Part shown: in pieces, positions 1 through 64,000 of the stretch
Position numbering within the stretch: position 1 is the stretch's first letter
Layout of the letters: each line of letters begins with the position of its first letter
NCBI GenBank assembly: GCA_905221615.1
Contig: CAJNDT010000510.1
Location: 1-64,000 of the forward strand
Source of the DNA: Symbiodinium sp. CCMP2592
Lineage: Eukaryota > Sar > Dinophyceae > Suessiales > Symbiodiniaceae
DNA: 64,000 nucleotides
Reading direction: 5' to 3'
The notes under the pieces: generated by a model
Database searches by the model: none
What the model was told of the DNA's origin: nothing
The model's input: the letters and a program-made list of their open reading frames with translations, nothing else
Position numbers and translations under genes: made by a program

Positions 1-2
1 CT

Positions 3-164
3 TCAGACACTGGTTCCGCTTCTGAGGAGGGCACAAAAAATTTTAAGTTGTGGAGACAGATTTACATCGTACCCGTTCCTACTACTGGAGGGGTGCAACG
101 CGGGACTCCCAGGTTTTTGCATCCAATCTGCAGGCAGTGCTTTCCAGAGGCGAGGTGAGGGATC
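3..164 (+). CDS. Possible C-terminal tail of the alpha tyrosine recombinase
   Basis: Frame 3 is open from the window edge to a TGA at 162-164. It has an acidic/serine stretch (SDTGSASEEG) and ends in a Cys-x-x-Cys (HPICRQC). The recombinases of beta and gamma also end in an acidic/serine-rich linker and a short Cys-rich tail, and in both the next gene is Gag, as here. The piece is too short for certainty. Nothing else recognisable lies between 165 and 380. Confidence 0.25.
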
Positions 165-380
165 GATAGGCTGGCTGGCTGGAGTGCCGCCATGCGAATT
201 TTGTGAGCCTCTCATCGCGAGAGCCCGCGAAGGCGGGATGAATATGCGCACGGAATACAAGGAGCGCTGCACTTGGCATTGCGTGGTCTCAACAGTTCGG
301 AGTCGCAAATGCCGCCTTGTGATTTCAAGTGAGAGTCGCTCGAGTTACTTGAAGGTAGGCCAGTTCTGAAGGAGCGAGCC

Positions 381-1601
381 ATGGCTTCCGCATACTCGGA
401 GTCCGAGCCAGTTCTGGTGTCCCGTCTCTCGAAGGCGGGTTTTGAGCAGGCTGAGCGCGATCTCATCCTGAAGCACGTTAAGAGCTTGAAGCAGTTGGCC
501 TTCGTGAGCTCCTTTGCTCCGGGGGCTGCGGACGAAGGTCCGTTGATCGAGGCCCTTAAGACGATGCTTGGAAAGGACCCGGAGATGAATCAGAAGGCAG
601 CTTTCAGAGCAGTTTTCCATGAGGCATATGCCATTGTCACTTCGGAGATGCGACAGCAAGTTGAAAGGGTCGAGGAGCCGACAGTTCGTCATTTGAGTCA
701 GCCCGAGAGGGCTGAGAGAATTGAGCGACAGCGTTCACAGTTGACTGGCATCACGATAAAGGGTTCCTCGGAGCCATCAGAGGCCCTGGTCGACCTTTGC
801 GTCGGTCAGTATGAGGCCGATGTGATCCAGTATGTCCCTTGGTCTAAGTGCACGTCGCGGGAACAGGAGCTCCTGGGCGACGGTAAGAAGGACCTGAAGC
901 TTTCGATAGACGGCGAGAGTGGTAAGCTCAAGGTAGAAAACAAGGCCAAGGATCAGGTGGCTGACACGTCCACTGAAGTGATGCTTCTGCAGGCTCTGCA
1001 GAGGCGTGCTCTTGCATTCGATCAGGCTAACATTGTTTCTTTCACGAAGCTTGACATGTGGCATCAAAAGTTGATGAAGGCGAGGCTGACTACGCCCCCG
1101 CCGGGTTACCAGCAGGTTACCTTCGCTCAGTTGCAAAATGCAGACTCGAGGCTCTTTTTGGAGCTTCAGGACCATACGCGCACAGGCATTCAGTCGGATG
1201 CCAAAGGCCGTCCGATCGATGGGATCATAGATTCTGTCAGCTGCATGCATGAGGTGGTTTCGCAGATGCAGCCGCTCCAGGGCGGCCCCTCGTCTTCGTA
1301 CGGTCCCAGTGAGCCTGCTCGTCTGCGAGAGTCGCCGTACAAAGGTAAGGGCAAGGGCAAAGATGGCAAAGGGAAGAAGCGCTTCGTTGCCATGCCAAGC
1401 GAGCTTCGTGGGTGCAATTCGCACACCGCGAAAGGGCACCCGATCTGCTATGCCTTTAACCTGGGGTCATGCCCGAACAAGGTGACCGGCAATAAATGTG
1501 AGAAGGGATTGCACATCTGTGCAGTCCCCAAGTGCGGCATGAATCACGCCGCTGTCAAGTGTCCCAAGAAGCCGAAAGATGGCGAGCAGGCGGGCGCTTG
1601 A
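381..1601 (+). CDS. Gag-like nucleocapsid protein of element alpha
   Basis: 406 aa, expected to coat element RNA. The N-terminal two thirds is helical and matches the Gags of beta and gamma in layout (for example SEALVDLCVGQYEADVIQYV against AHSLVDKAALMLQDGIVRYI). A Lys/Gly-rich basic stretch at about 322-335 suits RNA binding. The C-terminus is a double zinc-binding motif: Cys356, Cys364, Cys373 and His378 (CCCH-like), then Cys380, Cys385, His389 and Cys394 (a knuckle with spacing CX4CX3HX4C instead of the retroviral CX2CX4HX4C). The start is the first ATG, at 381. The stop is UGA followed by CUA, in frame with Pol. Confidence 0.8.
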   Translation: MASAYSESEPVLVSRLSKAGFEQAERDLILKHVKSLKQLAFVSSFAPGAADEGPLIEALKTMLGKDPEMNQKAAFRAVFHEAYAIVTSEMRQQVERVEEPTVRHLSQPERAERIERQRSQLTGITIKGSSEPSEALVDLCVGQYEADVIQYVPWSKCTSREQELLGDGKKDLKLSIDGESGKLKVENKAKDQVADTSTEVMLLQALQRRALAFDQANIVSFTKLDMWHQKLMKARLTTPPPGYQQVTFAQLQNADSRLFLELQDHTRTGIQSDAKGRPIDGIIDSVSCMHEVVSQMQPLQGGPSSSYGPSEPARLRESPYKGKGKGKDGKGKKRFVAMPSELRGCNSHTAKGHPICYAFNLGSCPNKVTGNKCEKGLHICAVPKCGMNHAAVKCPKKPKDGEQAGA

Positions 1602-1604
1602 CTA
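1599..1604 (+). other. Candidate stop-codon readthrough site (UGA CUA) between Gag and Pol of alpha
   Basis: TGA at 1599-1601 is followed by CTA. The same frame stays open from 1602 through the 2OG/methyltransferase ORF to 3812, and no ATG follows closely. UGA-CUA is an established leaky stop context in viruses and some cellular mRNAs. Beta (25023) and gamma (17752) have the same hexanucleotide at the same junction. Confidence 0.7.
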
Positions 1605-3812
1605 TCAAGTTCAACCCCGGCCCCGGGTGCAAAAGGGTCGGCGGCAGGGTCTGGGGGTGGCGAAGGCCATTCTCGAGCAATCCAGCAAGTGCTTACGGCC
1701 CATCCCGAAGGGGATGAGCCTCTTTTGAGTGCGCCCGAAGGGGCCCAAGCAGTGCCGTTTGAAGGGCAAGGATCGAAACTCGATCCGAAAGTGCATGCGG
1801 ACTCTTATGCTGAGGAGCTTCTGTCTTTGGGCAGGGATCCCACGGCCCAGGAGTTAATTCGTTTGTTTGACATGCTGCCTCAGGAGCCGCTTTTGAGCAA
1901 TACTCGTAACGATGGAGCCGTGGCCTTCTCGACTGGTGCCTATGTGAAGGGGCCGCTGCTCGGTCTCAGGAGCAACTGCAACAAGCATCCGGCGGCTTCG
2001 AGGGTTTTCGCTCAGGCAGTGCAACGCGCTGCCCCAGGGATGCAATTTTCTACTCTGAGTGTGTTTTCAGACCTTAAGACGGAGCCTCATGTCGACCGCT
2101 TCAACTCTCCTTTCCCGAACATTCTTGTGCCACTCAGCAATTTTCGGAAAGGCGAGGTCTGGGTCGAGTCGGCTCAGGGCGATTTTCCTCTTGAGGTCGA
2201 TGGTGTTACGAAGCGTGGCATCTTGATCGATGTTGCCTCCGGACCGAAGGCCTTCTATGCTTGCAGCCATGTGCACGCTACACGGCCGTGGAGCGGTCGA
2301 CGCGTGGTCATAGTTGGGTTTTGCGTTGCTAGGGTCCAGGAGCTTGATGTTGAATGTAGGGCGCGGTTAGCTGAGCTGAGCTTCCCTGTTCCCAAAACGG
2401 CGCCCAACTTTAGTCCGGATTTGATCGAAGTCGGGGGAACCTTTCATGACCTCAGAAGTTCTCAGGTGGATGAGGCATGTGATGCCCTCCCGGCTCAACT
2501 GCAAGTCGCTTCTTTGATGTGCCTTGACCTCTTTTGCAATGCAGGTGAGTTTGGAGCCTCCTTGAGGGCCGCCGGATTCGATGTGCTCGCGGTCGAACAA
2601 CCGCACCTAAAGCAGAGAGCTCTGATCAGCGTTGTGTCGTTGGATCTCAGGAAGGCTGCCTCATGGGATTTTCTAGTTAAGGTTGTACTCGCTAGGAGGG
2701 TCGTCTTTGTGCTTGCTGCCCCCACTGTGGCCGCTTCTGCGGGCGAACTTCCAGCAGGTTTTGCCCAGGTGTCGTCCGAACTCAGCTCTTTCTTGGCTTT
2801 CCTCGCCACTCTTGATATCGGATGGTGCGTCTTGAATCCGCTGAACAGCCGACTGTGGTCGACTTTGGCTCTGCCTGCCTCGCAAGCTGTGAAGTTCGAC
2901 CTATGTGCCCATGGTGGCGAGCAGCACCGCCAGATGCTGTTGCATACTAACGTCCAGACTTTAAGCGCTCTCGCTGTGTCGGCCGACGACAATCAGGAAC
3001 CTTCTAGAGCCTTCCAGTCAGTGACTTCACTGCGGGCCCGGCCGCGTTTGTTGTGCAGTCGGCTCGCCGCCCAGGTAGTTGTTTTCGCGGGTTCACTAGG
3101 GTTTGCTGTGTCCCCTGATGCAGTCAAGCCATCTGCCAATCATCGGTCCTCCATTGCAGTGCAGCGACAGCCCAAGGTCTCCAAGGTGCCGCCGCTCATG
3201 CCCGAATACAAGCATCGGGTTACTTTGCAGATTCCGTCCATGGACGCTCTACGTTATGATGCGAAAAACTCCTTGACGGTCGCTTTTCAGTCGGTGCCTG
3301 TCGGTGCCCGCATCCTTCAGGTGGTGCCTGTGCAAGGGGGCGAGGGTCCTTCAGATTCGGGCTTTAGGGTTACGTTTGGGGTTTACAGGACCGAGGATGA
3401 GTTCGTCAGGACAGCAATTACTCTATCTTATCCTTTCGACCTGTCTTCTGCAGTGCCGGACGAGATGCTCGAGATTCTTGCGTTCACCCTCACGAAAGGG
3501 CCCTTGGCAGTCATGAGGCATCGCTTGGACACCTTGACGAAATGGAAAAAGTGGTCTCAAGAACTTCGTGGAGCCGAGGCCTCCTTGCACGCGAGGCTTC
3601 ACCCAGATGTCGAGAAGATAGTTGCACGCAAAAACTTGACCCTCCTGCGGCGTGTGGCCGAGGATTTACAGTGGCCTGATGCCACGATAATCGACGACAT
3701 CGAGAATGGCTTTGAGCTCGGGGTGAGGCCAAGCTTACAGGCATCTTTGAGGTGGACCCGAAACCCTCTTCGATGTCCGTTGACGAGTTGCTTGAGCACG
3801 CTAAGTTCTTGA
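1602..3812 (+). CDS. Pol part 1 of alpha: 2OG-Fe(II) oxygenase-like plus degenerate C5-methyltransferase-like domain
   Basis: This stretch begins as the readthrough extension of Gag. Residues below are counted from base 1689. A 2OG-Fe(II) oxygenase-like segment carries HVD (H134, D136) and a distal His196 with Arg205 (H-A-T-R-P-W-S-G-R-R), matching the HxD...H...R metal/2OG ligands and the gamma homologue. A methyltransferase fold follows: SAM-site-like LDLFCNAGEFG at about 279-288. Its motif IV is AAPT (344-346 read A-P-T) instead of PPC, and the ENP motif has become LNP (382-384), so the catalytic Cys and Glu are gone. The frame departs from the homologues near 3720, where coding passes to the frame starting at 3716. 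The last 90 bases of this ORF are probably off-frame. Confidence 0.7.
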   Translation, partial: LSSSTPAPGAKGSAAGSGGGEGHSRAIQQVLTAHPEGDEPLLSAPEGAQAVPFEGQGSKLDPKVHADSYAEELLSLGRDPTAQELIRLFDMLPQEPLLSNTRNDGAVAFSTGAYVKGPLLGLRSNCNKHPAASRVFAQAVQRAAPGMQFSTLSVFSDLKTEPHVDRFNSPFPNILVPLSNFRKGEVWVESAQGDFPLEVDGVTKRGILIDVASGPKAFYACSHVHATRPWSGRRVVIVGFCVARVQELDVECRARLAELSFPVPKTAPNFSPDLIEVGGTFHDLRSSQVDEACDALPAQLQVASLMCLDLFCNAGEFGASLRAAGFDVLAVEQPHLKQRALISVVSLDLRKAASWDFLVKVVLARRVVFVLAAPTVAASAGELPAGFAQVSSELSSFLAFLATLDIGWCVLNPLNSRLWSTLALPASQAVKFDLCAHGGEQHRQMLLHTNVQTLSALAVSADDNQEPSRAFQSVTSLRARPRLLCSRLAAQVVVFAGSLGFAVSPDAVKPSANHRSSIAVQRQPKVSKVPPLMPEYKHRVTLQIPSMDALRYDAKNSLTVAFQSVPVGARILQVVPVQGGEGPSDSGFRVTFGVYRTEDEFVRTAITLSYPFDLSSAVPDEMLEILAFTLTKGPLAVMRHRLDTLTKWKKWSQELRGAEASLHARLHPDVEKIVARKNLTLLRRVAEDLQWPDATIIDDIENGFELGVRPSLQASLRWTRNPLRCPLTSCLSTLSS

Positions 3813-5458
3813 AGCCAGCCCTGTGGGGCAAGGTGTCGGGCGATGCGAGCCACCCGGATGATCAGGAGCTCTGGGATCTCACTTGTGCTGAAGCTGACGA
3901 GAAAGGTTGGTTGCATGGACCCTACACGTGGGAGCAACTGCAGAACATGTTTGACTCCAAGTGGATACCTGTGCGCAGATTCTCCATCAGACAAAAGAAC
4001 AAATTGCGGCCCATCGACGACCTGTCCGAGAATGCCGTCAATCAAGCTTGGGCAGTAATGGAGAGGATCGGTTTGCGTGCGCTTGATGAAATCACTTGGG
4101 CATGTATGGCTTTGATGAGGGCCAGCTTGGGGCGACGCGAGGTTTTCTTCCGGAAGTCCGACGGCTCCGTCTTGTCGGGGCCTTTGCATTCGTATTGGCA
4201 CCAGGACGCTCGCCGCTGCTCGCCGGTCTTGAAGACTACGGATCTGCGCTCAGCTTATAAACAGTTCGCTATACGGCCGGAACACCATCGGATGTGCGTG
4301 GTGACCTTGAAGGATCCGGCGGACGGCTCAACAAAGGGGTTCGTCTGCCGCGTTTTGCCGTTCGGGGCCCTGGCCTCGGTCGGTCAGTTCAACAGGTTTT
4401 CGAGGCTGTGGCAAAGGATTCTCTGGCAGCTGAAGCTCGCTGCGGCGAGCTACTTCGACGATTTCCCGTCGGTGGAGGTCAGGGCCCTTGCCGAAAACCA
4501 TGACTCCTCCGTGAAGGCAGCGTTGCGCCTTTTTGGAGTTGACTGGGCGAGCGACAAGGACCTTCCCTTCTCACCGACGGCCGATGTTTTGGGCGTCCGA
4601 CTGGATGCGACGGATATGGAGGGCGGAGTGCTGAGGGTCAAAAACAAGCCAGAAAGATCCAAGGAAATTGCCTCTTCGATCGATAAGATCCTTGCGGATG
4701 GCTGTATTGATCCGAAGCAGATCCCCTCTTTGTTTGGCCGGATACAGTTTTCGGAAAGTCAGTTGATGGGCCGACAGGGGCGCCTGGCTTTGGCTCAGAT
4801 TCGCTGGCTTTCGAGTGCTCGTCACCGTCATGTTCTATCTTCCCTGGACGCCACTGTCTTCAGAAGCTTGAGGGAGAGGATGCTTGAGGGCAGGCCGCGC
4901 GAGATCCAGGTTCTTCCCATTGGCGGCCAGACTCTTGTTTTCACTGACGGTGCATGCGACAAGCTGGGGGACAAGTTTAGCTGCTCAATCGGAGGTGTCA
5001 TGTATCGGGTGCTTCCAAATGGTTTTCGCGAGACGAGGGCGTTCGGGTGCTACCTGGACGAATCGGTCGTCGAGCAATGGGCGGGACTGGGCAAGAGACA
5101 CCTGATAGGTCCTACCGAGCTTTTCGCGGTGGTGGCGGCCAGACATGTCTGGAAAGATTTCCTGAATGATCAGAGGGTCGTCTTTTACGTGGATCACAGT
5201 GGTGTTTTGTCTGCGATGATCAAAGGGTCTTCCCGCGATGATCTCTGGAGGAGCATCTTGCTTCACTACGAGGGTGCCGACTCGATGGGGCCAGCGATCT
5301 CGTGGTTCGCTCGGGTCCCGAGCAAGTCGAACCCCGGCGATGGGCCTTCGCGGTCCGACTGGAGATTCCCTGTTTTCGGCGAGTACTTCGAAGATCGGAT
5401 TGTGTGCTTCATAAGCGGCAGAGTTCTCAAAGTCACGGGGCAAAGAGTGCAGGGGTGA
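3716..5458 (+). CDS. Reverse transcriptase-RNase H of element alpha
   Basis: RT motifs: RPIDDLSENAVN (start of fingers), TDLRSAYKQF (motif A Asp), LPFGALASV (motif B) and YFDDFP (motif C). RNase H follows: FTDGACDKL (first Asp), TELFAVVA (Glu), YVDHSGVLSAM (Asp) and NPGDGPSR (last Asp). The core matches the single Pol ORFs of beta and gamma. Here it is in the -1 frame relative to the upstream oxygenase/methyltransferase ORF, and homology crosses frames at a run of four G's (3720-3723). A one-base deletion is the simplest reading; programmed -1 slippage is possible, though no classical slippery heptamer is visible. The TGA at 5456-5458 lies inside terminal repeat B1. Confidence 0.85.
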   Translation, partial: ARGEAKLTGIFEVDPKPSSMSVDELLEHAKFLKPALWGKVSGDASHPDDQELWDLTCAEADEKGWLHGPYTWEQLQNMFDSKWIPVRRFSIRQKNKLRPIDDLSENAVNQAWAVMERIGLRALDEITWACMALMRASLGRREVFFRKSDGSVLSGPLHSYWHQDARRCSPVLKTTDLRSAYKQFAIRPEHHRMCVVTLKDPADGSTKGFVCRVLPFGALASVGQFNRFSRLWQRILWQLKLAAASYFDDFPSVEVRALAENHDSSVKAALRLFGVDWASDKDLPFSPTADVLGVRLDATDMEGGVLRVKNKPERSKEIASSIDKILADGCIDPKQIPSLFGRIQFSESQLMGRQGRLALAQIRWLSSARHRHVLSSLDATVFRSLRERMLEGRPREIQVLPIGGQTLVFTDGACDKLGDKFSCSIGGVMYRVLPNGFRETRAFGCYLDESVVEQWAGLGKRHLIGPTELFAVVAARHVWKDFLNDQRVVFYVDHSGVLSAMIKGSSRDDLWRSILLHYEGADSMGPAISWFARVPSKSNPGDGPSRSDWRFPVFGEYFEDRIVCFISGRVLKVTGQRVQG

Positions 5459-5662
5459 AAGATGCCCCATAACTTTTCCACGAGCCCGGAGGGGCTGTTG
5501 GCGAAGTGCCAACATGTGTTGGGATCCCGAGGGGGATCCGGAGCATGCACTTCTTTCCCCGAGAGGCTTTGCCAAACCGAAAGAAAAGAACCTGTTGAGC
5601 GTAGTTTGTCCGAGTGCTGCTTTTTCTATGAGACTCGTAAGCTCTCTAACAGGCCTCATTTC
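5452..5662 (+). repeat. Alpha terminal repeat B1
   Basis: 211 bp starting GGGGTGAAAGATG and ending AGGCCTCATTTC. It differs from 5978-6188 at two bases seen by eye (T/G in GGGC[T/G]GTTGG; T/C in GCTGC[T/C]TTTTC). It overlaps the Pol stop. Confidence 0.9.
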
Positions 5663-5977
5663 CACTTTATATATATGCGATTGAAAGACATATTCGAGTG
5701 GACTTAAAGAAAGGCCCGCATGATACATGAAGCCACATTGGTTATAAGCCGTTTTTGGGACGCTAAAAATCACAAACTAGTCCCATAAGGCTTTATAACC
5801 TTTTTGGTAGGTTTCGAAAGTTTTGAAGAAGTTTTTCGAAACCGCTTCATGTGTCATGAGATTCCATTTGAACTTTTATGAATCTTTGTTGTTCCGCGCA
5901 TGCTCAAACATAGGGTGGGTGGGCGGGAACCTTCCGTGCAGCAAAGTTTGTACCCACCACTCCCACCCAAACTTTGC
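5663..5977 (+). repeat. Alpha A2 repeat and spacer, containing a long imperfect palindrome
   Basis: The first 85 bp (5663-5747) recur at 29107-29191. Positions 5719-5858 fold on themselves: CATGATACATGAAGC (5719-5733) pairs with 5844-5858 with one mismatch, GGTTATAAGCC pairs with GGCTTTATAACC, and GGTTTCGAAA (5810-5819) pairs with TTTCGAAACC (5834-5843). Just before B2, GCAAAGTTTG (5941-5950) pairs with CAAACTTTGC (5968-5977) around a C-rich loop ACCCACCACTCCCACC. The extent of A2 is uncertain because A1 is off-window. Confidence 0.7.
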
Positions 5978-6188
5978 GGGGTGAAAGATGCCCCATAACT
6001 TTTCCACGAGCCCGGAGGGGCGGTTGGCGAAGTGCCAACATGTGTTGGGATCCCGAGGGGGATCCGGAGCATGCACTTCTTTCCCCGAGAGGCTTTGCCA
6101 AACCGAAAGAAAAGAACCTGTTGAGCGTAGTTTGTCCGAGTGCTGCCTTTTCTATGAGACTCGTAAGCTCTCTAACAGGCCTCATTTC
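5978..6188 (+). repeat. Alpha terminal repeat B2
   Basis: Second 211-bp copy of 5452-5662, ending AGGCCTCATTTC at 6188. Element beta begins at the very next base. Confidence 0.9.
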
Positions 6189-6354
6189 GCATCCATCATG
6201 CGTGCGTGAATGGGTTTTATTTTCCGCCGAAAGTGTAGACAAAGTTTGTCGAAAAAGGAAAACAGTGTTTTCACTTGTGTGTGAGTGACACTAGACAAGC
6301 TTTGCCGTGCAGCTTTCGGCTTGAAGTTGGATCTGTGATCCAAAAAGTTTTTAT
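6189..6354 (+). repeat. Beta terminal repeat A1
   Basis: 166 bp, identical by eye to A2 at 28492-28657 and related to 61002-61166. It contains the odd palindrome GACAAAGTTTGTC (6238-6250) and the hairpin TTGGATC-TGT-GATCCAA (6327-6343). Confidence 0.9.
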
Positions 6355-6428
6355 AGAGTAGCTTGTAGTGCTCCGCAGCAGTGGGGGTCGTCAGCGACGA
6401 CCTTCCACTCCCTTTTATATAACTGTCA

Positions 6429-7817
6429 GTGCCAGTTATGGTTGACCAAGCAGCCCGCACTTATGCGGCTGAGTCGCCAGAGGCGCCGTACCCTAGAAGG
6501 GACGGTCGGGAAAATCAGTTGGCAGCGCCACAATGCCTGCAACGCGTGCGACAGTGTCGCTCCTGCCTCCGCTTTTTGCAGTGCAATCCAATATTTGTGC
6601 TAGAGCAGGCCATGCGTGAAGAAATGGCACAACAGGAGATAAGTTATCTCCTTTGGGCCATTAGCTGCGCCATGCGGGTAGACCCCGCGGTCGTCAGCGA
6701 CGACCACGAATCCCTCAATCGAGCAAGGGAAGGGGAATCCAAAGTTTGGCCCCCCTTCTACCCTTTTGCGCAGATGCAGGGGGAACAACCGGACACCTCA
6801 GGCAGTGCCTATCCGATGCATCGGTATACTGTGTCGCAGCGCGACGTGCCTATGCGGCCAGCGGCCACGCCTGGTTGGCCGTATACCGGCCTCTTTGACT
6901 GGCCCCCCAGTGGGGAGGAAGACAATGTCCCCAAGCTCCAGTGGAGACTCAATTGGGTGGATGCCCTAGAGGGCCACGTGGCTGCTAAGGTGGAAGCCAG
7001 CGGCTTCCAATGGCACCCAGAGGGTAAGGGCAAAGGCAAGGGCGGTTGGGTCAAGATTCTCCCTGCGGAGAAGAAAAAGAAAAAGACTCACAAAACTGCC
7101 AGCGGCAGTACTGACCCCACCGCCTCGTCCAGCACTGCTCTGCCGACAGCGTCGGCATCAGCCTCGGACCCTCCCTTGCCGCCGCCAGCGGCCGCTCCTG
7201 CCAAGCCTGTTTCGGCCACAACAGGCAGCCCGCCCGCAGCCGAAGCTGCCGACGTCGCCCCGCCAGCGGCGGAGCCAGCAATTGAAGTTATTGACACTGA
7301 CAGTGATCAGAACTCGGGAGACTCCGAGGTATCTTTGGCTAGCAGCCAGGCCGCAACGGCAGTGCCGTTCGCGCCGAACGCGAACACTGTGGTCGTGTCC
7401 AGACCGCAGCGTCGCAATCGCCAGCGAGGCTGGCAGTTTCAGCCTGGGGAGGACCCCCAAAATAACGATTGGCGTAACCTTGGGTCAGCGACCGACAACA
7501 GGTACCCCGGCCTGCGTGCGCTAGTAGCGCACGCCAAAAGGGTCTCGCCGCACCTGCACGTCACAGACGTGCACGAATGGCCCTACTGGGCAGCCCCCAA
7601 CTCAGAGAGATGGGAGAAATACCCGGAGAGGCGCGGCGACCTCATGTGTTGCATGCCTTGCGCGCAGCAGGGCTGCATCTCCCAGGGCATGGCGATTTGT
7701 GGGCGGCACTGCTCAGTGGGCAGGAGCCCCCACAATCATCACGAATGCGACAACTGCTATCGCAGCGGCCGGGGTCAGCGACCCCGAAACCGCGGCGTCA
7801 GGGGCGGCCGCCGTTAG
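6429..7817 (+). CDS. Beta accessory ORF 1, Cys-rich C-terminus, function unknown
   Basis: 462 aa, not recognised. The first 190 aa include a Trp-rich stretch (PYTGLFDWPPSGEED, LNWVDALEGHVAAKVEASGF). A Lys-rich KGKGKGG/EKKKKKTHK segment and a long Ala/Pro/Ser low-complexity linker follow. The C-terminus has a Cys/His cluster (CCMPCAQQGC, CGRHC, HHECDNC) that probably binds zinc, then an Arg/Gly-rich tail. The region is full of mini-hairpins (for example 6635-6651, 6689-6705, 7516-7532), which shape the codons in the linker. It sits first in the element, where DIRS-type elements often carry Gag-like genes, so RNA binding is plausible but unproven. The ATG at 6429 is the first in frame; a later start is possible. 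Confidence 0.45.
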   Translation: MPVMVDQAARTYAAESPEAPYPRRDGRENQLAAPQCLQRVRQCRSCLRFLQCNPIFVLEQAMREEMAQQEISYLLWAISCAMRVDPAVVSDDHESLNRAREGESKVWPPFYPFAQMQGEQPDTSGSAYPMHRYTVSQRDVPMRPAATPGWPYTGLFDWPPSGEEDNVPKLQWRLNWVDALEGHVAAKVEASGFQWHPEGKGKGKGGWVKILPAEKKKKKTHKTASGSTDPTASSSTALPTASASASDPPLPPPAAAPAKPVSATTGSPPAAEAADVAPPAAEPAIEVIDTDSDQNSGDSEVSLASSQAATAVPFAPNANTVVVSRPQRRNRQRGWQFQPGEDPQNNDWRNLGSATDNRYPGLRALVAHAKRVSPHLHVTDVHEWPYWAAPNSERWEKYPERRGDLMCCMPCAQQGCISQGMAICGRHCSVGRSPHNHHECDNCYRSGRGQRPRNRGVRGGRR

Positions 7818-8182
7818 GCATTGAGTGCAGCGCGTAGCTGCTGGCCTCTCAGCGAGTCGCCCCCCGTCGGTGCAGCGCACCTCTTTTTGGTTCACCGCCG
7901 ACAGCTCGGCAGCCTCTGCAGGGCGGGCGTCTCCGAGGTACTTGGAACCTCGCCCACAGCGGCGGGCCGACGGCATGCTTTGAATGGCGGCAAAAGATCG
8001 CCGCTAGTCTTCTTCAGTCGTGTGTCACGCGAGCCTGGTAGGTCTCCTCAGCTGTGTCAGCTTCTTAAACCGTGTCGGTTTTCAAGCAGCGCTTTCGTAC
8101 CGCAGCCTTTTCAGCTTAGTAAGTCGCCCCCCGTGCCCAAAACAACCCCGCTTTCAGCGGAAGCCTCTGTCTGCCATCAGCG

Positions 8183-9536
8183 ATGGCGAACCCGACAAAT
8201 GAGCAGATGCTGCAGGCGCTCAGCGCAGTGCCGGAGGCCCAGAGGGCCGCCCTCTACGAAGCCGCCGTCTCCCTATCAGAGATAGGGGACGTGGTGGTGA
8301 ATGCGGCAGAGGCAGCGGAACTCGCTGGTTGGACGAAGCCCGCCAGTGGCGGCACAGAGGCCAATGCAGTCGCGCTTCAGCGACTCTTGCTCGGATACGA
8401 GCCCCCAGTGGTGCCGGCAAACACCGAGCCACCAGTGGCGGCACGTGGTGTCTCTTCCGACGGCCACCGCAGCGCGGTGGCCAGTTTGCCTCTGACGACG
8501 GCTGCAGCGCAGGCCTCGCAACAACGCTCCCCGACCAGTCCCGCTGAGGAAGCGGGGTCTGGCATCAAAGAAGAACCGCTTCCAGCGGAAGCTCCCTCGG
8601 CAGCGCCGGAGGATATGGACGTGGAGGAGCGCAGCGGGCGGCGGGATGAAACCGAGGATGACCGAGGCTCCCGCTCGGAGGAGTCGGAGTCAGAGAGCGA
8701 CTCCCCGCCGCCGCCAACGCAACCGCATCCTCCCCTTGAGGGTAAGGTGGCTCGCAAGTCCTCGAGCCCGGCAGTGCCGGTAGCCGAGAGGAACCAGGCG
8801 CCAGCGGCGCCTGCGAAGGCCGCCGCCCCACGCCACCTCAAGCGGCCCCCCCCACCGCCAGTGGCACGTCGTGGGGAGAGCTCTCGCCCGCGTCCCTGCC
8901 AGCAGGCCCCGCGCAACAACCCTGCTGGCGTCGCTGGGACCCGGGCCAGCGGCCCGGCAACAGACGACCACCCTGATCGAGACGATCAGGAAGAGCGGCC
9001 GCCAGCGGCGGAGCTTCAGCGAGTCTTCGCATGTTCAGTCTGCGACAACGAGCAGATGAACATCTGGAACGACCCGTCGTCGGAGTTCGTGTGCAGTGCA
9101 TGCGGCGAGCATCACGCTTTCAGGGCAGCAGTGCATGCCTATGATCAGCCCAGCGCCAGTGGCGCGGTGGTTTACCAACGATCGTCGCAGCAAGGCCTGG
9201 CAGTGTCCAGAGTGCGGCGTGATGCATTGCACACGCTGCGCCAAGCACTACTCTTGCCCAGGCACTGTCCCGCGGACAGACGGCAAGCTCGAGTACAAGG
9301 GCGACCGCCGCCCTACTAGGGGGCCGCCCGAGTCCCTTCGGTTGACCTTGCAGCGCGAGGCAGCCGAAGCCCGTGAGCGCGAGCACCGCGAACGGGAGGC
9401 CCGCCGCAGAGACGGCAAGGGCAAGGGCAAAGGCAAGGACCAGAGGTCCCGCCGTGACGACGAGGACCGGGACCAGTGGTCCCGTGGTCGCTGGTCTTGG
9501 GACCAAGACCGGCGCTGGAACTACCGTGACTGGTAG
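8183..9536 (+). CDS. Beta accessory ORF 2, zinc-finger protein, frame change near 9100-9170
   Basis: The ATG at 8183 opens a frame to 9319; a second frame (9096-9536) carries the evident continuation. Frame 1 has a short helical N-terminus (MANPTNEQMLQALSAVPEAQ), a Pro/Ala/Glu-rich disordered middle, then CSVCDNEQMNIW...FVCSACGEH. Frame 2 continues with WFTNDRRSKAWQCPECGVMHC...CAKHYSC and a charged tail (EREHREREARRRDGKGKGKGKD) ending in a Trp/Arg/Asp-rich stretch. The four Cys pairs read as one zinc-ribbon/RING-like unit split between frames. Either a +1 frameshift mutation or recoding explains this; no motif decides. No family recognised. Confidence 0.45.
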
Positions 9537-10144
9537 AGACGCCAGCGGCGTGCACCAGTGCCTCCCGAACAGTGTTCGGACACAGTTTTGAAGGGCCAGT
9601 GGCCCTTTCGTCTGCGCCCGTTTCACACAGGTGCAGAGCACAGTAGTGCCGGCACAGTCCGGCCACAGGAGCCTCCGCTGCCCACCGGCCTGTCTGCGGA
9701 TCGCAGAAGGCAGGTGCAGCGCACCTTCACAAGCGGGCTCAGCCCAGACACTCGCACCGCGAGGTCGGAAAAAAGAACACCGCAGGTTGCGTGTGCACAC
9801 AGACCTTGTAGGGCTGCAGTTTCTTTTGCCTAGTAGGTTTCAACGCAGTTTTCCCAGACCTGGTAGGTCCTCTGGAGGTAGCTCTAGGTGCAGTGCCACC
9901 AGCGGGGCCTCGAGTTCTCCAGTGCGTGATTGCCGCAGCCTTTTAAGCCTCACTTCCTTCCCAGCTCTCTCTTCCTCCTCTCCTCCCTCAGGACTGCCCG
10001 GGGAGGGTGCGGGTCGCAGCGCGTCGCTTGAGTTGAGCTTTCCAGAGTGAGTGCGCTTGTGTTCGTGTGCTGGTAGCCCTTTCCTGCAAGCCGCCTGGAC
10101 AACAGCCGTTGGCTTGAGCAGTGCTCCTCTTCCTTGTGTCAAGG
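9537..10144 (+). other. Beta intergenic leader rich in mini-hairpins
   Basis: No convincing gene. Perfect hairpins with AGT/AGC loops include ACGCC-AGC-GGCGT (9539-9551), CCGAAC-AGT-GTTCGG (9565-9579) and AAGGGCC-AGT-GGCCCTT (9591-9607). Confidence 0.6.
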
Positions 10145-10600
10145 ATGCTGCCCAGGGGCAGCGCCCCGGAGGGCGACTTCAACGACCAGGTTAGTAACCT
10201 CTGGTCGTCAATACCACGCAGAGCCGGTGCTCGTCAGCCGTGGGAATCAGCCTCATGGTTTGCGCACAATGCGAGCTGGCCCTGGGAGCTGTCAGTGACT
10301 CGCCCCGCTTCTGTGGGTCCCGTGCCAGTGCTGCACGAGTCCAGCCTGTTGCTCAAGCGGAAAGCTTCCGCTACCACCCAGCCGCTAGTAATAGTAGCGG
10401 AAGACACGGCCTTCGCACTTAAGGTCTGCTCCCGTCGTACAGCGTACGAAGGCGACCGCCGCGACAGCGCGGTTTTCAAACTCACGGCTTTAGTAAAAGC
10501 ATGGCCAGAGGCCTTCGAGATCGTCTCACAGTGTGCCGACGAGGCTGGTCGCGTCGACCTGGACGAGCTCGACTTCAGCATCGAGGCAGCGCTCAGCTAC
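10145..10600 (+). pseudogene. Beta tyrosine recombinase, N-terminal part, cut by gamma
   Basis: An open frame (ATG at 10121 or 10145; 10145 gives MLPRGSAPEG) runs to TAC at 10598-10600, where gamma begins. The same frame resumes at 22166 with AAG, so gamma entered exactly between two codons. The segment matches the N-terminal DNA-binding portion of a YR only by position. It contains long hairpins, including an 11-bp stem with loop AGT and a 2-base bulge (10182-10208). Confidence 0.65.
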
Positions 10601-10820
10601 GTGTGCGTTCGCGCATGCGATGGCGTTGTCGTGTGCGGCGACAGCGAGTGGCCTGCGTTTTGACGCGAGCGAAACTTTAGGCTCATACACTTTCTTCCTT
10701 TCAAATTTTATCATTTAATTTTCGGCACTTGTGCTCGTCTTGCTTTCAACGTGCTTTGTTCGTTGACATCCTCAGCATGACGAAGTTTCGGGCCCAAGAT
10801 CAGCCGAAAATTTTTGTTCA
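10601..10820 (+). repeat. Gamma terminal repeat A1
   Basis: 220 bp starting GTGTGCGTTCGCG and ending TTTTTGTTCA; matches A2 at 21623-21844 apart from TA inserted near CATTTA and one G/C-type change. Confidence 0.9.
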
Positions 10821-10854
10821 TAGGGGGCTGGGTCGCTCTCGGGCTGTCAGCTCA

Positions 10855-11250
10855 ATGGCTGCCGCTGACCGTGCGAGTGCTTCTTTTCCAGAGAGTGACG
10901 ATGCCACCCTTCCAGGCGATGACGATGACATGGTCGAGGTTCTCATTGAACCTTTGCCGCCGACGCCGGAGCCTGCTGCAGTCGCCACTCTTCGCGACCT
11001 TCAGGACTTGCAGGTCCACGTGGGTGCCCAAGTGGCGCCGGTGGCCGATGATGTGGCTGGCCTCATCTTCCAGGTCGGTGAGCTTCAAGCACAGGTGCGT
11101 ACTTTGAAGACTGATGTTTTGTCTCGCCTTGATAGCCTGGCTGAGAGAATGAATGAGCTCGAGGAGGCGATGGCCGAGGTAGCCACTGCCATTGCCCGTC
11201 TTGCTGTCACCAGTGTGCTGCCTGTGCCTCACTCTGACGGCAGCCGCTAG
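10855..11250 (+). CDS. Gamma accessory ORF A, coiled-coil protein
   Basis: 131 aa from ATG 10855. An acidic N-terminus (DDATLPGDDDDMVEVLIE) is followed by a heptad-like coiled coil (LRDLQDLQVHV, VGELQAQVRTLKTDVL, LAERMNELEEAMAEVATAIARL). No known family. ORFs at 13724 and 63370 have a similar acidic/coiled-coil design, suggesting a recurring small structural protein in these elements. The ATG lies 35 bases after the end of A1, so A1 probably serves as promoter/leader. Confidence 0.5.
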   Translation: MAAADRASASFPESDDATLPGDDDDMVEVLIEPLPPTPEPAAVATLRDLQDLQVHVGAQVAPVADDVAGLIFQVGELQAQVRTLKTDVLSRLDSLAERMNELEEAMAEVATAIARLAVTSVLPVPHSDGSR

Positions 11251-11514
11251 GCCCTGCTTTCTTTCAGGGCCGTGCTTTGCAGATCTCCTGACATAGCAGC
11301 TGGCGATGCCCAGACCAGATCGTGCATCACTCAGACTGTGTGCAAAACAGCATTCTTCTGGCGCGATCCCTCATTTCGAGCCTGCGGGTGTCTGCATTGT
11401 GCTGGTGCTGTGTTTTTGCATTCCGCAAGTCAACTTCTGCGCATGCCCGTGTGCAACCACGCTTTTAGTCTACAGGCGTAGGTCTGCCGAGCTAGTGGTA
11501 GTACCTATGGGTAT

Positions 11515-11865
11515 ATGCAGCCAGGCCTCTCCGAAGCTTTTGGCCTGATCGATCGCATTCAGCGGTTACTTGCCATCTTTCGCTTGTGGATCCACGAAGC
11601 ACGTGGTCGGTTGGACGTTGCATTTCTTGAAATTTCTTCTTTGAGAGTGCAGCTGCGCGGGCTTGAAACTTCTCAAGCCGGGAGCCACAACATCCACTTG
11701 AACTTTGAAAGACGGTTTCTTGATCTTGAAGAAGGACTAGAAGATACACAGGAGCGTCAACGCTCCGAGCTTCTCAGGTTTCGCCTGCTGCTTCAACGCC
11801 TCTACCTGTGGCTTGCATTTACTTGCATCGGTGCACTTCAGCTTTTGCGCCTACTGCTGGACTGA
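11515..11865 (+). CDS. Gamma accessory ORF B, coiled coil with C-terminal hydrophobic segment
   Basis: 116 aa. Amphipathic helices (IDRIQRLLAIFRLWIHEARG, FERRFLDLEEGLEDTQERQR) end in a possible membrane segment (LYLWLAFTCIGALQLLRLLL). Its TGA at 11863-11865 is followed after 7 bases by the ATG of ORF C, which suggests a shared transcript. No family recognised; the small size leaves it uncertain. Confidence 0.4.
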   Translation: MQPGLSEAFGLIDRIQRLLAIFRLWIHEARGRLDVAFLEISSLRVQLRGLETSQAGSHNIHLNFERRFLDLEEGLEDTQERQRSELLRFRLLLQRLYLWLAFTCIGALQLLRLLLD

Positions 11866-11872
11866 GAAAACC

Positions 11873-12427
11873 ATGTCTTCTCCTGCTTCAGCCGGGGCAA
11901 CGGATAGGGCCCTGACCCGGCGTGCCGTCTGGGTCCATGACAGTTTTGCAGTGCATCGGCCGCAAATCTCTTCCCGTACTGCTGACTTCGCTCATCAAGT
12001 CGCTTTTGCCAAATTTTGTGAGGACATGCAAACACAGCAGGAACCGCTGGCCGAGCAGTTGGCCAGACAAGCCTGGGCTCGCCATGACATCGACCACCCC
12101 GATGCTGCTTCGTTGACGCCTTCGGAATCTGGAGATATCGGTGAAGAACGAGACCCTCATACCGTCTTCGCTGGTCTTTCCGATGAACGCAAAGAAGCCT
12201 TGGCTGCCGGATCCAGCTGGGAGGCACCGACTCGAATCGTGCATCGCGCTCCCTCTGAGCCGCCGGCTACCGCTTCAGATGGCCATGGCGATTGGTTGCG
12301 CGGCCTCAGTGGCCGTCTTGATGACGTTGAGAGTTTTTGCGGGTCAATCATCGACCCCCGGTTCTCGCGTAGTCTTCATGCTCGCTTGCTCCGAGTGGAG
12401 CGCCTGCTGAACGTTCCCGAGCAGTAG
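11873..12427 (+). CDS. Gamma accessory ORF C, unknown
   Basis: 184 aa from ATG 11873 (MSSPASAGATDRAL). The middle is polar and acidic (HDIDHPDAASLTPSESGDIGEERD) and the C-terminus is helical with regular Leu/Arg (FSRSLHARLLRVERLLNVPEQ). No recognised domain. It follows ORF B at 7-base spacing. Confidence 0.45.
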   Translation: MSSPASAGATDRALTRRAVWVHDSFAVHRPQISSRTADFAHQVAFAKFCEDMQTQQEPLAEQLARQAWARHDIDHPDAASLTPSESGDIGEERDPHTVFAGLSDERKEALAAGSSWEAPTRIVHRAPSEPPATASDGHGDWLRGLSGRLDDVESFCGSIIDPRFSRSLHARLLRVERLLNVPEQ

Positions 12428-13723
12428 CTGTGTTCAGACCATATCACATGTGCACCGGATCCCTGGTCCCAGGCTTGAGAAATCCGGCCGTGTGCCTCTG
12501 CCTTTCAGTTTCATGCACGTAACTGCCTGCGCTTACACACGTGCTGCTATGAGCGTCTTGCTTTCCGCCAATATTCTTAGCGGGGGATTCAAGCCCCATT
12601 GGCTTTGCTGGGTCGACGCTCCCTTTCGAGGTCCGGATGTCTGCCATAAATCTTCTTCTAGCTTTGCTCCGGATGTCTGCAATAAGTCTTCTTCTAGCTT
12701 TGCTTGAGCAGGCCAGATCTCTTGACGTACTGAGGTGGCCCATTTCTCAGCAACCCGGGCTGTTGAAATGTGCTCCTGGTAAGCTGTCACTCGGTCCTTG
12801 TTGCAGGTTGCTGTCGACATCGTGAGCTTCAGGCCGATCTTATCCTGGCAAGCCGGTGCCAGAGTTTGGCAAATATTTCGGGAGGTCGATCCGTCTGGTG
12901 ATCGACGTCCTGTACTTCAGGCTGCCTTTCGCCTGGCAAACTGGTGCTGGGATGTGACGAGTCCAGTCAAGAAGGTCGGGTCCTCCTGGCTCCGGCGACT
13001 TCCGCAGCCTGACCCTCAGCAGTTCCACTCCCAGCAAACTGGGCTGGGAATCGGCATGACTGCTTTGCGGCAGGAGACAACTCTCCTGTTGAAGCCGCGA
13101 TCTCCTCAGCAACCGGTCTGAGCGAGTCGCCTGGTTCGACGTTCCGAATCTCGGCAAACAGGAGCTGGGAATCTTCGTCACCCCGTGGCTGTTGGCGTTC
13201 TCCTGCCAAGCCGCGAGCTCCTCAGCAACTGGGTTGAGTGAGTCATCTGGCGTGGCGGTCTCGCAGGTCTGAGACCCTGGTCCTCCAGACTGCCACGTCG
13301 TGGGCTCCTCAGCAACTGGGTTGAGTGAGTCACGTGGCCTGGCGATCTCGCAGGTCTGGGGCTCTGGTTCTCCGGGCCGCTCGATGGCTTTGGCACCAAC
13401 CATGATATGTTTCGGGTCGCCGTGGCCGACTCAAGTTTCTTATCATGGCTTATGCGACTTTCGTGGCAGCCCTTTCAGGTCGGTGATCCATGCTTCGGCT
13501 CGTGATCCGCCTCATGCTGGATGCCTGCCGTGAGCACCGGGACTTGTTAGCTCCAGCCATAACTCGGTTCAGCACCAAAACGTGTGTGCCTTGGAGATGC
13601 TCCGGATTGCATTGTTCGCAACACCGATTCCATTCGACAGCGGGGTTGCCAGCATCGTCTTGTTGTGCACAGGTTCCAGAGCTTAACTGCACTGTGTAGT
13701 CGATCGGTGTTCTCCCTAGCGAC
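12428..13723 (+). repeat. Gamma non-coding interval with two tandem repeats
   Basis: No convincing ORF in 1.3 kb. A 36-bp unit (TCCGGATGTCTGC...) occurs twice at 12632-12667 and 12668-12703 with two differences. A degenerate unit of roughly 97-116 bp containing CTCCTCAGCAAC and GAGTGAGTC/GAGCGAGTC starts at 13102, 13218 and 13315. Recurrent GGCAAAC/GGCAAGCCG phrases fill 12845-13200. Confidence 0.6.
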
Positions 13724-14188
13724 ATGGACTCCTTGACTGATGAACAACGGGAGTACCTTGCCACACTGAATCGTCGTGGCCCGGCTAGGCTGCGTGATGC
13801 CAGTCGCTCTCGCAGCCGCGACCGCCGTGCCATCGCTTCTTCGACCGATGAGCGCTCCCGCCCTTGGCGTGCACCGAGTCCGCTGCTGGTCCAAGGACCA
13901 CCTGCTCTTGCGGAACAGGTGCGGCTCTTGCAGAGCAGCATCGAGATTATTGAGCGCCGCCTGACAAACCTCAACATTGGTCAAACGCAGCTGCTCATGG
14001 TGCTTGGACACCACCCAGACTTTGGGGTTCCGTTCGGGGCCATCGCTGAGTTTGTTGACACCATGAAGGCCACCGTTCAGGACATCAAGGCGTCGATTGA
14101 GGATCTTCGCGCTAATTCTGCAGAGCAGTGCATGCTTCTTAGCAGCCGCCTTGACCGCCTCGAGGAACTGGTTCAGGCTCGCACGTGA
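13724..14188 (+). CDS. Gamma accessory ORF D, SR-rich N-terminus and coiled coil
   Basis: 154 aa. An N-terminal Ser/Arg-rich stretch (RLRDASRSRSRDRRA) suggests RNA binding or nuclear targeting. A long coiled coil follows (LAEQVRLLQSSIEIIERRLTNL, MKATVQDIKASIEDLRANSA, LSSRLDRLEELVQ). No known family. It precedes YR by 139 bases. Confidence 0.5.
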   Translation: MDSLTDEQREYLATLNRRGPARLRDASRSRSRDRRAIASSTDERSRPWRAPSPLLVQGPPALAEQVRLLQSSIEIIERRLTNLNIGQTQLLMVLGHHPDFGVPFGAIAEFVDTMKATVQDIKASIEDLRANSAEQCMLLSSRLDRLEELVQART

Positions 14189-14327
14189 CTGGATCGCCTG
14201 GTGCCGACTTAGCTCTGTGTGACAAAACGTGCCGCTCAAACTTAAGTGATGTCTAAGTGCCGGTAACATTTCATGCTGCCTTTGCATTGTTGCCTTATGG
14301 CCTGTTTTCTTCTCGAGATCGGGGCCA

Positions 14328-16379
14328 ATGGTGAACTTCCGCCGCCGATGGAGTTTGCAGGCATCTCGAGCCTCTGAAGATGCTCGATCCCGGAGTCCTT
14401 CCGTTCGCATTGCTGAAGCGGCAGAGCGTGCTGATTCTTTCTTCGAGGAGCATTCACCTCTTCTTTCGGAAGATGCTAGATCCTGGAGTCCTTCCTTCTT
14501 CAATGCTGCATTGTGCGCCGGTTCTCCCCTTGGAGATCTGGCTGACAGCAACCACGGCCTAGATCCGGCCCCCGAACGCAGCTCGGGATCCGATGGATGG
14601 GAACGTGTGGGCTCTGCACTGCCTCAGGACCCTGGCCCGGTCCTAAGTTCCGAAGTTCAGCGAGCCGTGGTGTATCAACGTGATGTGTCCCTGCCGAAGC
14701 TTCCCTACGAACATGGCATTTGGGGCCTCGTCTTTGGGTCTCCTGCATCCCTGCCCACCGCCCGCTTCCCTGCACCAGTTGGTCCCCGGCCTCAACCGAT
14801 CCCCCCCCCCCCTGACCCGTCCACGAATTCCCTCGAGCTCTCTGCTGCAGCTCCCCCTGACGTCAGCCTGGCCCGGATCAAAGCCGCCACTTTTCGTGTC
14901 ACTGATGCAGCCCTTCGTGACCGTTGCTTGGTGCAGCTTAAGACTTTGTTGCTTCTTGACCCGTCGGCCACCAAGACCGGCATTCAGATGACTACGTGCT
15001 TCGGCAAAATTTTGGAACCTGACCGAGCCCTCTTGGTTCTTCAGGACACATTGCGGCCCAAGGCCACTGGCACCATCAGCAAACGCACAGGCTCTCTCTG
15101 GCGCTTGGCTCACTACCTGGCCTCCGTGGACGGCCGCAGCCCCTTCATGGTTTCGGAGCCCCTGCTCTATGAGTATCTCTGCTCACTTCGTGAAGCTGAA
15201 AGTGGTGCTACCTCCGGCGCCTCCGCTTTGGAGGCCTTACGCTTCGCTGACGGTTTGTTTCGCTTCCAGCGGATCTCTCTGCGTGAGGTGGACAGCGCCC
15301 GCATTCGTGGTGTGGCGCATGCCATGTATGTTCGCAAACAAAAGCGCCAGCAAGCCCCTGCCTTGACTGTTCGTGCCATCCGCTTCCTGATGGCATGGTG
15401 CTGCGACCCGTCCCGGCCTCTGCATACGCGCATTATCTCTGGCCACCTTCTTGCGTGCATCTTTGCAGTCGCACGTTGGTCTGACTTGCGCTTCCTTGCC
15501 TTCTTCCGGGTGCTCTCTGACAACGAGTTCAGCATCTTCGAGTCCGCGACTTCCCAGCACAAGACCGCACACTCCAAGGAGGCCCAGGTCGAGCTCCTTC
15601 CATTCATTGGCTTAGGTCAATGGCCGGGCTGTGAGTCATGGGCTGCGTGTCTTGAGACTCTTCGAGCCGAGTCCGACCTCTCGCAGGGCCTACCATCCTG
15701 GAACGAACGCGAGCAGAAGTGGGCTCTCGGTGATCCCATGACTACTTCCGAGGCAACTGGATGGTTGCGGGAGATCCTCTCTCATGAGCTTGACCCCGCC
15801 GATGTGCGGGCACTTCGAGCCCACTCCTGCAAAACAACCTTGTTGGCCTGGGCTGGCATGAGCCCTCTCTTCACTCGTGAAGAACGCACACTGCTTGGAC
15901 ATCACATTGAGGCTTCTACTCGGTCGGCAACTACATACGACCGCCAGGCCATCATTCGTCTTCAGGCCAAGGTCTGGCACATGCTGCTTTCCATCGACTC
16001 CGGCGAGTTGAATCCTGATGCTGATGCTCTTGGCCGATTGCGTTCCATGGTGCAGGTACATGCACCCCGTCCAGCTTCTGCTCAGACCTCCGCGGAACCT
16101 GCATCTAGCTCTTCTTCCGATGATGAACCTGCCGGTCTTCCTGCGCCGCTACATCGAGATCGAGTTCCCCTGCCGGCCGCCGCCTACGAGTACGCCTGGC
16201 TTGTGCACTCTGTGAGCGGTATTGTCCATGTGCAGTCTCCCCACTCACCTGAGCGTCTGATGTGCGGTCGCTCCATTTCTTGCAATTTTGAGCATGTTTC
16301 CCCAGCCGACCTTGATGTTGAGCAGACTGCATTTTGTGGCCAGTGCAGCGCCTCACGTTTGCTCTCCGCCGCTGCATGA
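14328..16379 (+). CDS. Tyrosine recombinase of element gamma
   Basis: 683 aa; catalyses integration of the circular DNA copy. The N-terminal ~170 aa is Ser/Pro-rich. A SAM-like DNA-binding domain follows (GSLWRLAHYLASVDG...VSEPLLYEYLCSLREAE). Catalytic residues of the YR fold: Arg in ARWSDLRF (about 382), His-x-x-Lys in AHSCKTTLLAW (about 498; canonical HxxR has Arg), a second His in LLGHH (about 525) and the nucleophile Tyr in TTYDRQ (about 538). The tail has a Cys-containing ribbon (MCGRSISCNF, FCGQCSASRLL). YR lies upstream of Gag and Pol, opposite to classical DIRS elements. The ATG at 14328 is the first in frame. Confidence 0.85.
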   Translation: MVNFRRRWSLQASRASEDARSRSPSVRIAEAAERADSFFEEHSPLLSEDARSWSPSFFNAALCAGSPLGDLADSNHGLDPAPERSSGSDGWERVGSALPQDPGPVLSSEVQRAVVYQRDVSLPKLPYEHGIWGLVFGSPASLPTARFPAPVGPRPQPIPPPPDPSTNSLELSAAAPPDVSLARIKAATFRVTDAALRDRCLVQLKTLLLLDPSATKTGIQMTTCFGKILEPDRALLVLQDTLRPKATGTISKRTGSLWRLAHYLASVDGRSPFMVSEPLLYEYLCSLREAESGATSGASALEALRFADGLFRFQRISLREVDSARIRGVAHAMYVRKQKRQQAPALTVRAIRFLMAWCCDPSRPLHTRIISGHLLACIFAVARWSDLRFLAFFRVLSDNEFSIFESATSQHKTAHSKEAQVELLPFIGLGQWPGCESWAACLETLRAESDLSQGLPSWNEREQKWALGDPMTTSEATGWLREILSHELDPADVRALRAHSCKTTLLAWAGMSPLFTREERTLLGHHIEASTRSATTYDRQAIIRLQAKVWHMLLSIDSGELNPDADALGRLRSMVQVHAPRPASAQTSAEPASSSSSDDEPAGLPAPLHRDRVPLPAAAYEYAWLVHSVSGIVHVQSPHSPERLMCGRSISCNFEHVSPADLDVEQTAFCGQCSASRLLSAAA

Positions 16380-16506
16380 CTGTGCCTTGCCGAGAAAATC
16401 GCTTTGTGCTTGCCTTGCCTAGCCTTCGCATTTTGCCTCTGCCTCAGCTTGTGGTCTGTGCCCGCACCAAGTTACGGCTCACCACGGCAATTCAGACTGC
16501 TGCGCC

Positions 16507-17754
16507 ATGGCCTTGGATTCTTCAGCTACTTTCGAGGCTCGCTGCCTGGAGCTCGGATTGGCCGCGACCTTTGTGCAAGAGCTGCATACCGGGGGCATTG
16601 ACACATATGCCTCTCTTGCCTTCTGTCAGCCACACCAGGCTAACAGTGGAATCGACGATGTTGCACTTATGCGTCACGTGAGCTCGCTCGTCTCTTCAGC
16701 TCTCTCGGCTCACCAGACCACTGCATTGCGACGCCTTGCGTTTGAGGCGCAGGCTCTGGCTCTTCAAGATCTGCGCAGCAAGCTTGAACGTACCTCAGAT
16801 TCCGAGCCGAAGGTTCTTCGCTTACAGGAGAAACTCGAGCGCAGCTCTCGCCTACAGAATCGGCTCGTCGGGGTCACCTTCACTGATCACAATCAGCCTG
16901 CGCATGCCCTGGTGGACAAGGCATCTCAGCAGTTCGATGAGGGCGTCCTTCAATACCTGCAGCTCAACAAATGCATCAGCCGTTACCAAGAGGCCCTCGC
17001 TGAACGCTCTTCCGCCTCTCTGCGCTTCGGCTCGGATGGTGCAATCAAGGTGTCGCGGGAGTCCGCGGGTGGTGAATGTGACATCTCCACTGCCCACCTC
17101 CTTCGTGCCGCTTTTCAGCGGCGGGCCATGGCTTACGATATTGCAGGTGTTGCCACCTACGAAGCTCTGGACGCCTGGGCCCAGAATCTCTTTGATCGTC
17201 TTGCGACTCCTGTGCCGTCCAGTCGTTACTCTCCTATTGGCCTCGAGCAGATTTTAGCTGCCGACAAAGCCCTTTGGGTTCGCCTGTCTCGGCTCAGCCG
17301 TGGGCTTCTGGGCCGCAGTGACGCCGCCACAGGTGCCTTGCTGGTTGACAATTTGATCCTGGATTTGAGCAACCACCCCGAGGTCGTCTGGCATTTCCTC
17401 CCGCTGGCAAATGCTTCTCACACCCCTCCTCCCAAGCCTCATGCTGCTCAGCCTGCCCGCAAGCGCAAACGAAGCCAGAGGCGTGCCTCCTCTGCTCCAC
17501 CTGCGCCTGCTGCGTCACTGGGTCGAACCCCTGCGAAGGGCCCAGGCAAAGGCTCCGGCGCCGGCTCTCGCATCCAAGTGCCTGATGGCTGCACCATTCG
17601 CTTTTCCAAAGGCCCCATTTGCATGAAGTTCAACCTGGGGACCTGCCGCGCTTCTCATGTGAAGCCTGGTGCTCGTTGCAGCAACGGCTACCACGTGTGC
17701 TGGAAAATCGGATGCCACCGCCATAAGCCGGCCTGCGAGTGCAGCCACTCGTGA
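16507..17754 (+). CDS. Gag-like protein of element gamma
   Basis: 415 aa from ATG 16507. The helical body matches the alpha and beta Gags (HALVDKASQQFDEGVLQYLQLNKCISRYQEAL). A basic Arg/Lys/Ser hinge (RKRKRSQRRASS; KGPGKGSGAGSR) leads to a C-terminal Cys/His array (ICMKFNLGTC...CSNGYHVC...CHRHKPACEC) with the shared C-x-x-FNLG-x-C signature. It ends in TGA, followed by CTA, in frame with Pol. Confidence 0.8.
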   Translation: MALDSSATFEARCLELGLAATFVQELHTGGIDTYASLAFCQPHQANSGIDDVALMRHVSSLVSSALSAHQTTALRRLAFEAQALALQDLRSKLERTSDSEPKVLRLQEKLERSSRLQNRLVGVTFTDHNQPAHALVDKASQQFDEGVLQYLQLNKCISRYQEALAERSSASLRFGSDGAIKVSRESAGGECDISTAHLLRAAFQRRAMAYDIAGVATYEALDAWAQNLFDRLATPVPSSRYSPIGLEQILAADKALWVRLSRLSRGLLGRSDAATGALLVDNLILDLSNHPEVVWHFLPLANASHTPPPKPHAAQPARKRKRSQRRASSAPPAPAASLGRTPAKGPGKGSGAGSRIQVPDGCTIRFSKGPICMKFNLGTCRASHVKPGARCSNGYHVCWKIGCHRHKPACECSHS

Positions 17755-17757
17755 CTA
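17752..17757 (+). other. Candidate stop-codon readthrough site (UGA CUA) between Gag and Pol of gamma
   Basis: TGA 17752-17754 then CTA. The Gag frame continues open for 1,208 codons to 21381. The first in-frame ATG of Pol is well downstream of the TGA, so readthrough is the simplest way to make Pol. Confidence 0.75.
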
Positions 17758-20700
17758 CACGAGCCTTTGCAGACCGGCGATTTTGTCTCGCCGCCCCACG
17801 CCGGTCACCCTGCTGAGCAATTCGCGGCCCGCTTTGCCAACTCTGTTATGACTGCCGAGCAAGCCTATCAGCTTTTTGAACTTTTGCCTGCTGAGGCTCC
17901 GGCTCGTGCTGCATCTCTGCTGCCTCAGTCAAAGTCTTTTACCACTGGAGCCTTTGCATACTCCAGCGGACCTGGCTTGCGTCGCCACACCCGTGTTTTC
18001 CCTTTGGCGACCAAGGCCCTTGCCGATTTTGTGCGAGCTACTTGTGCCACGCACTCTTTCTCCAGCATCGCTATCTTCCGCGATTTGACTGCTCCCCTGC
18101 ATTTGGACGCCCTTAACCAGCCGTCCCAACCCAACCTGCTCATCCCTCTCACGGCCTTTTCAGGTGGAGGCGTGTGGTATGAGTCCCCCTCCGGCACTTC
18201 TCATCGCCTCTTGGACGGTGTCGTGACGCCTGGTTGTGTGCTTGATGTGGCCTCCGGGCCAGTCTTCCTTCCTGCTGCCGAGGCGCGTCACCAAACACTC
18301 CCTTGGGAGGGCACTCGCTGCGTTCTGGTTGCCTTCACTTCCCTTGACGCGCACACCCTGTGCCCCGCCGATCTCGACACTCTGAGTCGCGCCGGCTTCT
18401 CTTGTGGCGCCCCTGGCACACCACACGCTCTGCCTCCTGTCCCGCACACTAGCCTGCGACCAATGGCGGTCGAACTTTGCGCCGGCTCGGCCTCCCTGTC
18501 GGCCGCTCTTCGCGCTGCTGGCTTTGCCACTTTGGCGGTCGACCACCACTGGAATACGCATTCCCCGCAGCACTCCATCTGCCAGCTGGATCTCAGCTGC
18601 CCCCAGCAACAAGAGCTCTTGCTCCGATGGATGCGCACACAGCCGCTTGCACATGTGCACCTCGGCCTCCCCTGTGGCACCTGTTCGCGGGCCCGCGAAC
18701 GTGCTCTGCCTCACGGTGTGCCTGGGCCCGCCCCGCGGCCTTTGCGTAATCTGCTCCACCCCCTAGGCCCTAGTGTCTGCCAAGCCAATGCCGTCTACTG
18801 GTTCGCTTTGGACGTCCTGGAGCTCGCCGCCAGCATGGGTGCCACCGTCAGCCTCGAGAACCCTTCTCGATCCTGGCTCTGGTCAGCGCTACGTGTCATG
18901 GCCGAGGAATCCCAACGTGTGCATCTCCTTGCCCAGCTCGAAGAATGCACCAAGATCTTAGGATCCCCCGGCCTCTTCAGCAGCCTCCGGGCCTCTTGCG
19001 ACTCCTCACACACCCATGCGCCGTGGACCATTGACCAGACAGGCCGCGGGCCGCGCTTCGCCACTGCCGAGGAAGCGCAGTACCCTCGCTTGCTTTGCTT
19101 GCGCATGGCGCAGGCTCTGGCCACGCGTCACCAGCTCCCCGAGCCTGTGCCTAATGCTTCCGCCAGTCTATCTCAAAGCGTCCGCCGCGGCCCTCGCCCG
19201 CTCATCCCCGAGTTCTACGAGTGTGCCCGGGTGCCTGCAACCTCCACTCTGCAGCCCCACGAGCGCGTGCTGTCTTCTTTGCCATCGGGGGTATCAATCT
19301 CCCAAGACAGCATCCCTGAGTCTTCTTCCACTGCATGCGTCAACATCGGCCGACAGTGGAACCCTCAAGACTACTTGAATTTAGCCAAGCAGACCGAACA
19401 TCCGAGGAATCCTGGCCAAGTTCTCCCAACGGTGCTGAAAGATGCAGTGGACACGGTGTTGACAACCGACCCGGTCGACACGGCAAAACGGCGTCTGCAG
19501 GCCGTGATAACCATCAAGCAGTTAGCCAAAGAGCTTGAAGGGAAAGAAGACGAGTTCAAATCGTCTCTGGACCCGGACGTGGCAAGTATCCTCAGTCCCA
19601 AGAAACTTTGCCTCTGGAAGGCCCTCCTCAAGGCTTCCGACTTCGATGATTGCGGGATCGTCGACTTGATGGCTAGAGGCATTCCTCTTGTTGGGACGCA
19701 TGGGCCCGTCCCCAATCTAGAACCTGGAGGAGAACCTTCCTCGGACTCACCGGACAACCTTCTTGCGTCGGCTCCTCTCAGGCGTGAAGCCATGATTCAG
19801 TCTCGCAAGATCCCCAGTGACCAACATCAGAACGACCTTGTCTCGGCTTCCATGGAAGAGGTCAGCAGGGGCGATCTGAAAGGCCCCCTCACGGAGAGCG
19901 ATGCCCACCAGCACTTCGGTTCCGAGCATTGGTTGCTCAACCCCAGGTTCCCGATTTACCAGGGAGTTAGTCTTAAGCTTAGGGTTATAGACGACGCCAA
20001 GGCATCGGGTTTAAACTCTGCCTTCTCCCCGTCGTACAAAGTCAAGCTGATGGACATTGACGTCTTGGCATGCCTAGTGGCTCACGTGGCCTCGAGTCTG
20101 CACCTGGGGCACTGTGACGGAAACCCGGTACACCATCTCGTAGCCTCGTCAGAGTGGGAAGGAGGCACGCTTGACTTGGCCCGAGCATACAAACAGGTAC
20201 CGATTGACCCAGCCTCGAGGCCCTTCTGTGTCGTGGGCTTCCCGACCTCAGAAGGGTGGCAGTACTACAGGTCAGACGTGCTTCCATTCGGCTCCAACGC
20301 CTCGGTGTACGCATTCCTGAAGATCTCGCGTGCGTTGCACCATGTGTTGGTCAAGTTCCTCGCTGCACTTACCACGGTGTTCTACGACGACTTCCCCATC
20401 ATAGAACCGGCCATGGGAGCTCCGGTCCTGAAATCTGCGGTATCGGCCGTCCTCGACTGCTTGGGATGGGCCCATTCCAAAGACGGCGACAAAGCCCTGC
20501 AATTCGCCGGCTCGTTCGTCGCCCTCGGGGTCTTGGTGGATCTGAGAGGAATTCGGTCCGCCAAATTCCGCCTATCGAACAAGCCAGGCAGAATCGACAG
20601 GCTAGTCGAGATGATCCAGCAGTTCAGCGACGAGGGGCGCGTCGACTCTGGGCGGCTTTCGATTCTGCAAGGTCACTTGAACTTCGCCGCCGGGTTCTAC

Positions 20701-21381
20701 ATGGCCAAGGGACTACGCTTCTTATCCAAGGAATTTGCCAAGTTGCTGGATGGGCGTCGTTCCACATCCGAGATCAGAGCTTTGTGCAGGCTTGCCATAG
20801 CTCTTCTTCGGGGGACTCCCGAGCGCGAGTTTGACTTGGCCGTCACTGGGCAGCCTGTCATCATTTTCACTGACGGGTCCTGGGAAGGGGGCAGGGCAGG
20901 CGCCGGCGGAGTCGTTTTCGACCCAGCCACAGAAGCCACCCAAGTCTTCGAACTGGAAGTTCCGGGTGAGCTCCTTGCGGCATGGCAACAGCAGGTGGGC
21001 ACTCAGCTCATCTGCCAGATCGAAGCTTATGCTGCAATATCTGCCAGATACCTCCTCCGACACGTCATCCGAGATCGCCTCGCGGTTATGTGGATCGACA
21101 ACGAACCAGCGAGGGTGGCTCTCTCCAAGGGGACCGCGGACTCCGAGTCTCTGAGAGCCATGGCCAGGGTCATGCAGTCCATCGAGATCTCTCATCCTTC
21201 GGTGCTGTGGTACGAGAGAGTCTGCTCCTTCAGCAACCCTGCGGACATGCCGTCCAGGGGGGATGCAGAGGCTGCAGCCCGCCTCTTCGGCGGCAGAGTC
21301 GTTAACCTCGGCTCGGATGGACCTGTCAGGGATGCGATCCTCCTTGCTGTAAGAGATCCCTACGCCAACCTGGTGGTGTAG
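17755..21381 (+). CDS. Gamma Pol: 2OG-Fe(II) oxygenase, C5-methyltransferase, reverse transcriptase, RNase H
   Basis: About 1,208 aa as a readthrough product; numbering from base 17767. (1) 2OG-Fe(II) oxygenase-like, about 55-190: His112 and Asp114 (LHLD), His175 and Arg184 (RHQTLPWEGTR). (2) C5-cytosine-methyltransferase-like, about 230-480: SAM motif AVELCAGSASLS, motif IV LPCGTCS with Cys303, motif VI LENP (364-366). (3) RT, about 700-960: VIDDAKASGLNSAF, TLDLARAYKQV, VLPFGSNASV, FYDDFP. (4) RNase H, about 1030-1190: FTDGSWEGG, QIEAYA, WIDNEPAR, NPADMPSR. All four catalytic centres look intact. The methyltransferase lies before RT, not after RNase H as in DIRS. A base-oxidation or hydroxylation role for the oxygenase is inference. 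Confidence 0.85.
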   Translation, partial: LHEPLQTGDFVSPPHAGHPAEQFAARFANSVMTAEQAYQLFELLPAEAPARAASLLPQSKSFTTGAFAYSSGPGLRRHTRVFPLATKALADFVRATCATHSFSSIAIFRDLTAPLHLDALNQPSQPNLLIPLTAFSGGGVWYESPSGTSHRLLDGVVTPGCVLDVASGPVFLPAAEARHQTLPWEGTRCVLVAFTSLDAHTLCPADLDTLSRAGFSCGAPGTPHALPPVPHTSLRPMAVELCAGSASLSAALRAAGFATLAVDHHWNTHSPQHSICQLDLSCPQQQELLLRWMRTQPLAHVHLGLPCGTCSRARERALPHGVPGPAPRPLRNLLHPLGPSVCQANAVYWFALDVLELAASMGATVSLENPSRSWLWSALRVMAEESQRVHLLAQLEECTKILGSPGLFSSLRASCDSSHTHAPWTIDQTGRGPRFATAEEAQYPRLLCLRMAQALATRHQLPEPVPNASASLSQSVRRGPRPLIPEFYECARVPATSTLQPHERVLSSLPSGVSISQDSIPESSSTACVNIGRQWNPQDYLNLAKQTEHPRNPGQVLPTVLKDAVDTVLTTDPVDTAKRRLQAVITIKQLAKELEGKEDEFKSSLDPDVASILSPKKLCLWKALLKASDFDDCGIVDLMARGIPLVGTHGPVPNLEPGGEPSSDSPDNLLASAPLRREAMIQSRKIPSDQHQNDLVSASMEEVSRGDLKGPLTESDAHQHFGSEHWLLNPRFPIYQGVSLKLRVIDDAKASGLNSAFSPSYKVKLMDIDVLACLVAHVASSLHLGHCDGNPVHHLVASSEWEGGTLDLARAYKQVPIDPASRPFCVVGFPTSEGWQYYRSDVLPFGSNASVYAFLKISRALHHVLVKFLAALTTVFYDDFPIIEPAMGAPVLKSAVSAVLDCLGWAHSKDGDKALQFAGSFVALGVLVDLRGIRSAKFRLSNKPGRIDRLVEMIQQFSDEGRVDSGRLSILQGHLNFAAGFYMAKGLRFLSKEFAKLLDGRRSTSEIRALCRLAIALLRGTPEREFDLAVTGQPVIIFTDGSWEGGRAGAGGVVFDPATEATQVFELEVPGELLAAWQQQVGTQLICQIEAYAAISARYLLRHVIRDRLAVMWIDNEPARVALSKGTADSESLRAMARVMQSIEISHPSVLWYERVCSFSNPADMPSRGDAEAAARLFGGRVVNLGSDGPVRDAILLAVRDPYANLVV

Positions 21382-21411
21382 GGGTGAGGGCAGACGTGCT
21401 TCCAAACAGGG

Positions 21412-21622
21412 GACATCATCCGCACGTCGATCGCCCCAGCAGTCAAAACATCAGTCCGAGAGAAGTGTACGTGCGAGTGACTGTCCGCGTTGACCTCTTA
21501 ACTTCGCAAACATATTTGATTGGAGAAACACATATCATCATTTATATTACATATTCGGATTCGGCCAAATACTCGGCCAAATACCTTTTGAGTGTGAGCC
21601 GACGGTTTTCGTCGCAAGCGAC
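21412..21622 (+). repeat. Gamma terminal repeat B1
   Basis: 211 bp from GACATCATCCGCACG to CGCAAGCGAC; differs from B2 (21955-22165) at one base (GAGA/GAGG). Confidence 0.9.
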
Positions 21623-21844
21623 GTGTGCGTTCGCGCATGCGATGGCGTTGTCGTGTGCGGCGACAGCGAGCGGCCTGCGTTTTGACGCGAGCGAAACTTT
21701 AGGCTCATACACTTTCTTCCTTTCAAATTTTATCATTTATAATTTTCGGCACTTGTGCTCGTCTTGCTTTCAACGTGCTTTGTTCGTTGACATCCTCAGC
21801 ATGACGAAGTTTCGGGCCCAAGATCAGCCGAAAATTTTTGTTCA
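21623..21844 (+). repeat. Gamma terminal repeat A2
   Basis: 222 bp matching A1 (10601-10820). Homology to A1 stops exactly where the 12-mer CCCACCCACCAC begins (21845-21856). The A2-B2 spacer 21845-21954 has no gene. Confidence 0.9.
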
Positions 21845-21954
21845 CCCACCCACCACGGCCCTCGGTCACTGTCGTCATAAACTGGCTATGACCCGTGCCC
21901 TGGTAGCACGAACCTGTTTTCACCTAGGCCAACTGGGTGCCTAGCCCATCCGTC

Positions 21955-22165
21955 GACATCATCCGCACGTCGATCGCCCCAGCAGTCAAAACATCAGTCC
22001 GAGGGAAGTGTACGTGCGAGTGACTGTCCGCGTTGACCTCTTAACTTCGCAAACATATTTGATTGGAGAAACACATATCATCATTTATATTACATATTCG
22101 GATTCGGCCAAATACTCGGCCAAATACCTTTTGAGTGTGAGCCGACGGTTTTCGTCGCAAGCGAC
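21955..22165 (+). repeat. Gamma terminal repeat B2
   Basis: Second 211-bp copy of B1; ends GCGAC at 22165, after which the interrupted beta YR frame resumes. Confidence 0.9.
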
Positions 22166-23546
22166 AAGGCTACCAACACAGTTGTACGCCGCCTCAACTT
22201 TGTCAGCAATTTTGTCCAGTGGGCAAACACGCAAAACCCAGTGGTGGTGCCCTTCCCAGTGTCCGAGCGCGCCACTTGGCGCTACATCCAGTGGATGATG
22301 CGGAATGGGAAAGGGGCTAGCAGCCCCTCGAGCTTGATTCAGAGTCTGAACTGGTGCTCGGGAGTCTTCGGTCTGTCCTTCGAGTCGGAGGTGACCAGCT
22401 CCCGTATCGTGGCCGAAACGGGCCCCTGCCCTTAAGGCCTCAGAGGTGGCCACTCTAGAGCGCATCGCGCTGTCTGGCTCTGTGTACGACAGTGTCGTGT
22501 CTGGGGGCTTGTTGTTCATGCTCTTTGCATGCGCCCGCGCCAGTGACGCGGCTCGAGTTGCCTCTTTCTCCGTCGAGCTCCCAGAGGACCCCTGCGCCAC
22601 AGTGTGGATGCAGGCGAACGTGCACAAGGCGAAAACCGCCGTAGGGGCTAGAAGCCGCCTGCTGCTCCCGCTGGTAGCCCCGGTGGTTTTCTTCGAAGAA
22701 TCGTGGGTGAGTCAGTGGCTCGCCAATCGAGAAAAGCTGGGTCTCAGCTCCAGCGGAGAAATCCCGCTAGGGTCAGTGATCCCTGCCTTCACATCCGATG
22801 GTGATCCAGCAGATCGCCCGATGAATTCTCAAGAAATAACCTCCTGGCTGCGCATCGCGCTGTTGAACGCTGGATGTGAAGGCGCAGAGCGCCTCAGCAG
22901 TCACAGTCTCAAAGCGACGTGCCTCACCTGGGCCTCGCAAGCTGGCGTCAACCTGGACCTGCGCAGACTCCTCGCCCACCATGTCCACGACAGTGCTCGG
23001 AGCACTGAGACGTACAGCCGCCACGTGCTCATTCCCGCAGCGCGGGCTCTGGAGGAGGTTCTTATCGCCATCAGAGATGGCGATTTCCTTCCTGACCAGC
23101 CCCTCGGGAAACAGTTCGCGCTGCCTAGCAGTCAGCTTAACCTGAGGCGAGAGAACCTTAGCAAGGTTTCTCACAGGAAAACCTCCTCTGGCTCAGCACC
23201 CCCAGTGGGGGTGGAAGCCCTGAAGGTCTCGCAACAACAGGAGCTCAGCGACACAGAAGACAGTGCCAGTGACACTGATAGAGAAGACGAGTTCGTCGCC
23301 GAGCCCGAGGTAGAGGAGCACCCTCGCCTTAGAAGGGAGGTGCAGTGCACTCTCCCAGACTGGGCCTTTTCGTGGTGTCATCTTGCCAGTGGCAAGCTGC
23401 ACGCGAGCCGCGGCGAGAACGCCAAGAGGCTTCTTTGCGGTCGCTGCTTGAATGAAAAGTATACGAGTTGCGAAGTTCGCAACCTCGCACCGGGCCGACC
23501 GCACTGCAAGACTTGCTGGAGCAGCAAGTCTTTCGATGCAGAGTGA
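22166..23546 (+). pseudogene. Beta tyrosine recombinase, catalytic part, frameshifted
   Basis: The frame continuing from 10600 resumes at 22166 and aligns with gamma YR (ATNTVVRRLNFVSNFVQWAN...FPVSERATWRYIQWM). It meets TAA at 22433-22435. The remainder is in the +1 frame, so one base is missing or added near 22430. Catalytic residues downstream: Arg in CARASDAARVASF, His-x-x-Lys in SHSLKATCLTW, His in LLAHH and Tyr in TETYSRHV. An acidic Ser/Asp linker and a C-terminal Cys cluster (LLCGRCL, CEVRN, CKTCW) follow. Two lesions (gamma insertion, frameshift) make this copy non-functional for YR. Confidence 0.8.
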
Positions 23547-23608
23547 AAAAGAGAGCGAGTTCACGAGCCTGTCTGTCCTAGTAGGGTCCTGCAGTCTGCA
23601 CCGTGTTT

Positions 23609-23744
<136 letters not shown>

Positions 23745-23768
23745 CATCTTCGCTTGCCCTGCAGGACG

Positions 23769-25025
23769 ATGGCGAACCTCGTCGACAGTGTCGCGGAATT
23801 CTCGAGCAGAGCTCAACAACTCCTAGGAGACGCCGAGTCGGCGAAGCTCTTCGCGGCAGACATCCGCACTTTCGGCACGCTAGCGTACAGCGTCGCTGAC
23901 CAACCAGACCGCATCAGCGATGCGAAGTTTGAAGAACTCCTCAAGAAGGTCTTCAAGACGGCAGAGCCGTCGTTGGGCACTAAGGCCGCAGCGCGGCGCC
24001 TGGCCTTCGAAAGCCTGACCTTCAGTATCCAGGATCTGAAGATGAGGGTAGAGGGTGACAGCGTCACCCCCAAGAGCCTGCCCCTGCACGAGCGCGAGGA
24101 GCGCCGCGCCGCGCAAGTCGCGCGCCTCCGGGGCGTCGTCATCGAAGGTGACTACGACCCCGCGCACAGCCTCGTGGATAAAGCCGCGCTCATGCTGCAG
24201 GACGGCATCGTTCGTTACATCCCACCGTCGCAGTGCGTCAGCCGGGATGCCGAGATCGCCTCAGTGAGGCGTGACAAGGCCTTCCTCTCCCTAGAGTCTG
24301 GGGAGATCACAGTAAAGAAAAAGGAGCACAGCGTGCACGTCGAGATCGGCAATGAGCTAAAGCTCACGCAGGCGCTCATGCGCAGAGGTCTCGCGCTCGA
24401 CAGAGTCGGCGTGTTGGATTTCACGATTCACGAGAGACTCGTGAGACAGTTCTTCTCCGTCCTGAACCGGCCAGCGCCGCCGGGGATGGAGCGCGGCAAC
24501 AGTTGGCACGTAGTACGGGCCGATAAAGAACTGTGGACGCTGCTCGCGCGAGAGTGTCGCAAGGGTTGCAAACCGGACAAGGATGGTAAGAGGCCACTAG
24601 ATTCTCTAGTAGAGAACATGTGGTCCGATCCTATTGTCACGCTGCACCTGCTGCCCTCGCCAGTGGCAGACAGGGGTCGCAAGGGCAAGGGCCGCAGCTT
24701 TACGCGCAGCGAAGAAGACCGCAGTCGTAGCACGACCGGCAAAGGCAAGAAAGGCGGCAAGAAAGGCCGCGGAAAGGGCAAGGGCAAACGGCACGAGAGC
24801 GCAGACCGCTCCAGGCCGCCGAGCATGCCCAAAGAGCTTCGCCACTTGAACAGCGTTTCAAAGTCGGGCAAGCGCCTGTGCTACGGTTTCAACCTGCAGT
24901 GCGGGTGCGACCTTGAGACCTCCGGATCCCCCAAGCAGTGTGACAGGGGGTTGCATCAGTGCATGAGCTGTGGCAGCTCCGAACACGGAGCCGCAGATTG
25001 CCCCAAGGACGCAGGGGCCGCCTGA
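23769..25025 (+). CDS. Gag-like protein of element beta
   Basis: 418 aa from ATG 23769 (MANLVDSVAEF); the longer frame starting in the TC repeat is rejected. The body aligns with the other Gags (KFEELLKKVFKTAEP; AHSLVDKAALMLQDGIVRYIPPSQCVSRDAEI). A strongly basic linker (KGKKGGKKGRGKGKGK) and a C-terminal Cys/His array follow (LCYGFNLQCGC, KQCDRGLHQC, CGSSEHGAADC), the last part a knuckle-like CX2CX4HX4C. The gene ends in TGA followed by CTAG, in frame with Pol. Confidence 0.8.
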   Translation: MANLVDSVAEFSSRAQQLLGDAESAKLFAADIRTFGTLAYSVADQPDRISDAKFEELLKKVFKTAEPSLGTKAAARRLAFESLTFSIQDLKMRVEGDSVTPKSLPLHEREERRAAQVARLRGVVIEGDYDPAHSLVDKAALMLQDGIVRYIPPSQCVSRDAEIASVRRDKAFLSLESGEITVKKKEHSVHVEIGNELKLTQALMRRGLALDRVGVLDFTIHERLVRQFFSVLNRPAPPGMERGNSWHVVRADKELWTLLARECRKGCKPDKDGKRPLDSLVENMWSDPIVTLHLLPSPVADRGRKGKGRSFTRSEEDRSRSTTGKGKKGGKKGRGKGKGKRHESADRSRPPSMPKELRHLNSVSKSGKRLCYGFNLQCGCDLETSGSPKQCDRGLHQCMSCGSSEHGAADCPKDAGAA

Positions 25026-25029
25026 CTAG
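25023..25029 (+). other. Candidate stop-codon readthrough site (UGA CUAG) between Gag and Pol of beta
   Basis: TGA 25023-25025 followed by CTAG, the fullest match in the window to the known UGA-CUAG readthrough context. The frame is open from 25026 to 28247 and begins with a Pro/Ala-rich linker that has no ATG, so Pol probably depends on readthrough. Confidence 0.75.
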
Positions 25030-28000
25030 GCCCCCTTGCCCTGAGCGCGGCAGAGCCGCAACAGCCCTCGGCCACTGAGCCCGCAGCTCCTCGCCCAGCA
25101 GCGCTGGGCCCTCCTGCCACCGCGCCACGCGCAGGGCAGAGCCCTGACCCTCCCACCGCGGCACTGTCGCTGCACCCGCCTGCAACAAGTAAGCCAGGAC
25201 GTGCCACAGCAGCGCCGTCGCCTGACGCAGGGCTCGCGGCCAACGCCGACCCCCCAGCGCTCCTGCTGTCTGAACAGCACAGCGTGCCGGCAGACAATGC
25301 TCTGGGCGCTTCTCTCCCTGAGCCTGCTCCGCAAGCGGCCCCTCGGCCGCCACTGTTTGTGGAAGTTTTCTGCGGCCTCGGTCGCCTTAGTAAGGCAGCC
25401 ATCGAAAAAGGCTTCTCGAACGTCGCAGTGGATCACAAGACCAAGGCCAGAGGCCTCAAGGTCCTGCAGCTCGACCTTTGCACGCAGCTGGGTCGCAACT
25501 TGCTGAGAGCAGTGCTCTCACACCAAGACCTGAGATGGGTCCACTGGGCCCCGCCGTGCGGCACCTTTAGCAGAGCTAGAGAGATTCCCAGGCCGGGAGC
25601 GCCGGGCCCTTTGCGCAGCGAATCGCGCCCAGCGGGCCTTAAAGGCCTCCGCGGAGCAGACGCAGCACGAGTTCGCAGCGCGAACAGCCTAGTTGCTTTC
25701 ATGGCACAGTGTTGCCACTCCCTATCTCAGCGCGGCGTTTGCTGGTCCATAGAAAATCCAGCTCGTAGTCTCCTGTGGAGGATGCCCTGCCTCAGAGAGG
25801 CCTTGCAGTCAGCTCACAGAGTGGAGTTTGACGCGTGCATGTTCGGAAGCATGCGCCGCAAGCGTACTGCAATCCTCTCCAATTTGGATTGGTTCTCCGG
25901 TCTAAGCAGGGACTGCGACGGAGGCCACAAACACCTGCCCTGGGGCAGAGCCTCAGTGGATGGTTCCACAGTGTGGTCTACCTCCTTAGAAAGCGCCTAC
26001 ACCACTCAGCTGAGCTCGGTCTGGGTCTCCCTCGCGGCAGACCAATGCGCAGCAGCACTCCAGGCAGCGCCTCTCAGTCGCAAGCGTCTGCGACGCCTGC
26101 GCTACGAGCCAGACTTCAGTGGCAAAGTCACTCTCCAAGGCCCCGCAGCGCGGTGCTTTCGAGGCTGGAAGACTCCCCAGAAGCTACCACAATCGTGGAC
26201 TTGCTTCCCAAAAGGCTCTAGGCTCATCCAGTGGATCGAAGCCTCCCAGAAGGCCATCATCGCCATCCCGCTGCAGCCACTGCACTGGGTGCGCAGAGCG
26301 CATCTCATAGATCACCCAGCCAGGGACATTGAGGCAGTGCCTCTCTCCCTCAAGCGCGCCATCGCTGCCGAAGTGCACGAAGACACTGTCCTGCTGGCCA
26401 AGCGCCGCACATTGGCATCGATGCATATATCGAGAACTTGCGCAGAGTGTCAAGCCCTCGAGACCGGGGTACGTTCGTCGATTGACGCTCAGGTGAACAG
26501 CGTCACCAAGCCCAAGCAGACAGTAGCTTTAGCAAAGCTTCTGAGTGAAATCGACTTCCCGGACAGGACATTGGCCCAGCAGGTGCGGGAAGGTTTTCCC
26601 CTGCTTGGCTGGATACAACCCAGTGGGTTGTGGCCAGTGCAGATCCTGCCTCCTTCTCTAGATGAGAAGTCAATACTGGAAAACGCCCATAGTATAGGTA
26701 TGCGCGGCGTTCGCAGCGCTCTGCGCCCCTCGCAGGACGGGGTCTCGGACAGGGTCTGGGAAAGCACAATAGAGGAAGGCCAGCAGGGCTGGCTATCTTT
26801 GGAGGACTTCTCGCCAGAAAAACTACACGAGACGATAGTATCGTCTCGCTTCGGCGTTGTGCAAAAGGGCAAAGTGCGCCCCATTGATAATTTTAAGAGC
26901 AGCTTCATCAACAGCTGCTGCGGGACCACAGAGAAGGTCCAAGTCGACAGCATCGACGAGCTCCTTGCCGTGTGCCTCGAGTGGCTGCGCCAGGGTGTGC
27001 CCGCAGAGCAGGCCCACCGCATCGTAGGCAGGACCTGGGACCTCAAGAGTGCCTACAAGCAGCTTGCAGTGCAGGCTGCACACAAGAAATTTGCGTGCAT
27101 CGTCATGGTGGACCCACAGAGTGGGAAGGTTAAAATAGCCCACCTACACAGCATGCCTTTCGGCGCAGTGGCCGCCGTGCACGCCTTCCTCCGCTGCAGC
27201 GAGGCGCTGAAAGCCATCGGCCGCGAAAAGCTTGCTTTGGTCATGACGAGCTTCTTCGATGACTTCACAGTCCTTACGCGCAGCGCGCATTCGAAGCTCG
27301 TCACTTTGGCAGTGTCCAACCTTTTTAACAAGCTGGGCTGGCAAGTGGCCACAGAGCCCAAGAAGAACGCCGACTTCAGCGAAGTCTTCGACGTGCTGGG
27401 CGTGCGAGTCGACTTGTCTAAGCAGCACCTTGGAGAAATCTCCGTGAGCAACAAGCCGACCCGTGCAGCAGAGCTGGGGATGGTCCTCAGCGAGGCCCTC
27501 GCCCGCGGCAGCATGTCCCCCTTGGAAGCGCAGAGCCTGCGCGGCAGGCTCATCTTCGCTGAGCAGCAAGCCTGGGGCCGCAACACTCGCATGGCAGTGA
27601 TCTGCGTCGGCGACGTCCTTGGGGATGGACCAGAGCAAGTCCCCCTCACCGAGCAGCAGTGCCAAGCCATGGCGTTCCTTCTGCAACGAGTAGTGCACGG
27701 ACCGCCCAGGACAGTGTCCATCCATGCGCGCAGGAAGGTGCACCTGTATATCGACGGGGCCTGCGAGTGGGAGACCCCGCGACTGGTGCCCAAGTGTGGC
27801 CTCGGAGCAGTGCTCATTGGAGAAGGCATCGCCTTCACCTGGGGGCTGCAGATCAGCAGCCAGGTTGCAGCCCAGTGGGTTGCCAGGGCACAGAAGCAGC
27901 AGTTGGTCTACGAGTGCGAGCTGTTGCCCTATTTGCTTAGCCTTCAACTGTGGGCCAAGCACATAGCAGGCAGTGACCTGTTCGTCTGGATAGATAACGA

Positions 28001-28247
28001 CGCAGCGCGTACTTCCTTGCACAAGGCCTTCACACGGAAGGTAGAAGGCGCAGCGATAGTCTCGCAAGCGGTGGACTTTGAAGAGTCTCTGCAGTGCAGG
28101 GCTGCTTTCTTCCGAGTCCCGACAGACAGCAACATCGCTGATGGCCCCAGCAGAGACTGGTGGGAAGAGACCCAGCGGCTAGGCGCAGCGCGCCAATACC
28201 TGCCGCCCAACGCAGTGCCGTTGGCTTTGTCACTCGGCGCGGACTAA
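25026..28247 (+). CDS. Beta Pol: C5-methyltransferase, reverse transcriptase, RNase H
   Basis: About 1,073 aa as readthrough extension; numbering from base 25284. The Pro/Ala linker is followed by a C5-methyltransferase-like domain: FVEVFCGLGRLS (SAM motif I), WAPPCGTFS with Cys92 (motif IV), WSIENPAR (157-159, motif VI). RT: RPIDNFKSSFINSCC, TWDLKSAYKQL (about 584), SMPFGAVAAV, FFDDFT (about 657). RNase H: YIDGACEWE (about 823), YECELLPYL, WIDNDAARTSL, NIADGPSRD. There is no 2OG oxygenase domain, unlike alpha and gamma. All catalytic residues are present. Cytosine methyltransferases captured by dinoflagellate retrotransposons have been reported, which fits. Confidence 0.85.
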   Translation, partial: LGPLALSAAEPQQPSATEPAAPRPAALGPPATAPRAGQSPDPPTAALSLHPPATSKPGRATAAPSPDAGLAANADPPALLLSEQHSVPADNALGASLPEPAPQAAPRPPLFVEVFCGLGRLSKAAIEKGFSNVAVDHKTKARGLKVLQLDLCTQLGRNLLRAVLSHQDLRWVHWAPPCGTFSRAREIPRPGAPGPLRSESRPAGLKGLRGADAARVRSANSLVAFMAQCCHSLSQRGVCWSIENPARSLLWRMPCLREALQSAHRVEFDACMFGSMRRKRTAILSNLDWFSGLSRDCDGGHKHLPWGRASVDGSTVWSTSLESAYTTQLSSVWVSLAADQCAAALQAAPLSRKRLRRLRYEPDFSGKVTLQGPAARCFRGWKTPQKLPQSWTCFPKGSRLIQWIEASQKAIIAIPLQPLHWVRRAHLIDHPARDIEAVPLSLKRAIAAEVHEDTVLLAKRRTLASMHISRTCAECQALETGVRSSIDAQVNSVTKPKQTVALAKLLSEIDFPDRTLAQQVREGFPLLGWIQPSGLWPVQILPPSLDEKSILENAHSIGMRGVRSALRPSQDGVSDRVWESTIEEGQQGWLSLEDFSPEKLHETIVSSRFGVVQKGKVRPIDNFKSSFINSCCGTTEKVQVDSIDELLAVCLEWLRQGVPAEQAHRIVGRTWDLKSAYKQLAVQAAHKKFACIVMVDPQSGKVKIAHLHSMPFGAVAAVHAFLRCSEALKAIGREKLALVMTSFFDDFTVLTRSAHSKLVTLAVSNLFNKLGWQVATEPKKNADFSEVFDVLGVRVDLSKQHLGEISVSNKPTRAAELGMVLSEALARGSMSPLEAQSLRGRLIFAEQQAWGRNTRMAVICVGDVLGDGPEQVPLTEQQCQAMAFLLQRVVHGPPRTVSIHARRKVHLYIDGACEWETPRLVPKCGLGAVLIGEGIAFTWGLQISSQVAAQWVARAQKQQLVYECELLPYLLSLQLWAKHIAGSDLFVWIDNDAARTSLHKAFTRKVEGAAIVSQAVDFEESLQCRAAFFRVPTDSNIADGPSRDWWEETQRLGAARQYLPPNAVPLALSLGAD

Positions 28248-28279
28248 ATGGGGGGTGAGTAAGGCTTCGAGTGCCTTCA

Positions 28280-28491
28280 AGGGGGGTGAACCAGTCGTTC
28301 GCCTTACCATCGACCAGCGGTCGAGTTTTGTCAAGATGCCAGTGGCATCGTTTCGTCAGTGCCCGAAGATCGGGCCCGAACTGACCCCCCATGTCCGCTA
28401 GGAGAAAAAGAGAGTGTTTTGCACAGGGTTCCTCTGCAGCGCAGTTAGGGTTTCCCAAACGCGCGCTAACGGAAGTTTCGTTGGAAAATAA
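28280..28491 (+). repeat. Beta terminal repeat B1
   Basis: 212 bp starting AGGGGGGTGAACC and ending GGAAAATAA; matches B2 except two 2-bp indels. It contains mini-hairpins GATGCC-AGT-GGCATC (28335-28349) and GCCCGA-AGA-TCGGGC (28361-28375). Confidence 0.9.
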
Positions 28492-28657
28492 GCATCCATC
28501 ATGCGTGCGTGAATGGGTTTTATTTTCCGCCGAAAGTGTAGACAAAGTTTGTCGAAAAAGGAAAACAGTGTTTTCACTTGTGTGTGAGTGACACTAGACA
28601 AGCTTTGCCGTGCAGCTTTCGGCTTGAAGTTGGATCTGTGATCCAAAAAGTTTTTAT
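28492..28657 (+). repeat. Beta terminal repeat A2
   Basis: 166 bp identical by eye to A1 (6189-6354). It ends exactly at the 12-mer CCCACCCACCAC (28658-28669). The A2-B2 spacer 28658-28890 holds several mini-hairpins (28706-28720, 28721-28735) and no gene. Confidence 0.9.
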
Positions 28658-28890
28658 CCCACCCACCACACCCTGTATAGTATGCGGGGTCTGGGACACC
28701 GCGTCGGCAGCAGAGCTGCCAGGAGCAGCGCTCCTATGTTCTCTCTAGCAGAGCGGCGTCAGCACAGAGTGCGCTCTTGTACATAGGCCGTAGGCCGTCA
28801 GACTACAGAGTAGCAACTGGTAGCTGCAGTGACCCAGTAGGTCAGAGAATGTTTCACCTTATTATCCCGTGGTACGGGTTATTCCCTGGT

Positions 28891-29106
28891 AGGGGGGTGA
28901 ACCAGTCGTTCGCCTTACCATCGACCAGCGGTCGAGTTTTTCGTCAAGATGCCAGTGGCATCGTTTCGTCAGTGCCCGAAGATCGGGCCCGAACTGACCC
29001 CCCATGTCCGCTAGGAGAAAAAGAGAGAGTGTTTTGCACAGGGTTCCTCTGCAGCGCAGTTAGGGTTTCCCAAACGCGCGCTAACGGAAGTTTCGTTGGA
29101 AAATAA
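28891..29106 (+). repeat. Beta terminal repeat B2
   Basis: 216-bp copy of B1 ending GGAAAATAA at 29106; the alpha-type A sequence starts at 29107. Confidence 0.9.
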
Positions 29107-29191
29107 CACTTTATATATATGCGATTGAAAGACATATTCGAGTGGACTTAAAGAAAGGCCCGCATGATACATGAAGCCACATTGGTTATAA
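29107..29191 (+). repeat. Partial alpha-type A repeat to the right of beta
   Basis: 85 bp identical by eye to 5663-5747. It breaks off inside the left arm of the alpha palindrome (at GGTTATAA), after which unrelated RT coding sequence follows. It may be A1 of a second, truncated alpha copy, or the last part of the first. Confidence 0.8.
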
Positions 29192-30613
29192 AGACAGAGG
29201 CCTGCTTGGACTAAGACAACAAGAACGCCTCTTTTTCTACCGTGTCTGTCCCTTCGGGGCCACTTTTTCTAGCCACTGGTTTGCCCGCTTGGGGGGCTTT
29301 TTCGTGCGCTGCCTTCACCTACTTATCTGGTTGTCACACGTCCTCATGCTGTACGTCGATGATTTGCTTCTCTGGCAAAATTCTCGTGCACTGCCGCTTA
29401 GCGCTTCTCTGGTCTTGGCATTCTGCGCCTGCTTCAACATACCGCTTAGTTGGCGGAAATTGCAGATGGGGCCGTCTATAACCTGGATAGGGTGGCAGAT
29501 CGACTTCAAGGCTGGCTGTTACACTTTACCAGAGCTCAAACGCTTGAAGCTGCTTGTCCAGGTGGAGGAGTGCCTTCGGCACCGACTTGTCAGCCGCAAA
29601 CAGCTTGACAAACTGCTAGGTCTGCTTCAGTGGATTCTGCATGGTCTTCCTGCTTTACGCCCCTGGCTATGCACTCTGTATGATGACATGCGTAGACCAC
29701 TTGGCACCAATGTCAGCATCAGCCCAGTTGTTTGGCCAGGCATCCACTCTTACCTGGACGACAAGCTTCGCTTCACAGGTTGCCCCCCGGGCACGGGCAT
29801 TTCACCTGGCTCAACGCTGCTTTCAGCTCGGCATAAGCCTCTTAAAAGCAAAGAAGACCTGGCTCTAGTCCCCGTAAGCACCAAGCGCATGTGGCTCCGA
29901 GTTACGGACCCCACTTCCTCCAAGCGGCGCTTATGTGAATCCAGCAGAGAAACCCTTGCCTTCTTTGCCCACTTGAGCTCCAGGGACTGGCGGCCCAGGC
30001 CACTTCGACCACCACCTACCAGTTCGGTGGAATCGGCCGCAGATGCTTTCGGCAAGGGCAACGACTGTGGCGTGGGAGGTTGGCTACTCCTCCCCAGCGG
30101 ACGCCTGCTTTGGTTTGCTCACCGCTACACAGTCAAAGACTTCCTGGACTTAGGCCTACCCATGCAAGCAGATGCCAACCTAGACATCTCCAGCTACGAG
30201 ACATTGGCACAGTGCTTTGTGCTTTTGGCTTTTTGGAAAGCCCATAGTTCCGGTCGCTTGGCTTTGACAGTGGTGCGGAGTCTGTGTGTAATAAGCTTTA
30301 CACCTCTAAAGTACCACTTAACCTTTTCGTTCGCAAGCTTTCAATGTGGAGCTCGATTACCGGTGTCACTTTGGACTGCAGCCATATAGCTGGCGAGAAG
30401 AACGACGACGCAGACCTGCTTTCTCGGTGGGATGGCTCCGCGGAACTCCCTGCCAAGTTTCTGGCCTCGAACCGCATCGAGCTCTCACTTTCTGAGTTCT
30501 GGCAGATCCGCTTTCAAGTGACGCTTTTTCCCGCTGACACATTTTTGAAATGGCAGCTTCCGTCAGCTGACAGCTTGGGCCCGACAAACCGCGGTTCAAG
30601 GAAGCGCAAGTAG
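29192..30613 (+). pseudogene. Truncated, frameshifted RT-RNase H of a further retroelement
   Basis: The open frame begins directly at the 85-bp repeat. It contains RT motif B (FYRVCPFGATFSSHWF) and motif C (LYVDDLLLW), with thumb-like LSWRKLQMGPSITWIGWQ. RNase H pieces: SAADAFGKGNDCGVGGWLL, SSYETLAQCF. The frame is lost near 30280-30290; the continuation (30284-30613) has VCNKLYTSK and HIAGEKNDDADLLSR, the usual C-terminal end of RNase H/connection. Fingers and motif A are missing. The family is distinct from alpha, beta and gamma (YVDD rather than YFDD/FYDD/FFDD). Confidence 0.75.
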
Positions 30614-30710
30614 CTTCCTCACCTCACTTTTCTGCTTGGCCTTTTCACTACGTTTGCGAGGTTTCGGCTTGCCAGTTTCAGACCCGGGCTTTTGCGACTG
30701 CTCCGCTGCT

Positions 30711-30932
30711 TCAGCCTTTGCTTTACGATCTCGGACGGATCAAAGATCCGATCGGGACAGCCGACTTCTGAGCAGTCGCTTTACCGGCAAGCCGAAAAAA
30801 GGACAGTGTGCATACCTTCTTTCAGCCTTTGCTTTACGATCTCGGACGGATCAAAGATCCGATCGGGACAGCCGACTTCTGAGCAGTCGCTTTACCGGCA
30901 AGCCGAAAAAAGGACAGTGTGCATACCTTCTT
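30711..30932 (+). repeat. Perfect 111-bp tandem duplication
   Basis: 30711-30821 and 30822-30932 are identical by eye. On the minus strand each unit contains a GT...AG-bounded 100-bp stretch (30716-30815; 30827-30926) with 11 bases between them. The flank on the minus strand reads Lys/Pro-rich (KPGSETGKPKPRKRSEKAKQK). Confidence 0.85.
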
Positions 30933-31020
30933 TCATGCTCCAGCTTTTGCTTGCTTTTGCTTCGCACAGCATTCCTCGCAGTAGCCTTTTGGTGTTGCGT
31001 GGTGTAGTAATGTCCTGAAC

Positions 31021-31670
31021 TATCCCACCCCCCGGCCCTCACCACCAGTGCTGGTCGTCGCGCTGTCGTGTCAACCGGGAATCCCCACCGTCATCGTCGC
31101 CGTCGCCGTCGTCGCCGCTCGTCGCCGCTCGTCGTTGTGGCGGTCGTCGCCGCTCGTCGCCGCGTCGTCGCGAGCATCCTATTTGGGGGGAGCATGAGGG
31201 GCTGCAGCGACTGGGGGCTGCAGCGACTGTGAGGGCTCGTCGCTCGTGTGGCACCGGGCAGTGCTTGGGAGGGCAGCGAAGGGCCTCTAATCCCTCTCGT
31301 GCTTGCCGCCGCTTCGCCGCGTTGTCGTCGCCGCGTCATCGCGTCGTCGTCCTCGCCTCTTCCTCTTGGGTGAGGAGGACCCGGCGGAGCAGGGGCGCCC
31401 GTGAGACCTGCAGGGCCCGTCGTCGTCGCGTCCTCGTCGCCGCGTCGTTGTCCCCACGCCGCCCTGTCGTCCCCTATCCTCACCCCTATCCTCCTCACCG
31501 GTATCATCGCTATCCTCACCGCCTCGCCGGCGTCGTCGTCGCCGCGTGTCGTCACGTCGTCGTCTCCGCCCTGTCGTCTCCGGTATCCTCCTATCCTCAC
31601 CGCACCGCCTCGCCGCCGCATCGTCGTCGCCGCGTCATCGTCGTTGCGTCATCGCGTCGTCGTCGCTGCG
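31021..31670 (-). repeat. Left arm of a 650-bp inverted repeat (CGA/GAC-rich)
   Basis: Near-identical reverse complement of 41064-41715, from TATCCCACC to the CGTCGCTGCG end. Long ORFs on both strands are Arg/Ser/Pro-rich by-products of the triplet repeats. Confidence 0.85.
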
Positions 31671-34600
31671 TGCCCTCACTGCCACTCACAGCTCCTTTAT
31701 TCCGGGTGCATCCTGACCCAAAGATGAGGAGATGACGCGACGGGATTCAGGTGAGGAGGGTGATGCCGCGGATGTGGGGGATAGTGTGGGGGGCTGCAGT
31801 GACTGGTGAGGGCAGCCTGTTGGAGCCGGAGCTGCGCGGCAAAAAGGCTGCAGGAACGGAGGCTGCAAAACCGGATATGTGGAGACCTGAAACTGGAGGC
31901 CTGGAGGCTGGGTGGGCAGAACATGTGTGGGGCTGCAGCGACTCGGTGCACCGAGCCCTGTCCCCACCGCCACCCCATCCTCTTGCCAAGATGTGCATGG
32001 CTGCGCCTCAAGCCCGCCCCTATTCCCGGCAGGTCTTTCCACCATTTCTTCGTTTTTCATGGTTTGCAGGGGGCGCTGATGAGTCCCCAAAAGCGAACGT
32101 GGAAAACGTGGAAAAACGAAGCTCCTGGACATCAAAATCGGGTTCGAGTAGCTTCGTCCAAAAATCGAGTATTAACAACATGGAAATCGTGGAAATCGTG
32201 GAAAAACGAAGCTCCTGGATTGGGCTCGAGACGCATGGCCCAAAATCGGGGATGGAAAAGCTGGAAGTGGAGCGCTCGCAGGCATCTTTTGCCATCCTTT
32301 CCATCCTTTCCCTGCGCTCGAGCCTATTTTAGGTGCCCCTGGAAACCCTGGAAACGGTGGAAAGACCTGCCGGCAGTGGAGGCATGAACCTGTTGGCTCA
32401 GCTGCTGCAAAGTCCTCAGAAATAGTTAGAGTCCGCGCCTGAGCTCAATGCCGCCCTTCAGGCAGTTGCAGGAGGGTTTCAGTTTGCTTTCGGTTTGGAT
32501 GTCGTCTTTGGTGCCAACCAGTGCCAGGGAGCTTTTGGGCCACAAAACTGTCCGAATTGTAACAGCACGTGCTGAGCGGCCGTTCACTGCATCAATTTCC
32601 CGCTGGTGTCCTTCTGCAGGCACCACGCCGCCCGGCAGCGCCAGGCGCCAGGCCCGGGTCTCGTTTCCGAGACCGGCCGCCCACGTCACCGTCGCCGCCC
32701 TTATCGGGCACCGCTTTCGTGACCGCCAAACGTCCTTGTTCCGTCCCGCAAGGTTGCACGCGCCTTCGTCCTGAGACGGCCCGTTCGAGCTTCTCGAGCC
32801 TCTTGCAGACGCCTCAGAGCACCACGAAAAGCTTCTAGTAGTCTAGTCGAGAGCCATCTCTCCCGTTCTTGGTCTTGCACATCGTCTCGCCTGCGCGTCC
32901 AGCGCGACAAACCGATCTGGTCCTTGGGCCCGATGCGATTGTACAGCTGTGGCTCCACGGCGTTGAGGGTTTGCTGCAGGAGGTCCTGGCTCCTTGAGGC
33001 CCAGCGTCGCTGAGGTTGACGAAGCCGTAGCCAAAAATGACCTCGCCGCTGTTGCCTCCCCCGATGTTGGGCTAGGCTGTTGTTGAAGCTGATGAACTGC
33101 TGGAAGGGTTTGAGCTGCACCTCACCGCCCGCGAACGCTTTGAGCTCGGCCACCATTTTGGGCGTCGGAGTCTAGAGTCCTTATAGAATGAGCGAGGCGT
33201 CCCAGTGAATCTTGGCCTTAAAGTATGCAGTGCCTCGCTGTGTCTGCTTCAGGCACGAACACCATGTTTCCCGGAGTCCCGAGGTCGTAGCTGGTCAGAT
33301 TGTTGTCGTTGGGCAAGGTTTGGCTCGGGATTGCACTTTGGCTTCCAGAATTTCGAAATGCTGCTTGATTTCGGGGTCGATTTCCGAAGACATGGTTGCA
33401 CGTTTTGGGTCGCGTGCCGCTAGGTGCGGGGCAGGTTCCACAAGACGCGCAGGTAGTTTCCAGACATCCAGGTGAAAGGGCCTGTGAGGGTTTGACGGGC
33501 AGGACTGTGCTGCCATTAGCCAGGCGGGTCGTTTTGTCCACGACCATGTTGGCTGGAACTTGCATGTTGCTGATTTTTGTAGCAGGCGGCGGGCATTTTC
33601 TGTCATCCGAGCATGCGTGCGTCGCAGCAGTGTCGGCTGTAAGGGCTTTTTGGCGACACAGGGCCTACAGGGTTTGGGGTTGGCTAGTCAAAACACGTCC
33701 GTCAGAGTGAGCAGTTGGAGATTCATAGCGCGGATGTTTTTTCAGCTATTGCAATTTTCGCATGAGTTTTGCATGCTGGCTTGAAACCCTTTGCATCCGT
33801 TTTGGCGAGAGTTCTTGGAGCGGTTGTTGTGATTTCCAATGTTTTCGTGATTTTTGCATGGTTTTGACATGGATTTTTGTTGACTTGGCATGTGCTTGAC
33901 TCTTGGCATGCAGGACCACACGAAGCAACACGACAGCACGGCAAGCACAGCAAACTGGCAAGCACAGCAAGCCTTGGCGCAGGGGGTAGTGATCGAGCGC
34001 TGGGGACCACGGAGGCTTGAGGGTTGCCTTTGGGGTTGCAGGTGAGTTGAGGCTCCTTGGCAGCCAAGTCTGCAAGTTTGCGCTGCAAGGCTCCACGGAG
34101 TTTCAGGTGGGTTGGGGTTTTGAGGCAGCGAGGTTTTGGTTGTGTGCTGCAAGTTTCAGGGTTGGTTTGGTTGCAGTCTGGGGGGTGAGCTCTGAGGCGT
34201 TCAGGTTCGGTCGTGCTGCGCTGTCCTTGCCCCTCTCTTCTGCCCGATCCCGGTCTCGCTGCCGGCTCTGAGTGATGCGTGAAAGGGGGGCCACCCTAGG
34301 AGGGCTGGAGTTCGACTGGCAGTTGCCCATACTCCTGGGCCAGGAGGCACCGAGGTGGCCGGGGCGGGCCGGGGCGGGCCGGGGAGCCGAGGTGAAGATG
34401 AAATTGTGAGGTCACGGGCTGGGTGGTTGATGGAGGCAGGGGTTGGGGGCTTTACCCGTGAATCTCCTGTGCAGAGAGATGCTTGCCATGCATCCTTCTG
34501 GATCTCGCTGTACTGGCAGGCGATATCACGGGTCCTTTGTCAACGCACTCTGCGTGTGGCACCCAGATACTTCTGGACCAGCGGCCAAACCGAAGATGAT

Positions 34601-35312
34601 AGAAGGGGGTCGGGGATCAGGGCTTATTTGATGTCATTCAGTCGCTTCTGCTCGAGCCTTCTTGAGGACAGCTATAGGACGAGGGCAGCCATGGCAAGGA
34701 CTCCAGCGTCGCGCAAGATTGGTCGCGTTCTGGCGCTGCTGGCATTGTTTTGGGCCTGTCAGCCAGAGCCTAAGACAGGTGCTTCTCAGTGTTAGAGAGG
34801 GTTTCTGAGCAGCTTCAGGCCAGCCGTGCAGACAGTGCACACTGCCGTTGGAGCCCGGGCCGTCCCCTTTGCAAGGCGGGATGTGACAGCATGGTGCACC
34901 GAAGAGCAGAAAGCCAAGCGAGGCCTCCTGCTGGCGCGTGGGCGCGTAAGCCCCTCATTGCACGCAGGGTCACGAGCAAGGTGGGGGTCCAAAACTGAAA
35001 AGACTGTGTCAAGCCCGTCCGGAGAAGCTCAGGCTGATGGCCAACATAGTGAAGCTGACGACAAGGAAGATGATGAGGCAGGAATGGTTTGTCGGTTCGG
35101 AGTTCGGAGTGACACCCCTGCTTTGCTGCAAGGTGAGCGAGCTTGGCAAAGAACACGATCAGGTTCAGAGCTACGATGCAGATGAGGTGCTTTGCGTCGT
35201 TCTTATGTCGTTCCCTTTAGTCCTGCCCTGGCTTTCTGAAGCGTCTCTTCTAGGTGATTCGATGGGTCGAACAATCCGTGGGCATCACTGATCGCGAGGT
35301 CGGAGATGACGA
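31671..35312. other. Long interval without a recognised gene
   Basis: A segment at 31746-31794 resembles 40965-41014 in direct orientation. A 22-bp phrase starting GTGGAAAAACGAAG occurs at 32108 and 32198. Short minus-strand frames at 32426-33606 look protein-like in patches (for example FQQFISFNNSLAQHRG, MSSEIDPEIKQHFEILEAK) but switch frame and have no recognised domain; a decayed minus-strand gene is possible. A 10-bp CCGGGGCGGG-type tandem lies at 34357-34385. Nothing else seen. Confidence 0.4.
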
Positions 35313-36026
35313 ATGTGCCTGCTTGTCTCGTCTCAAGCAGCAATGTGCTCTGAGGAAATCAGAAAGCTTGCAGGGCAAAAGTATGCTGGGTCATTCCTGC
35401 TGGAGAAGAGCGTCGCGGCAGACTTGGAAGCAAAGCTCAACTTGTCAGACGGGCCAAAAGACATCTTGATAAAGCGCATCAAGAAGCTGAAAGCGGCCGC
35501 CGCCGCTCGACTGCACACGTTGCCGTTGCTTCCGGGCAGCCGCAGTCTCGGAGCAAGCTGAGGCCGTCAGAGATTTCAAGAAGAAGCTTGAAGATGAAGG
35601 CGCTGATGAGGCCCGGGGGCTTCGGAGTGTAGCCGTCCAGCACGGGTTGCGCCGGCATAGGATCGAATCACGATGGTCGGCGGCGGCCTCGGAGTTGTGG
35701 GAAACGCGAGCCAGATGTGGTGGGGACGGCGCTCGCAGGTGACATGCTGTCGGCGCTGGTGAAGCTGGATGCAAAGACTGTGATGAGTTCAGCTCTTCGG
35801 GATCCAGATGTCCAATCGGTCGCTCAGCCGCATGCTTTATGTTCTTGCCGTTCGGGGTCTGAGCTGTGGATCCGCCTGGCCCAGGTGTTGGAGCAGGCCT
35901 GTAACGCAACCAGAGACGATGTGGACAGCTACGGACCACTTCAAGTAGCTGCATGGATTGCAGCAAACCTGGTTTCTGCCAAGTACGACGCTTCTGCGAT
36001 CCAACAGGCCAGGGGTGTAAACTCGT
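35313..36026 (+). other. Possible upstream exons of the CRN/RHS-like gene
   Basis: Three short frames in different phases look coding: 35334-35550 (SEEIRKLAGQKYAGSFLLEK...GPKDILIKRIKKL), about 35540-35700 (EQAEAVRDFKKKLEDEG) and 35747-36020 (MLSALVKLDAKTVMSSALRDP...GPLQVAAWIAANLVSAKYD). They lead towards the gene below, which has no good ATG of its own. Exon borders were not resolved. Confidence 0.3.
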
Positions 36027-38439
36027 TTGTACCATCCGACCGTTCAGTCTTTTTCCTTGTTTGAGGCACTTGCGAAGCTGACTGGGATGTTGTCTCAACA
36101 GCTGCTCGAAGTCCCCCAAGATCAGCTCGAGAGCCGGTACAGTCTAGAGGCTGCGACAGCGGCGTTCCTGTTCAATGCGGTTCAAGAATTAAGCGATCCT
36201 TTGGCCACTCTGGCATGAACTAGTCACTCTTCTTTTGGCGGGCCTGTTTTGTGGTCAGTGTCACGCCAGTTGGCATGTTTCAGGGCAGCCCGTGTGCTGA
36301 AAGGTGTTGACCTTTCGGGACCTCGTGAACGACAGCAGCTATCCAGAGTTCCAATACAAGCATGTTTGGGTGTACAGGCTCCTAACTGAGATACCAGAAT
36401 GTGGGTACATTGAAGATGCGCAGCTCTTGACAAGCACAGTCGGCGGCGAAGTGGTGGATGTGGCAATCGGCAGCATGAAGGGCAAGCGCTGTATTCCCGT
36501 CTTCTATGGTGAAAGTGGCAGTGGGAAGACCCTTCAGTCTCAGCTTGCGCCAGCCCTGAAGTCAGGCAATAATTCCTGCATAGTTCGCGTCTTGAGCAAG
36601 ACTATTGACGATGACGACCCAATCCTCGCGAGCATCAGGCACGAACACGCGCAAGGTAACTTCGAGAATCGCAATGCCTTGTGCATGAATTGGACTCTCA
36701 CCATGCTCTTTGCACAGATCAAGAGTGCTTTTTGGCCACATCATGAGGTGGTTGAGGCATGGTTGGACAATCCAAGCCGGAACAAACAAGACCTTGGCAC
36801 CATCGTGTTTGTCATCGATGAGGTCAGCAAGTGCATAGAACTGGCTCGCGGGATCTCTGCAAAGCAAGATGACATCTACACCACGCTAGAGCAGAAGTAT
36901 TGCCTCTCTGCTCAGCTTGTCATGGCAGGAACGGCTGCGGCATACATTCTGGGCACTCCAGGTACAAGTGTGCTCAGTACCGATCCAAGCGGGGTTTGCT
37001 TGACGCACGTTGGCCTCGTCCAAGGCTCGAACTATCTCGGCAGCCTGCTGACACAGTTAGACAACCAGACGGGCGTGCACTTGAAGGACTTGCAAGTCGC
37101 GTCCGTGCGCCCATACCTCAGCAATGCCCGAACGGCATGGTTCCTGATTGAAACACTGCGGTGTTTTTTTGCTTGGGCACCAAAGGATGTCAGCCGCAAG
37201 ATGGCAGGCTCAATTTGGAAGCGCTACCCAGCAGCCACGGGCTGCTATGTGCCGTTGATGTACAGAACAACGAACGGCTTGCAGCGATTGAAGACTGCTG
37301 AACAGCGTGAAGGCATTGCCAACCGGGCGCTCAAACTTTTGATGCACGCCGACCTTCTGACACCAGACACGATGCCGACGCTTCGGGAAGCTGTAGAGTG
37401 TGTAAGCCTTGGGCTGTGCAATGTTTCAAATTATAGCGAAGCCCAAAGTCTCCTTGCTCAAGATGGGCAAAGCAAGACGTATCGGAAGGACCTCATTTTC
37501 CAGTCTTCACCCGCTTTGGCACACATGCTGTTGGCAGCTTTCGATGTGCCGGAGGTAGTCCCGCAGGACGGGGATTCGCTGGAGGCAGTCATAATGGAAG
37601 CGGAAAGACGCTTCTCAGAGGTGCTGACGGGCCGGAAGGCCATCGCTTTGACTCTACCGCATGTGCTGCCTCCGCAGCTTAACCAGCCGAACATGACAGG
37701 CCTGCCGCTAGCACAGTTTACGGAGATTCTGGGAGCATTGAATGCCAACCAGACAGTGGTGCTGCGCAATGGGCCCAGTGCTCAAGGTGCTGACATTATC
37801 GTTCTTCGGAGGAAGCATGAAAGCAATATGCCCTTGGTTCGCCTGATACAGGCGAAGAACAAGAACAAGAAAGCAGATATGCTTCCAGCTATTTCAACAC
37901 TGGGAGTCGCATGCCACAACAAAACAGCCGCACGTCCCGCCTTGCATCGAGCTGCACAAGTTCTTGGATGGCTGTGCCGACTTGTGTCAGAGCAAGCTGG
38001 CCGTAATGTGTCCGAGCTTGGGGAGTTCAAGCAGCCCAGGAGTAATGTTAGCGTGTCCGTCGAGCTGGTGCTTTGGGAGAGTATCCCCCGCAACGAGGCT
38101 CCTCCTACTTTGAGTCGACCATGGTTTTTGCAACAGACTCCTACGTTCCGGCTGAGGAGCTTGCAACATTTGGCTCCGTTTCCTACACATATAGCGCGCC
38201 CCGATAGCAACTATGTTGCGCAGAAGCAGTGGCCAAAGAAGAAGAGGTCGGGAAAGTCGCCGGCAAAGAAATCATCAGCAAGCAAACGATGGAGGACAGT
38301 GCTGTCGCTCTTGCATAGAGCATCATTCGAAAAAGGCGCGCTCCATTGCTGGTGTGGCATTCGAGTAAATAGTCTTGGTCATCACTCAAGAGCTTGCATG
38401 TTGCCTTGTTCCTCAGAGCACGTTCTGGTTCGGAGCTGA
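36027..38439 (+). CDS. CRN/RHS-like protein: P-loop NTPase plus PD-(D/E)XK-like nuclease domain
   Basis: The main exon 36304-38439 (711 aa) joins an upstream exon ending at 36212 through a 91-bp GC-AG intron (36213-36303, phase 0). Its downstream start would be GTG, so upstream sequence is needed. P-loop GESGSGKT at 69-76, Walker B FVIDEVSK near 169, and a sensor-like VMAGTAAA. The C-terminal part has GADIIVL (about 495) and VRLIQAKNKNK (about 512-520), the D...QxK pattern of restriction-endonuclease-like folds. This architecture is that of Crinkler/RHS-type proteins (NTPase plus REase), known as effectors in some eukaryotes and as retrotransposon-hot-spot proteins in trypanosomes. Family assignment is moderate; a role in the host or an element is unknown. 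A Lys-rich C-terminal stretch (KKKRSGKSPAKKSSASKR) could be a nuclear signal. Confidence 0.55.
36213..36303 (+). other. GC-AG spliceosomal intron, 91 bp
   Basis: Exon frame ...SDPLATL ends at 36212. The intron starts GCATGAAC and ends GAAAG, and the exon resumes in frame (VLTFRDL). The paralogous copy has the same length and borders at 38733-38823, where removal also restores the frame (SDPSATL|ALTFLHI). Confidence 0.6.
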
Positions 38440-38683
38440 CGGCTGCATGATTTTCACTCAGGTCCCAGCGGGATGCTGTCATCCAGGCTGGTGCGACGCA
38501 GCAGCCGTTAGTTGCAGGCATGAATTGCCCTGTTATGAGGGGATGCTCTAGAAACTGTCAACACAGCATTTTTGGGCAGGCTGCCAAGGCTACTGAGCTG
38601 CGGGCAGTGGTTCTCGGCGTGGAATGCGCACGTAGCCCCCTTCCTTAGCCTTGGGGGGGGGGCAGGAAATGTAGAATAGCGAA

Positions 38684-40600
38684 GTTCCTGTTCAATGCGG
38701 TTCAAGACTTAAGCGATCCTTCGGCCACTCTGGCATGAACTAGTCACGCTTCTTTTGGCGGGCCTGTTTTGTGGTCAGTGTCACGCCAGTTGGCATGTTT
38801 CACGGCAACCCGTGCCCTGAAAGGCATTGACCTTTCTGCACATCACGCAAAAGGAGACGTATGTCTCTTACAACCATGATAACAAAGTATGGGTGTACGG
38901 CTCTCTTTTGACCAGCATTCCTGAATGCGGCTACGTCCGAGATGCGCAGAAGCTCACAAGCACAACTGGTGCAGCGGCGATTGTCGTGGACAGCATGAAG
39001 GTTGGGAAGCGCAGTATCCCTATTTTCTATGGGGAGAGTGGGAGCGGTAAATCAGTGCAGGCGATGCTTGCGCCGGCTCTGAAACTGGCGGAGAATTCCG
39101 GATCGACAGTGCGCGTCTTTTCTATTAGCTGACAAACTGACGATAGCCTGGACAAACGACTGGAGAATATCAAAGCCGCAAGCAGCGTCTATCAGCGCAA
39201 CAGACTTTGTACAGATTTTGTTGTCGACAGCTTCATCGATGCGGTCCGGAAAGCCTTTCCTAAGCAGTACAGAGATACTATCGTCAATACGTGGCTTGAG
39301 GACGAGAATCGTAACAAAACAGCTCTGGGAGGCATTGTCTTCATAATTGATGAAATCGGCAAATGTTTGGAGCTGGCTCGTGGCGTAGCCAGCGCACGAG
39401 ATGCAATCTACGACAAACTTGGCAACTACTGTGACGCAGCTTTGTTGGTCATGGCAGGAACATCTGCTGCCGCCATTCTGGGACCAGTTGCAGGGTCCGC
39501 TGATATTGCCGCAGATCCAGCCAGTGTTTCTTTAGTCCGGGTGGGTGACGTCCAAGGTGATGCTTACTTGCAAAAGCTCTTAGACGCGACGCTAGCACTA
39601 CAAGGCTTCAACTTGTCAGACGAGAGAAGTGTTAACTTCTTGCGACCTTGCCTCAGCAACGCGAGAACTGCGTGGATACTCTTTGAGGAGTTGAGGCGAT
39701 TCACAGAAGTGCCAAAAGAAGTAGACAGCGACAAGGTGTCGGGCCGCAGCGATTAACAGGCGCTACAGCCCGATGCACCCAGAGATCGTCTCGAAAGACG
39801 ACATGCCCCATCTTTAGAGGACGCTCTGGTGTCCAGCTGGGATTGTGCAGCATCTCGAACTACAGCACGGCGCTCGAGCTGCTGCGTGGAAAAACCACCT
39901 GCTGACAGAGACTACCGCAGTACAGTGCGCTTCAGCTCCTCGCTCGCCTTGGCGCACATGCTTCTGGCAGCGTTCGACGTGCCCACCATCATACCAGAGG
40001 ATGGAGACTGCCTGGAGTTATTGGTGGCGGAGTCTGAGAGGCGCTTCTCAGAAGTGTTAACTGGCAAGAAGGCCACGACCATGCATCTCCCATACCCGTT
40101 TCCTCCAAGTGATGAAAGGAAGACATCTGGCGTTCCACAGAACTTGTTCAGAGAGATTCTCAAAGCCCTTACCAGCGGGGAAACAGTTGTGCTGCTGAAT
40201 GGTCCGAGAGCACAAGGAGCTGACGTCATAGTTCTGCGTCGGGCTTGCAATGGTAAGAAACCTCTTGTACGCCTGCTACAGATCAAGAACAGAGGAAAGC
40301 CTGTAGGTTCGCTTGATGTCCTGAGAACACTTGGCGCGGGCGCAGGACAAAACAGGAATGTCGTGCAGCCCGTCCGCTGGTCTGAATGAGTCCTGGCGTG
40401 GCTATGTCGAGTGGTGAGCGAGCAACCGTGAGCAACCTGTGCAAGGGTCTGCCTTGCAAGACCAATTTCAGAATGTGTCAGAGGTAGCGCAGGTTCCTTC
40501 GATGGATGTCGATGTCGAGCTCATCCTTTTGGAACGGAAAAAACAAGCTGTCAAGGCCGCTTCCTTTAGTCAAGAAGCCGAATTTTCTGGATTGTTGCCC
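38684..40600 (+). pseudogene. Decayed tandem copy of the CRN/RHS-like gene
   Basis: Homology with 36166 onward starts at GTTCCTGTTCAATGCGG, including the intron (38733-38823). P-loop GESGSGKS and Walker B FIIDEIGK are retained, as is the nuclease-like GADVIVL...VRLLQIKN. In-frame stops lie at 39130-39132, 39754-39756 and 40387-40389. About 39757-39900 shows frame changes and a deletion relative to the intact copy. Proteins are similar but well diverged (for example VWVYGSLLTSIPECGYVRDAQ against VWVYRLLTEIPECGYIEDAQ), so the duplication is old. Confidence 0.75.
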
Positions 40601-40719
40601 AATATTCAAGCTGCTGAACCTGACTCATCTGGTTCCCTGGACAGACATGCCACTGACGCACTACGTCGCCCAAGGCTGCGGCTGTGTTGTAAAGTCACGC
40701 TGATGATTGTCCTCGATTA

Positions 40720-41063
40720 GGTGTTTTTCTGGAACACTCGGCCTTCAATCCGACAGTGCCAGAGGCCGAGTGCACCGTGCAGTAGGGCCTATGGGGCTTG
40801 TGTCTGCCTCTCTTAGGATTTACGCAAGGGTCTGTGTCTGCATTGTTGCACCCCTCCCTTCACCCGCTGTCGTGGCCCAGGCTTGAAGGGCGGAACTTCC
40901 AAGACCGAAACCACGGAGTTACCCAAGCCGTCGCGACCACGATGCGGCGCGGGAGCGAGGCGAGGATTCAGGTCAGGAGGGTGATGCCGCGGATGTCGGG
41001 GATACTGTGGGGCGATACCGGCGACGACGAGGCGACGACGACGACGAGGCGACGACGCGGCGA
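40720..41063. other. Short interval with no gene seen
   Basis: It contains the direct-repeat phrase GGAGGGTGATGCCGCGGATG shared with about 31756 (40965-41014 against 31746-31794) and the start of the CGA-rich tract. Confidence 0.5.
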
Positions 41064-41715
41064 CGCAGCGACGACGACGCGATGACGCAACGACGATGAC
41101 GCGGCGACGACGATGCGGCGGCGAGGCGGTGCGGTGAGGATAGGAGGATACCGGAGACGACAGGGCGGAGACGACGACGTGACGACACGCGGCGACGACG
41201 ACGCCGGCGAGGCGGTGAGGATAGCGATGATACCGGTGAGGAGGATAGGGGTGAGGATAGGGGACGACAGGGCGGCGTGGGGACAACGACGCGGCGACGA
41301 GGACGCGACGACGACGGGCCCTGCAGGTCTCACGGGCGCCCCTGCTCCGCCGGGTCCTCCTCACCCAAGAGGAAGAGGCGAGGACGACGACGCGATGACG
41401 CGGCGACGACAACGCGGCGAAGCGGCGGCAAGCACGAGAGGGATTAGAGGCCCTTCGCTGCCCTCCCAAGCACTGCCCGGTGCCACACGAGCGACGAGCC
41501 CTCACAGTCGCTGCAGCCCCCACAGTCGCTGCAGCCCCTCATGCTCCCCCCAAATAGGATGCTCGCGACGACGCGGCGACGAGCGGCGACGACCGCCACA
41601 ACGACGAGCGGCGACGAGCGGCGACGACGGCGACGGCGACGATGACGGTGGGGATTCCCGGTTGACACGACAGCGCGACGACCAGCACTGGTGGTGAGGG
41701 CCGGGGGGTGGGATA
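41064..41715 (+). repeat. Right arm of the 650-bp inverted repeat
   Basis: Reverse complement of 31021-31670; ends GGTGGGATA at 41715. The arms enclose about 9.4 kb including both CRN/RHS-like copies. Confidence 0.85.
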
Positions 41716-44700
41716 GAGGCGCTGTTGCCTTCAGCTGCCCTCAGCTCACACTCGCTGCAGCTCTCTGCAGCCCCCCAGCCTCGCTGCAGTGCCCAGGCCC
41801 TCACAGAAGCTGCAGCTCGCTACGCTGCAGCCCAGCCTCGCTGCAGCGTGCCAGGTCCTCACAGTCGCTGCAGCCGCCCTCCCTCACGGGTTTCAGGTAG
41901 CTGGGACCGGAAGGTGAGGTGGTGAGGGTCGGGGGCGAGGATAGCGGTGAGGATTCCGGTGAGGATAGCGGTGAGGATAGAGGCGGGGACGGATGACACG
42001 ACTGCGCGACGACCAGCACTGGTGGTGAGGGCCGGGGGGTGAGGATAGCCGTGGGATAGAGGCGAACACACGACAGTGCGACGACCAGGGCTGGTGGTGA
42101 GGGCCTGGGGTGAGGATAGAGGCGGGGACGGATGACACGACGCGGCGACGACACGACGCGACGACGACGCGACGACGACGACGACGACGACGATGACGCT
42201 TCGACGACGACGACGCGACGAGGACGACGACGCGGCAACGACGACGACGCGACGAGGACGACGACGCGGCGACGACGACGACGCGACGAGGACGACGACG
42301 CGGCGACGACGACGACGCGACGAGGACGACGACGCGGCGACGACACGGCGGGACGACGAGGCGACGACACACAATGTTGCCACCGAAATGTTGCCACTGA
42401 AATGATTCCGCCGAAATGTCCACCGAGGCGGTGGCGGTGAGGTTAGCAGTGAGGATAACGGATGACACGCGCGACGACCAGCACTGCTGGTAGGATATGG
42501 GCGGGGACTGCATGACACGACAGCACGCCGACCAGCACTGGAGGTGAGGGCTTGGGGTAGAGGTGAGGATAACGGGGACGGATGACACGACTGCACGACG
42601 ACCAGCAGTGCACATGGTGGTGAGGGCCAGGGAGTGAGGATAGGGGCGGTGAGGATAGCGCGAGGATTCCGGTTAGTGAGGATAGCGGTGAGGACAGAGA
42701 CGGGGACGGATGACACGACTGCGCGAGTGACCAGACTGGTGGTGAGGGCCGCGGGGTGAGGATTCCGGTGGGGATAGGGGCTGGCTTTTGTGGATAGGAT
42801 ACCAGTGTGGATACTGTCGTGGATACCAGTGCGGATACTTCGCGACGGCACGGCAACAACGGCGCGACGACGCGACGACGACGATGCGACGCGACGACGA
42901 TGCGACGCGGAGGCGGCACAGTCGCTGCAGGTCCGCAGTCGCTGCAGCCCCCATGGTGCCCCTCACGGTCGCTTTCGGCCCCCCAGTCTCTGCTCCTCTT
43001 CACGTGACCCAAGAGGAATGGTTTCAGGACATAGCGGTAGAGGCGACGACGACGAGGCGACGACGAACACGCGGTGACAACGACCGCGCCAGAATGGTGC
43101 CACCGAAATGTTGCCACCGAAATGCCGCCATCGAAATGACGCGACCGAAATGTCGCCACCGAAATGCCGCCACCGAAATGTCGCCACCGAAATGTCGCTA
43201 CCGAGCCGCGCCGAGGCGGGACACGACGATGCGGCGACGACGAGGCGACGACGAGGCGGCGACGACAACAGCCTCGCCCCCGCTGCAGCCCCCACGTCGC
43301 TGCAGCCCCCAGGTGCCCCAGCCTCGCTGCAGTGCCCAGGCCTCATTGCTCCCCCTCACTCCTGACCCAAGAAGAGGATGGGTGAGGATAGCAGTAGAGT
43401 AGAGGTGAGGACGACGAGGCGACGACGACTACGCGACGACGACGAGGACGCAGGCGAGTCGCTGCAGCTTTGAGGTGCCCTCACAGTCGCTACAACCGCC
43501 AGGTGCCCTCACGTCGCTGCAGCCCCCAATGTCCACAGAAGCTGTCAGTGCCCAGGTGCCCTCACAGTTGCTGCAGGCCCCATGTCTTCACAGAAGCTGC
43601 AGTGCCCAGGTGCCCTCACAGTCGCTGCAGCCTTCAAGTGCCCTCACAGTCGCTGCAAGCGCCGCTGCAGCCCCAACCTCGCTGCAGTGCCCCAAGCCTT
43701 CAGGCGCCCTCACAGTCGTTGCAGCCGAGTTCCCTCACAGGCCTCACTGTCCCCCCTCACTCAAGATGGGTGAGGATAGCGGTAGAGGTGAGGACGACGA
43801 GGCGACGACGATGCGGACGGCGCGACGACGAGCCAAGACGACGCGGCAGGAGGTGGGGAGTGGGGGCACCTTTGGTGAGGGCACTTCGGCGGGGAGCCCC
43901 GATGCAGCGACGACGACGCGACGACGAATGCATGACGCCGCGCATGCGTGCTCGCAGGTTGCGCGGGTGGCTGCTGAGAAGATGGTGGAGGGGTGCATCC
44001 CACTCGCGGGACGCGGCGCGACGGTCACTCGCAGCAGAGCCGGGAGACGAGACCTGGCAACGACGGCACGACGACGACGCGGCGACGATGCAGCGACGAG
44101 GACGACGCAACGACGACGACGACGCGCGACGACGACGATGCGACGTGTTCGTAGCAGGACTGGGTTGACAATCGGGTTGACAATTGGGTTGGCAATTCCC
44201 GGGTTGCCTTTTTTGGGACGGCAACTCGCAGAGCGAGACCACTGCGCGGCGTGACGACGACATGGACGACGACGACGACGAGCGACGACGACGCGACCGC
44301 TGCAGCCCCCAGTGCCCTTCACAGTCGCTTCAGCCCCAGCCTCTGTTCCTCTTCACGTATCCCAAGAAGATGGGTGAGGACATAGCGGTAGAGGCGACGA
44401 CGACGAGGCGCAGCGACGACGAGGCGCAGCGACGACGATGCGGCGACGACGATGCGGCGACGACGATGCAACGACGAACACGCAGCGACAACGACCGCGC
44501 CCGAATGGTGCCACCGAAATGTCGCGACCGAAATGTCGCCACCGAAATGCCGCCACAGAAATGTCGCCACCGAAATGTCGTTACCGAGCCGCGCCGAGGC
44601 GGGACACGACGACGCGGCGACGACGAGGCGGCGACGACAACAGCCTCGCCCCCGCTGCAACCCCTCACAGTCGCTGCAGCCCCCAGGTGCCCCAGCCTCG

Positions 44701-45400
44701 CTGCAGTGTCCAGGCCTCATTGCTCCCCCTCACTCCTGACCCAAGAGGATGGGTGAGGATAGCGGTAGAGATGAGGACGACGAGGCGACGACGACTATAC
44801 GCGACGACGACGCGACGACGACGACGCGACGACGACGACGACGACACGGGCGAGTCGCTGCAGCCCCCAGGTACCCTCACAGTCGCTGCAGCCCCCAGGT
44901 CCTCACAGAAGCTGCAGTGCCCAGATGCCCTCACAGTTGCTGCAGGCAGGCCCCAGGTGCCTTCACAGAAGCTGCAGTGCCGTCAATCGCAGAGCGGAGA
45001 CGAGACCACTGCGGCAACGACGGCGCGACGGCGACGACGCGGCGACGACGACGTGGCAACGACGGCACGACGACGACACGGCGACGATGCGGCGATGAGG
45101 ACGACACGACGACGACAACGACGACAAGGAGACGACGACGACGCGACGTGTTCGTAGCAGGACTGGGTTGACAACCGGGTTGACAATTGGGTGGACAATT
45201 CCCGGGTTAACATGTTCGGGACGGCAACTCGCAGAGCGAGACCACTGCGCGGCGTGACGACGACGTGACGACGAGACGACGACGCGACGACGACGAGCGA
45301 CGACGCGACGACGACGACGCGGCGGGCGACGAGCGGCGACGACGAGCGGCGACGACGAGCGGTGACGGCGACAAGCGGCGAGGACGAGCGGCTACCAGAA
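41716..45400. repeat. CGA/GAC-rich satellite block with higher-order repeats
   Basis: It is built from CGACGACG tracts, recurrent CAGTCGCTGCAGCCCCCAG-type units and the phrase GACCAGCACTGGTGGTGAGG (about 41676, 42008, 42083 and diverged copies to 42760). A 15-bp minisatellite unit (CCACCGAAATGTCGC) recurs at 42376-42420, 43106-43206 and 44513-44590. Segments near 42960-43380 and 44310-44760 are diverged direct duplicates. So are 44130-44275 and 45140-45260 (both CGTGTTCGTAGCAGGACTGG). The many ORFs are low-complexity Arg/Asp/Thr by-products; no gene called. Confidence 0.8.
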
Positions 45401-46149
45401 ACCCTCTCCGCAGCAGAGGAGTGTTTCCAGATTTTGTCGGGCATGCCGGGATTCCGGGGTCTGCTGCGGAAACGGGGTGGCGCGGGGCCCCCAAAAAGAC
45501 CATTGGGGGGATTTTGGCCCGGCTATACGGCTGCGTGGCGGCGCGGAGCACAAAAAGAGACCATATATTTATACCTCATATGGCACAGGTTGGGAGAGCC
45601 AGTGGGGAGCAGCTCGAATGGCATGTGCGCGAAGGTTAGTGGGGTTTGGGGTTCACCGGGACGGCGACGACGACGGGCGACGACGACGCGACGACGACAA
45701 GCGGCGGCTACGAGCAACGACAACCAGCGGCGGCGACGACGACGCGACGACGACGCCGACGACGACTCCGACGACGAGCGACGACGGCGCTCCCTCTTTT
45801 ATGCCGTGGCCTCTAAACTGCTCCAGAGATCGTCGTGCTTGGAGCTGATTCAATTTCGAAAGGGTGTTGAGCGTACGGCTTCGGACCAAAAACGGAAGAT
45901 CGACAGGGCTCAGGCCGTGAGACGCAAGATCATCGGCCCTTTAGCCCGAAAATTGGGACGAGCCGAGCGAACGAAGCGAAGCGGAACGAACAGGGCGAGT
46001 GGAGCAAACGCGGAGCGGAGTGGACGAAGTGTGTCGAAGCAAGCGGAGTGCGCGGAGTGAGCGAGGGGAGTGGAGCGGACGGAGCGGAGTGCGGGCGGTC
46101 AGCGAGGTCTTCGCGTCGCTCACGAGCCTGGAGAGCCGCTTCTGCCGCC
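45401..46149 (+). other. Open stretch of unknown nature and GAGCGA-rich tract
   Basis: A frame around 45393-45660 gives a less repetitive peptide (ETLSAAEECFQILSGMPGF, KETIYLYLIWHRLGEPVG) of no recognised family. 45660-45780 returns to CGACGA triplets. 45955-46110 is a GAGCGAACGGAGCGGAGTG-like degenerate tract similar to the core of the foldback at 47960-48110. Confidence 0.3.
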
Positions 46150-47220
46150 ACATTTTCCAGGCCGCCTGGCCGCCGCCCCTGGCGAAGTGCGATGCGGACA
46201 GGGTCTGCACGGCGTGGACCTTATGCTCGAGACGGGGCTCGCTCCAAGGACCTCTACAACGCATGCGAACCCCGGCAACTCGCGAGGCGCTGGCACCGGG
46301 ACTGCACGCCGAAATATCGCTTCGAGGAGGTCAAGTGCCTCCATGGCATTTACAGCGAGCCGCGACTGAAGGAGCCGCCAACGGAGCAGGAGCCCTGGCA
46401 CACTGCCTTGACGGGAAGACCTGCTGCTCTCCGGCATGCCCGGCACGGGCAAGACCCACCTGGCGAGGCAGATCGTCACGCAGCTCACGGAGCTGGGTGA
46501 GGGCGCTCATCTCCAAGACTCACTCCACGGAGCGCACACGGCGCACCATTCGGGCGGGCCGCTGCTCCCTGGCTTGGCTCGTCGTGGAGGAGGTCACGCA
46601 GCTGGACGTCGGGCTGTGGGCTGACATCGCCGAGCTCTGAAGAGTCCTATAGCTGCTGCACGACCTGGCCGGAGGCCACGTGCACGAGCTCACGGAGAAT
46701 CAGAGGAGCGACGAGGGGATCTTTTCCTTTCTGCGGTGGCTGAGGGTGGACGAGGCGGAGCAAGTGGAGCTGCGCGACGGAGGGCTCGGGAACAGTTCCC
46801 GACGAGGCCACCCGGATAGGTCATCTCCCACGCCCACAGGATCGCCATCAACGACAGAGAAAACCGGCGGCTGGCTCAGGAGGATGCCGTGCTGGTGGAG
46901 CACCGCGGCTCGGGGCCGGCGGGGACCAACCAGCCGCAGACCATGCGCGTTTGGCCCGGGCTGAGGCTTGTAGGGGCCGGCGCGAAGGTGGCGAAGGGCC
47001 TCTACGTCGAGGTCAGGAGGTGGGCGAGCGCTTCCTGCTCGACGACGGGCAGAGCTTCTCGCCCGCGGAGCTGCTGCGCTACACGCGGCTCTGCCACGCC
47101 ATCACCTACGCGAGCTGCCACGTGTGGCTCTGCGACGCCCACAATCCCCACTTCTCGATCAAGCACCTCTACGTCGGGGCGTCGCGGGCCACGAGCGCGG
47201 AGCTGCTCTCCGTGTGCTGA
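46150..47220 (+). pseudogene. Frameshifted SF1 (Pif1/RecD-like) helicase relic
   Basis: Helicase motifs appear in order but in changing frames. Upstream region KDLYNACEPRQLARRWHRD...FEEVKCLHGIYSEPRL; motif I GMPGTGKTHLARQIV (46436 onward); motif Ia-like ALISKTHST; motif II WLVVEEVTQLDVGLWADI (46571-46637); a later MRVWPGLRLVGAGAKVAKGLYVEV (46944 onward); motif V/VI region LCHAITYASC and SIKHLYVGASRA (47092-47200) with a stop at 47218-47220. At least four frame changes mean it is dead. Helicases of this design are common repeats in dinoflagellate-like genomes (inference). Confidence 0.65.
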
Positions 47221-47237
47221 TTCGGGTACCCCGATTG

Positions 47238-47276
47238 GGTACCCCGATTTTCGTCGCGCGACAAAATCGGGGTACC
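47238..47276. repeat. KpnI-palindrome hairpin
   Basis: GGTACCCCGATTTT (47238-47251) pairs with AAAATCGGGGTACC (47263-47276); further GGGTACCCCGATT copies lie at 47224-47240 and 47279-47290. 47291-47670 has no gene seen. Confidence 0.8.
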
Positions 47277-47677
47277 TTTTCGGGGTACCCGTTGCGCACC
47301 CAGGAGCTGCAAAAAAAGGGCAGCATTCCGTTCCCCGACAGCCCCCCTCGGAGGGGGACTGAGAGGGGTGGCGAGGCTTCGGAACCGCCCCATTTCCTGG
47401 ACGGTTCCCCGGTGCCTCGCGGACCGGCGCGGAGAGTCCTCGGCGAACCTGACAACCGCCGGTGGTTAGCCCTAAAACAGTCCGCTGGGCCGCCGAACCA
47501 AAACTCAGGATCTCCCCTCGGCCTGCGAGGATCATCGACCCCGAGCCCCAGCTCAGCGTGCCCACTAGGTTAGGAGTAGAGTAAGCGGAGCGGGCGCGCG
47601 CGGCGGAGGTGCTGAATTGGGTGCTGAATTGGGTGTCGGGTGCTGAATCGCGCGCGCGCGCGGAGTGGCTGCGCGGT

Positions 47678-47750
47678 GAGCGATAGGTGACGGATAGGTG
47701 ACGGATAGGTGACGGATAGGTGACGGATAGGTGACGGATAGGTGACGGAC
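47678..47750 (+). repeat. 11-bp minisatellite GACGGATAGGT
   Basis: Five perfect copies (47689-47743), one diverged copy before (GAGCGATAGGT) and a partial one after. Confidence 0.9.
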
Positions 47751-47787
47751 AAGACTGCGCGACAGGACTGCGCGCAGGTGAAAGCAC

Positions 47788-48296
47788 GCTCTCTCTCTGG
47801 AGGGTTTCCCCACCCCGCCCTCTGTTCCTGCTGAGAGGATCACGGATCTAAAATTTCGAGAGGACCTTGGAGGCTTGATCGGCTCTAAACTCGATCGTAG
47901 TGAAGTTTCGGGTCGAACAGGAGCTGCGCTACAGCCGATTTCGTTAGAGGAAATCTGCGAGGGAGGAAGTCGAACAGAGAGCGAACGGAGCGGAGCGAAC
48001 TGCAGTGAGCGAGTGAAGCGAGCGAGCGAAAGACGGAGCGAGAGCGGAGTCCGCGAGCGAGCGGAACGAGCGAAACTGCAGTTCGCGGAGCGAGTGAGCG
48101 AACTCTGTTCGACTTCCGATTACGAGCAGATTTCCTCTAACGAAATCGGCTGTAGCGCAGCTCCTGTTCGACCCGAAACTTCACTACGATCGAGTTTAGA
48201 GCCGATCAAGCCTCCAAGGTCCTCTCGAAATTTTAGATCCGTGATCCTCTCAGCAGGAACAGAGGGCGGGGCGGGGAAACCCTCCAGAGAGAGAGC
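47788..48296. repeat. 509-bp foldback element
   Basis: Arms 47788-47958 and 48126-48296 (171 bp each) are reverse complements with about one mismatch seen. A further paired segment GGAAGTCGAACAGAG lies just inside (about 47964-47979 with 48103-48117). The loop is GAGCGA-rich low complexity. Confidence 0.85.
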
Positions 48297-48394
48297 ACGT
48301 TACTCGATGCACATTTCGGCCAGGTTGGCCGCTTTGAACGAGCACACAGGGAAAACACCACCGATGAGCGTGACCAGTCTCTGCCTGTCGAGAA

Positions 48395-49490
48395 TTGCTC
48401 CATACGCGTCATGTGCTCGGAAGCGGCGGCATTCCATGTTCCGGGACGCACGGAGGACTGGCAGGTAGTGTGCTCACAGCAGTGCTACGGACTTACGGGA
48501 TGCCAAACGGAAACCACCGTGGAGGGAGACAAGGGGAGGAGTCCGACAGGCTTGCGTACGCGGGCCAACACACCAGCCTCCTGCTGTCCCCGGCATGTGT
48601 GATTCGAGCGGCGTATGCCATGTTGGACTCACCCCTTAACCCGCTGGAAGTCACTATGATGCTTAGGCCGTTTGCGCGTCTGCCCCGCAGCTCACACATG
48701 CAGTCTCCACATAGTGGATGCCTCAGTGCCATGCTTGTATTCCTGGCGGCTCTGCGGCCTAGCCCCCTCATTGTACATGGTTTTTCTGCGGGCAGCTATA
48801 TGGGGGCGGTACTTGCACTCTTGGCACATCGTGCGTGGGACGCATCCCACCCCAGCCGGGGCCCGGCAATTCTGCCGTGGCCCAAGGGGGCTCGCTCCGC
48901 CAAGTGGTTCGGCCCGGCTGGGTGCCCTGGGCATGCCTGACTTTATATTTGATCAACTCATAAGGCTTCCGCTCACATTGTGGCTAGTGCATGCTCGGGA
49001 AGACAGGTTGTGCCCTTTCTGTCCGTCGGCACAATTCAGAGACCAGCTGAATGTAGACTTGCGTGCAGGAGGGGGCGGGTTCGTTTGGCTGCTGGGAGGC
49101 ACGTCGGCGACAATGTTTGGTACAGCCTGCCATGGATACGGGCATGTGCTCGAAAGACTGGAAAGCCTGCCCTCGGAGGTGGATACTGCGCAGTGTCGAG
49201 CTTTCTTGCCGCTCGTGAATGACAATCAAGAACTGCACTTGGCCTTCCAACAGCTGCACCTGTTCCGTTTCCCGGTCTTCAGTAACTCGCCGCATATGCA
49301 GGTCATGCGCGTCTACATGCACCACCTCCTCGTGGTCGACGCGGCCTCCACGACTGTGCCGTGGGGAACGAAGTGTGCACTTAGTACTGTGCGTGTTTGC
49401 AGAGATGATGAGCAAGAAATAATTAAGATCCCACGTGGGACTAAGAAAATTGGTCATGTGGACCGAACGAAAAGAAAAGACAAAATGTAA
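48395..49490 (+). pseudogene. Alpha/beta-hydrolase-like gene, split between two frames
   Basis: Frame 2 carries a nucleophile elbow PLIVHGFSAGSYMGAVLALLAHRAW (GxSxG, about 48764-48840). Frame 3 carries LWLVHAREDRLCPFCPSAQF (acid residue, about 48978-49035) and CHGYGHVLERLESLP (catalytic His, about 49129-49170), then continues to a TAA-type stop at 49488-49490. The serine-acid-His order and spacing fit a small alpha/beta hydrolase. The frame changes between about 48845 and 48940, so this is either a frameshifted pseudogene or contains an unseen short intron. Substrate unknown. Confidence 0.5.
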
Positions 49491-49538
49491 GTTAAAGATG
49501 CTGAAGAGCACTTTCAAGAGGTAAAAGAGCCCCTTCGG

Positions 49539-52016
49539 GTGGCCAAAGCCCAACTGTCAAAGTCGCATGCGTGTGGCTTTAAGGTTCCTTCTTTCAGGGT
49601 CTTTTGGGTCCTGGTTTTGGTTTGTTTGCCGGCCTTCGCGGATAGCTTCCAGCTTGAAACGGTTGGAGCTCTCTCTGCGAGCTTAGATCACCACTGCCCT
49701 TCGGGCTTCCTCTGTAGAGCTGCATCCCCTGACTTCCTTGCTCAGCCATGGTTTGCGAATGCTTCTGCAGAGACTGGCGGTGGGAATAGTTCCATGTACT
49801 TGTTCAGCAGCGTTTCTGAGGACTTCTCCTTTGGCGCTGAAGGTTCCTTTTATCTTTGGGAATTGTTTGTTGGCTTACCAACAGGCAAAGTGCTTCAGAA
49901 CATCCTGGCAGGCGCTGGCTTACCCGTGTCACTCAGGATGGTCTTAATCCTTTTTCTGGCTCAGCTTGGCTTGGGCCTCATCGGGCTTTTACTTTGGGTG
50001 AGCCCCTTTTGCGGGAAGAGCACTCAGGAAGCTCCTCCGCTGGATCCTCAGGCTCCTTCGCAACCTGAGGCATGCCTCGGCTCTACACACATCCCAACGC
50101 AACAGAAGCTGCGTCGACGGGCGGTTTTCTGTTGTAGAAGGGTTGGTAGCTCTCGTGTTAAGGCACCTAGACTGAGGTACAGAAGACGAGCCAACTTGCT
50201 TCGGCTCCGCCGGGTTCACTTTTGGCTGAGGGGTAGACTGCCTAGACTCAAGGCCAAGGCCCCAGTTGTTGAGGATCCCGCACACCCGACGTGCGATCAC
50301 AGCGACGGCCTTAATACCCAGGATGGCCATTCGGTACTCCAGGACTCCGGTTTATTTCGATTGATGCGAGCATTCTTGCATCCTGTGCTTAACGTGCTGT
50401 TGTGTATAGGCTGGAACCCTTATCTGGCGGTTCGGGTTGGCGAGGCTTCACACCCAGGACCCAAGGCAGGTGGGTCACCGGTGGGTCCAGGCGAACGGTG
50501 CGGCTGAGGGCGGAAAACGCTCAGAATGCTGCTGAGTTATCTTTGGAGACGATGCAGCAGATCGCTAACCTTGTCATCCAGTCTCTTCAGGGTCAAGGTT
50601 TTCCCGTTGCTACCCCTGCTCCTCCCCCCATTGACGAGGACTACCGGGCTTATTGTTCCAACCCTGAGGGTAGCGATGCCACTTGGTACGAGGCTCATCC
50701 TGACTACGAGGCAGGTTGGGCTCACAATGCTTGGTCCCATAATTCGGAAGGGTACTGGGATGCTTCGGCTTACGATCCGGAAACGGGTTGGTGGGATTCT
50801 GTGGTCTGGGATCAATGGAATTCCTGGAAACAAAACCGGCGTAAGAAGTGGCGTACTCAACATGCCGATGACGGTGGAGATGTGCACTGGGATTGCGAAT
50901 GGCCAACGTTGCAAAGTAAACAGCCTGAGGACCCTGATGGCCCCAAGGTTGAGAAGCGCAAGGTCATCGGACCCCCACAGAAGCCCCAACATCATGGTAG
51001 TAGGTTTGCGGCCAGAATTGTGCCAGCTGAGTGGAGCTGCAAACCTATCCTCACCACCCCCAATCAGATCCAGCATGCGCTGGAGGAGGGAAAGGAGTTG
51101 CCCGGCAACTTGGTGATCAGCCGTTCTGTCGAAACACGCGAGGTTCTTCAGAACATCATTGCGGCGTTTGACGTTCATGAAGCCCTCACTCTTGCTGAGG
51201 TTGCACCGCCTAGCAGTTCTGAACCTGCTTGTGCGGTGTGGTGGCATGGCGTATCGGGCCCAGATGCTAAACCACAGAGGTTGAAGCTTTTGTGCTCTCA
51301 GTTGACGGATGTCTCGGGCCCTGAACCTAGACCCCCTCTTACTGTCACTTTCCGGGAGAAACCCAAAATCGAAATGAGCACCCTGAGAGTGCTCGCTCCT
51401 ACACAGTATCGTCAGCTGTTCATCAACGCCGACACGTGGGACAGTCCTTCCACTATCATCGCGGAAGTGTCTCGCAAACTCGGTAAACCTGTTTGTTTGC
51501 ACCTTCACGGGGGGAACTTGGCAAAACGTCACTACTACCAAGGGCTCCACTTTGCAAGGTCACATCCGTATTCCCACTGCTATCGCTAACATTGCTACGC
51601 AAAACAGCGGATTCCGAGGTATATTCACGATGATTGCCTCCAAAACCCCATCTCCTTCAGGTGTTGCTTGGGTTAAAAGGAATGAGGACTCCTTTGAAGA
51701 GTACTACCGCACGGTGCAGGCCCTAGCTGAGGAACAGCACAAACCACTGGCTATCAGGCAGCATGGGTTGAGCGACCTTGGCATTGTTGGTGGAGCGGTT
51801 ACCTGGGACCCCCCTAGTAAGCCCAAAACTTTCGTCATGCACGGAGCACCCCCCACGTGGGATCAACACGACGTGTCCCACCTGCTGCAGCAACAGGGAT
51901 GGTCACAGATTTGTGTGACCACACGGCGGCGAAGCTGGACCAAAGGCGCGGGACCCGAGTGGGTCTTCACCGCCTGTGCCCCGGCTGGCACCGCTCAGGA
52001 CTGCTTCTGGTGCTAG
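49539..52016 (+). pseudogene. LINE 5' ORF region (ORF1-like), frameshifted
   Basis: The first frame (49539-50507) begins with a hydrophobic, signal-like segment (VFWVLVLVCLPAFA), has a second hydrophobic stretch (MVLILFLAQLGLGLIGLLLWV), an Arg-rich region and ends with VRVGEASHPGPK. Coding shifts to another frame (about 50480-51570) with Trp/Tyr/Asp repeats (YEAGWAHNAWSHNSEGYWDASAYDPE) and a basic patch. It then moves to a third frame (51552-52016; IASKTPSPSGVAWVKRNEDSF). No standard ORF1 domain recognised. Confidence 0.5.
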
Positions 52017-52073
52017 TCTGACGTTGACTGTTGTGTCACTGTTGCCCCGGAGGCCCCAAGGAAACGTAAAGAG

Positions 52074-53590
52074 TTGAAAAAGGTCAACATTGCAGGTCCT
52101 AAAAGGTGCTGGGTTGACAAGGAATCCAAGGCTCCCCACCAGGAGTGTTGGCTTGACACTCCGATTGAGGTTGACGAACATAACGACAATGACGACGACG
52201 ACCTTACGGCCACGTGGCCGGACACGGACATTGAGGAAATATCCAAACCACGTAGTCGTTCTCCCCGTAGTCGTAAGTTTAAAAGCAGCCCGCCCAAGGA
52301 TGAAGATAGCGCCTTGCTTGAGTCCGCTCCAGGGTGGGTCTTGCACGACGCAGGCGGAACAGGTGATTGCGGATTTCGCGCAGTCGCGGCAGGATTAGCG
52401 GCCAACCAGAACAAACAGCTCACTAAGGAAAGTATTGTTCGCGAGGCCAGCACCTTGCGTCTGTACACTGTTCACCATCTCACCAAGCATAAAGATGATA
52501 AGGACGGCGGTGCCGAGGCCTGGGCACCGGACCCCCAGGACTCTACACTCGAGTGGGGAGGCGAAACGCCTCCCACCGACTACTCCGAATATTTGAAGAA
52601 GTGTGCAAAGCGTGACGCTTGGATCGATGGATACATGCTTCGAGCACTTAGCCAACGCTTAGGTGTTCCCATCATTATTTGGTTCCTTTCTTCCAATGGT
52701 GTTTGGCTCAGACATGTGGTAGCCCCGTGGTTCTACCAAGGCTATGCCCAAACCACTAAGGATCAAGCTCCTATTGTCCTGGCCCTTAGAAACAGATACT
52801 ACCGTGTGCTCATCAAATCCGGCCCCGAAACCAAGACCCCAGACGCGTGGTACCAGGAAACTCCCCAAAGACCACCTGAAACCTTCAAAGGCGCTGGGTC
52901 CGAAGGTGGCCTGTCTCTACCGGGTTCGCGTACGCCTAGCTGTGCCCTCTCGCTCCCTGGTCGCACTCCTAAGCGTCAGTCGTCGTGCTTGTCTCTTGCC
53001 TCTGCCACTCCGTCCAGAGGATCTCGCAGTGCTTCTGCTCCACCCGGAACTTCCCGGTCTCAAAAAGCCTCTTCTGCTGGGGCTTCGGCCGAAGCTGCTC
53101 GACTGTTTGTTGCTAAGGGCCCTTTTGGTGGTCAAAACGGCGCGCTCTCTCTCCCTGGTTCTACTCCGAGGGCCGCTCTCTCTGTGTGTCCTTCCACGCC
53201 TAGGCACAGCAAGCGCCCCAGGACTGCACAGTCTTGTAAGGTCTCGGCCTTAGGCGCTTGGCTCCGGAAGCTGGTGCTAAGAGACGCAAACTCCAAGGCA
53301 AACAGAAAGGTTTCGTGTGTCTCAAGGACCTGCAGGCCGCGGGGCAGGCGTACCGACCTCTGCTCTGTTGGCTCCAAGGCTATGTTCTCTGATCTTGATG
53401 CTGAAGCCCCTGGTGTCAAGCAAAAGAACCCATTTGCTAAACAGCAGTGCAAAATATGGACCTGCAATTTGTGCCATATTAGGCTCGAGGCTCCCATTGG
53501 TAAGCTTGTGAGTCGTCAGAGAACCTATCACATCGATTCCGCCCACCCCGGGGTCGACCGAAGTCTGTTCACTTCCAATAGGCCCAAGTT
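52074..53590 (+). pseudogene. OTU-like cysteine protease domain and Pro-rich/zinc region of the LINE
   Basis: GWVLHDAGGTGDCGFRAVAAGLA (from about 52336) is the OTU catalytic loop (D-x-x-G-D-C-x-F-R-A; Cys in GDCGF). DAWIDGYMLRALSQRLGVPIIIWF and PIVLALRNRYYRVL match the second half of the fold, but the expected catalytic His before Tyr is Arg/Tyr (NRYYRVL), so activity is doubtful. A repeated (A/G)LSLPG-x-TP motif and a zinc-finger start (CNLCHIRLEAPIGKLVSRQRTYHIDSAH) follow. Coding then passes to another frame near 53590. Confidence 0.6.
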
Positions 53591-53596
53591 GACATT

Positions 53597-56500
53597 TTGT
53601 CCACTACTGCCGACATCCCGCTCGAGATGCGCTCCTTCAGGTGTCCCTACTGTCAGGAGGGCCTCCCACTTGGTCTCAGTAGGACCACTAGGGAACAATC
53701 CATCAAGAACCACTTCAAGACCAGGCATCGTAGGAGAAAGATCACCTTCAAGTCCCTCTCGAAAGCCCGAGCTAAGCAATTCCAAGCCAATCCTGAGCTG
53801 CAGCAAGGTTACAAGAATGGTGCTATTGCTAAGTCCAAGAGTCATACGCGCCGCGCTATCGATGCGCAAGATTCCAGTGAGGGTGGCCACGCTTTGTGGC
53901 TTTTCACTCCAGACTGGAAGTCCTGGCCCTCTGTGTCGGGCAAGCCGCACGGACGACAAGGCAACCTCTGGACCTGCCGGTCCTGTCTTAGAGTCTCTTC
54001 ACGGGCAGAGTTTCGCAACCAGTGCAAGGGCAGACCTGGCAATGCAGGCAAATGTCCCGGAGGTCAGTGGAGACTGTGGCAGAGGCTTCAGAGCAGTCCT
54101 GGTAACCGGGACAAACTGCTTCAGATCTGGAACTTGCGCCAGAGTGCCGCGGACAGTCTCTTTGTCTCAGGCGTTCCTCAGGCCGCTGAGTCTCGTCTCG
54201 CTTCTGCCGGCAGCGGCAAAACGCGACACCTTCCGGGTGTCAAAACTGAGGCTGGCTCCAAGAAAAACGAGGCCAGTAACCCAGGACCGTCGTCGTCTAG
54301 CTCCTCTACTCCCCGTGACAGGCTTAGCATCGTCAGTTGGAACTCAGGCGGAGCGCCGGGTCTCTGGAGACTCAGGGAGGAGGCGTTCCTTGGTGCTGAC
54401 GTGCTTTGTGTTCAGGAAACCAAGGCCAACCCGGCTGAGAGGCTTGCTTTTGCCAAATGCTGCAAACAGGATGGGTATTTTGCGTACTGGGCGCCGGGGC
54501 TTCCCACGGTTGGGCGGTGGCAGGCCACTCGTGAAAGGGGAGGGCTTTTGCTCCTTGTTTCCAGACGATGCAAACAAAAGCTCGTTGATATCAGGACAGG
54601 TGAAAACTCACAAGTTCTTGTGGCGCACGTGGACGGCACTTGCCTTCTCGGAGTTTACTCCCCTCCCGAATGTGAAGAGGAAACGGCTGGCCTCCTTCAC
54701 GACGCGTCGTAGGTCACACGGGTGGGTCGCGCTTGGTGACTTCAACGCCCCCCCCCTCCGACGGCTGCTGCCTCTGACTCCCCTTGCGGTCACCTCTTTC
54801 GGTCCTGGAGCGGGTACGCTGTTACGGATGGCAAACCCACAAGGTGGGAAGGCACTGAGGCGATAGATTGGTTTGTCGCTGGGGCCAACTCTGCTCTCCA
54901 GTGGGAAGGGCAGATCCGACACACGGCTCTCAGCGACCACGTTCCCGGCAGTCGCCCAACACTCAGGCTGGACGTCTCAAGCCTGGCCCTAAATGGGTCA
55001 AACCACTGGGAAACTTCGCTGCAGAGGGAATGTGCCCGGGCCCCTGTCTGACCTCGCTGCGGCCCTTAGCAAGGACAGTTCGGATGTGCAGGCCTGTTGG
55101 GACTTGTTCATGTCTGCACTCTACAAAACGTTTTACAACGCTACTAGAGCTGTTTCTGTGCGCAGCGAGGCTCCTGAGATCAAACGTGAGTGTCATGATC
55201 TGTTGCACCAAACCGGCATGCGTGAAGAGTGGAAGGGCAGGCCCGCGAAACACCAGACTGTCAGTGTAGCGGATCTGCGTAAAGGCCCCCCAGGCACCCA
55301 GGAAGCTAACCGTAGGCTTAACCGCAGACTTGCCAGGCTGTATGAGCTTCGTAATCTCACTGCCAAGGCAGTGCAGAGAGACGAGCAGGAACTCACTCCT
55401 GCTATGGTTGCGTTGTGTGCTAAGCTGTGGCGAAACCGTCCTCTCCCTGACAGGGTCACTCAGCTCTCCGCTCTGTGTAGGCAAGAGATTGGCAACACGA
55501 AGAGCTCACGTGAGTCGTTAGAGAAGTCGCAGAAGCAGAAAACTGCACCGAGTGGCGGAATCGACTCAAGGACCCTTCGCTTCAGGGTTTGTCGCGTTGG
55601 CTGCGCGGAAAGGACCAGGACCCTGCTGGAGTTGTGGTTTTCGACGACCAAGGTGACGCTTTGGACAGTCATGAGGTCACGGACAAGATCAATAGACACT
55701 GGCGCCGGGTCTGGGCCGAGCAGCAACAGGCTGAGAGCCCTTCTCGGAGACCATCGCTGCCACCCTCGTGCAGGACTTTGGCAACCCAGTTTTCGCCAAT
55801 TGGTCTGAGTGGACCGAGCAAGATCTCAGAGCTGCCAAGGCCAAAGCGGCCGGTTCCGCGGGAACTGACCATTGGAGTGTGGAGGAAATCCGCTGCTTGC
55901 CCCCCGAGGCAGTGCACACTTGGTACCTTCTGACCCAACAATGGCTGCGATGTGGCGCTTTACCACTTCAACTTCGCCAGGTTCGGATGGTTAACTTAGT
56001 TAAGGTTCACAAGCTTCGTGCTAACCGTCGGCTGTCCGTCGCTGATTGCAGCCCTATCAGCGTGATGTCGATTTTCTGGAGAGTGTTTGCCAGCGCCTGG
56101 AGTCGCAAAGCCAGGGCTTGGGTTGACAGCAACCTTCCGGCGGAGATCGGCTCGCGAGCCGGGGCCGCTGGAGCTGAAGACTTGGCGTCTGAGCTACAAG
56201 ACGCCCTCGTGGAGAATGGAGGCTTTCTGGCCTCACTGGATTATGCACAGTGCTACGACAGGATGCACGGCGAAGCCGCCACTGCCGCGTTGGAGCAGCT
56301 CGGGTGGCCCGGTCAGCTCTGTCCGCTCATGCGACAGGCCTGGCTCCATGACAGATTTGTGAGCTGGGATCGACACACCAGCGCAGACATCCTCAAGGCG
56401 TCGGCGGTTCCTCAAGGATGTCCCCTGGCGCCGGTCACGCTTCTGATTTGGATGACCAGTGGTCTTCGTTGGACGGAGGCCCGGCTGACCCACACGGGCC

Positions 56501-57439
56501 CTTCCCTCACCCGCATCTATATGGACGATCGCAGTTGGTGGGCTGGCCGATGGACTGGTGTGACAGAGCGCATCAACAGTGGCGCTCAATGCGGACCCTG
56601 CCTGGATACGTGAGGATGCCAAGATCCTGGGGTGTACCACGGTCACGTCTGGCAGACGACGCGACAGTGAGTCGGAAGCGGAACGTCTGGAGCGGGCGGC
56701 TCGCAGGGCCTCTCTCCTGCGGTGCACCGGTCTCCCTTGGTATCAGATGCAGAAGGCCTTTCAATACTTTGTGGGCTCCATTGCTGGCTTCGGCTGGATA
56801 GGCAAACTACCGACAAGGCAGGTGACGGATAGCCTTTTTCAGGCCTTCTCGCGGGCCACGAACCACCAGCATCGGGCCTCCAGTCCGCTGCTCCGCAGAG
56901 TCTTGTTCGGAGGGGCTCTGCACTTGGACGTTAAGGTTGCTTCGTTTTTTTGCACGGCTGTGCCGTCGGCGGAACCGAGGCATCGTGTCTAGCTGGTCCT
57001 GTCTCGGCAGCTGCATGCTCTGCGCTACCAGTGGCGCGCACAGCACTTTCTGGATTGGGCCTTAGGCGACAGGCACGAAGCCAGAGACCCTGGTGTCTCG
57101 AAGGGACTTTCAGGCCAGAGGACTCGGCAGGCTCTCCAGCTCAGTGGGGCCGCCCGTGCGGTGCTGCTCGGAGCTGTTGTCTCCGACGCTTGGCTCTCAG
57201 TTTCGCAGCAGTTGCCCAACCGCTGTTCTCTTTGCGGCTTCTATCCGGGCTCTTGGGAGCATCTTGCTTGGCATTGCCGGGCCGCTGGCTTGGAGCCTAG
57301 ACCTGAGTGTCCGGACAACCCCCTCGTGGCGAGGTTCGGCTGGCTCCGTAGAGGGCCTCGGGCTGCTTCGGATCGTCGTGTGCTTGTGCACTTAGCTAGC
57401 TGTCTCTCGGCCCTGTGGACGGCCAGACATGAGAGCTGA
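53597..57439 (+). pseudogene. LINE endonuclease-reverse transcriptase, frameshifted
   Basis: C2H2-like finger FRCPYCQEGLPLGLSR...KNHFKTRH, a Cys-rich CRSCLRVSSRAEF, then NEASNPGP (54269-54289) and the AP-endonuclease start RLSIVSWNSGGAPGLWRL...DVLCVQETKA. Another frame continues with WVALGDFNAPP (54725). RT (55768-56613): AGTDHWSVEEIRCL, SPISVMSIFWRVF, SLDYAQCYDRMH (motif A), VPQGCPLAPVTL (motif B) and IYMDDRSWW (motif C). The end has CSLCGFYPGSWEHLAWHC (57223-57280), a CCHC finger typical of LINE C-termini. Frame changes near 54710, 54860, 55540, 55770, 56600 and 57000 show decay. Confidence 0.8.
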
Positions 57440-57629
57440 GTTGTCTCAGCTGTGTGCTGAAGAGTGGGCCGGCAGCGTCTGCTTGCCTTGCTGGCTCTAA
57501 GGTACCTGACCTCGCATGCTTGTATGCTCGCTTTACCAAGGACCGATGGTTTGGAGCGTTGTGGCGCATCTAAGGTCCTGACTTTGTTTTCCTTCCCCTT
57601 CCTTTTTCCCCCTTCCGTGCAGAAGACGT

Positions 57630-60600
57630 TTGTGGAGTCCCTGCACTACAACAACACTACATATGCAGGTCATGCAGGCAATCTTCCCGAAGGCGGAACT
57701 CACGGAGCCCACCCTTGCGAGTCTTCGGGGAGTCCTGCCGAGCACTCTCCTAGCCGAGTTAGCAACGCACCAGCCGCCTACGGCGGCGGCTGTGCACAGC
57801 CTGAAATCGTGGCTTTTAAGCACCATTGAACTGCACCACATCTCTGTGGAAGTTGGCTCGACCTGCGGGCTCCCGGAGCCTGTCGCGAGAGTCCTGTTGC
57901 GGCACTCCCTGGCCAGGGTGGTTGATTTTCTCTATTTCCACCTCCTTAGCAAGGGCGCCACCCTAGCTGACTCGACAGAGGAGGGACGTCGCGAGCCACA
58001 CCGGCAGGCCGCCTCTAGGGAACGCCTAGCGGGAAGCCGGGCGTTCCAGGGCTTCTCTGTCACTGTCACGGCATTGACTTGCACAAGCTTTGGAGCGTAT
58101 GTCCTGAAGATAGTTGCGTCTTCTCAGTCTGGCGAAGTGCGCAACTGGTTTTCCCACATGGAGCGACAGTTCCCGCAAGAGGGCTCGGTTGTGGTTTTCG
58201 AGGTCGGAGGCCCACCTATCAGCAGACTGGTCGGGATCTTTACGGAGCTCTACATCTCGCGCCGAAAGAAGGAAGATGGCTATGTAAAGCATCTTCGGAA
58301 GCTTAACCCCGGCTATGTCGAGTTGCTCGTGCGCGAATGGCCAGCATTTCTAGGGCCTCCGCCAACCGTGCATCACGCCCCGGCTGTCATCCTGCCGTAT
58401 CACAGGCTGGTTTGCCTGAAGTCAGGCGGGGGCCTTGACCTATTTAAACGTGTCCTTGCATTGCCGAATGGTCGTGTTCCTCTGTCTTTGGGTGTGCCGG
58501 CCCCCAACGCGTCCAGGCCAATCACACACTCCGGCGCAGCTTTCGCAGTTGAGTTGCACATGGTTTTGCTCTTTCTTCAGGCCTGCCGGGTCTCGACGGA
58601 GGAAGGACTGTTCGACCCTGGTCGGGCGGGCTCCGTCTCCTGCGTATCGCATCGGAGTGAACTCCAGGAGGCCAGAGTGAAGCTACATTCGTGGCGTTCA
58701 CGGGGGCGGGCATGGGAAGTGCCGCGAGACGAAATCGCAGAAGTCTACCTGGAGGCCGCCAACATTCGCGGGCGAGCCTTCTGTGAACTCAGCAGCACTC
58801 TGCTTGATGACCCCGATGGACTTCTGATAGCGCACATACAAGCTATCCTAGTTGCGCGTGGCACTAACCGTACCTCGCTCAACATTCTAGGGTGCCCCGG
58901 CACATCTAAAACATTCTCCCTTCTGCTGGCGGTGATGTGCATCGATGCCGTCTTGGACTTTCCGGTCGTCTGGACGTCGCAGCAGCACGCTGCCCTTCTT
59001 GCTGTACTCATGATTTCCCATAACGTGCTCGCGGATGCGCCTTTATGGCTACGACGCATGCTTGTCGTCCGCAGGGTATCAGGAAAACAGGATCTGTTCT
59101 CTACTGTACATGATCACGTCCCGCTGGCTCATGGGGCGGGCCCTAAAGGCCAAAGCCAGGGCGGGCTGCTAGACGCGTGGCTCACCGCCCGAGGTGTGGA
59201 CGAGGACGCCCCGCCGCCCCCTTTATCGGAGGCCCGCATCCTCCTAATTACCCAGGGCTCTGGGGCGCAACAGTTAGGGCGCTATCGGTCCGAGGTCTTG
59301 AATGCCCTTATCCGCTGTCGCACCCTGGTTATTGATGAAGGGCAGCAAGAAGGGCATGCTGAGTCTGTGAATGTCACTGAGGCAGCGGATGACGTCCTTC
59401 TCATTCGCACAGGGGACCCGAAACAGCCCACTGGCGGCGGAGGCAACGACATTCAGTTTGCCACCATCGATAGGCTGCTGCAGAAGCAGGTAGGCATCCG
59501 TGGGGTGGCCCACACAGGGCTGCCGCTGATACAACCACTCCAGGTTGCCCGGGCCACGAGCAGGCTGGTCGAAGTCACCCGTCTGGGCCCTCTTCGAGTT
59601 GGTGCATTTAAGTGCTTAGCAGATACGGTGCAGGGTGAGCTACGCTTGGACAGCAGCGACGATTTGCCGGAGATCGAGCTTCGCGAAGAGTGGGCGCGGT
59701 GGCTCTTCCTGTCCTCCACACCGAATGTACGGGGCTGCCTATTCTGCGGAGAACGCCTGTGACGCGCGCTTTGCGGACCAGGTCTGTCGCGTTCCTTACG
59801 CGGCTCTGTTGCGGGCGAGGCCTACTTGCTTCCGCTGTCAGGGCATTGAAGAAGAGGACATCGCAGTCGCCGTTGCACCGGCTGAGCACCTGGGGCCGAG
59901 TGCACTCATGGGGCCCTCACGTATATGGCCAACCTTGCGGCCACGGGGGCCAGGCTCAAAATGGCCAGGGACACACATCAGGCTGAGGGGTTGGAGGAGA
60001 TCAATGGGGTGGCTTTCAATTTAGGCCTTGTCAGTTCTGCCCGTCTGCTCACTGAAGTTTATCTCTTTATCACAGCTGCGCGATACCCGCAGGCGGTGCA
60101 CTGGCATTTAGCGCCTGGCGCGAACCCGGGCACGCCGAGCATCGGCCGGCTAGCTTCGGCCAGCAGTGTCCGGGCCCCCGGGGCCAGTGGCAGCCGGGTC
60201 TACGCTTCCTGGAGATCCCTGAGTCTGAGGCGAGGGGCAGGATCAATCCGTGCCTACGGAGGTCAACGCTTGGTGCTGGTCAACCCTGCCAATCGTCTGC
60301 TCCATCATTTCCAAACCTTTGTGGGCCTGAGCAACGCAGGGCTGACGGACCAGCGCGAGCAGCTTCAGTCAAACGATGTGCAGCAGGGTAAGCTGTTGGA
60401 GGAATGGGCCCGCGAACTGGAACCTGAGTTACCGAGGCCCGCGGAGATTACTACGGTCCGGCAAGCTGAAGCGGTGCTGAGATTTTTTGGCCGAAGGCAT
60501 GCGGAGCTGGGCCCCTTCATCGACCTCTTCTCCGCCACAGCGTGTGCTGGATCTACCGGTGCAGTTAATCTGTGCATGGTTGATAGGGCGGGTGACTTCA

Positions 60601-61001
60601 CCGAATGCGGAGAGGCAGCGCGTCAACGGCTCACGGCGGCGCTCACCCGTGGTACGGGACCGCTCCTGATTGTCTCACCGGCGCATGCCTCGGGTCTTCT
60701 TGCCGTGGCACGCATGCACGCGCGACTGCAAGGCTCCTTGATGCAGTGGCAGGCCACCAGCAATCGCAGGGGCCTCCCCCCAACCTGGGCTCAGGACATT
60801 GGGGACGACCGGGCCATGGTACAGGCCTTCCAGCGACAATGGCACATTCTGTCCTTCCCGCCCTTGGTGGATGCCACAGCCCTTTTGGTTGTTGTCTTTG
60901 ACAAAGCAGGTGGCCACCACAGGGCTCAGTTGCACCTGCGGGGGCCCGAACAGGCCTTGACGGGCAGACACGGCCGGCCCTTGGAGTGTACCTACTTCTA
61001 T
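57630..61001 (+). pseudogene. SF1 (Upf1/UvrD-like) helicase gene, frameshifted and cut by a beta-like element
   Basis: 57630-59762 encodes 710 aa with an unusual Walker A NILGCPGTSKTFSLLLAV (about 420), Walker B RCRTLVIDEGQQEGHA (about 566) and motif III LIRTGDPKQPTGG (about 595). Around 59750 the frame changes (ARFADQVCRVPYAALLRARPTCFRCQG in another frame). It changes again near 59925, where 59925-61001 carries the C-terminal helicase part ending in LTAALTRGTGPLLIVSPAHA (motif VI-like, TR) and WHILSFPPLVDATALLVVVF. Two frameshifts, and truncation at 61002 by element DNA. The large N-terminal 400 aa have no recognised domain. Whether it is a host gene or part of a larger mobile element is open. 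Confidence 0.6.
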
Positions 61002-61166
61002 GCTTCCATCATGCGTGCGTGAATGGGTTTTATTTCCCGCCGAAAGTGTAGACAAAGTTTGTCGAAAAAGGAAAACAGTGTTTTCACTTGCGTGTTGTGA
61101 ACACTAGACTAACTTTGCCGCGCAGCTTTCGGCTTGAAGATAGGATCAGTGATCCTAGTTTTTTGT
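61002..61166 (+). repeat. A1-type terminal repeat of the beta-like element
   Basis: Diverged from beta A1 (GCTTCCATCATGCG against GCATCCATCATGCG; several substitutions later). Its hairpin TAGGATC-AGT-GATCCTA (61141-61157) keeps pairing through a compensatory change relative to TTGGATC-TGT-GATCCAA of beta. Confidence 0.85.
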
Positions 61167-63369
61167 CTGGTAGAAGTAGCAGTGGGCTAGTAGCCCGTCG
61201 GATCCAAAGTGATTTTTCTATAGTAGAATTGCTAGCTCCTTTGATCCAAAGTGATTTTTCTGGTAGAGTAGCGGTGGGCTAGTAGCTCCTCTGTAGGGCG
61301 TGGTAGTTCCTGTAGCGCCATGGATGGTCCAGGCCGTGCCCTTAATGCAGAGTCTGCATTAAATTAGCACCTTGGCCAAAGCTGGACGGGTTATTAACCC
61401 CCTTAGCTGCGTCAGTGACGCTCGCACGGACGCGGCAGTGCCGCATGTCCCTCAGTTCCTGCGTTGTAATCCAGTGGATATACTCGCGCAGGCCATTCGT
61501 GAGGATCTCGGACTCAGGAGATAGTTATCTCCTTTTCGCGGTTAGTAACCTGCTGAGTGTCCGTGGGGGCAGAGCCCCGAGGCTTGAGGCTGCCTTGCAG
61601 GCATCTTGCTGTTTAGAAAACAGTGTCAACATTGTTGTGACTGCTCAGTGCCGCTTATGCGGCAGCACTGCTGGAGGTTTTCCTGTGCAGCTTCTGCATG
61701 TAGCAGTGCTGCGAGCATGCAGGCAGCAGTGCTGCCGATGCCTCGCATCCTAAACCTCAGGTCACTGCCCCGAGGCTTCAGGTTCTCATGCATGCTTTTT
61801 CTGTTTGGCACACATGCTGTCTGCAATGCTTGGTGTTGGTCAGGGTTGCCCTGCAGCCTCTGCTGTTGGCGTTTTCTCCAGCGCAGCTGTGCCTGTAGCA
61901 GTGCTGCAGGCACGCAGGCAGCAGTGCTGCCTATACCTCGCATCCTAAACCCCAGGGCAGTGCCCCCCTCTTGCATGCTTCTTACTGTTTCGTAAACGTT
62001 CTGGGCAGTACCCCGAGGCTTCAGATCCTCCGCCTGCTTCCTACTGTTTAGTAAACAGTATGTCAATGCTTGCGAAGTCCACGCCAGGCTCTGCGGCCGC
62101 TGCTGTTGATGTTTTCTCCAATGCAGCTTGTGCGTGTAGTAATGTTGCAGTCAAAAAAGCCGCGTACGCTTATGCCTCGCATCATAAGCCTCAGGGCAGT
62201 GCCCCGAGGCTTAAGGTCCCCCGCCTGCTCTTTACTGTCTAGCAAACAGTCTGTCAGTGCTTCGTGTCGGTGAAGTTTTGTTGCGAGGTCGCGCTAAGCC
62301 CTGAGACCGCTGTTGTTGCGGGGTCGGCCCCCAACGCAGCTTGTTCGCAGCGCAGTGCTGCCTGCACGCGGAGAGCAGCGCTGCTAATGCCTTGCTTCAT
62401 AAGCCTACGGGCAGTGCCTTGAGTTTTAAGGCCTTCAGGCATGCTTTTTACTGTCTAGTAGACAGTGATGCCAACGTTTCGTGCCGGTCGCGTTTTGTTG
62501 CAGAGATGCTGTGGGCGAGCAGGCAGCAGTGCTGCCGATGCCTCACATCCTAAACCTCATGGCGGTGCCTCGAAGCACTTTGTGCGTGTAGCAGTGCTGC
62601 AGGCTCGCAGGCAGCAGTTTTGCCTATGCCTGCACCCTAAACCCCAGGGCAGTGCCCTAAGGCTTCAAGCCCTCATGCATGCTTCTTGCTGCTTAGTAAG
62701 CAATAAAACTTCATGCAGGCAGGAAGGGACGCGCTAGGGCAACCAGGAATTGAGAGATCTCTTCCTCGCGTTTAGCAGTGCTATGCGCGTAGCCCCTGTG
62801 ACACCGTCAGTGACGGACATGCAGTTTTTGAGACGAAGTGCCGCGGGCCAGTGTCCATTTGTCGGCAGCTTATGCCTTCATAACTGGTCAGAGTCAGGGC
62901 CTGGGCAGGCTCTGGCTGTCATTTGTGCTCAAGCGCTGCCACTGGCAGTCAAGGCACTGAGCTCTGTGCCGTTTGCTGCCCGCCTCGGTTGGCAAGTTGC
63001 CTCCTCGCTTGTTTCTTGTTGCGCGCAATTCACCCTTTCAACCGTAGACTGCTTTGTGGCTTCGGTTAGGAGGAGCTTCCTCCGTGCGCCATGTTTTCCG
63101 CAGGGCGACAAGCTAACGCAGACAATGCGGCGCAGGCGATGCGTGCTAGTTGTGAGTTTGTATTTTGATTCAACTGTGTTTTCTTATCTGTGTCGAAAAG
63201 AACCTTTGCCTCTCACTGCTTTTCGGCACAAGCTTAACAACTAGCGTTCTACTCGTACTGCATCGCATGCAACATTTCTTTTTTCAAAACGCTTTGGAAC
63301 AACAGCACGCACTTGACACATCAGCTCTGCTTACCGCATTGCATGGCAGTTTTCCTCCATCTCGACGCC
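61167..63369 (+). repeat. Non-coding leader with diverged tandem units, each ending in a hairpin
   Basis: Hairpins near 61607, 61983, 62042 (TACTGTTT-AGT-AAACAGTA, 62042-62060), 62232, 62450 and 62688 each follow a CCTCGCATCCTAAACC...GGCAGTGCC...GAGGCTT phrase. Units of about 190-240 bp are diverged. Longest hairpin: TTAATGCAG-AGT-CTGCATTAA (61342-61362). No convincing ORF. Confidence 0.65.
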
Positions 63370-63600
63370 ATGGACCCGCCCGAGACAGCAACGCCGGACC
63401 AACTTGTCCGCGCATTGCAGAGCCTCGCAGAAGACTGCATCGAGATGGGGGCTACGCTTCATGAGCGCATTGATACACTTTCGCATCGCCTGCAGGAAGC
63501 CTTGGCCAAAGTTGGCAGTCTGGAGCATCGCATTGCACTCTTGGAAGGCGCGCCGCAGTGCACCGATGCCGTAGATTTCTCTTTTGAAGAAATGGATTGA
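63370..63600 (+). CDS. Small coiled-coil ORF of the beta-like element
   Basis: 76 aa from ATG 63370 (MDPPETATPDQL). A coiled coil (IDTLSHRLQEALAKVGSLEHRIALLEG) is followed by an acidic end (DFSFEEMD). Resembles in design, not clearly in sequence, the gamma ORFs at 10855 and 13724. No known function. Confidence 0.45.
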   Translation: MDPPETATPDQLVRALQSLAEDCIEMGATLHERIDTLSHRLQEALAKVGSLEHRIALLEGAPQCTDAVDFSFEEMD

Positions 63601-63691
63601 TTGTGTGGTTTGAAACGCACTGCCCGGCATCTCAATACCGCTGCTTGCTCAGCGTTTCTTCAGGTGTTCTTAGCCGGTTTCTTCAGAAGCC

Positions 63692-64000
63692 ATGTCACAA
63701 CGCCAAGGCAATAAGAAGCAACGCCTTGCTACCCCCGAGCTGCGGACCGCAACTCACAGCACTGCAACGCTGGTCGAGGCACTCTTGCATCTTAGCAGCG
63801 ATCTCCCAGCAAGCCCTGGTTTTGTTTTGGGCAGTCTGCCAGAAGTTTTTCTATCGCAACGATCTGCAAGCATTCTTCTCCGCTTTCTCGAGATGTCAGA
63901 TAGAAGACCGCTCTCCTTCACGCATAGCACAGTACATCGACGCATGGCAAGGATATGGGATCTCACGCCCGGAGATCGTCAGATCCTAACAACCAACCTG
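63692..64000 (+). CDS. Partial ORF open at the window edge, unknown
   Basis: ATG 63692 opens a frame with no stop to base 64000 (103 codons): MSQRQGNKKQRLATPELR, then a helical LVEALLHLSSDLPASPGFVLG and FLEMSDRRPLSFTHSTVHRRMARIW. Position corresponds to gamma accessory ORF C. No family recognised. Confidence 0.4.
   Translation, partial: MSQRQGNKKQRLATPELRTATHSTATLVEALLHLSSDLPASPGFVLGSLPEVFLSQRSASILLRFLEMSDRRPLSFTHSTVHRRMARIWDLTPGDRQILTTNL

Follow-up and report, generated by a model that had tools for sequence, protein, structure and literature searches.

Beta, a DIRS-like retrotransposon of Symbiodinium sp. CCMP2592, and its beta-type relatives carry an array of small hairpins with the triloops AGT, AGC or AGA (AGH). 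This array is specific in loop and strand, is restricted to this family among the sequences examined, and is gained and lost by substitution with a few paired changes. In our assessment, the chances are about even that these selected hairpins serve in the sense RNA as dispersed binding sites for an element-encoded, triloop-reading protein in packaging or RNP assembly. In the following, the window is the whole stretch of 64,000 nucleotides that was analyzed.

Organization of the hairpin-bearing elements

The features of beta, of the retroelement gamma nested in it and of the second hairpin-rich element el2 are as follows:

6189..10594, +, 5' part of beta (A1 repeat, ORF1, ORF2, start of the recombinase-like gene), strict AGH hairpins at 6238-10449
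6189..6354, +, A1 terminal repeat of beta, 166 nt, copies at 28492-28657 (100%) and 61002-61167 (81%, ungapped)
6429..7817, +, ORF1, C terminus cysteine/histidine-rich and RG-rich, 12 strict AGH hairpins
8183..9319, +, ORF2, frame broken in the window copy, paired cysteines and basic tail
10595..22165, +, gamma, no strict AGH hairpins, negative control
22166..29106, +, 3' part of beta (rest of the recombinase-like gene, Gag-like ORF, RT, B1-A2-B2), strict AGH hairpins at 22285-28988
22446..23546, +, C-terminal part of a tyrosine-recombinase-like protein, gene split by gamma
23607..25025, +, Gag-like ORF, C-terminal zinc knuckle, homologous to alpha and gamma ORFs
25284..28247, +, RT ORF, 987 aa, 14 strict AGH hairpins
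28284..28491, +, B1 repeat of beta, start approximate, three strict AGH hairpins
28492..28657, +, A2 repeat of beta, 100% identical to A1
28895..29106, +, B2 repeat of beta, start approximate, same three strict AGH hairpins as B1
61002..62850 (3' limit approximate), +, el2, 17 strict AGH hairpins

Beta shows the repeat order A-coding-B-A-B (split direct repeats) of DIRS/Ngaro-like elements; the B hairpins and their context are repeated at 28310/28921 and 28465/29080, and both the B-A junction and the B end are seen. The RT expected of such elements is also present: the RT ORF matched RVT_1 with an E-value of 8e-5, below the curated cut-off. At E <= 0.001, it also hit 17 proteins of the database, some of which carry PF00078. 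It is 28% identical to the gamma RT over 989 positions. No RNase H profile was found in it at E <= 0.001, and its C-terminal part aligns with P0001, the closest full-length relative.

Symbiodinium DIRS RTs are described as aligning poorly with Pfam, and as far as that description goes, SymbioDIRS and DIRS-like elements share with beta the RT ORF, a separate recombinase-like ORF, the A-coding-B-A-B repeats and the weak Pfam RT match (PMC5890265). Unlike in SymbioDIRS as presented there, no DNA methyltransferase was detected by Pfam at E <= 0.001 in the beta RT ORF. Furthermore, the terms 'hairpin' and 'stem-loop' do not occur in the main text on SymbioDIRS (PMC5890265), whereas beta has the AGH array and two additional cysteine-rich ORFs.

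The recombinase-like protein matched Phage_integrase below the curated cut-off both in the window (E-value 9e-4) and in an open copy (4e-4). It resembles the gamma ORF g14328 (E 5e-13), which itself has no Pfam match. ORF1 had no Pfam match and resembled none of the other ORFs of the window with which it was compared. Open copies of ORF2 exist elsewhere, and neither ORF1 nor ORF2 had a convincing counterpart among the alpha and gamma ORFs examined. El2 consists of a beta-type A terminus and about 1.65 kb without long ORFs, and its modules are tandemly repeated.

Hairpin census

A hairpin was counted as strict if a perfect stem of at least 5 bp enclosed a loop of 3. By this definition, 102 of the 888 AGH trinucleotides in beta (6189-10594 and 22166-29106) and el2 are hairpin loops, 85 of 772 in beta and 17 of 116 in el2; for counts by region, beta was extended to 29110. 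As initially noticed, the hairpins are absent from gamma (0/467) and nearly absent from alpha (1/288), and the window outside these four elements holds 2 in 1,477. Reverse-complement loops were not found in strict stems, neither in beta (0/518) nor at 61002 (0/102), which makes the feature strand-specific. With a relaxed score, in which perfect 4-bp stems, G-U and mismatches were allowed as well, the AGH count rose to 155 of 772 in beta and 2 of 467 in gamma; non-AG loops in beta gave 101 of 10,366.

In the whole window, stems of at least 5 bp number 212 with loop 3, where 20 local dinucleotide shuffles gave 74.2 on average, and only 104 with loop 4, as compared with 79. The higher counts for loops of 1, 5 and 7 probably stem from these same hairpins, with the loop boundary shifted inwards or outwards by one pair. 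In 40 dinucleotide shuffles of the window, 1.2 AGT, 1.75 AGC and 1.3 AGA loops were expected and 47, 37 and 21 were observed, while AGG loops were weakly raised (6 vs. 1.5). In the six beta ORFs, 58 strict AGH hairpins were counted versus about 2.0 expected under synonymous shuffling as a codon-matched control, and in six alpha/gamma ORFs 1 versus about 0.5. The feature is real, and it is stronger than the preliminary description had put it. The number of non-AGH stems is also raised in beta, for which reason they are a mixed control.

The stems are 5-9 bp long, mostly unrelated, of nearly any sequence and usually closed by C-G. They occur alike in coding and non-coding parts, i.e., in terminal repeats, leaders, spacers and all beta ORFs. 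Regular spacing was not found (CV 0.78 vs. 0.77 for the null), so that the arrangement is random. An Rfam scan of the window gave no family at its gathering score. The loop set GT/GC/GA may match the splice-donor dinucleotides of dinoflagellates.

All 20 inverted repeats listed in the preliminary description exist and have AGT, AGC or AGA loops. The coordinates of 19 are exact; the hairpin placed at 23153-23168 is real, with its true position one base off at 23154-23168. For the element at 61002, the preliminary description needs a correction: its strict hairpins extend to 62816, and the + strand has no further strict AGH hairpin in the remainder of the window; the following 8 kb hold 2 in 433 AGH.

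Copies and relatives

Across 28 loci, the window's own included, 1,578 hairpins were found in 218 kb versus 2 in 28 kb of flank; one analysis omitted 4 of 27 loci because of short coverage. The coding strand of five RT loci that belong to other families (L036-L040) holds 1 in 658. The restriction to beta-type elements therefore holds in everything examined, and relatives of el2 join the carriers. Two of these, L041 and L042, have 1,245 nt in common at 99.7%, so that their hairpins are partly the same ones. DNA of distant relatives was found neither in the viral contigs nor in the prokaryote genome contigs searched. For beta, a noisy protein-imprint test gave ratios to the shuffled mean of 2.6-3.3 with ORF1, RT and the recombinase-like part and of 0.8 with Gag. 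The ORF2 relatives P0018 and P0019 reached 2.1, alpha/gamma ORFs 0.3-1.9, and P0001-P0006, which are known from protein alone, 0.8-1.8. Since no clear hairpin sign was seen in the latter, deep conservation of the hairpins is unproven.

These distributions bear on the explanation that the hairpins are sites for a host protein in the sense RNA (stability, export, translation, splicing shield), accumulated to exploit or evade it, with the element proteins not being the readers. The occurrence in coding and non-coding DNA alike would suit this. Roquin, as described in PMC6294493, is a host protein that recognizes a triloop almost irrespective of its stem. However, related elements of the same genome (alpha, gamma, L036-L040) are near zero, which makes a general host requirement on retroelement RNA unlikely, and the flanks are almost free of hairpins as well. 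We regard host-protein sites as rather unlikely.

Selection on stems and paired changes

Five single hairpins serve as examples:

6634..6652, +, AGGAGATA[AGT]TATCTCCT, identical hairpin in the el2 relatives L041 and L042
26828..26848, +, 9-bp hairpin CGAGACGAT[AGT]ATCGTCTCG within the RT gene
27372..27386, +, GACTTC[AGC]GAAGTC, codes DFSEV; P0001-P0004 have PFAEV
61141..61157, +, TAGGATC[AGT]GATCCTA; the beta A repeat has TTGGATC[TGT]GATCCAA, a paired T-A to A-T change
62450..62466, +, ACTGTCT[AGT]AGACAGT in a repeated el2 module; paired U-A to C-G versus the sister module at 62042

Variation was analyzed in four alignment blocks of 17, 21, 34 and 26 sequences (window included), kept by coverage and length limits; rows counted as missing were not scored, and the first 1.47 kb of beta lies outside the alignments. 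With stems defined on the window copy alone, 12 of 139 third-codon sites in stems were variable versus 531 of 1,694 outside (p = 9e-10; recombinase-like, Gag and RT ORFs). For all other positions, the numbers were 19 of 436 versus 432 of 3,182 (p = 1.7e-9). Codon positions were assigned only for 10121-10594, 22446-23543, 23700-25022 and 25284-28244; the whole of ORF2 and the end of ORF1 are thus counted in the non-coding class of these tests as well. At fourfold sites, 13 of 94 were variable in stems versus 331 of 921 outside, where a stem had to be present in at least 30% of the copies, which itself favours conserved sites. The stems are conserved at silent sites, and the hairpins are under selection. 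Variation is reduced in stems with other loops, too, which again makes these a mixed control.

Paired changes were found in the A repeat between beta and el2, at two pairs in the el2 module and once in beta copies; their number is low since beta copies share about 88-98% identity. A further one lies in an AGH hairpin that el2 and L042 both retain. The shuffle control for the el2 modules was modest, as 27 of 500 shuffles reached the observed value, for six modules picked by eye with a degenerate one near 61800 left out. In relatives, many of the el2 stem pairs are broken (13 of 134 cells).

RNA or DNA

In stem pairs 2-4, G-U exceeds A-C by 14 to 5 in the window and 13 to 5 in the copies, which is not significant (p = 0.06 and 0.10) and comes from overlapping sets. 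Over all pairs, the el2 relatives have 10 G-U and 5 A-C; in the window set, the excess is gone over all six pairs (21 G-U, 24 A-C), pair 1 having 0 versus 3. Folding energies lie below those of shuffles, with a mean z of -1.03 on the plus and -1.10 on the minus strand for beta, -0.88 and -1.54 for el2, and about -0.4 for gamma, so that no plus-strand advantage was found in beta or el2.

Instead of acting in RNA, the hairpins might act in single-stranded DNA (an extrachromosomal circle or cDNA), where they would be sites of pausing, protection or recombination in reverse transcription and integration. In favour of this, the palindromes fold alike on either strand, a tyrosine-recombinase-like protein is encoded by the element, hairpins also lie in the terminal repeats, and G-U is no commoner than A-C over all stem pairs. 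Against this stand the strictly sense-oriented loops (85 vs. 0 in beta), the lean towards G-U in pairs 2-4, and gamma, which has a related recombinase-like ORF and lacks the hairpins. A DNA role is improbable in our judgement, and the hairpins likely act at the RNA level. The selected RNA structure proposed in the preliminary description is thereby borne out as to selection, by the stem constraint, some paired changes and the strand-specific loops, while RNA over DNA is likely but unproven.

Gain and loss of hairpins

The same description had offered a process that writes palindromes, such as RT template switching or a tiny inserted unit, as a source of the AGH-centred hairpins. The mostly unrelated stem sequences, the tandem repetition of the el2 modules and the indel by which copies differ at hairpin 9004 would agree with it. 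In the RT gene, however, all 14 strict hairpins lie in gap-free columns versus P0001, without length change, and the length of 9 of the 14 is not a multiple of 3. By its coding difference to P0001-P0004, the hairpin at 27372..27386 is a case of substitution, not insertion. In the copy alignments, carriers and non-carriers are mostly one or a few substitutions apart, and an indel is rarely involved: it accounts for the 13 non-carriers at hairpin 9004, the sole exception among hairpins, and for a few single rows elsewhere. Furthermore, loop phases 0/1/2 in beta ORFs number 27/6/25 (p = 4.6e-5); the avoided phase 1 is the one with the fewest wobble positions, which fits a structure built around codons. 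By the ungapped alignment, the phase bias and the reduced stem variation, a palindromic insertion unit or template switching was rejected, and a mutational origin is very improbable.

The hairpins showed no visible amino-acid cost: beta and P0001 are identical at 38 of 77 hairpin residues, compared with 442 of 895 for the remainder. Where P0001-P0003 are invariant, beta deviates from them at 16 of 42 hairpin and 96 of 355 other positions (p = 0.15).

Chance, composition or codon usage, for which the GC-rich sequence lifts the baseline of perfect stems, was ruled out as next to inconceivable by the synonymous (58 vs. about 2) and dinucleotide shuffles (AGT 47 vs. 1.2) and the absence of reverse-complement loops in beta.

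A proposed triloop-reading protein and known systems

The spread of AGH hairpins through the element suggests that the element RNA is recognized via the hairpins by a protein. In the reading as dispersed binding sites, the sense RNA would carry many equivalent sites in which the stem is free and the AGH triloop fixed. A single reader encoded by the element would distinguish this RNA from host RNA and coat or package it cooperatively. It may be Gag, or ORF1 or ORF2, which are present in beta and not among the alpha and gamma ORFs compared; ORF1 and ORF2 are candidate loop-binding proteins. El2-type relatives have the A terminus in common with beta and lack a long ORF in those parts that were read; they would offer the same sites and be recognized in trans.

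Packaging signals of a distributed kind usually escape notice, as their loop motifs are degenerate and their sites few. As described in PMC7612645, multiple dispersed stem-loops with one loop motif are read by the coat or core protein in ssRNA viruses and hepatitis B virus. Likewise, many stem-loops with a common loop motif lie across beta. For hepatitis B virus, the account in PMC7612645 gives an RGAG motif with three modelled sites, whereas beta, a retrotransposon, has an AGH triloop at 85 strict or 155 relaxed putative sites.

Three known hairpin types were considered and rejected for beta. The Rnt1p target is an AGNN tetraloop, i.e., a four-base loop, and the excess lies at loop 3 (212 vs. 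74), with loop 4 only at 104 versus 79. Iron-responsive elements have a C-G pair across the AGU loop and a C bulge. Their AGU triplet, part of a pseudotriloop, is read by IRP in a UTR singleton as described in PMC8466369, whereas AGC and AGA are also common in the beta array and make up 56 of the 102 strict loops. Constitutive decay elements, recognized by Roquin shape-specifically, resemble the beta hairpins in the short stem of any sequence, the triloop and the C-G closing pair in the solved complexes covered by PMC6294493. According to the same source, they have a Y-R-N loop at one or two host 3'UTR sites, while beta has an array through coding sequence with AGH loops; TGT is weakly present (5/161).

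Significance

How retroelements and RNA viruses select their own RNA is a long-standing question. The hairpin signal in beta is strong and therefore readable from a single genome sequence, the reader can be guessed from few ORFs, and signal-free related elements adjoin as natural controls. Silent sites of a transposon are under strong constraint, apparently for hairpin shape. Tentatively, and with somewhat less confidence than in the binding sites as such, we propose a distributed structural self-tag: the RNA, genes included, would have been rewritten at tolerated sites into about 100 interchangeable AGH hairpins for a dedicated reader protein, with ORF-poor relatives riding along. We know of no retrotransposon with a self/non-self code in RNA shape instead of one packaging site. 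If true, this code would lie in RNA shape in beta, ORF-poor relatives would use the same tag, and a possible basis would be given for the parasitism of non-autonomous upon autonomous elements.

Organization of beta and its genes

The DIRS-like retrotransposon beta is interrupted by a nested retroelement, gamma, whose insertion splits the recombinase-like gene of beta. The main features are:

6189-29106 (+), beta, interrupted by gamma at 10595-22165
6189-6354, A1 repeat of beta
6429-7817, ORF1, C terminus Cys/His-rich and RG-rich
8183-9319, ORF2, frame broken in the window copy
10595-22165 (+), gamma, DIRS-like, nested in the recombinase-like gene of beta; A repeats at 10595/21617, B repeats at 21412/21955
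25284-28247, RT; RVT_1 match with E 8e-5, below cut-off
28492-28657, A2 repeat of beta

The repeats A1, B1, A2 and B2 of beta show the order A-coding-B-A-B, which is also given for the SymbioDIRS elements of Symbiodinium (PMC5890265); the main text of that paper contains neither "hairpin" nor "stem-loop". The genes follow in the order ORF1, ORF2, recombinase-like ORF, Gag-like ORF and RT. The recombinase-like ORF matches Phage_integrase below cut-off (E 9e-4 in the window, 4e-4 in an open copy), and the zinc knuckle match of the Gag-like ORF is weak. Just upstream of the ATG of the latter lies a long TC repeat (23550-23700), which yields Ser-Leu runs when translated. The reading frame of ORF2 is open in 6 of 16 copies scanned.

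Homologues of the Gag, recombinase-like and RT ORFs are present in gamma, and those of Gag and RT also in alpha, another retroelement of the window. ORF1 and ORF2 were compared with three ORFs of alpha and six of gamma, and no homologue was detected; a match over 29 residues of the basic ORF2 tail (E 0.07) was set aside. Relatives of ORF2 are annotated in Symbiodinium sp. CCMP2456, with the cysteine-rich region as the best conserved part (91 of 144 residues identical). For ORF1, Symbiodinium sp. CCMP2592 gives a match of 98% that covers 12% of the query, and a JGI contig contains a relative at 45%. These matches suggest that the host is Symbiodinium or close kin.

Elsewhere in the window, a 930-aa ORF (52074-54866) encodes a cysteine-protease domain of the OTU type that passes the curated cut-off (E 3.1e-5). 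Inverted arms of 460 nt (31212-31671/41063-41522), 100% complementary, 9.4 kb apart and made of GAC-type repeats, are accompanied by further 198-nt arms (99%) at 31020/41519. Another inverted repeat (47788-47958/48126-48296) has arms of 171 nt, 99% complementary and 167 nt apart. Direct repeats of 167 nt (36158-36324/38678-38844, 92%) flank a 711-aa ORF at 36304 without a Pfam match at E <= 0.001, possibly a small LTR-type element.

Loop specificity and distribution of the hairpins

All 20 inverted repeats cited in the preliminary description were found, with AGT, AGC or AGA loops and one coordinate off by one base. When the whole window was scanned for three-base loops closed by perfect stems of 5 bp or more, 212 hairpins were found vs 74.2 in local dinucleotide shuffles. 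The excess lies in the loops AGT (47 vs 1.2), AGC (37 vs 1.75) and AGA (21 vs 1.3), grouped here as AGH (H being A, C or T); for AGG the increase is only weak (6 vs 1.5). The claimed restriction to beta-type elements held in the sequences examined: strict AGH hairpins account for 85 of 772 AGH trinucleotides in beta and 17 of 116 in el2, a second hairpin-rich element (61002-62850, +, 3' limit approximate), and for 0 of 467 in gamma, 1 of 288 in alpha and 2 of 1477 in the remainder of the window. With the reverse-complement loop set, no strict hairpin occurs in beta (0/518) or el2 (0/102).

The closing pair is C-G in 73 of the 102 strict hairpins, and C precedes 335 of the 780 other AGH of the same regions. 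Apart from the closing pair, the stem sequence is almost free: the 102 hairpins have 76 different inner 5-mers. Under more tolerant scoring, in which stems of 4 bp are allowed as well, hairpin loops make up 155 of 772 AGH in beta vs 2 of 467 in gamma; these hairpins are randomly spaced along beta from end to end (3-12 per 500 nt). TGT loops, slightly raised in beta and el2 (5/161), may be a minor loop variant; one of them is the beta counterpart of an el2 AGT hairpin.

Protein coding does not account for the hairpins. When synonymous codons were shuffled within each ORF, leaving protein and codon usage unchanged, the six beta ORFs (the 8183 ORF read through its frame break, the 23607 ORF including the TC repeat) gave a summed mean of about 2.0 AGH hairpins vs 58 observed; for six alpha and gamma ORFs, 1 was observed and about 0.5 expected. 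Loop phases 0/1/2 in the beta ORFs are 27/6/25 for hairpins vs 145/195/233 for all AGH (p = 4.6e-5). In phase 1, codon position 1 pairs with 2 and position 3 with 3, which leaves the fewest wobble partners; avoidance of this phase would therefore be expected of a structure built around a protein.

Copies of beta and other families

In a DNA search of the own genome (1.098 Gb in 5383 contigs), 40 of 274 candidates were scored; they place RT copies, 92-100% identical, at no fewer than 40 sites, window included. In 28 loci, including that of the window, 1578 strict AGH hairpins occur in 218,021 bases of beta-like sequence, or 7.2 per kb (range over the 27 non-window loci, 5.6-7.8), and the flanks contain 2 in 28,032 bases. 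In six further RT copies (91-94%, 3.1 kb), the coding strand carries 16-21 hairpins per copy. Five RT loci of other families (3.4-3.5 kb each), 25-38% identical to the beta RT in aligned blocks, have 0, 0, 1, 0 and 0 on the coding strand (1/658 AGH) and 0-2 on the opposite strand. In the 8 kb beyond the window end, 2 of 433 AGH on the plus strand form hairpins.

The el2 element has its A terminus in common with beta (92% in a gapped alignment of 155 nt); the modules that follow span about 1.65 kb and contain no complete ORF longer than 146 aa. Two close copies of el2 (96% and 88%) are present in the same genome, together with numerous relatives that are 66-91% identical in blocks (at least 230 matches). 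One of these, composed of L043 and its continuation L041, has this A terminus at its start (94% to beta A1) and contains 18 strict AGH hairpins among 199 AGH in 3.6 kb; L042 has 12 among 89 AGH in 1.9 kb and shares 1245 nt with L041 at 99.7%. In L044, 0.9 kb further on, 4 of 6 three-base-loop hairpins have AGH loops. The longest ORF of L041 has 175 aa. These relatives, whose 3' ends were not found in the sequence examined, may represent either non-autonomous partners or a long 5' region belonging to another element. The 19-nt hairpin AGGAGATA[AGT]TATCTCCT is identical at 6634-6652 in the beta ORF1 region, L041:2566 and L042:210; el2 has, at about 61516, a variant that is shorter by one base in its loop region.

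Origin of the hairpins and constraint on the stems

The palindrome-writing process proposed in the preliminary description was not borne out: hairpins present in only some copies mostly come and go by one or few substitutions. An indel distinguishes the 13 copies lacking the hairpin at 9004, and a few other alignment rows contain one or two indels. Each of the 14 strict RT hairpins shows an ungapped alignment of the five residues surrounding its loop with P0001, the closest full-length RT relative; the other relatives are partial and often lack the stretch. At 8 of the 14, the residues of P0001 cannot encode an AGH loop in that place (e.g., DFSEV in beta vs PFAEV in the relatives P0001-P0004). 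Hairpin residues are conserved like others (38/77 identical to P0001 vs 442/895), and 9 of the 14 hairpins have a length that is not a multiple of 3.

The alternative, a selected RNA structure, stood as regards selection. Hairpins were defined on the window copy and variation was scored in the other copies, a site being variable if two or more sequences differ from the commonest letter. In the recombinase-like, Gag and RT ORFs, 12 of 139 third-codon sites within stems are variable vs 531 of 1694 outside. Elsewhere, in spacers and repeats together with the ORF1 end and the whole of ORF2, where codon positions were not assigned, the numbers are 19/436 vs 432/3182, with 1/105 in loops. Fourfold sites are variable at 13/94 vs 331/921 for hairpins present in at least 30% of copies, a definition that itself favours conserved sites. 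Stems with other loops are likewise less variable (10/59 third-codon, 3/111 other) and are therefore weaker as a control. Beta is also enriched in such stems (29 in 9848 trinucleotides, gamma 9 in 10255), so some of them may reflect the same feature.

Paired changes are few. The A repeat reads TTGGATC[TGT]GATCCAA in beta vs TAGGATC[AGT]GATCCTA in el2. Six repeated el2 hairpins, one more, degenerate, being excluded, show standard pairs in 89.6% of cells vs 25-56% with the partner slid, a modest result as 27 of 500 shuffles reached this level; two pairs are changed on both sides, in one cell each. In the comparison of el2 with L041/L042 (134 cells), two pairs are changed on both sides, one of them in an AGH hairpin that is kept and the other in a place where el2 has a loop other than AGH. 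A change to G-U is seen in 10 cells and one to A-C in 5; a further 13 are broken in other ways and 17 are gapped. One of the comparisons, the fifth, is self-overlapping and contributes only identical or gapped cells. Among the beta copies, a single paired change is clear, at 23808 (pair 4), and another, ragged, lies at 9544.

G-U vs A-C counts in the window and copy sets, which are not independent, are 14 vs 5 (p = 0.06) and 13 vs 5 (p = 0.10) at pairs 2-4, 0 vs 3 in both at pair 1, 2 vs 6 and 5 vs 5 at pair 5, and 5 vs 10 and 5 vs 16 at pair 6; the six pairs together give 21 vs 24 in the window. In 120-nt windows, beta and el2 fold with lower energy than shuffled sequence: the mean z is -1.03 on the plus and -1.10 on the minus strand of beta, and -0.88 and -1.54 in el2. 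In gamma it is -0.44 and -0.21. Sense RNA as the level of action is thus favoured, though not proven, by the strict loop orientation, and the G-U pairs near the loop lean the same way.

Possible reader of the hairpins

Among the literature matches listed, drawn from full-text literature with few subscription papers, no title or abstract opening reports such an array. As far as the sources show, the closest working analogues include dispersed packaging signals (PMC7612645) and the shape-specific triloop reading of Roquin (PMC6294493), and the iron-responsive element pseudotriloop (PMC8466369) has the AGU triplet in common with the beta loops; these are likenesses and imply no membership.

The free stems, fixed triloop, C-G closure, sense orientation, end-to-end density in genes as well as terminal repeats, and near absence from related elements together suggest that the hairpins would be read by a trans-acting factor private to the beta lineage. 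ORF1, without a Pfam match, and ORF2, with sub-threshold zinc-ribbon or GATA-finger matches only, were found only in beta among the ORFs compared. Both look like nucleic-acid-binding proteins, judged by their cysteine pairs and basic or RG tails. Either would be a candidate for the reader of the beta hairpins, and Gag is the other candidate.
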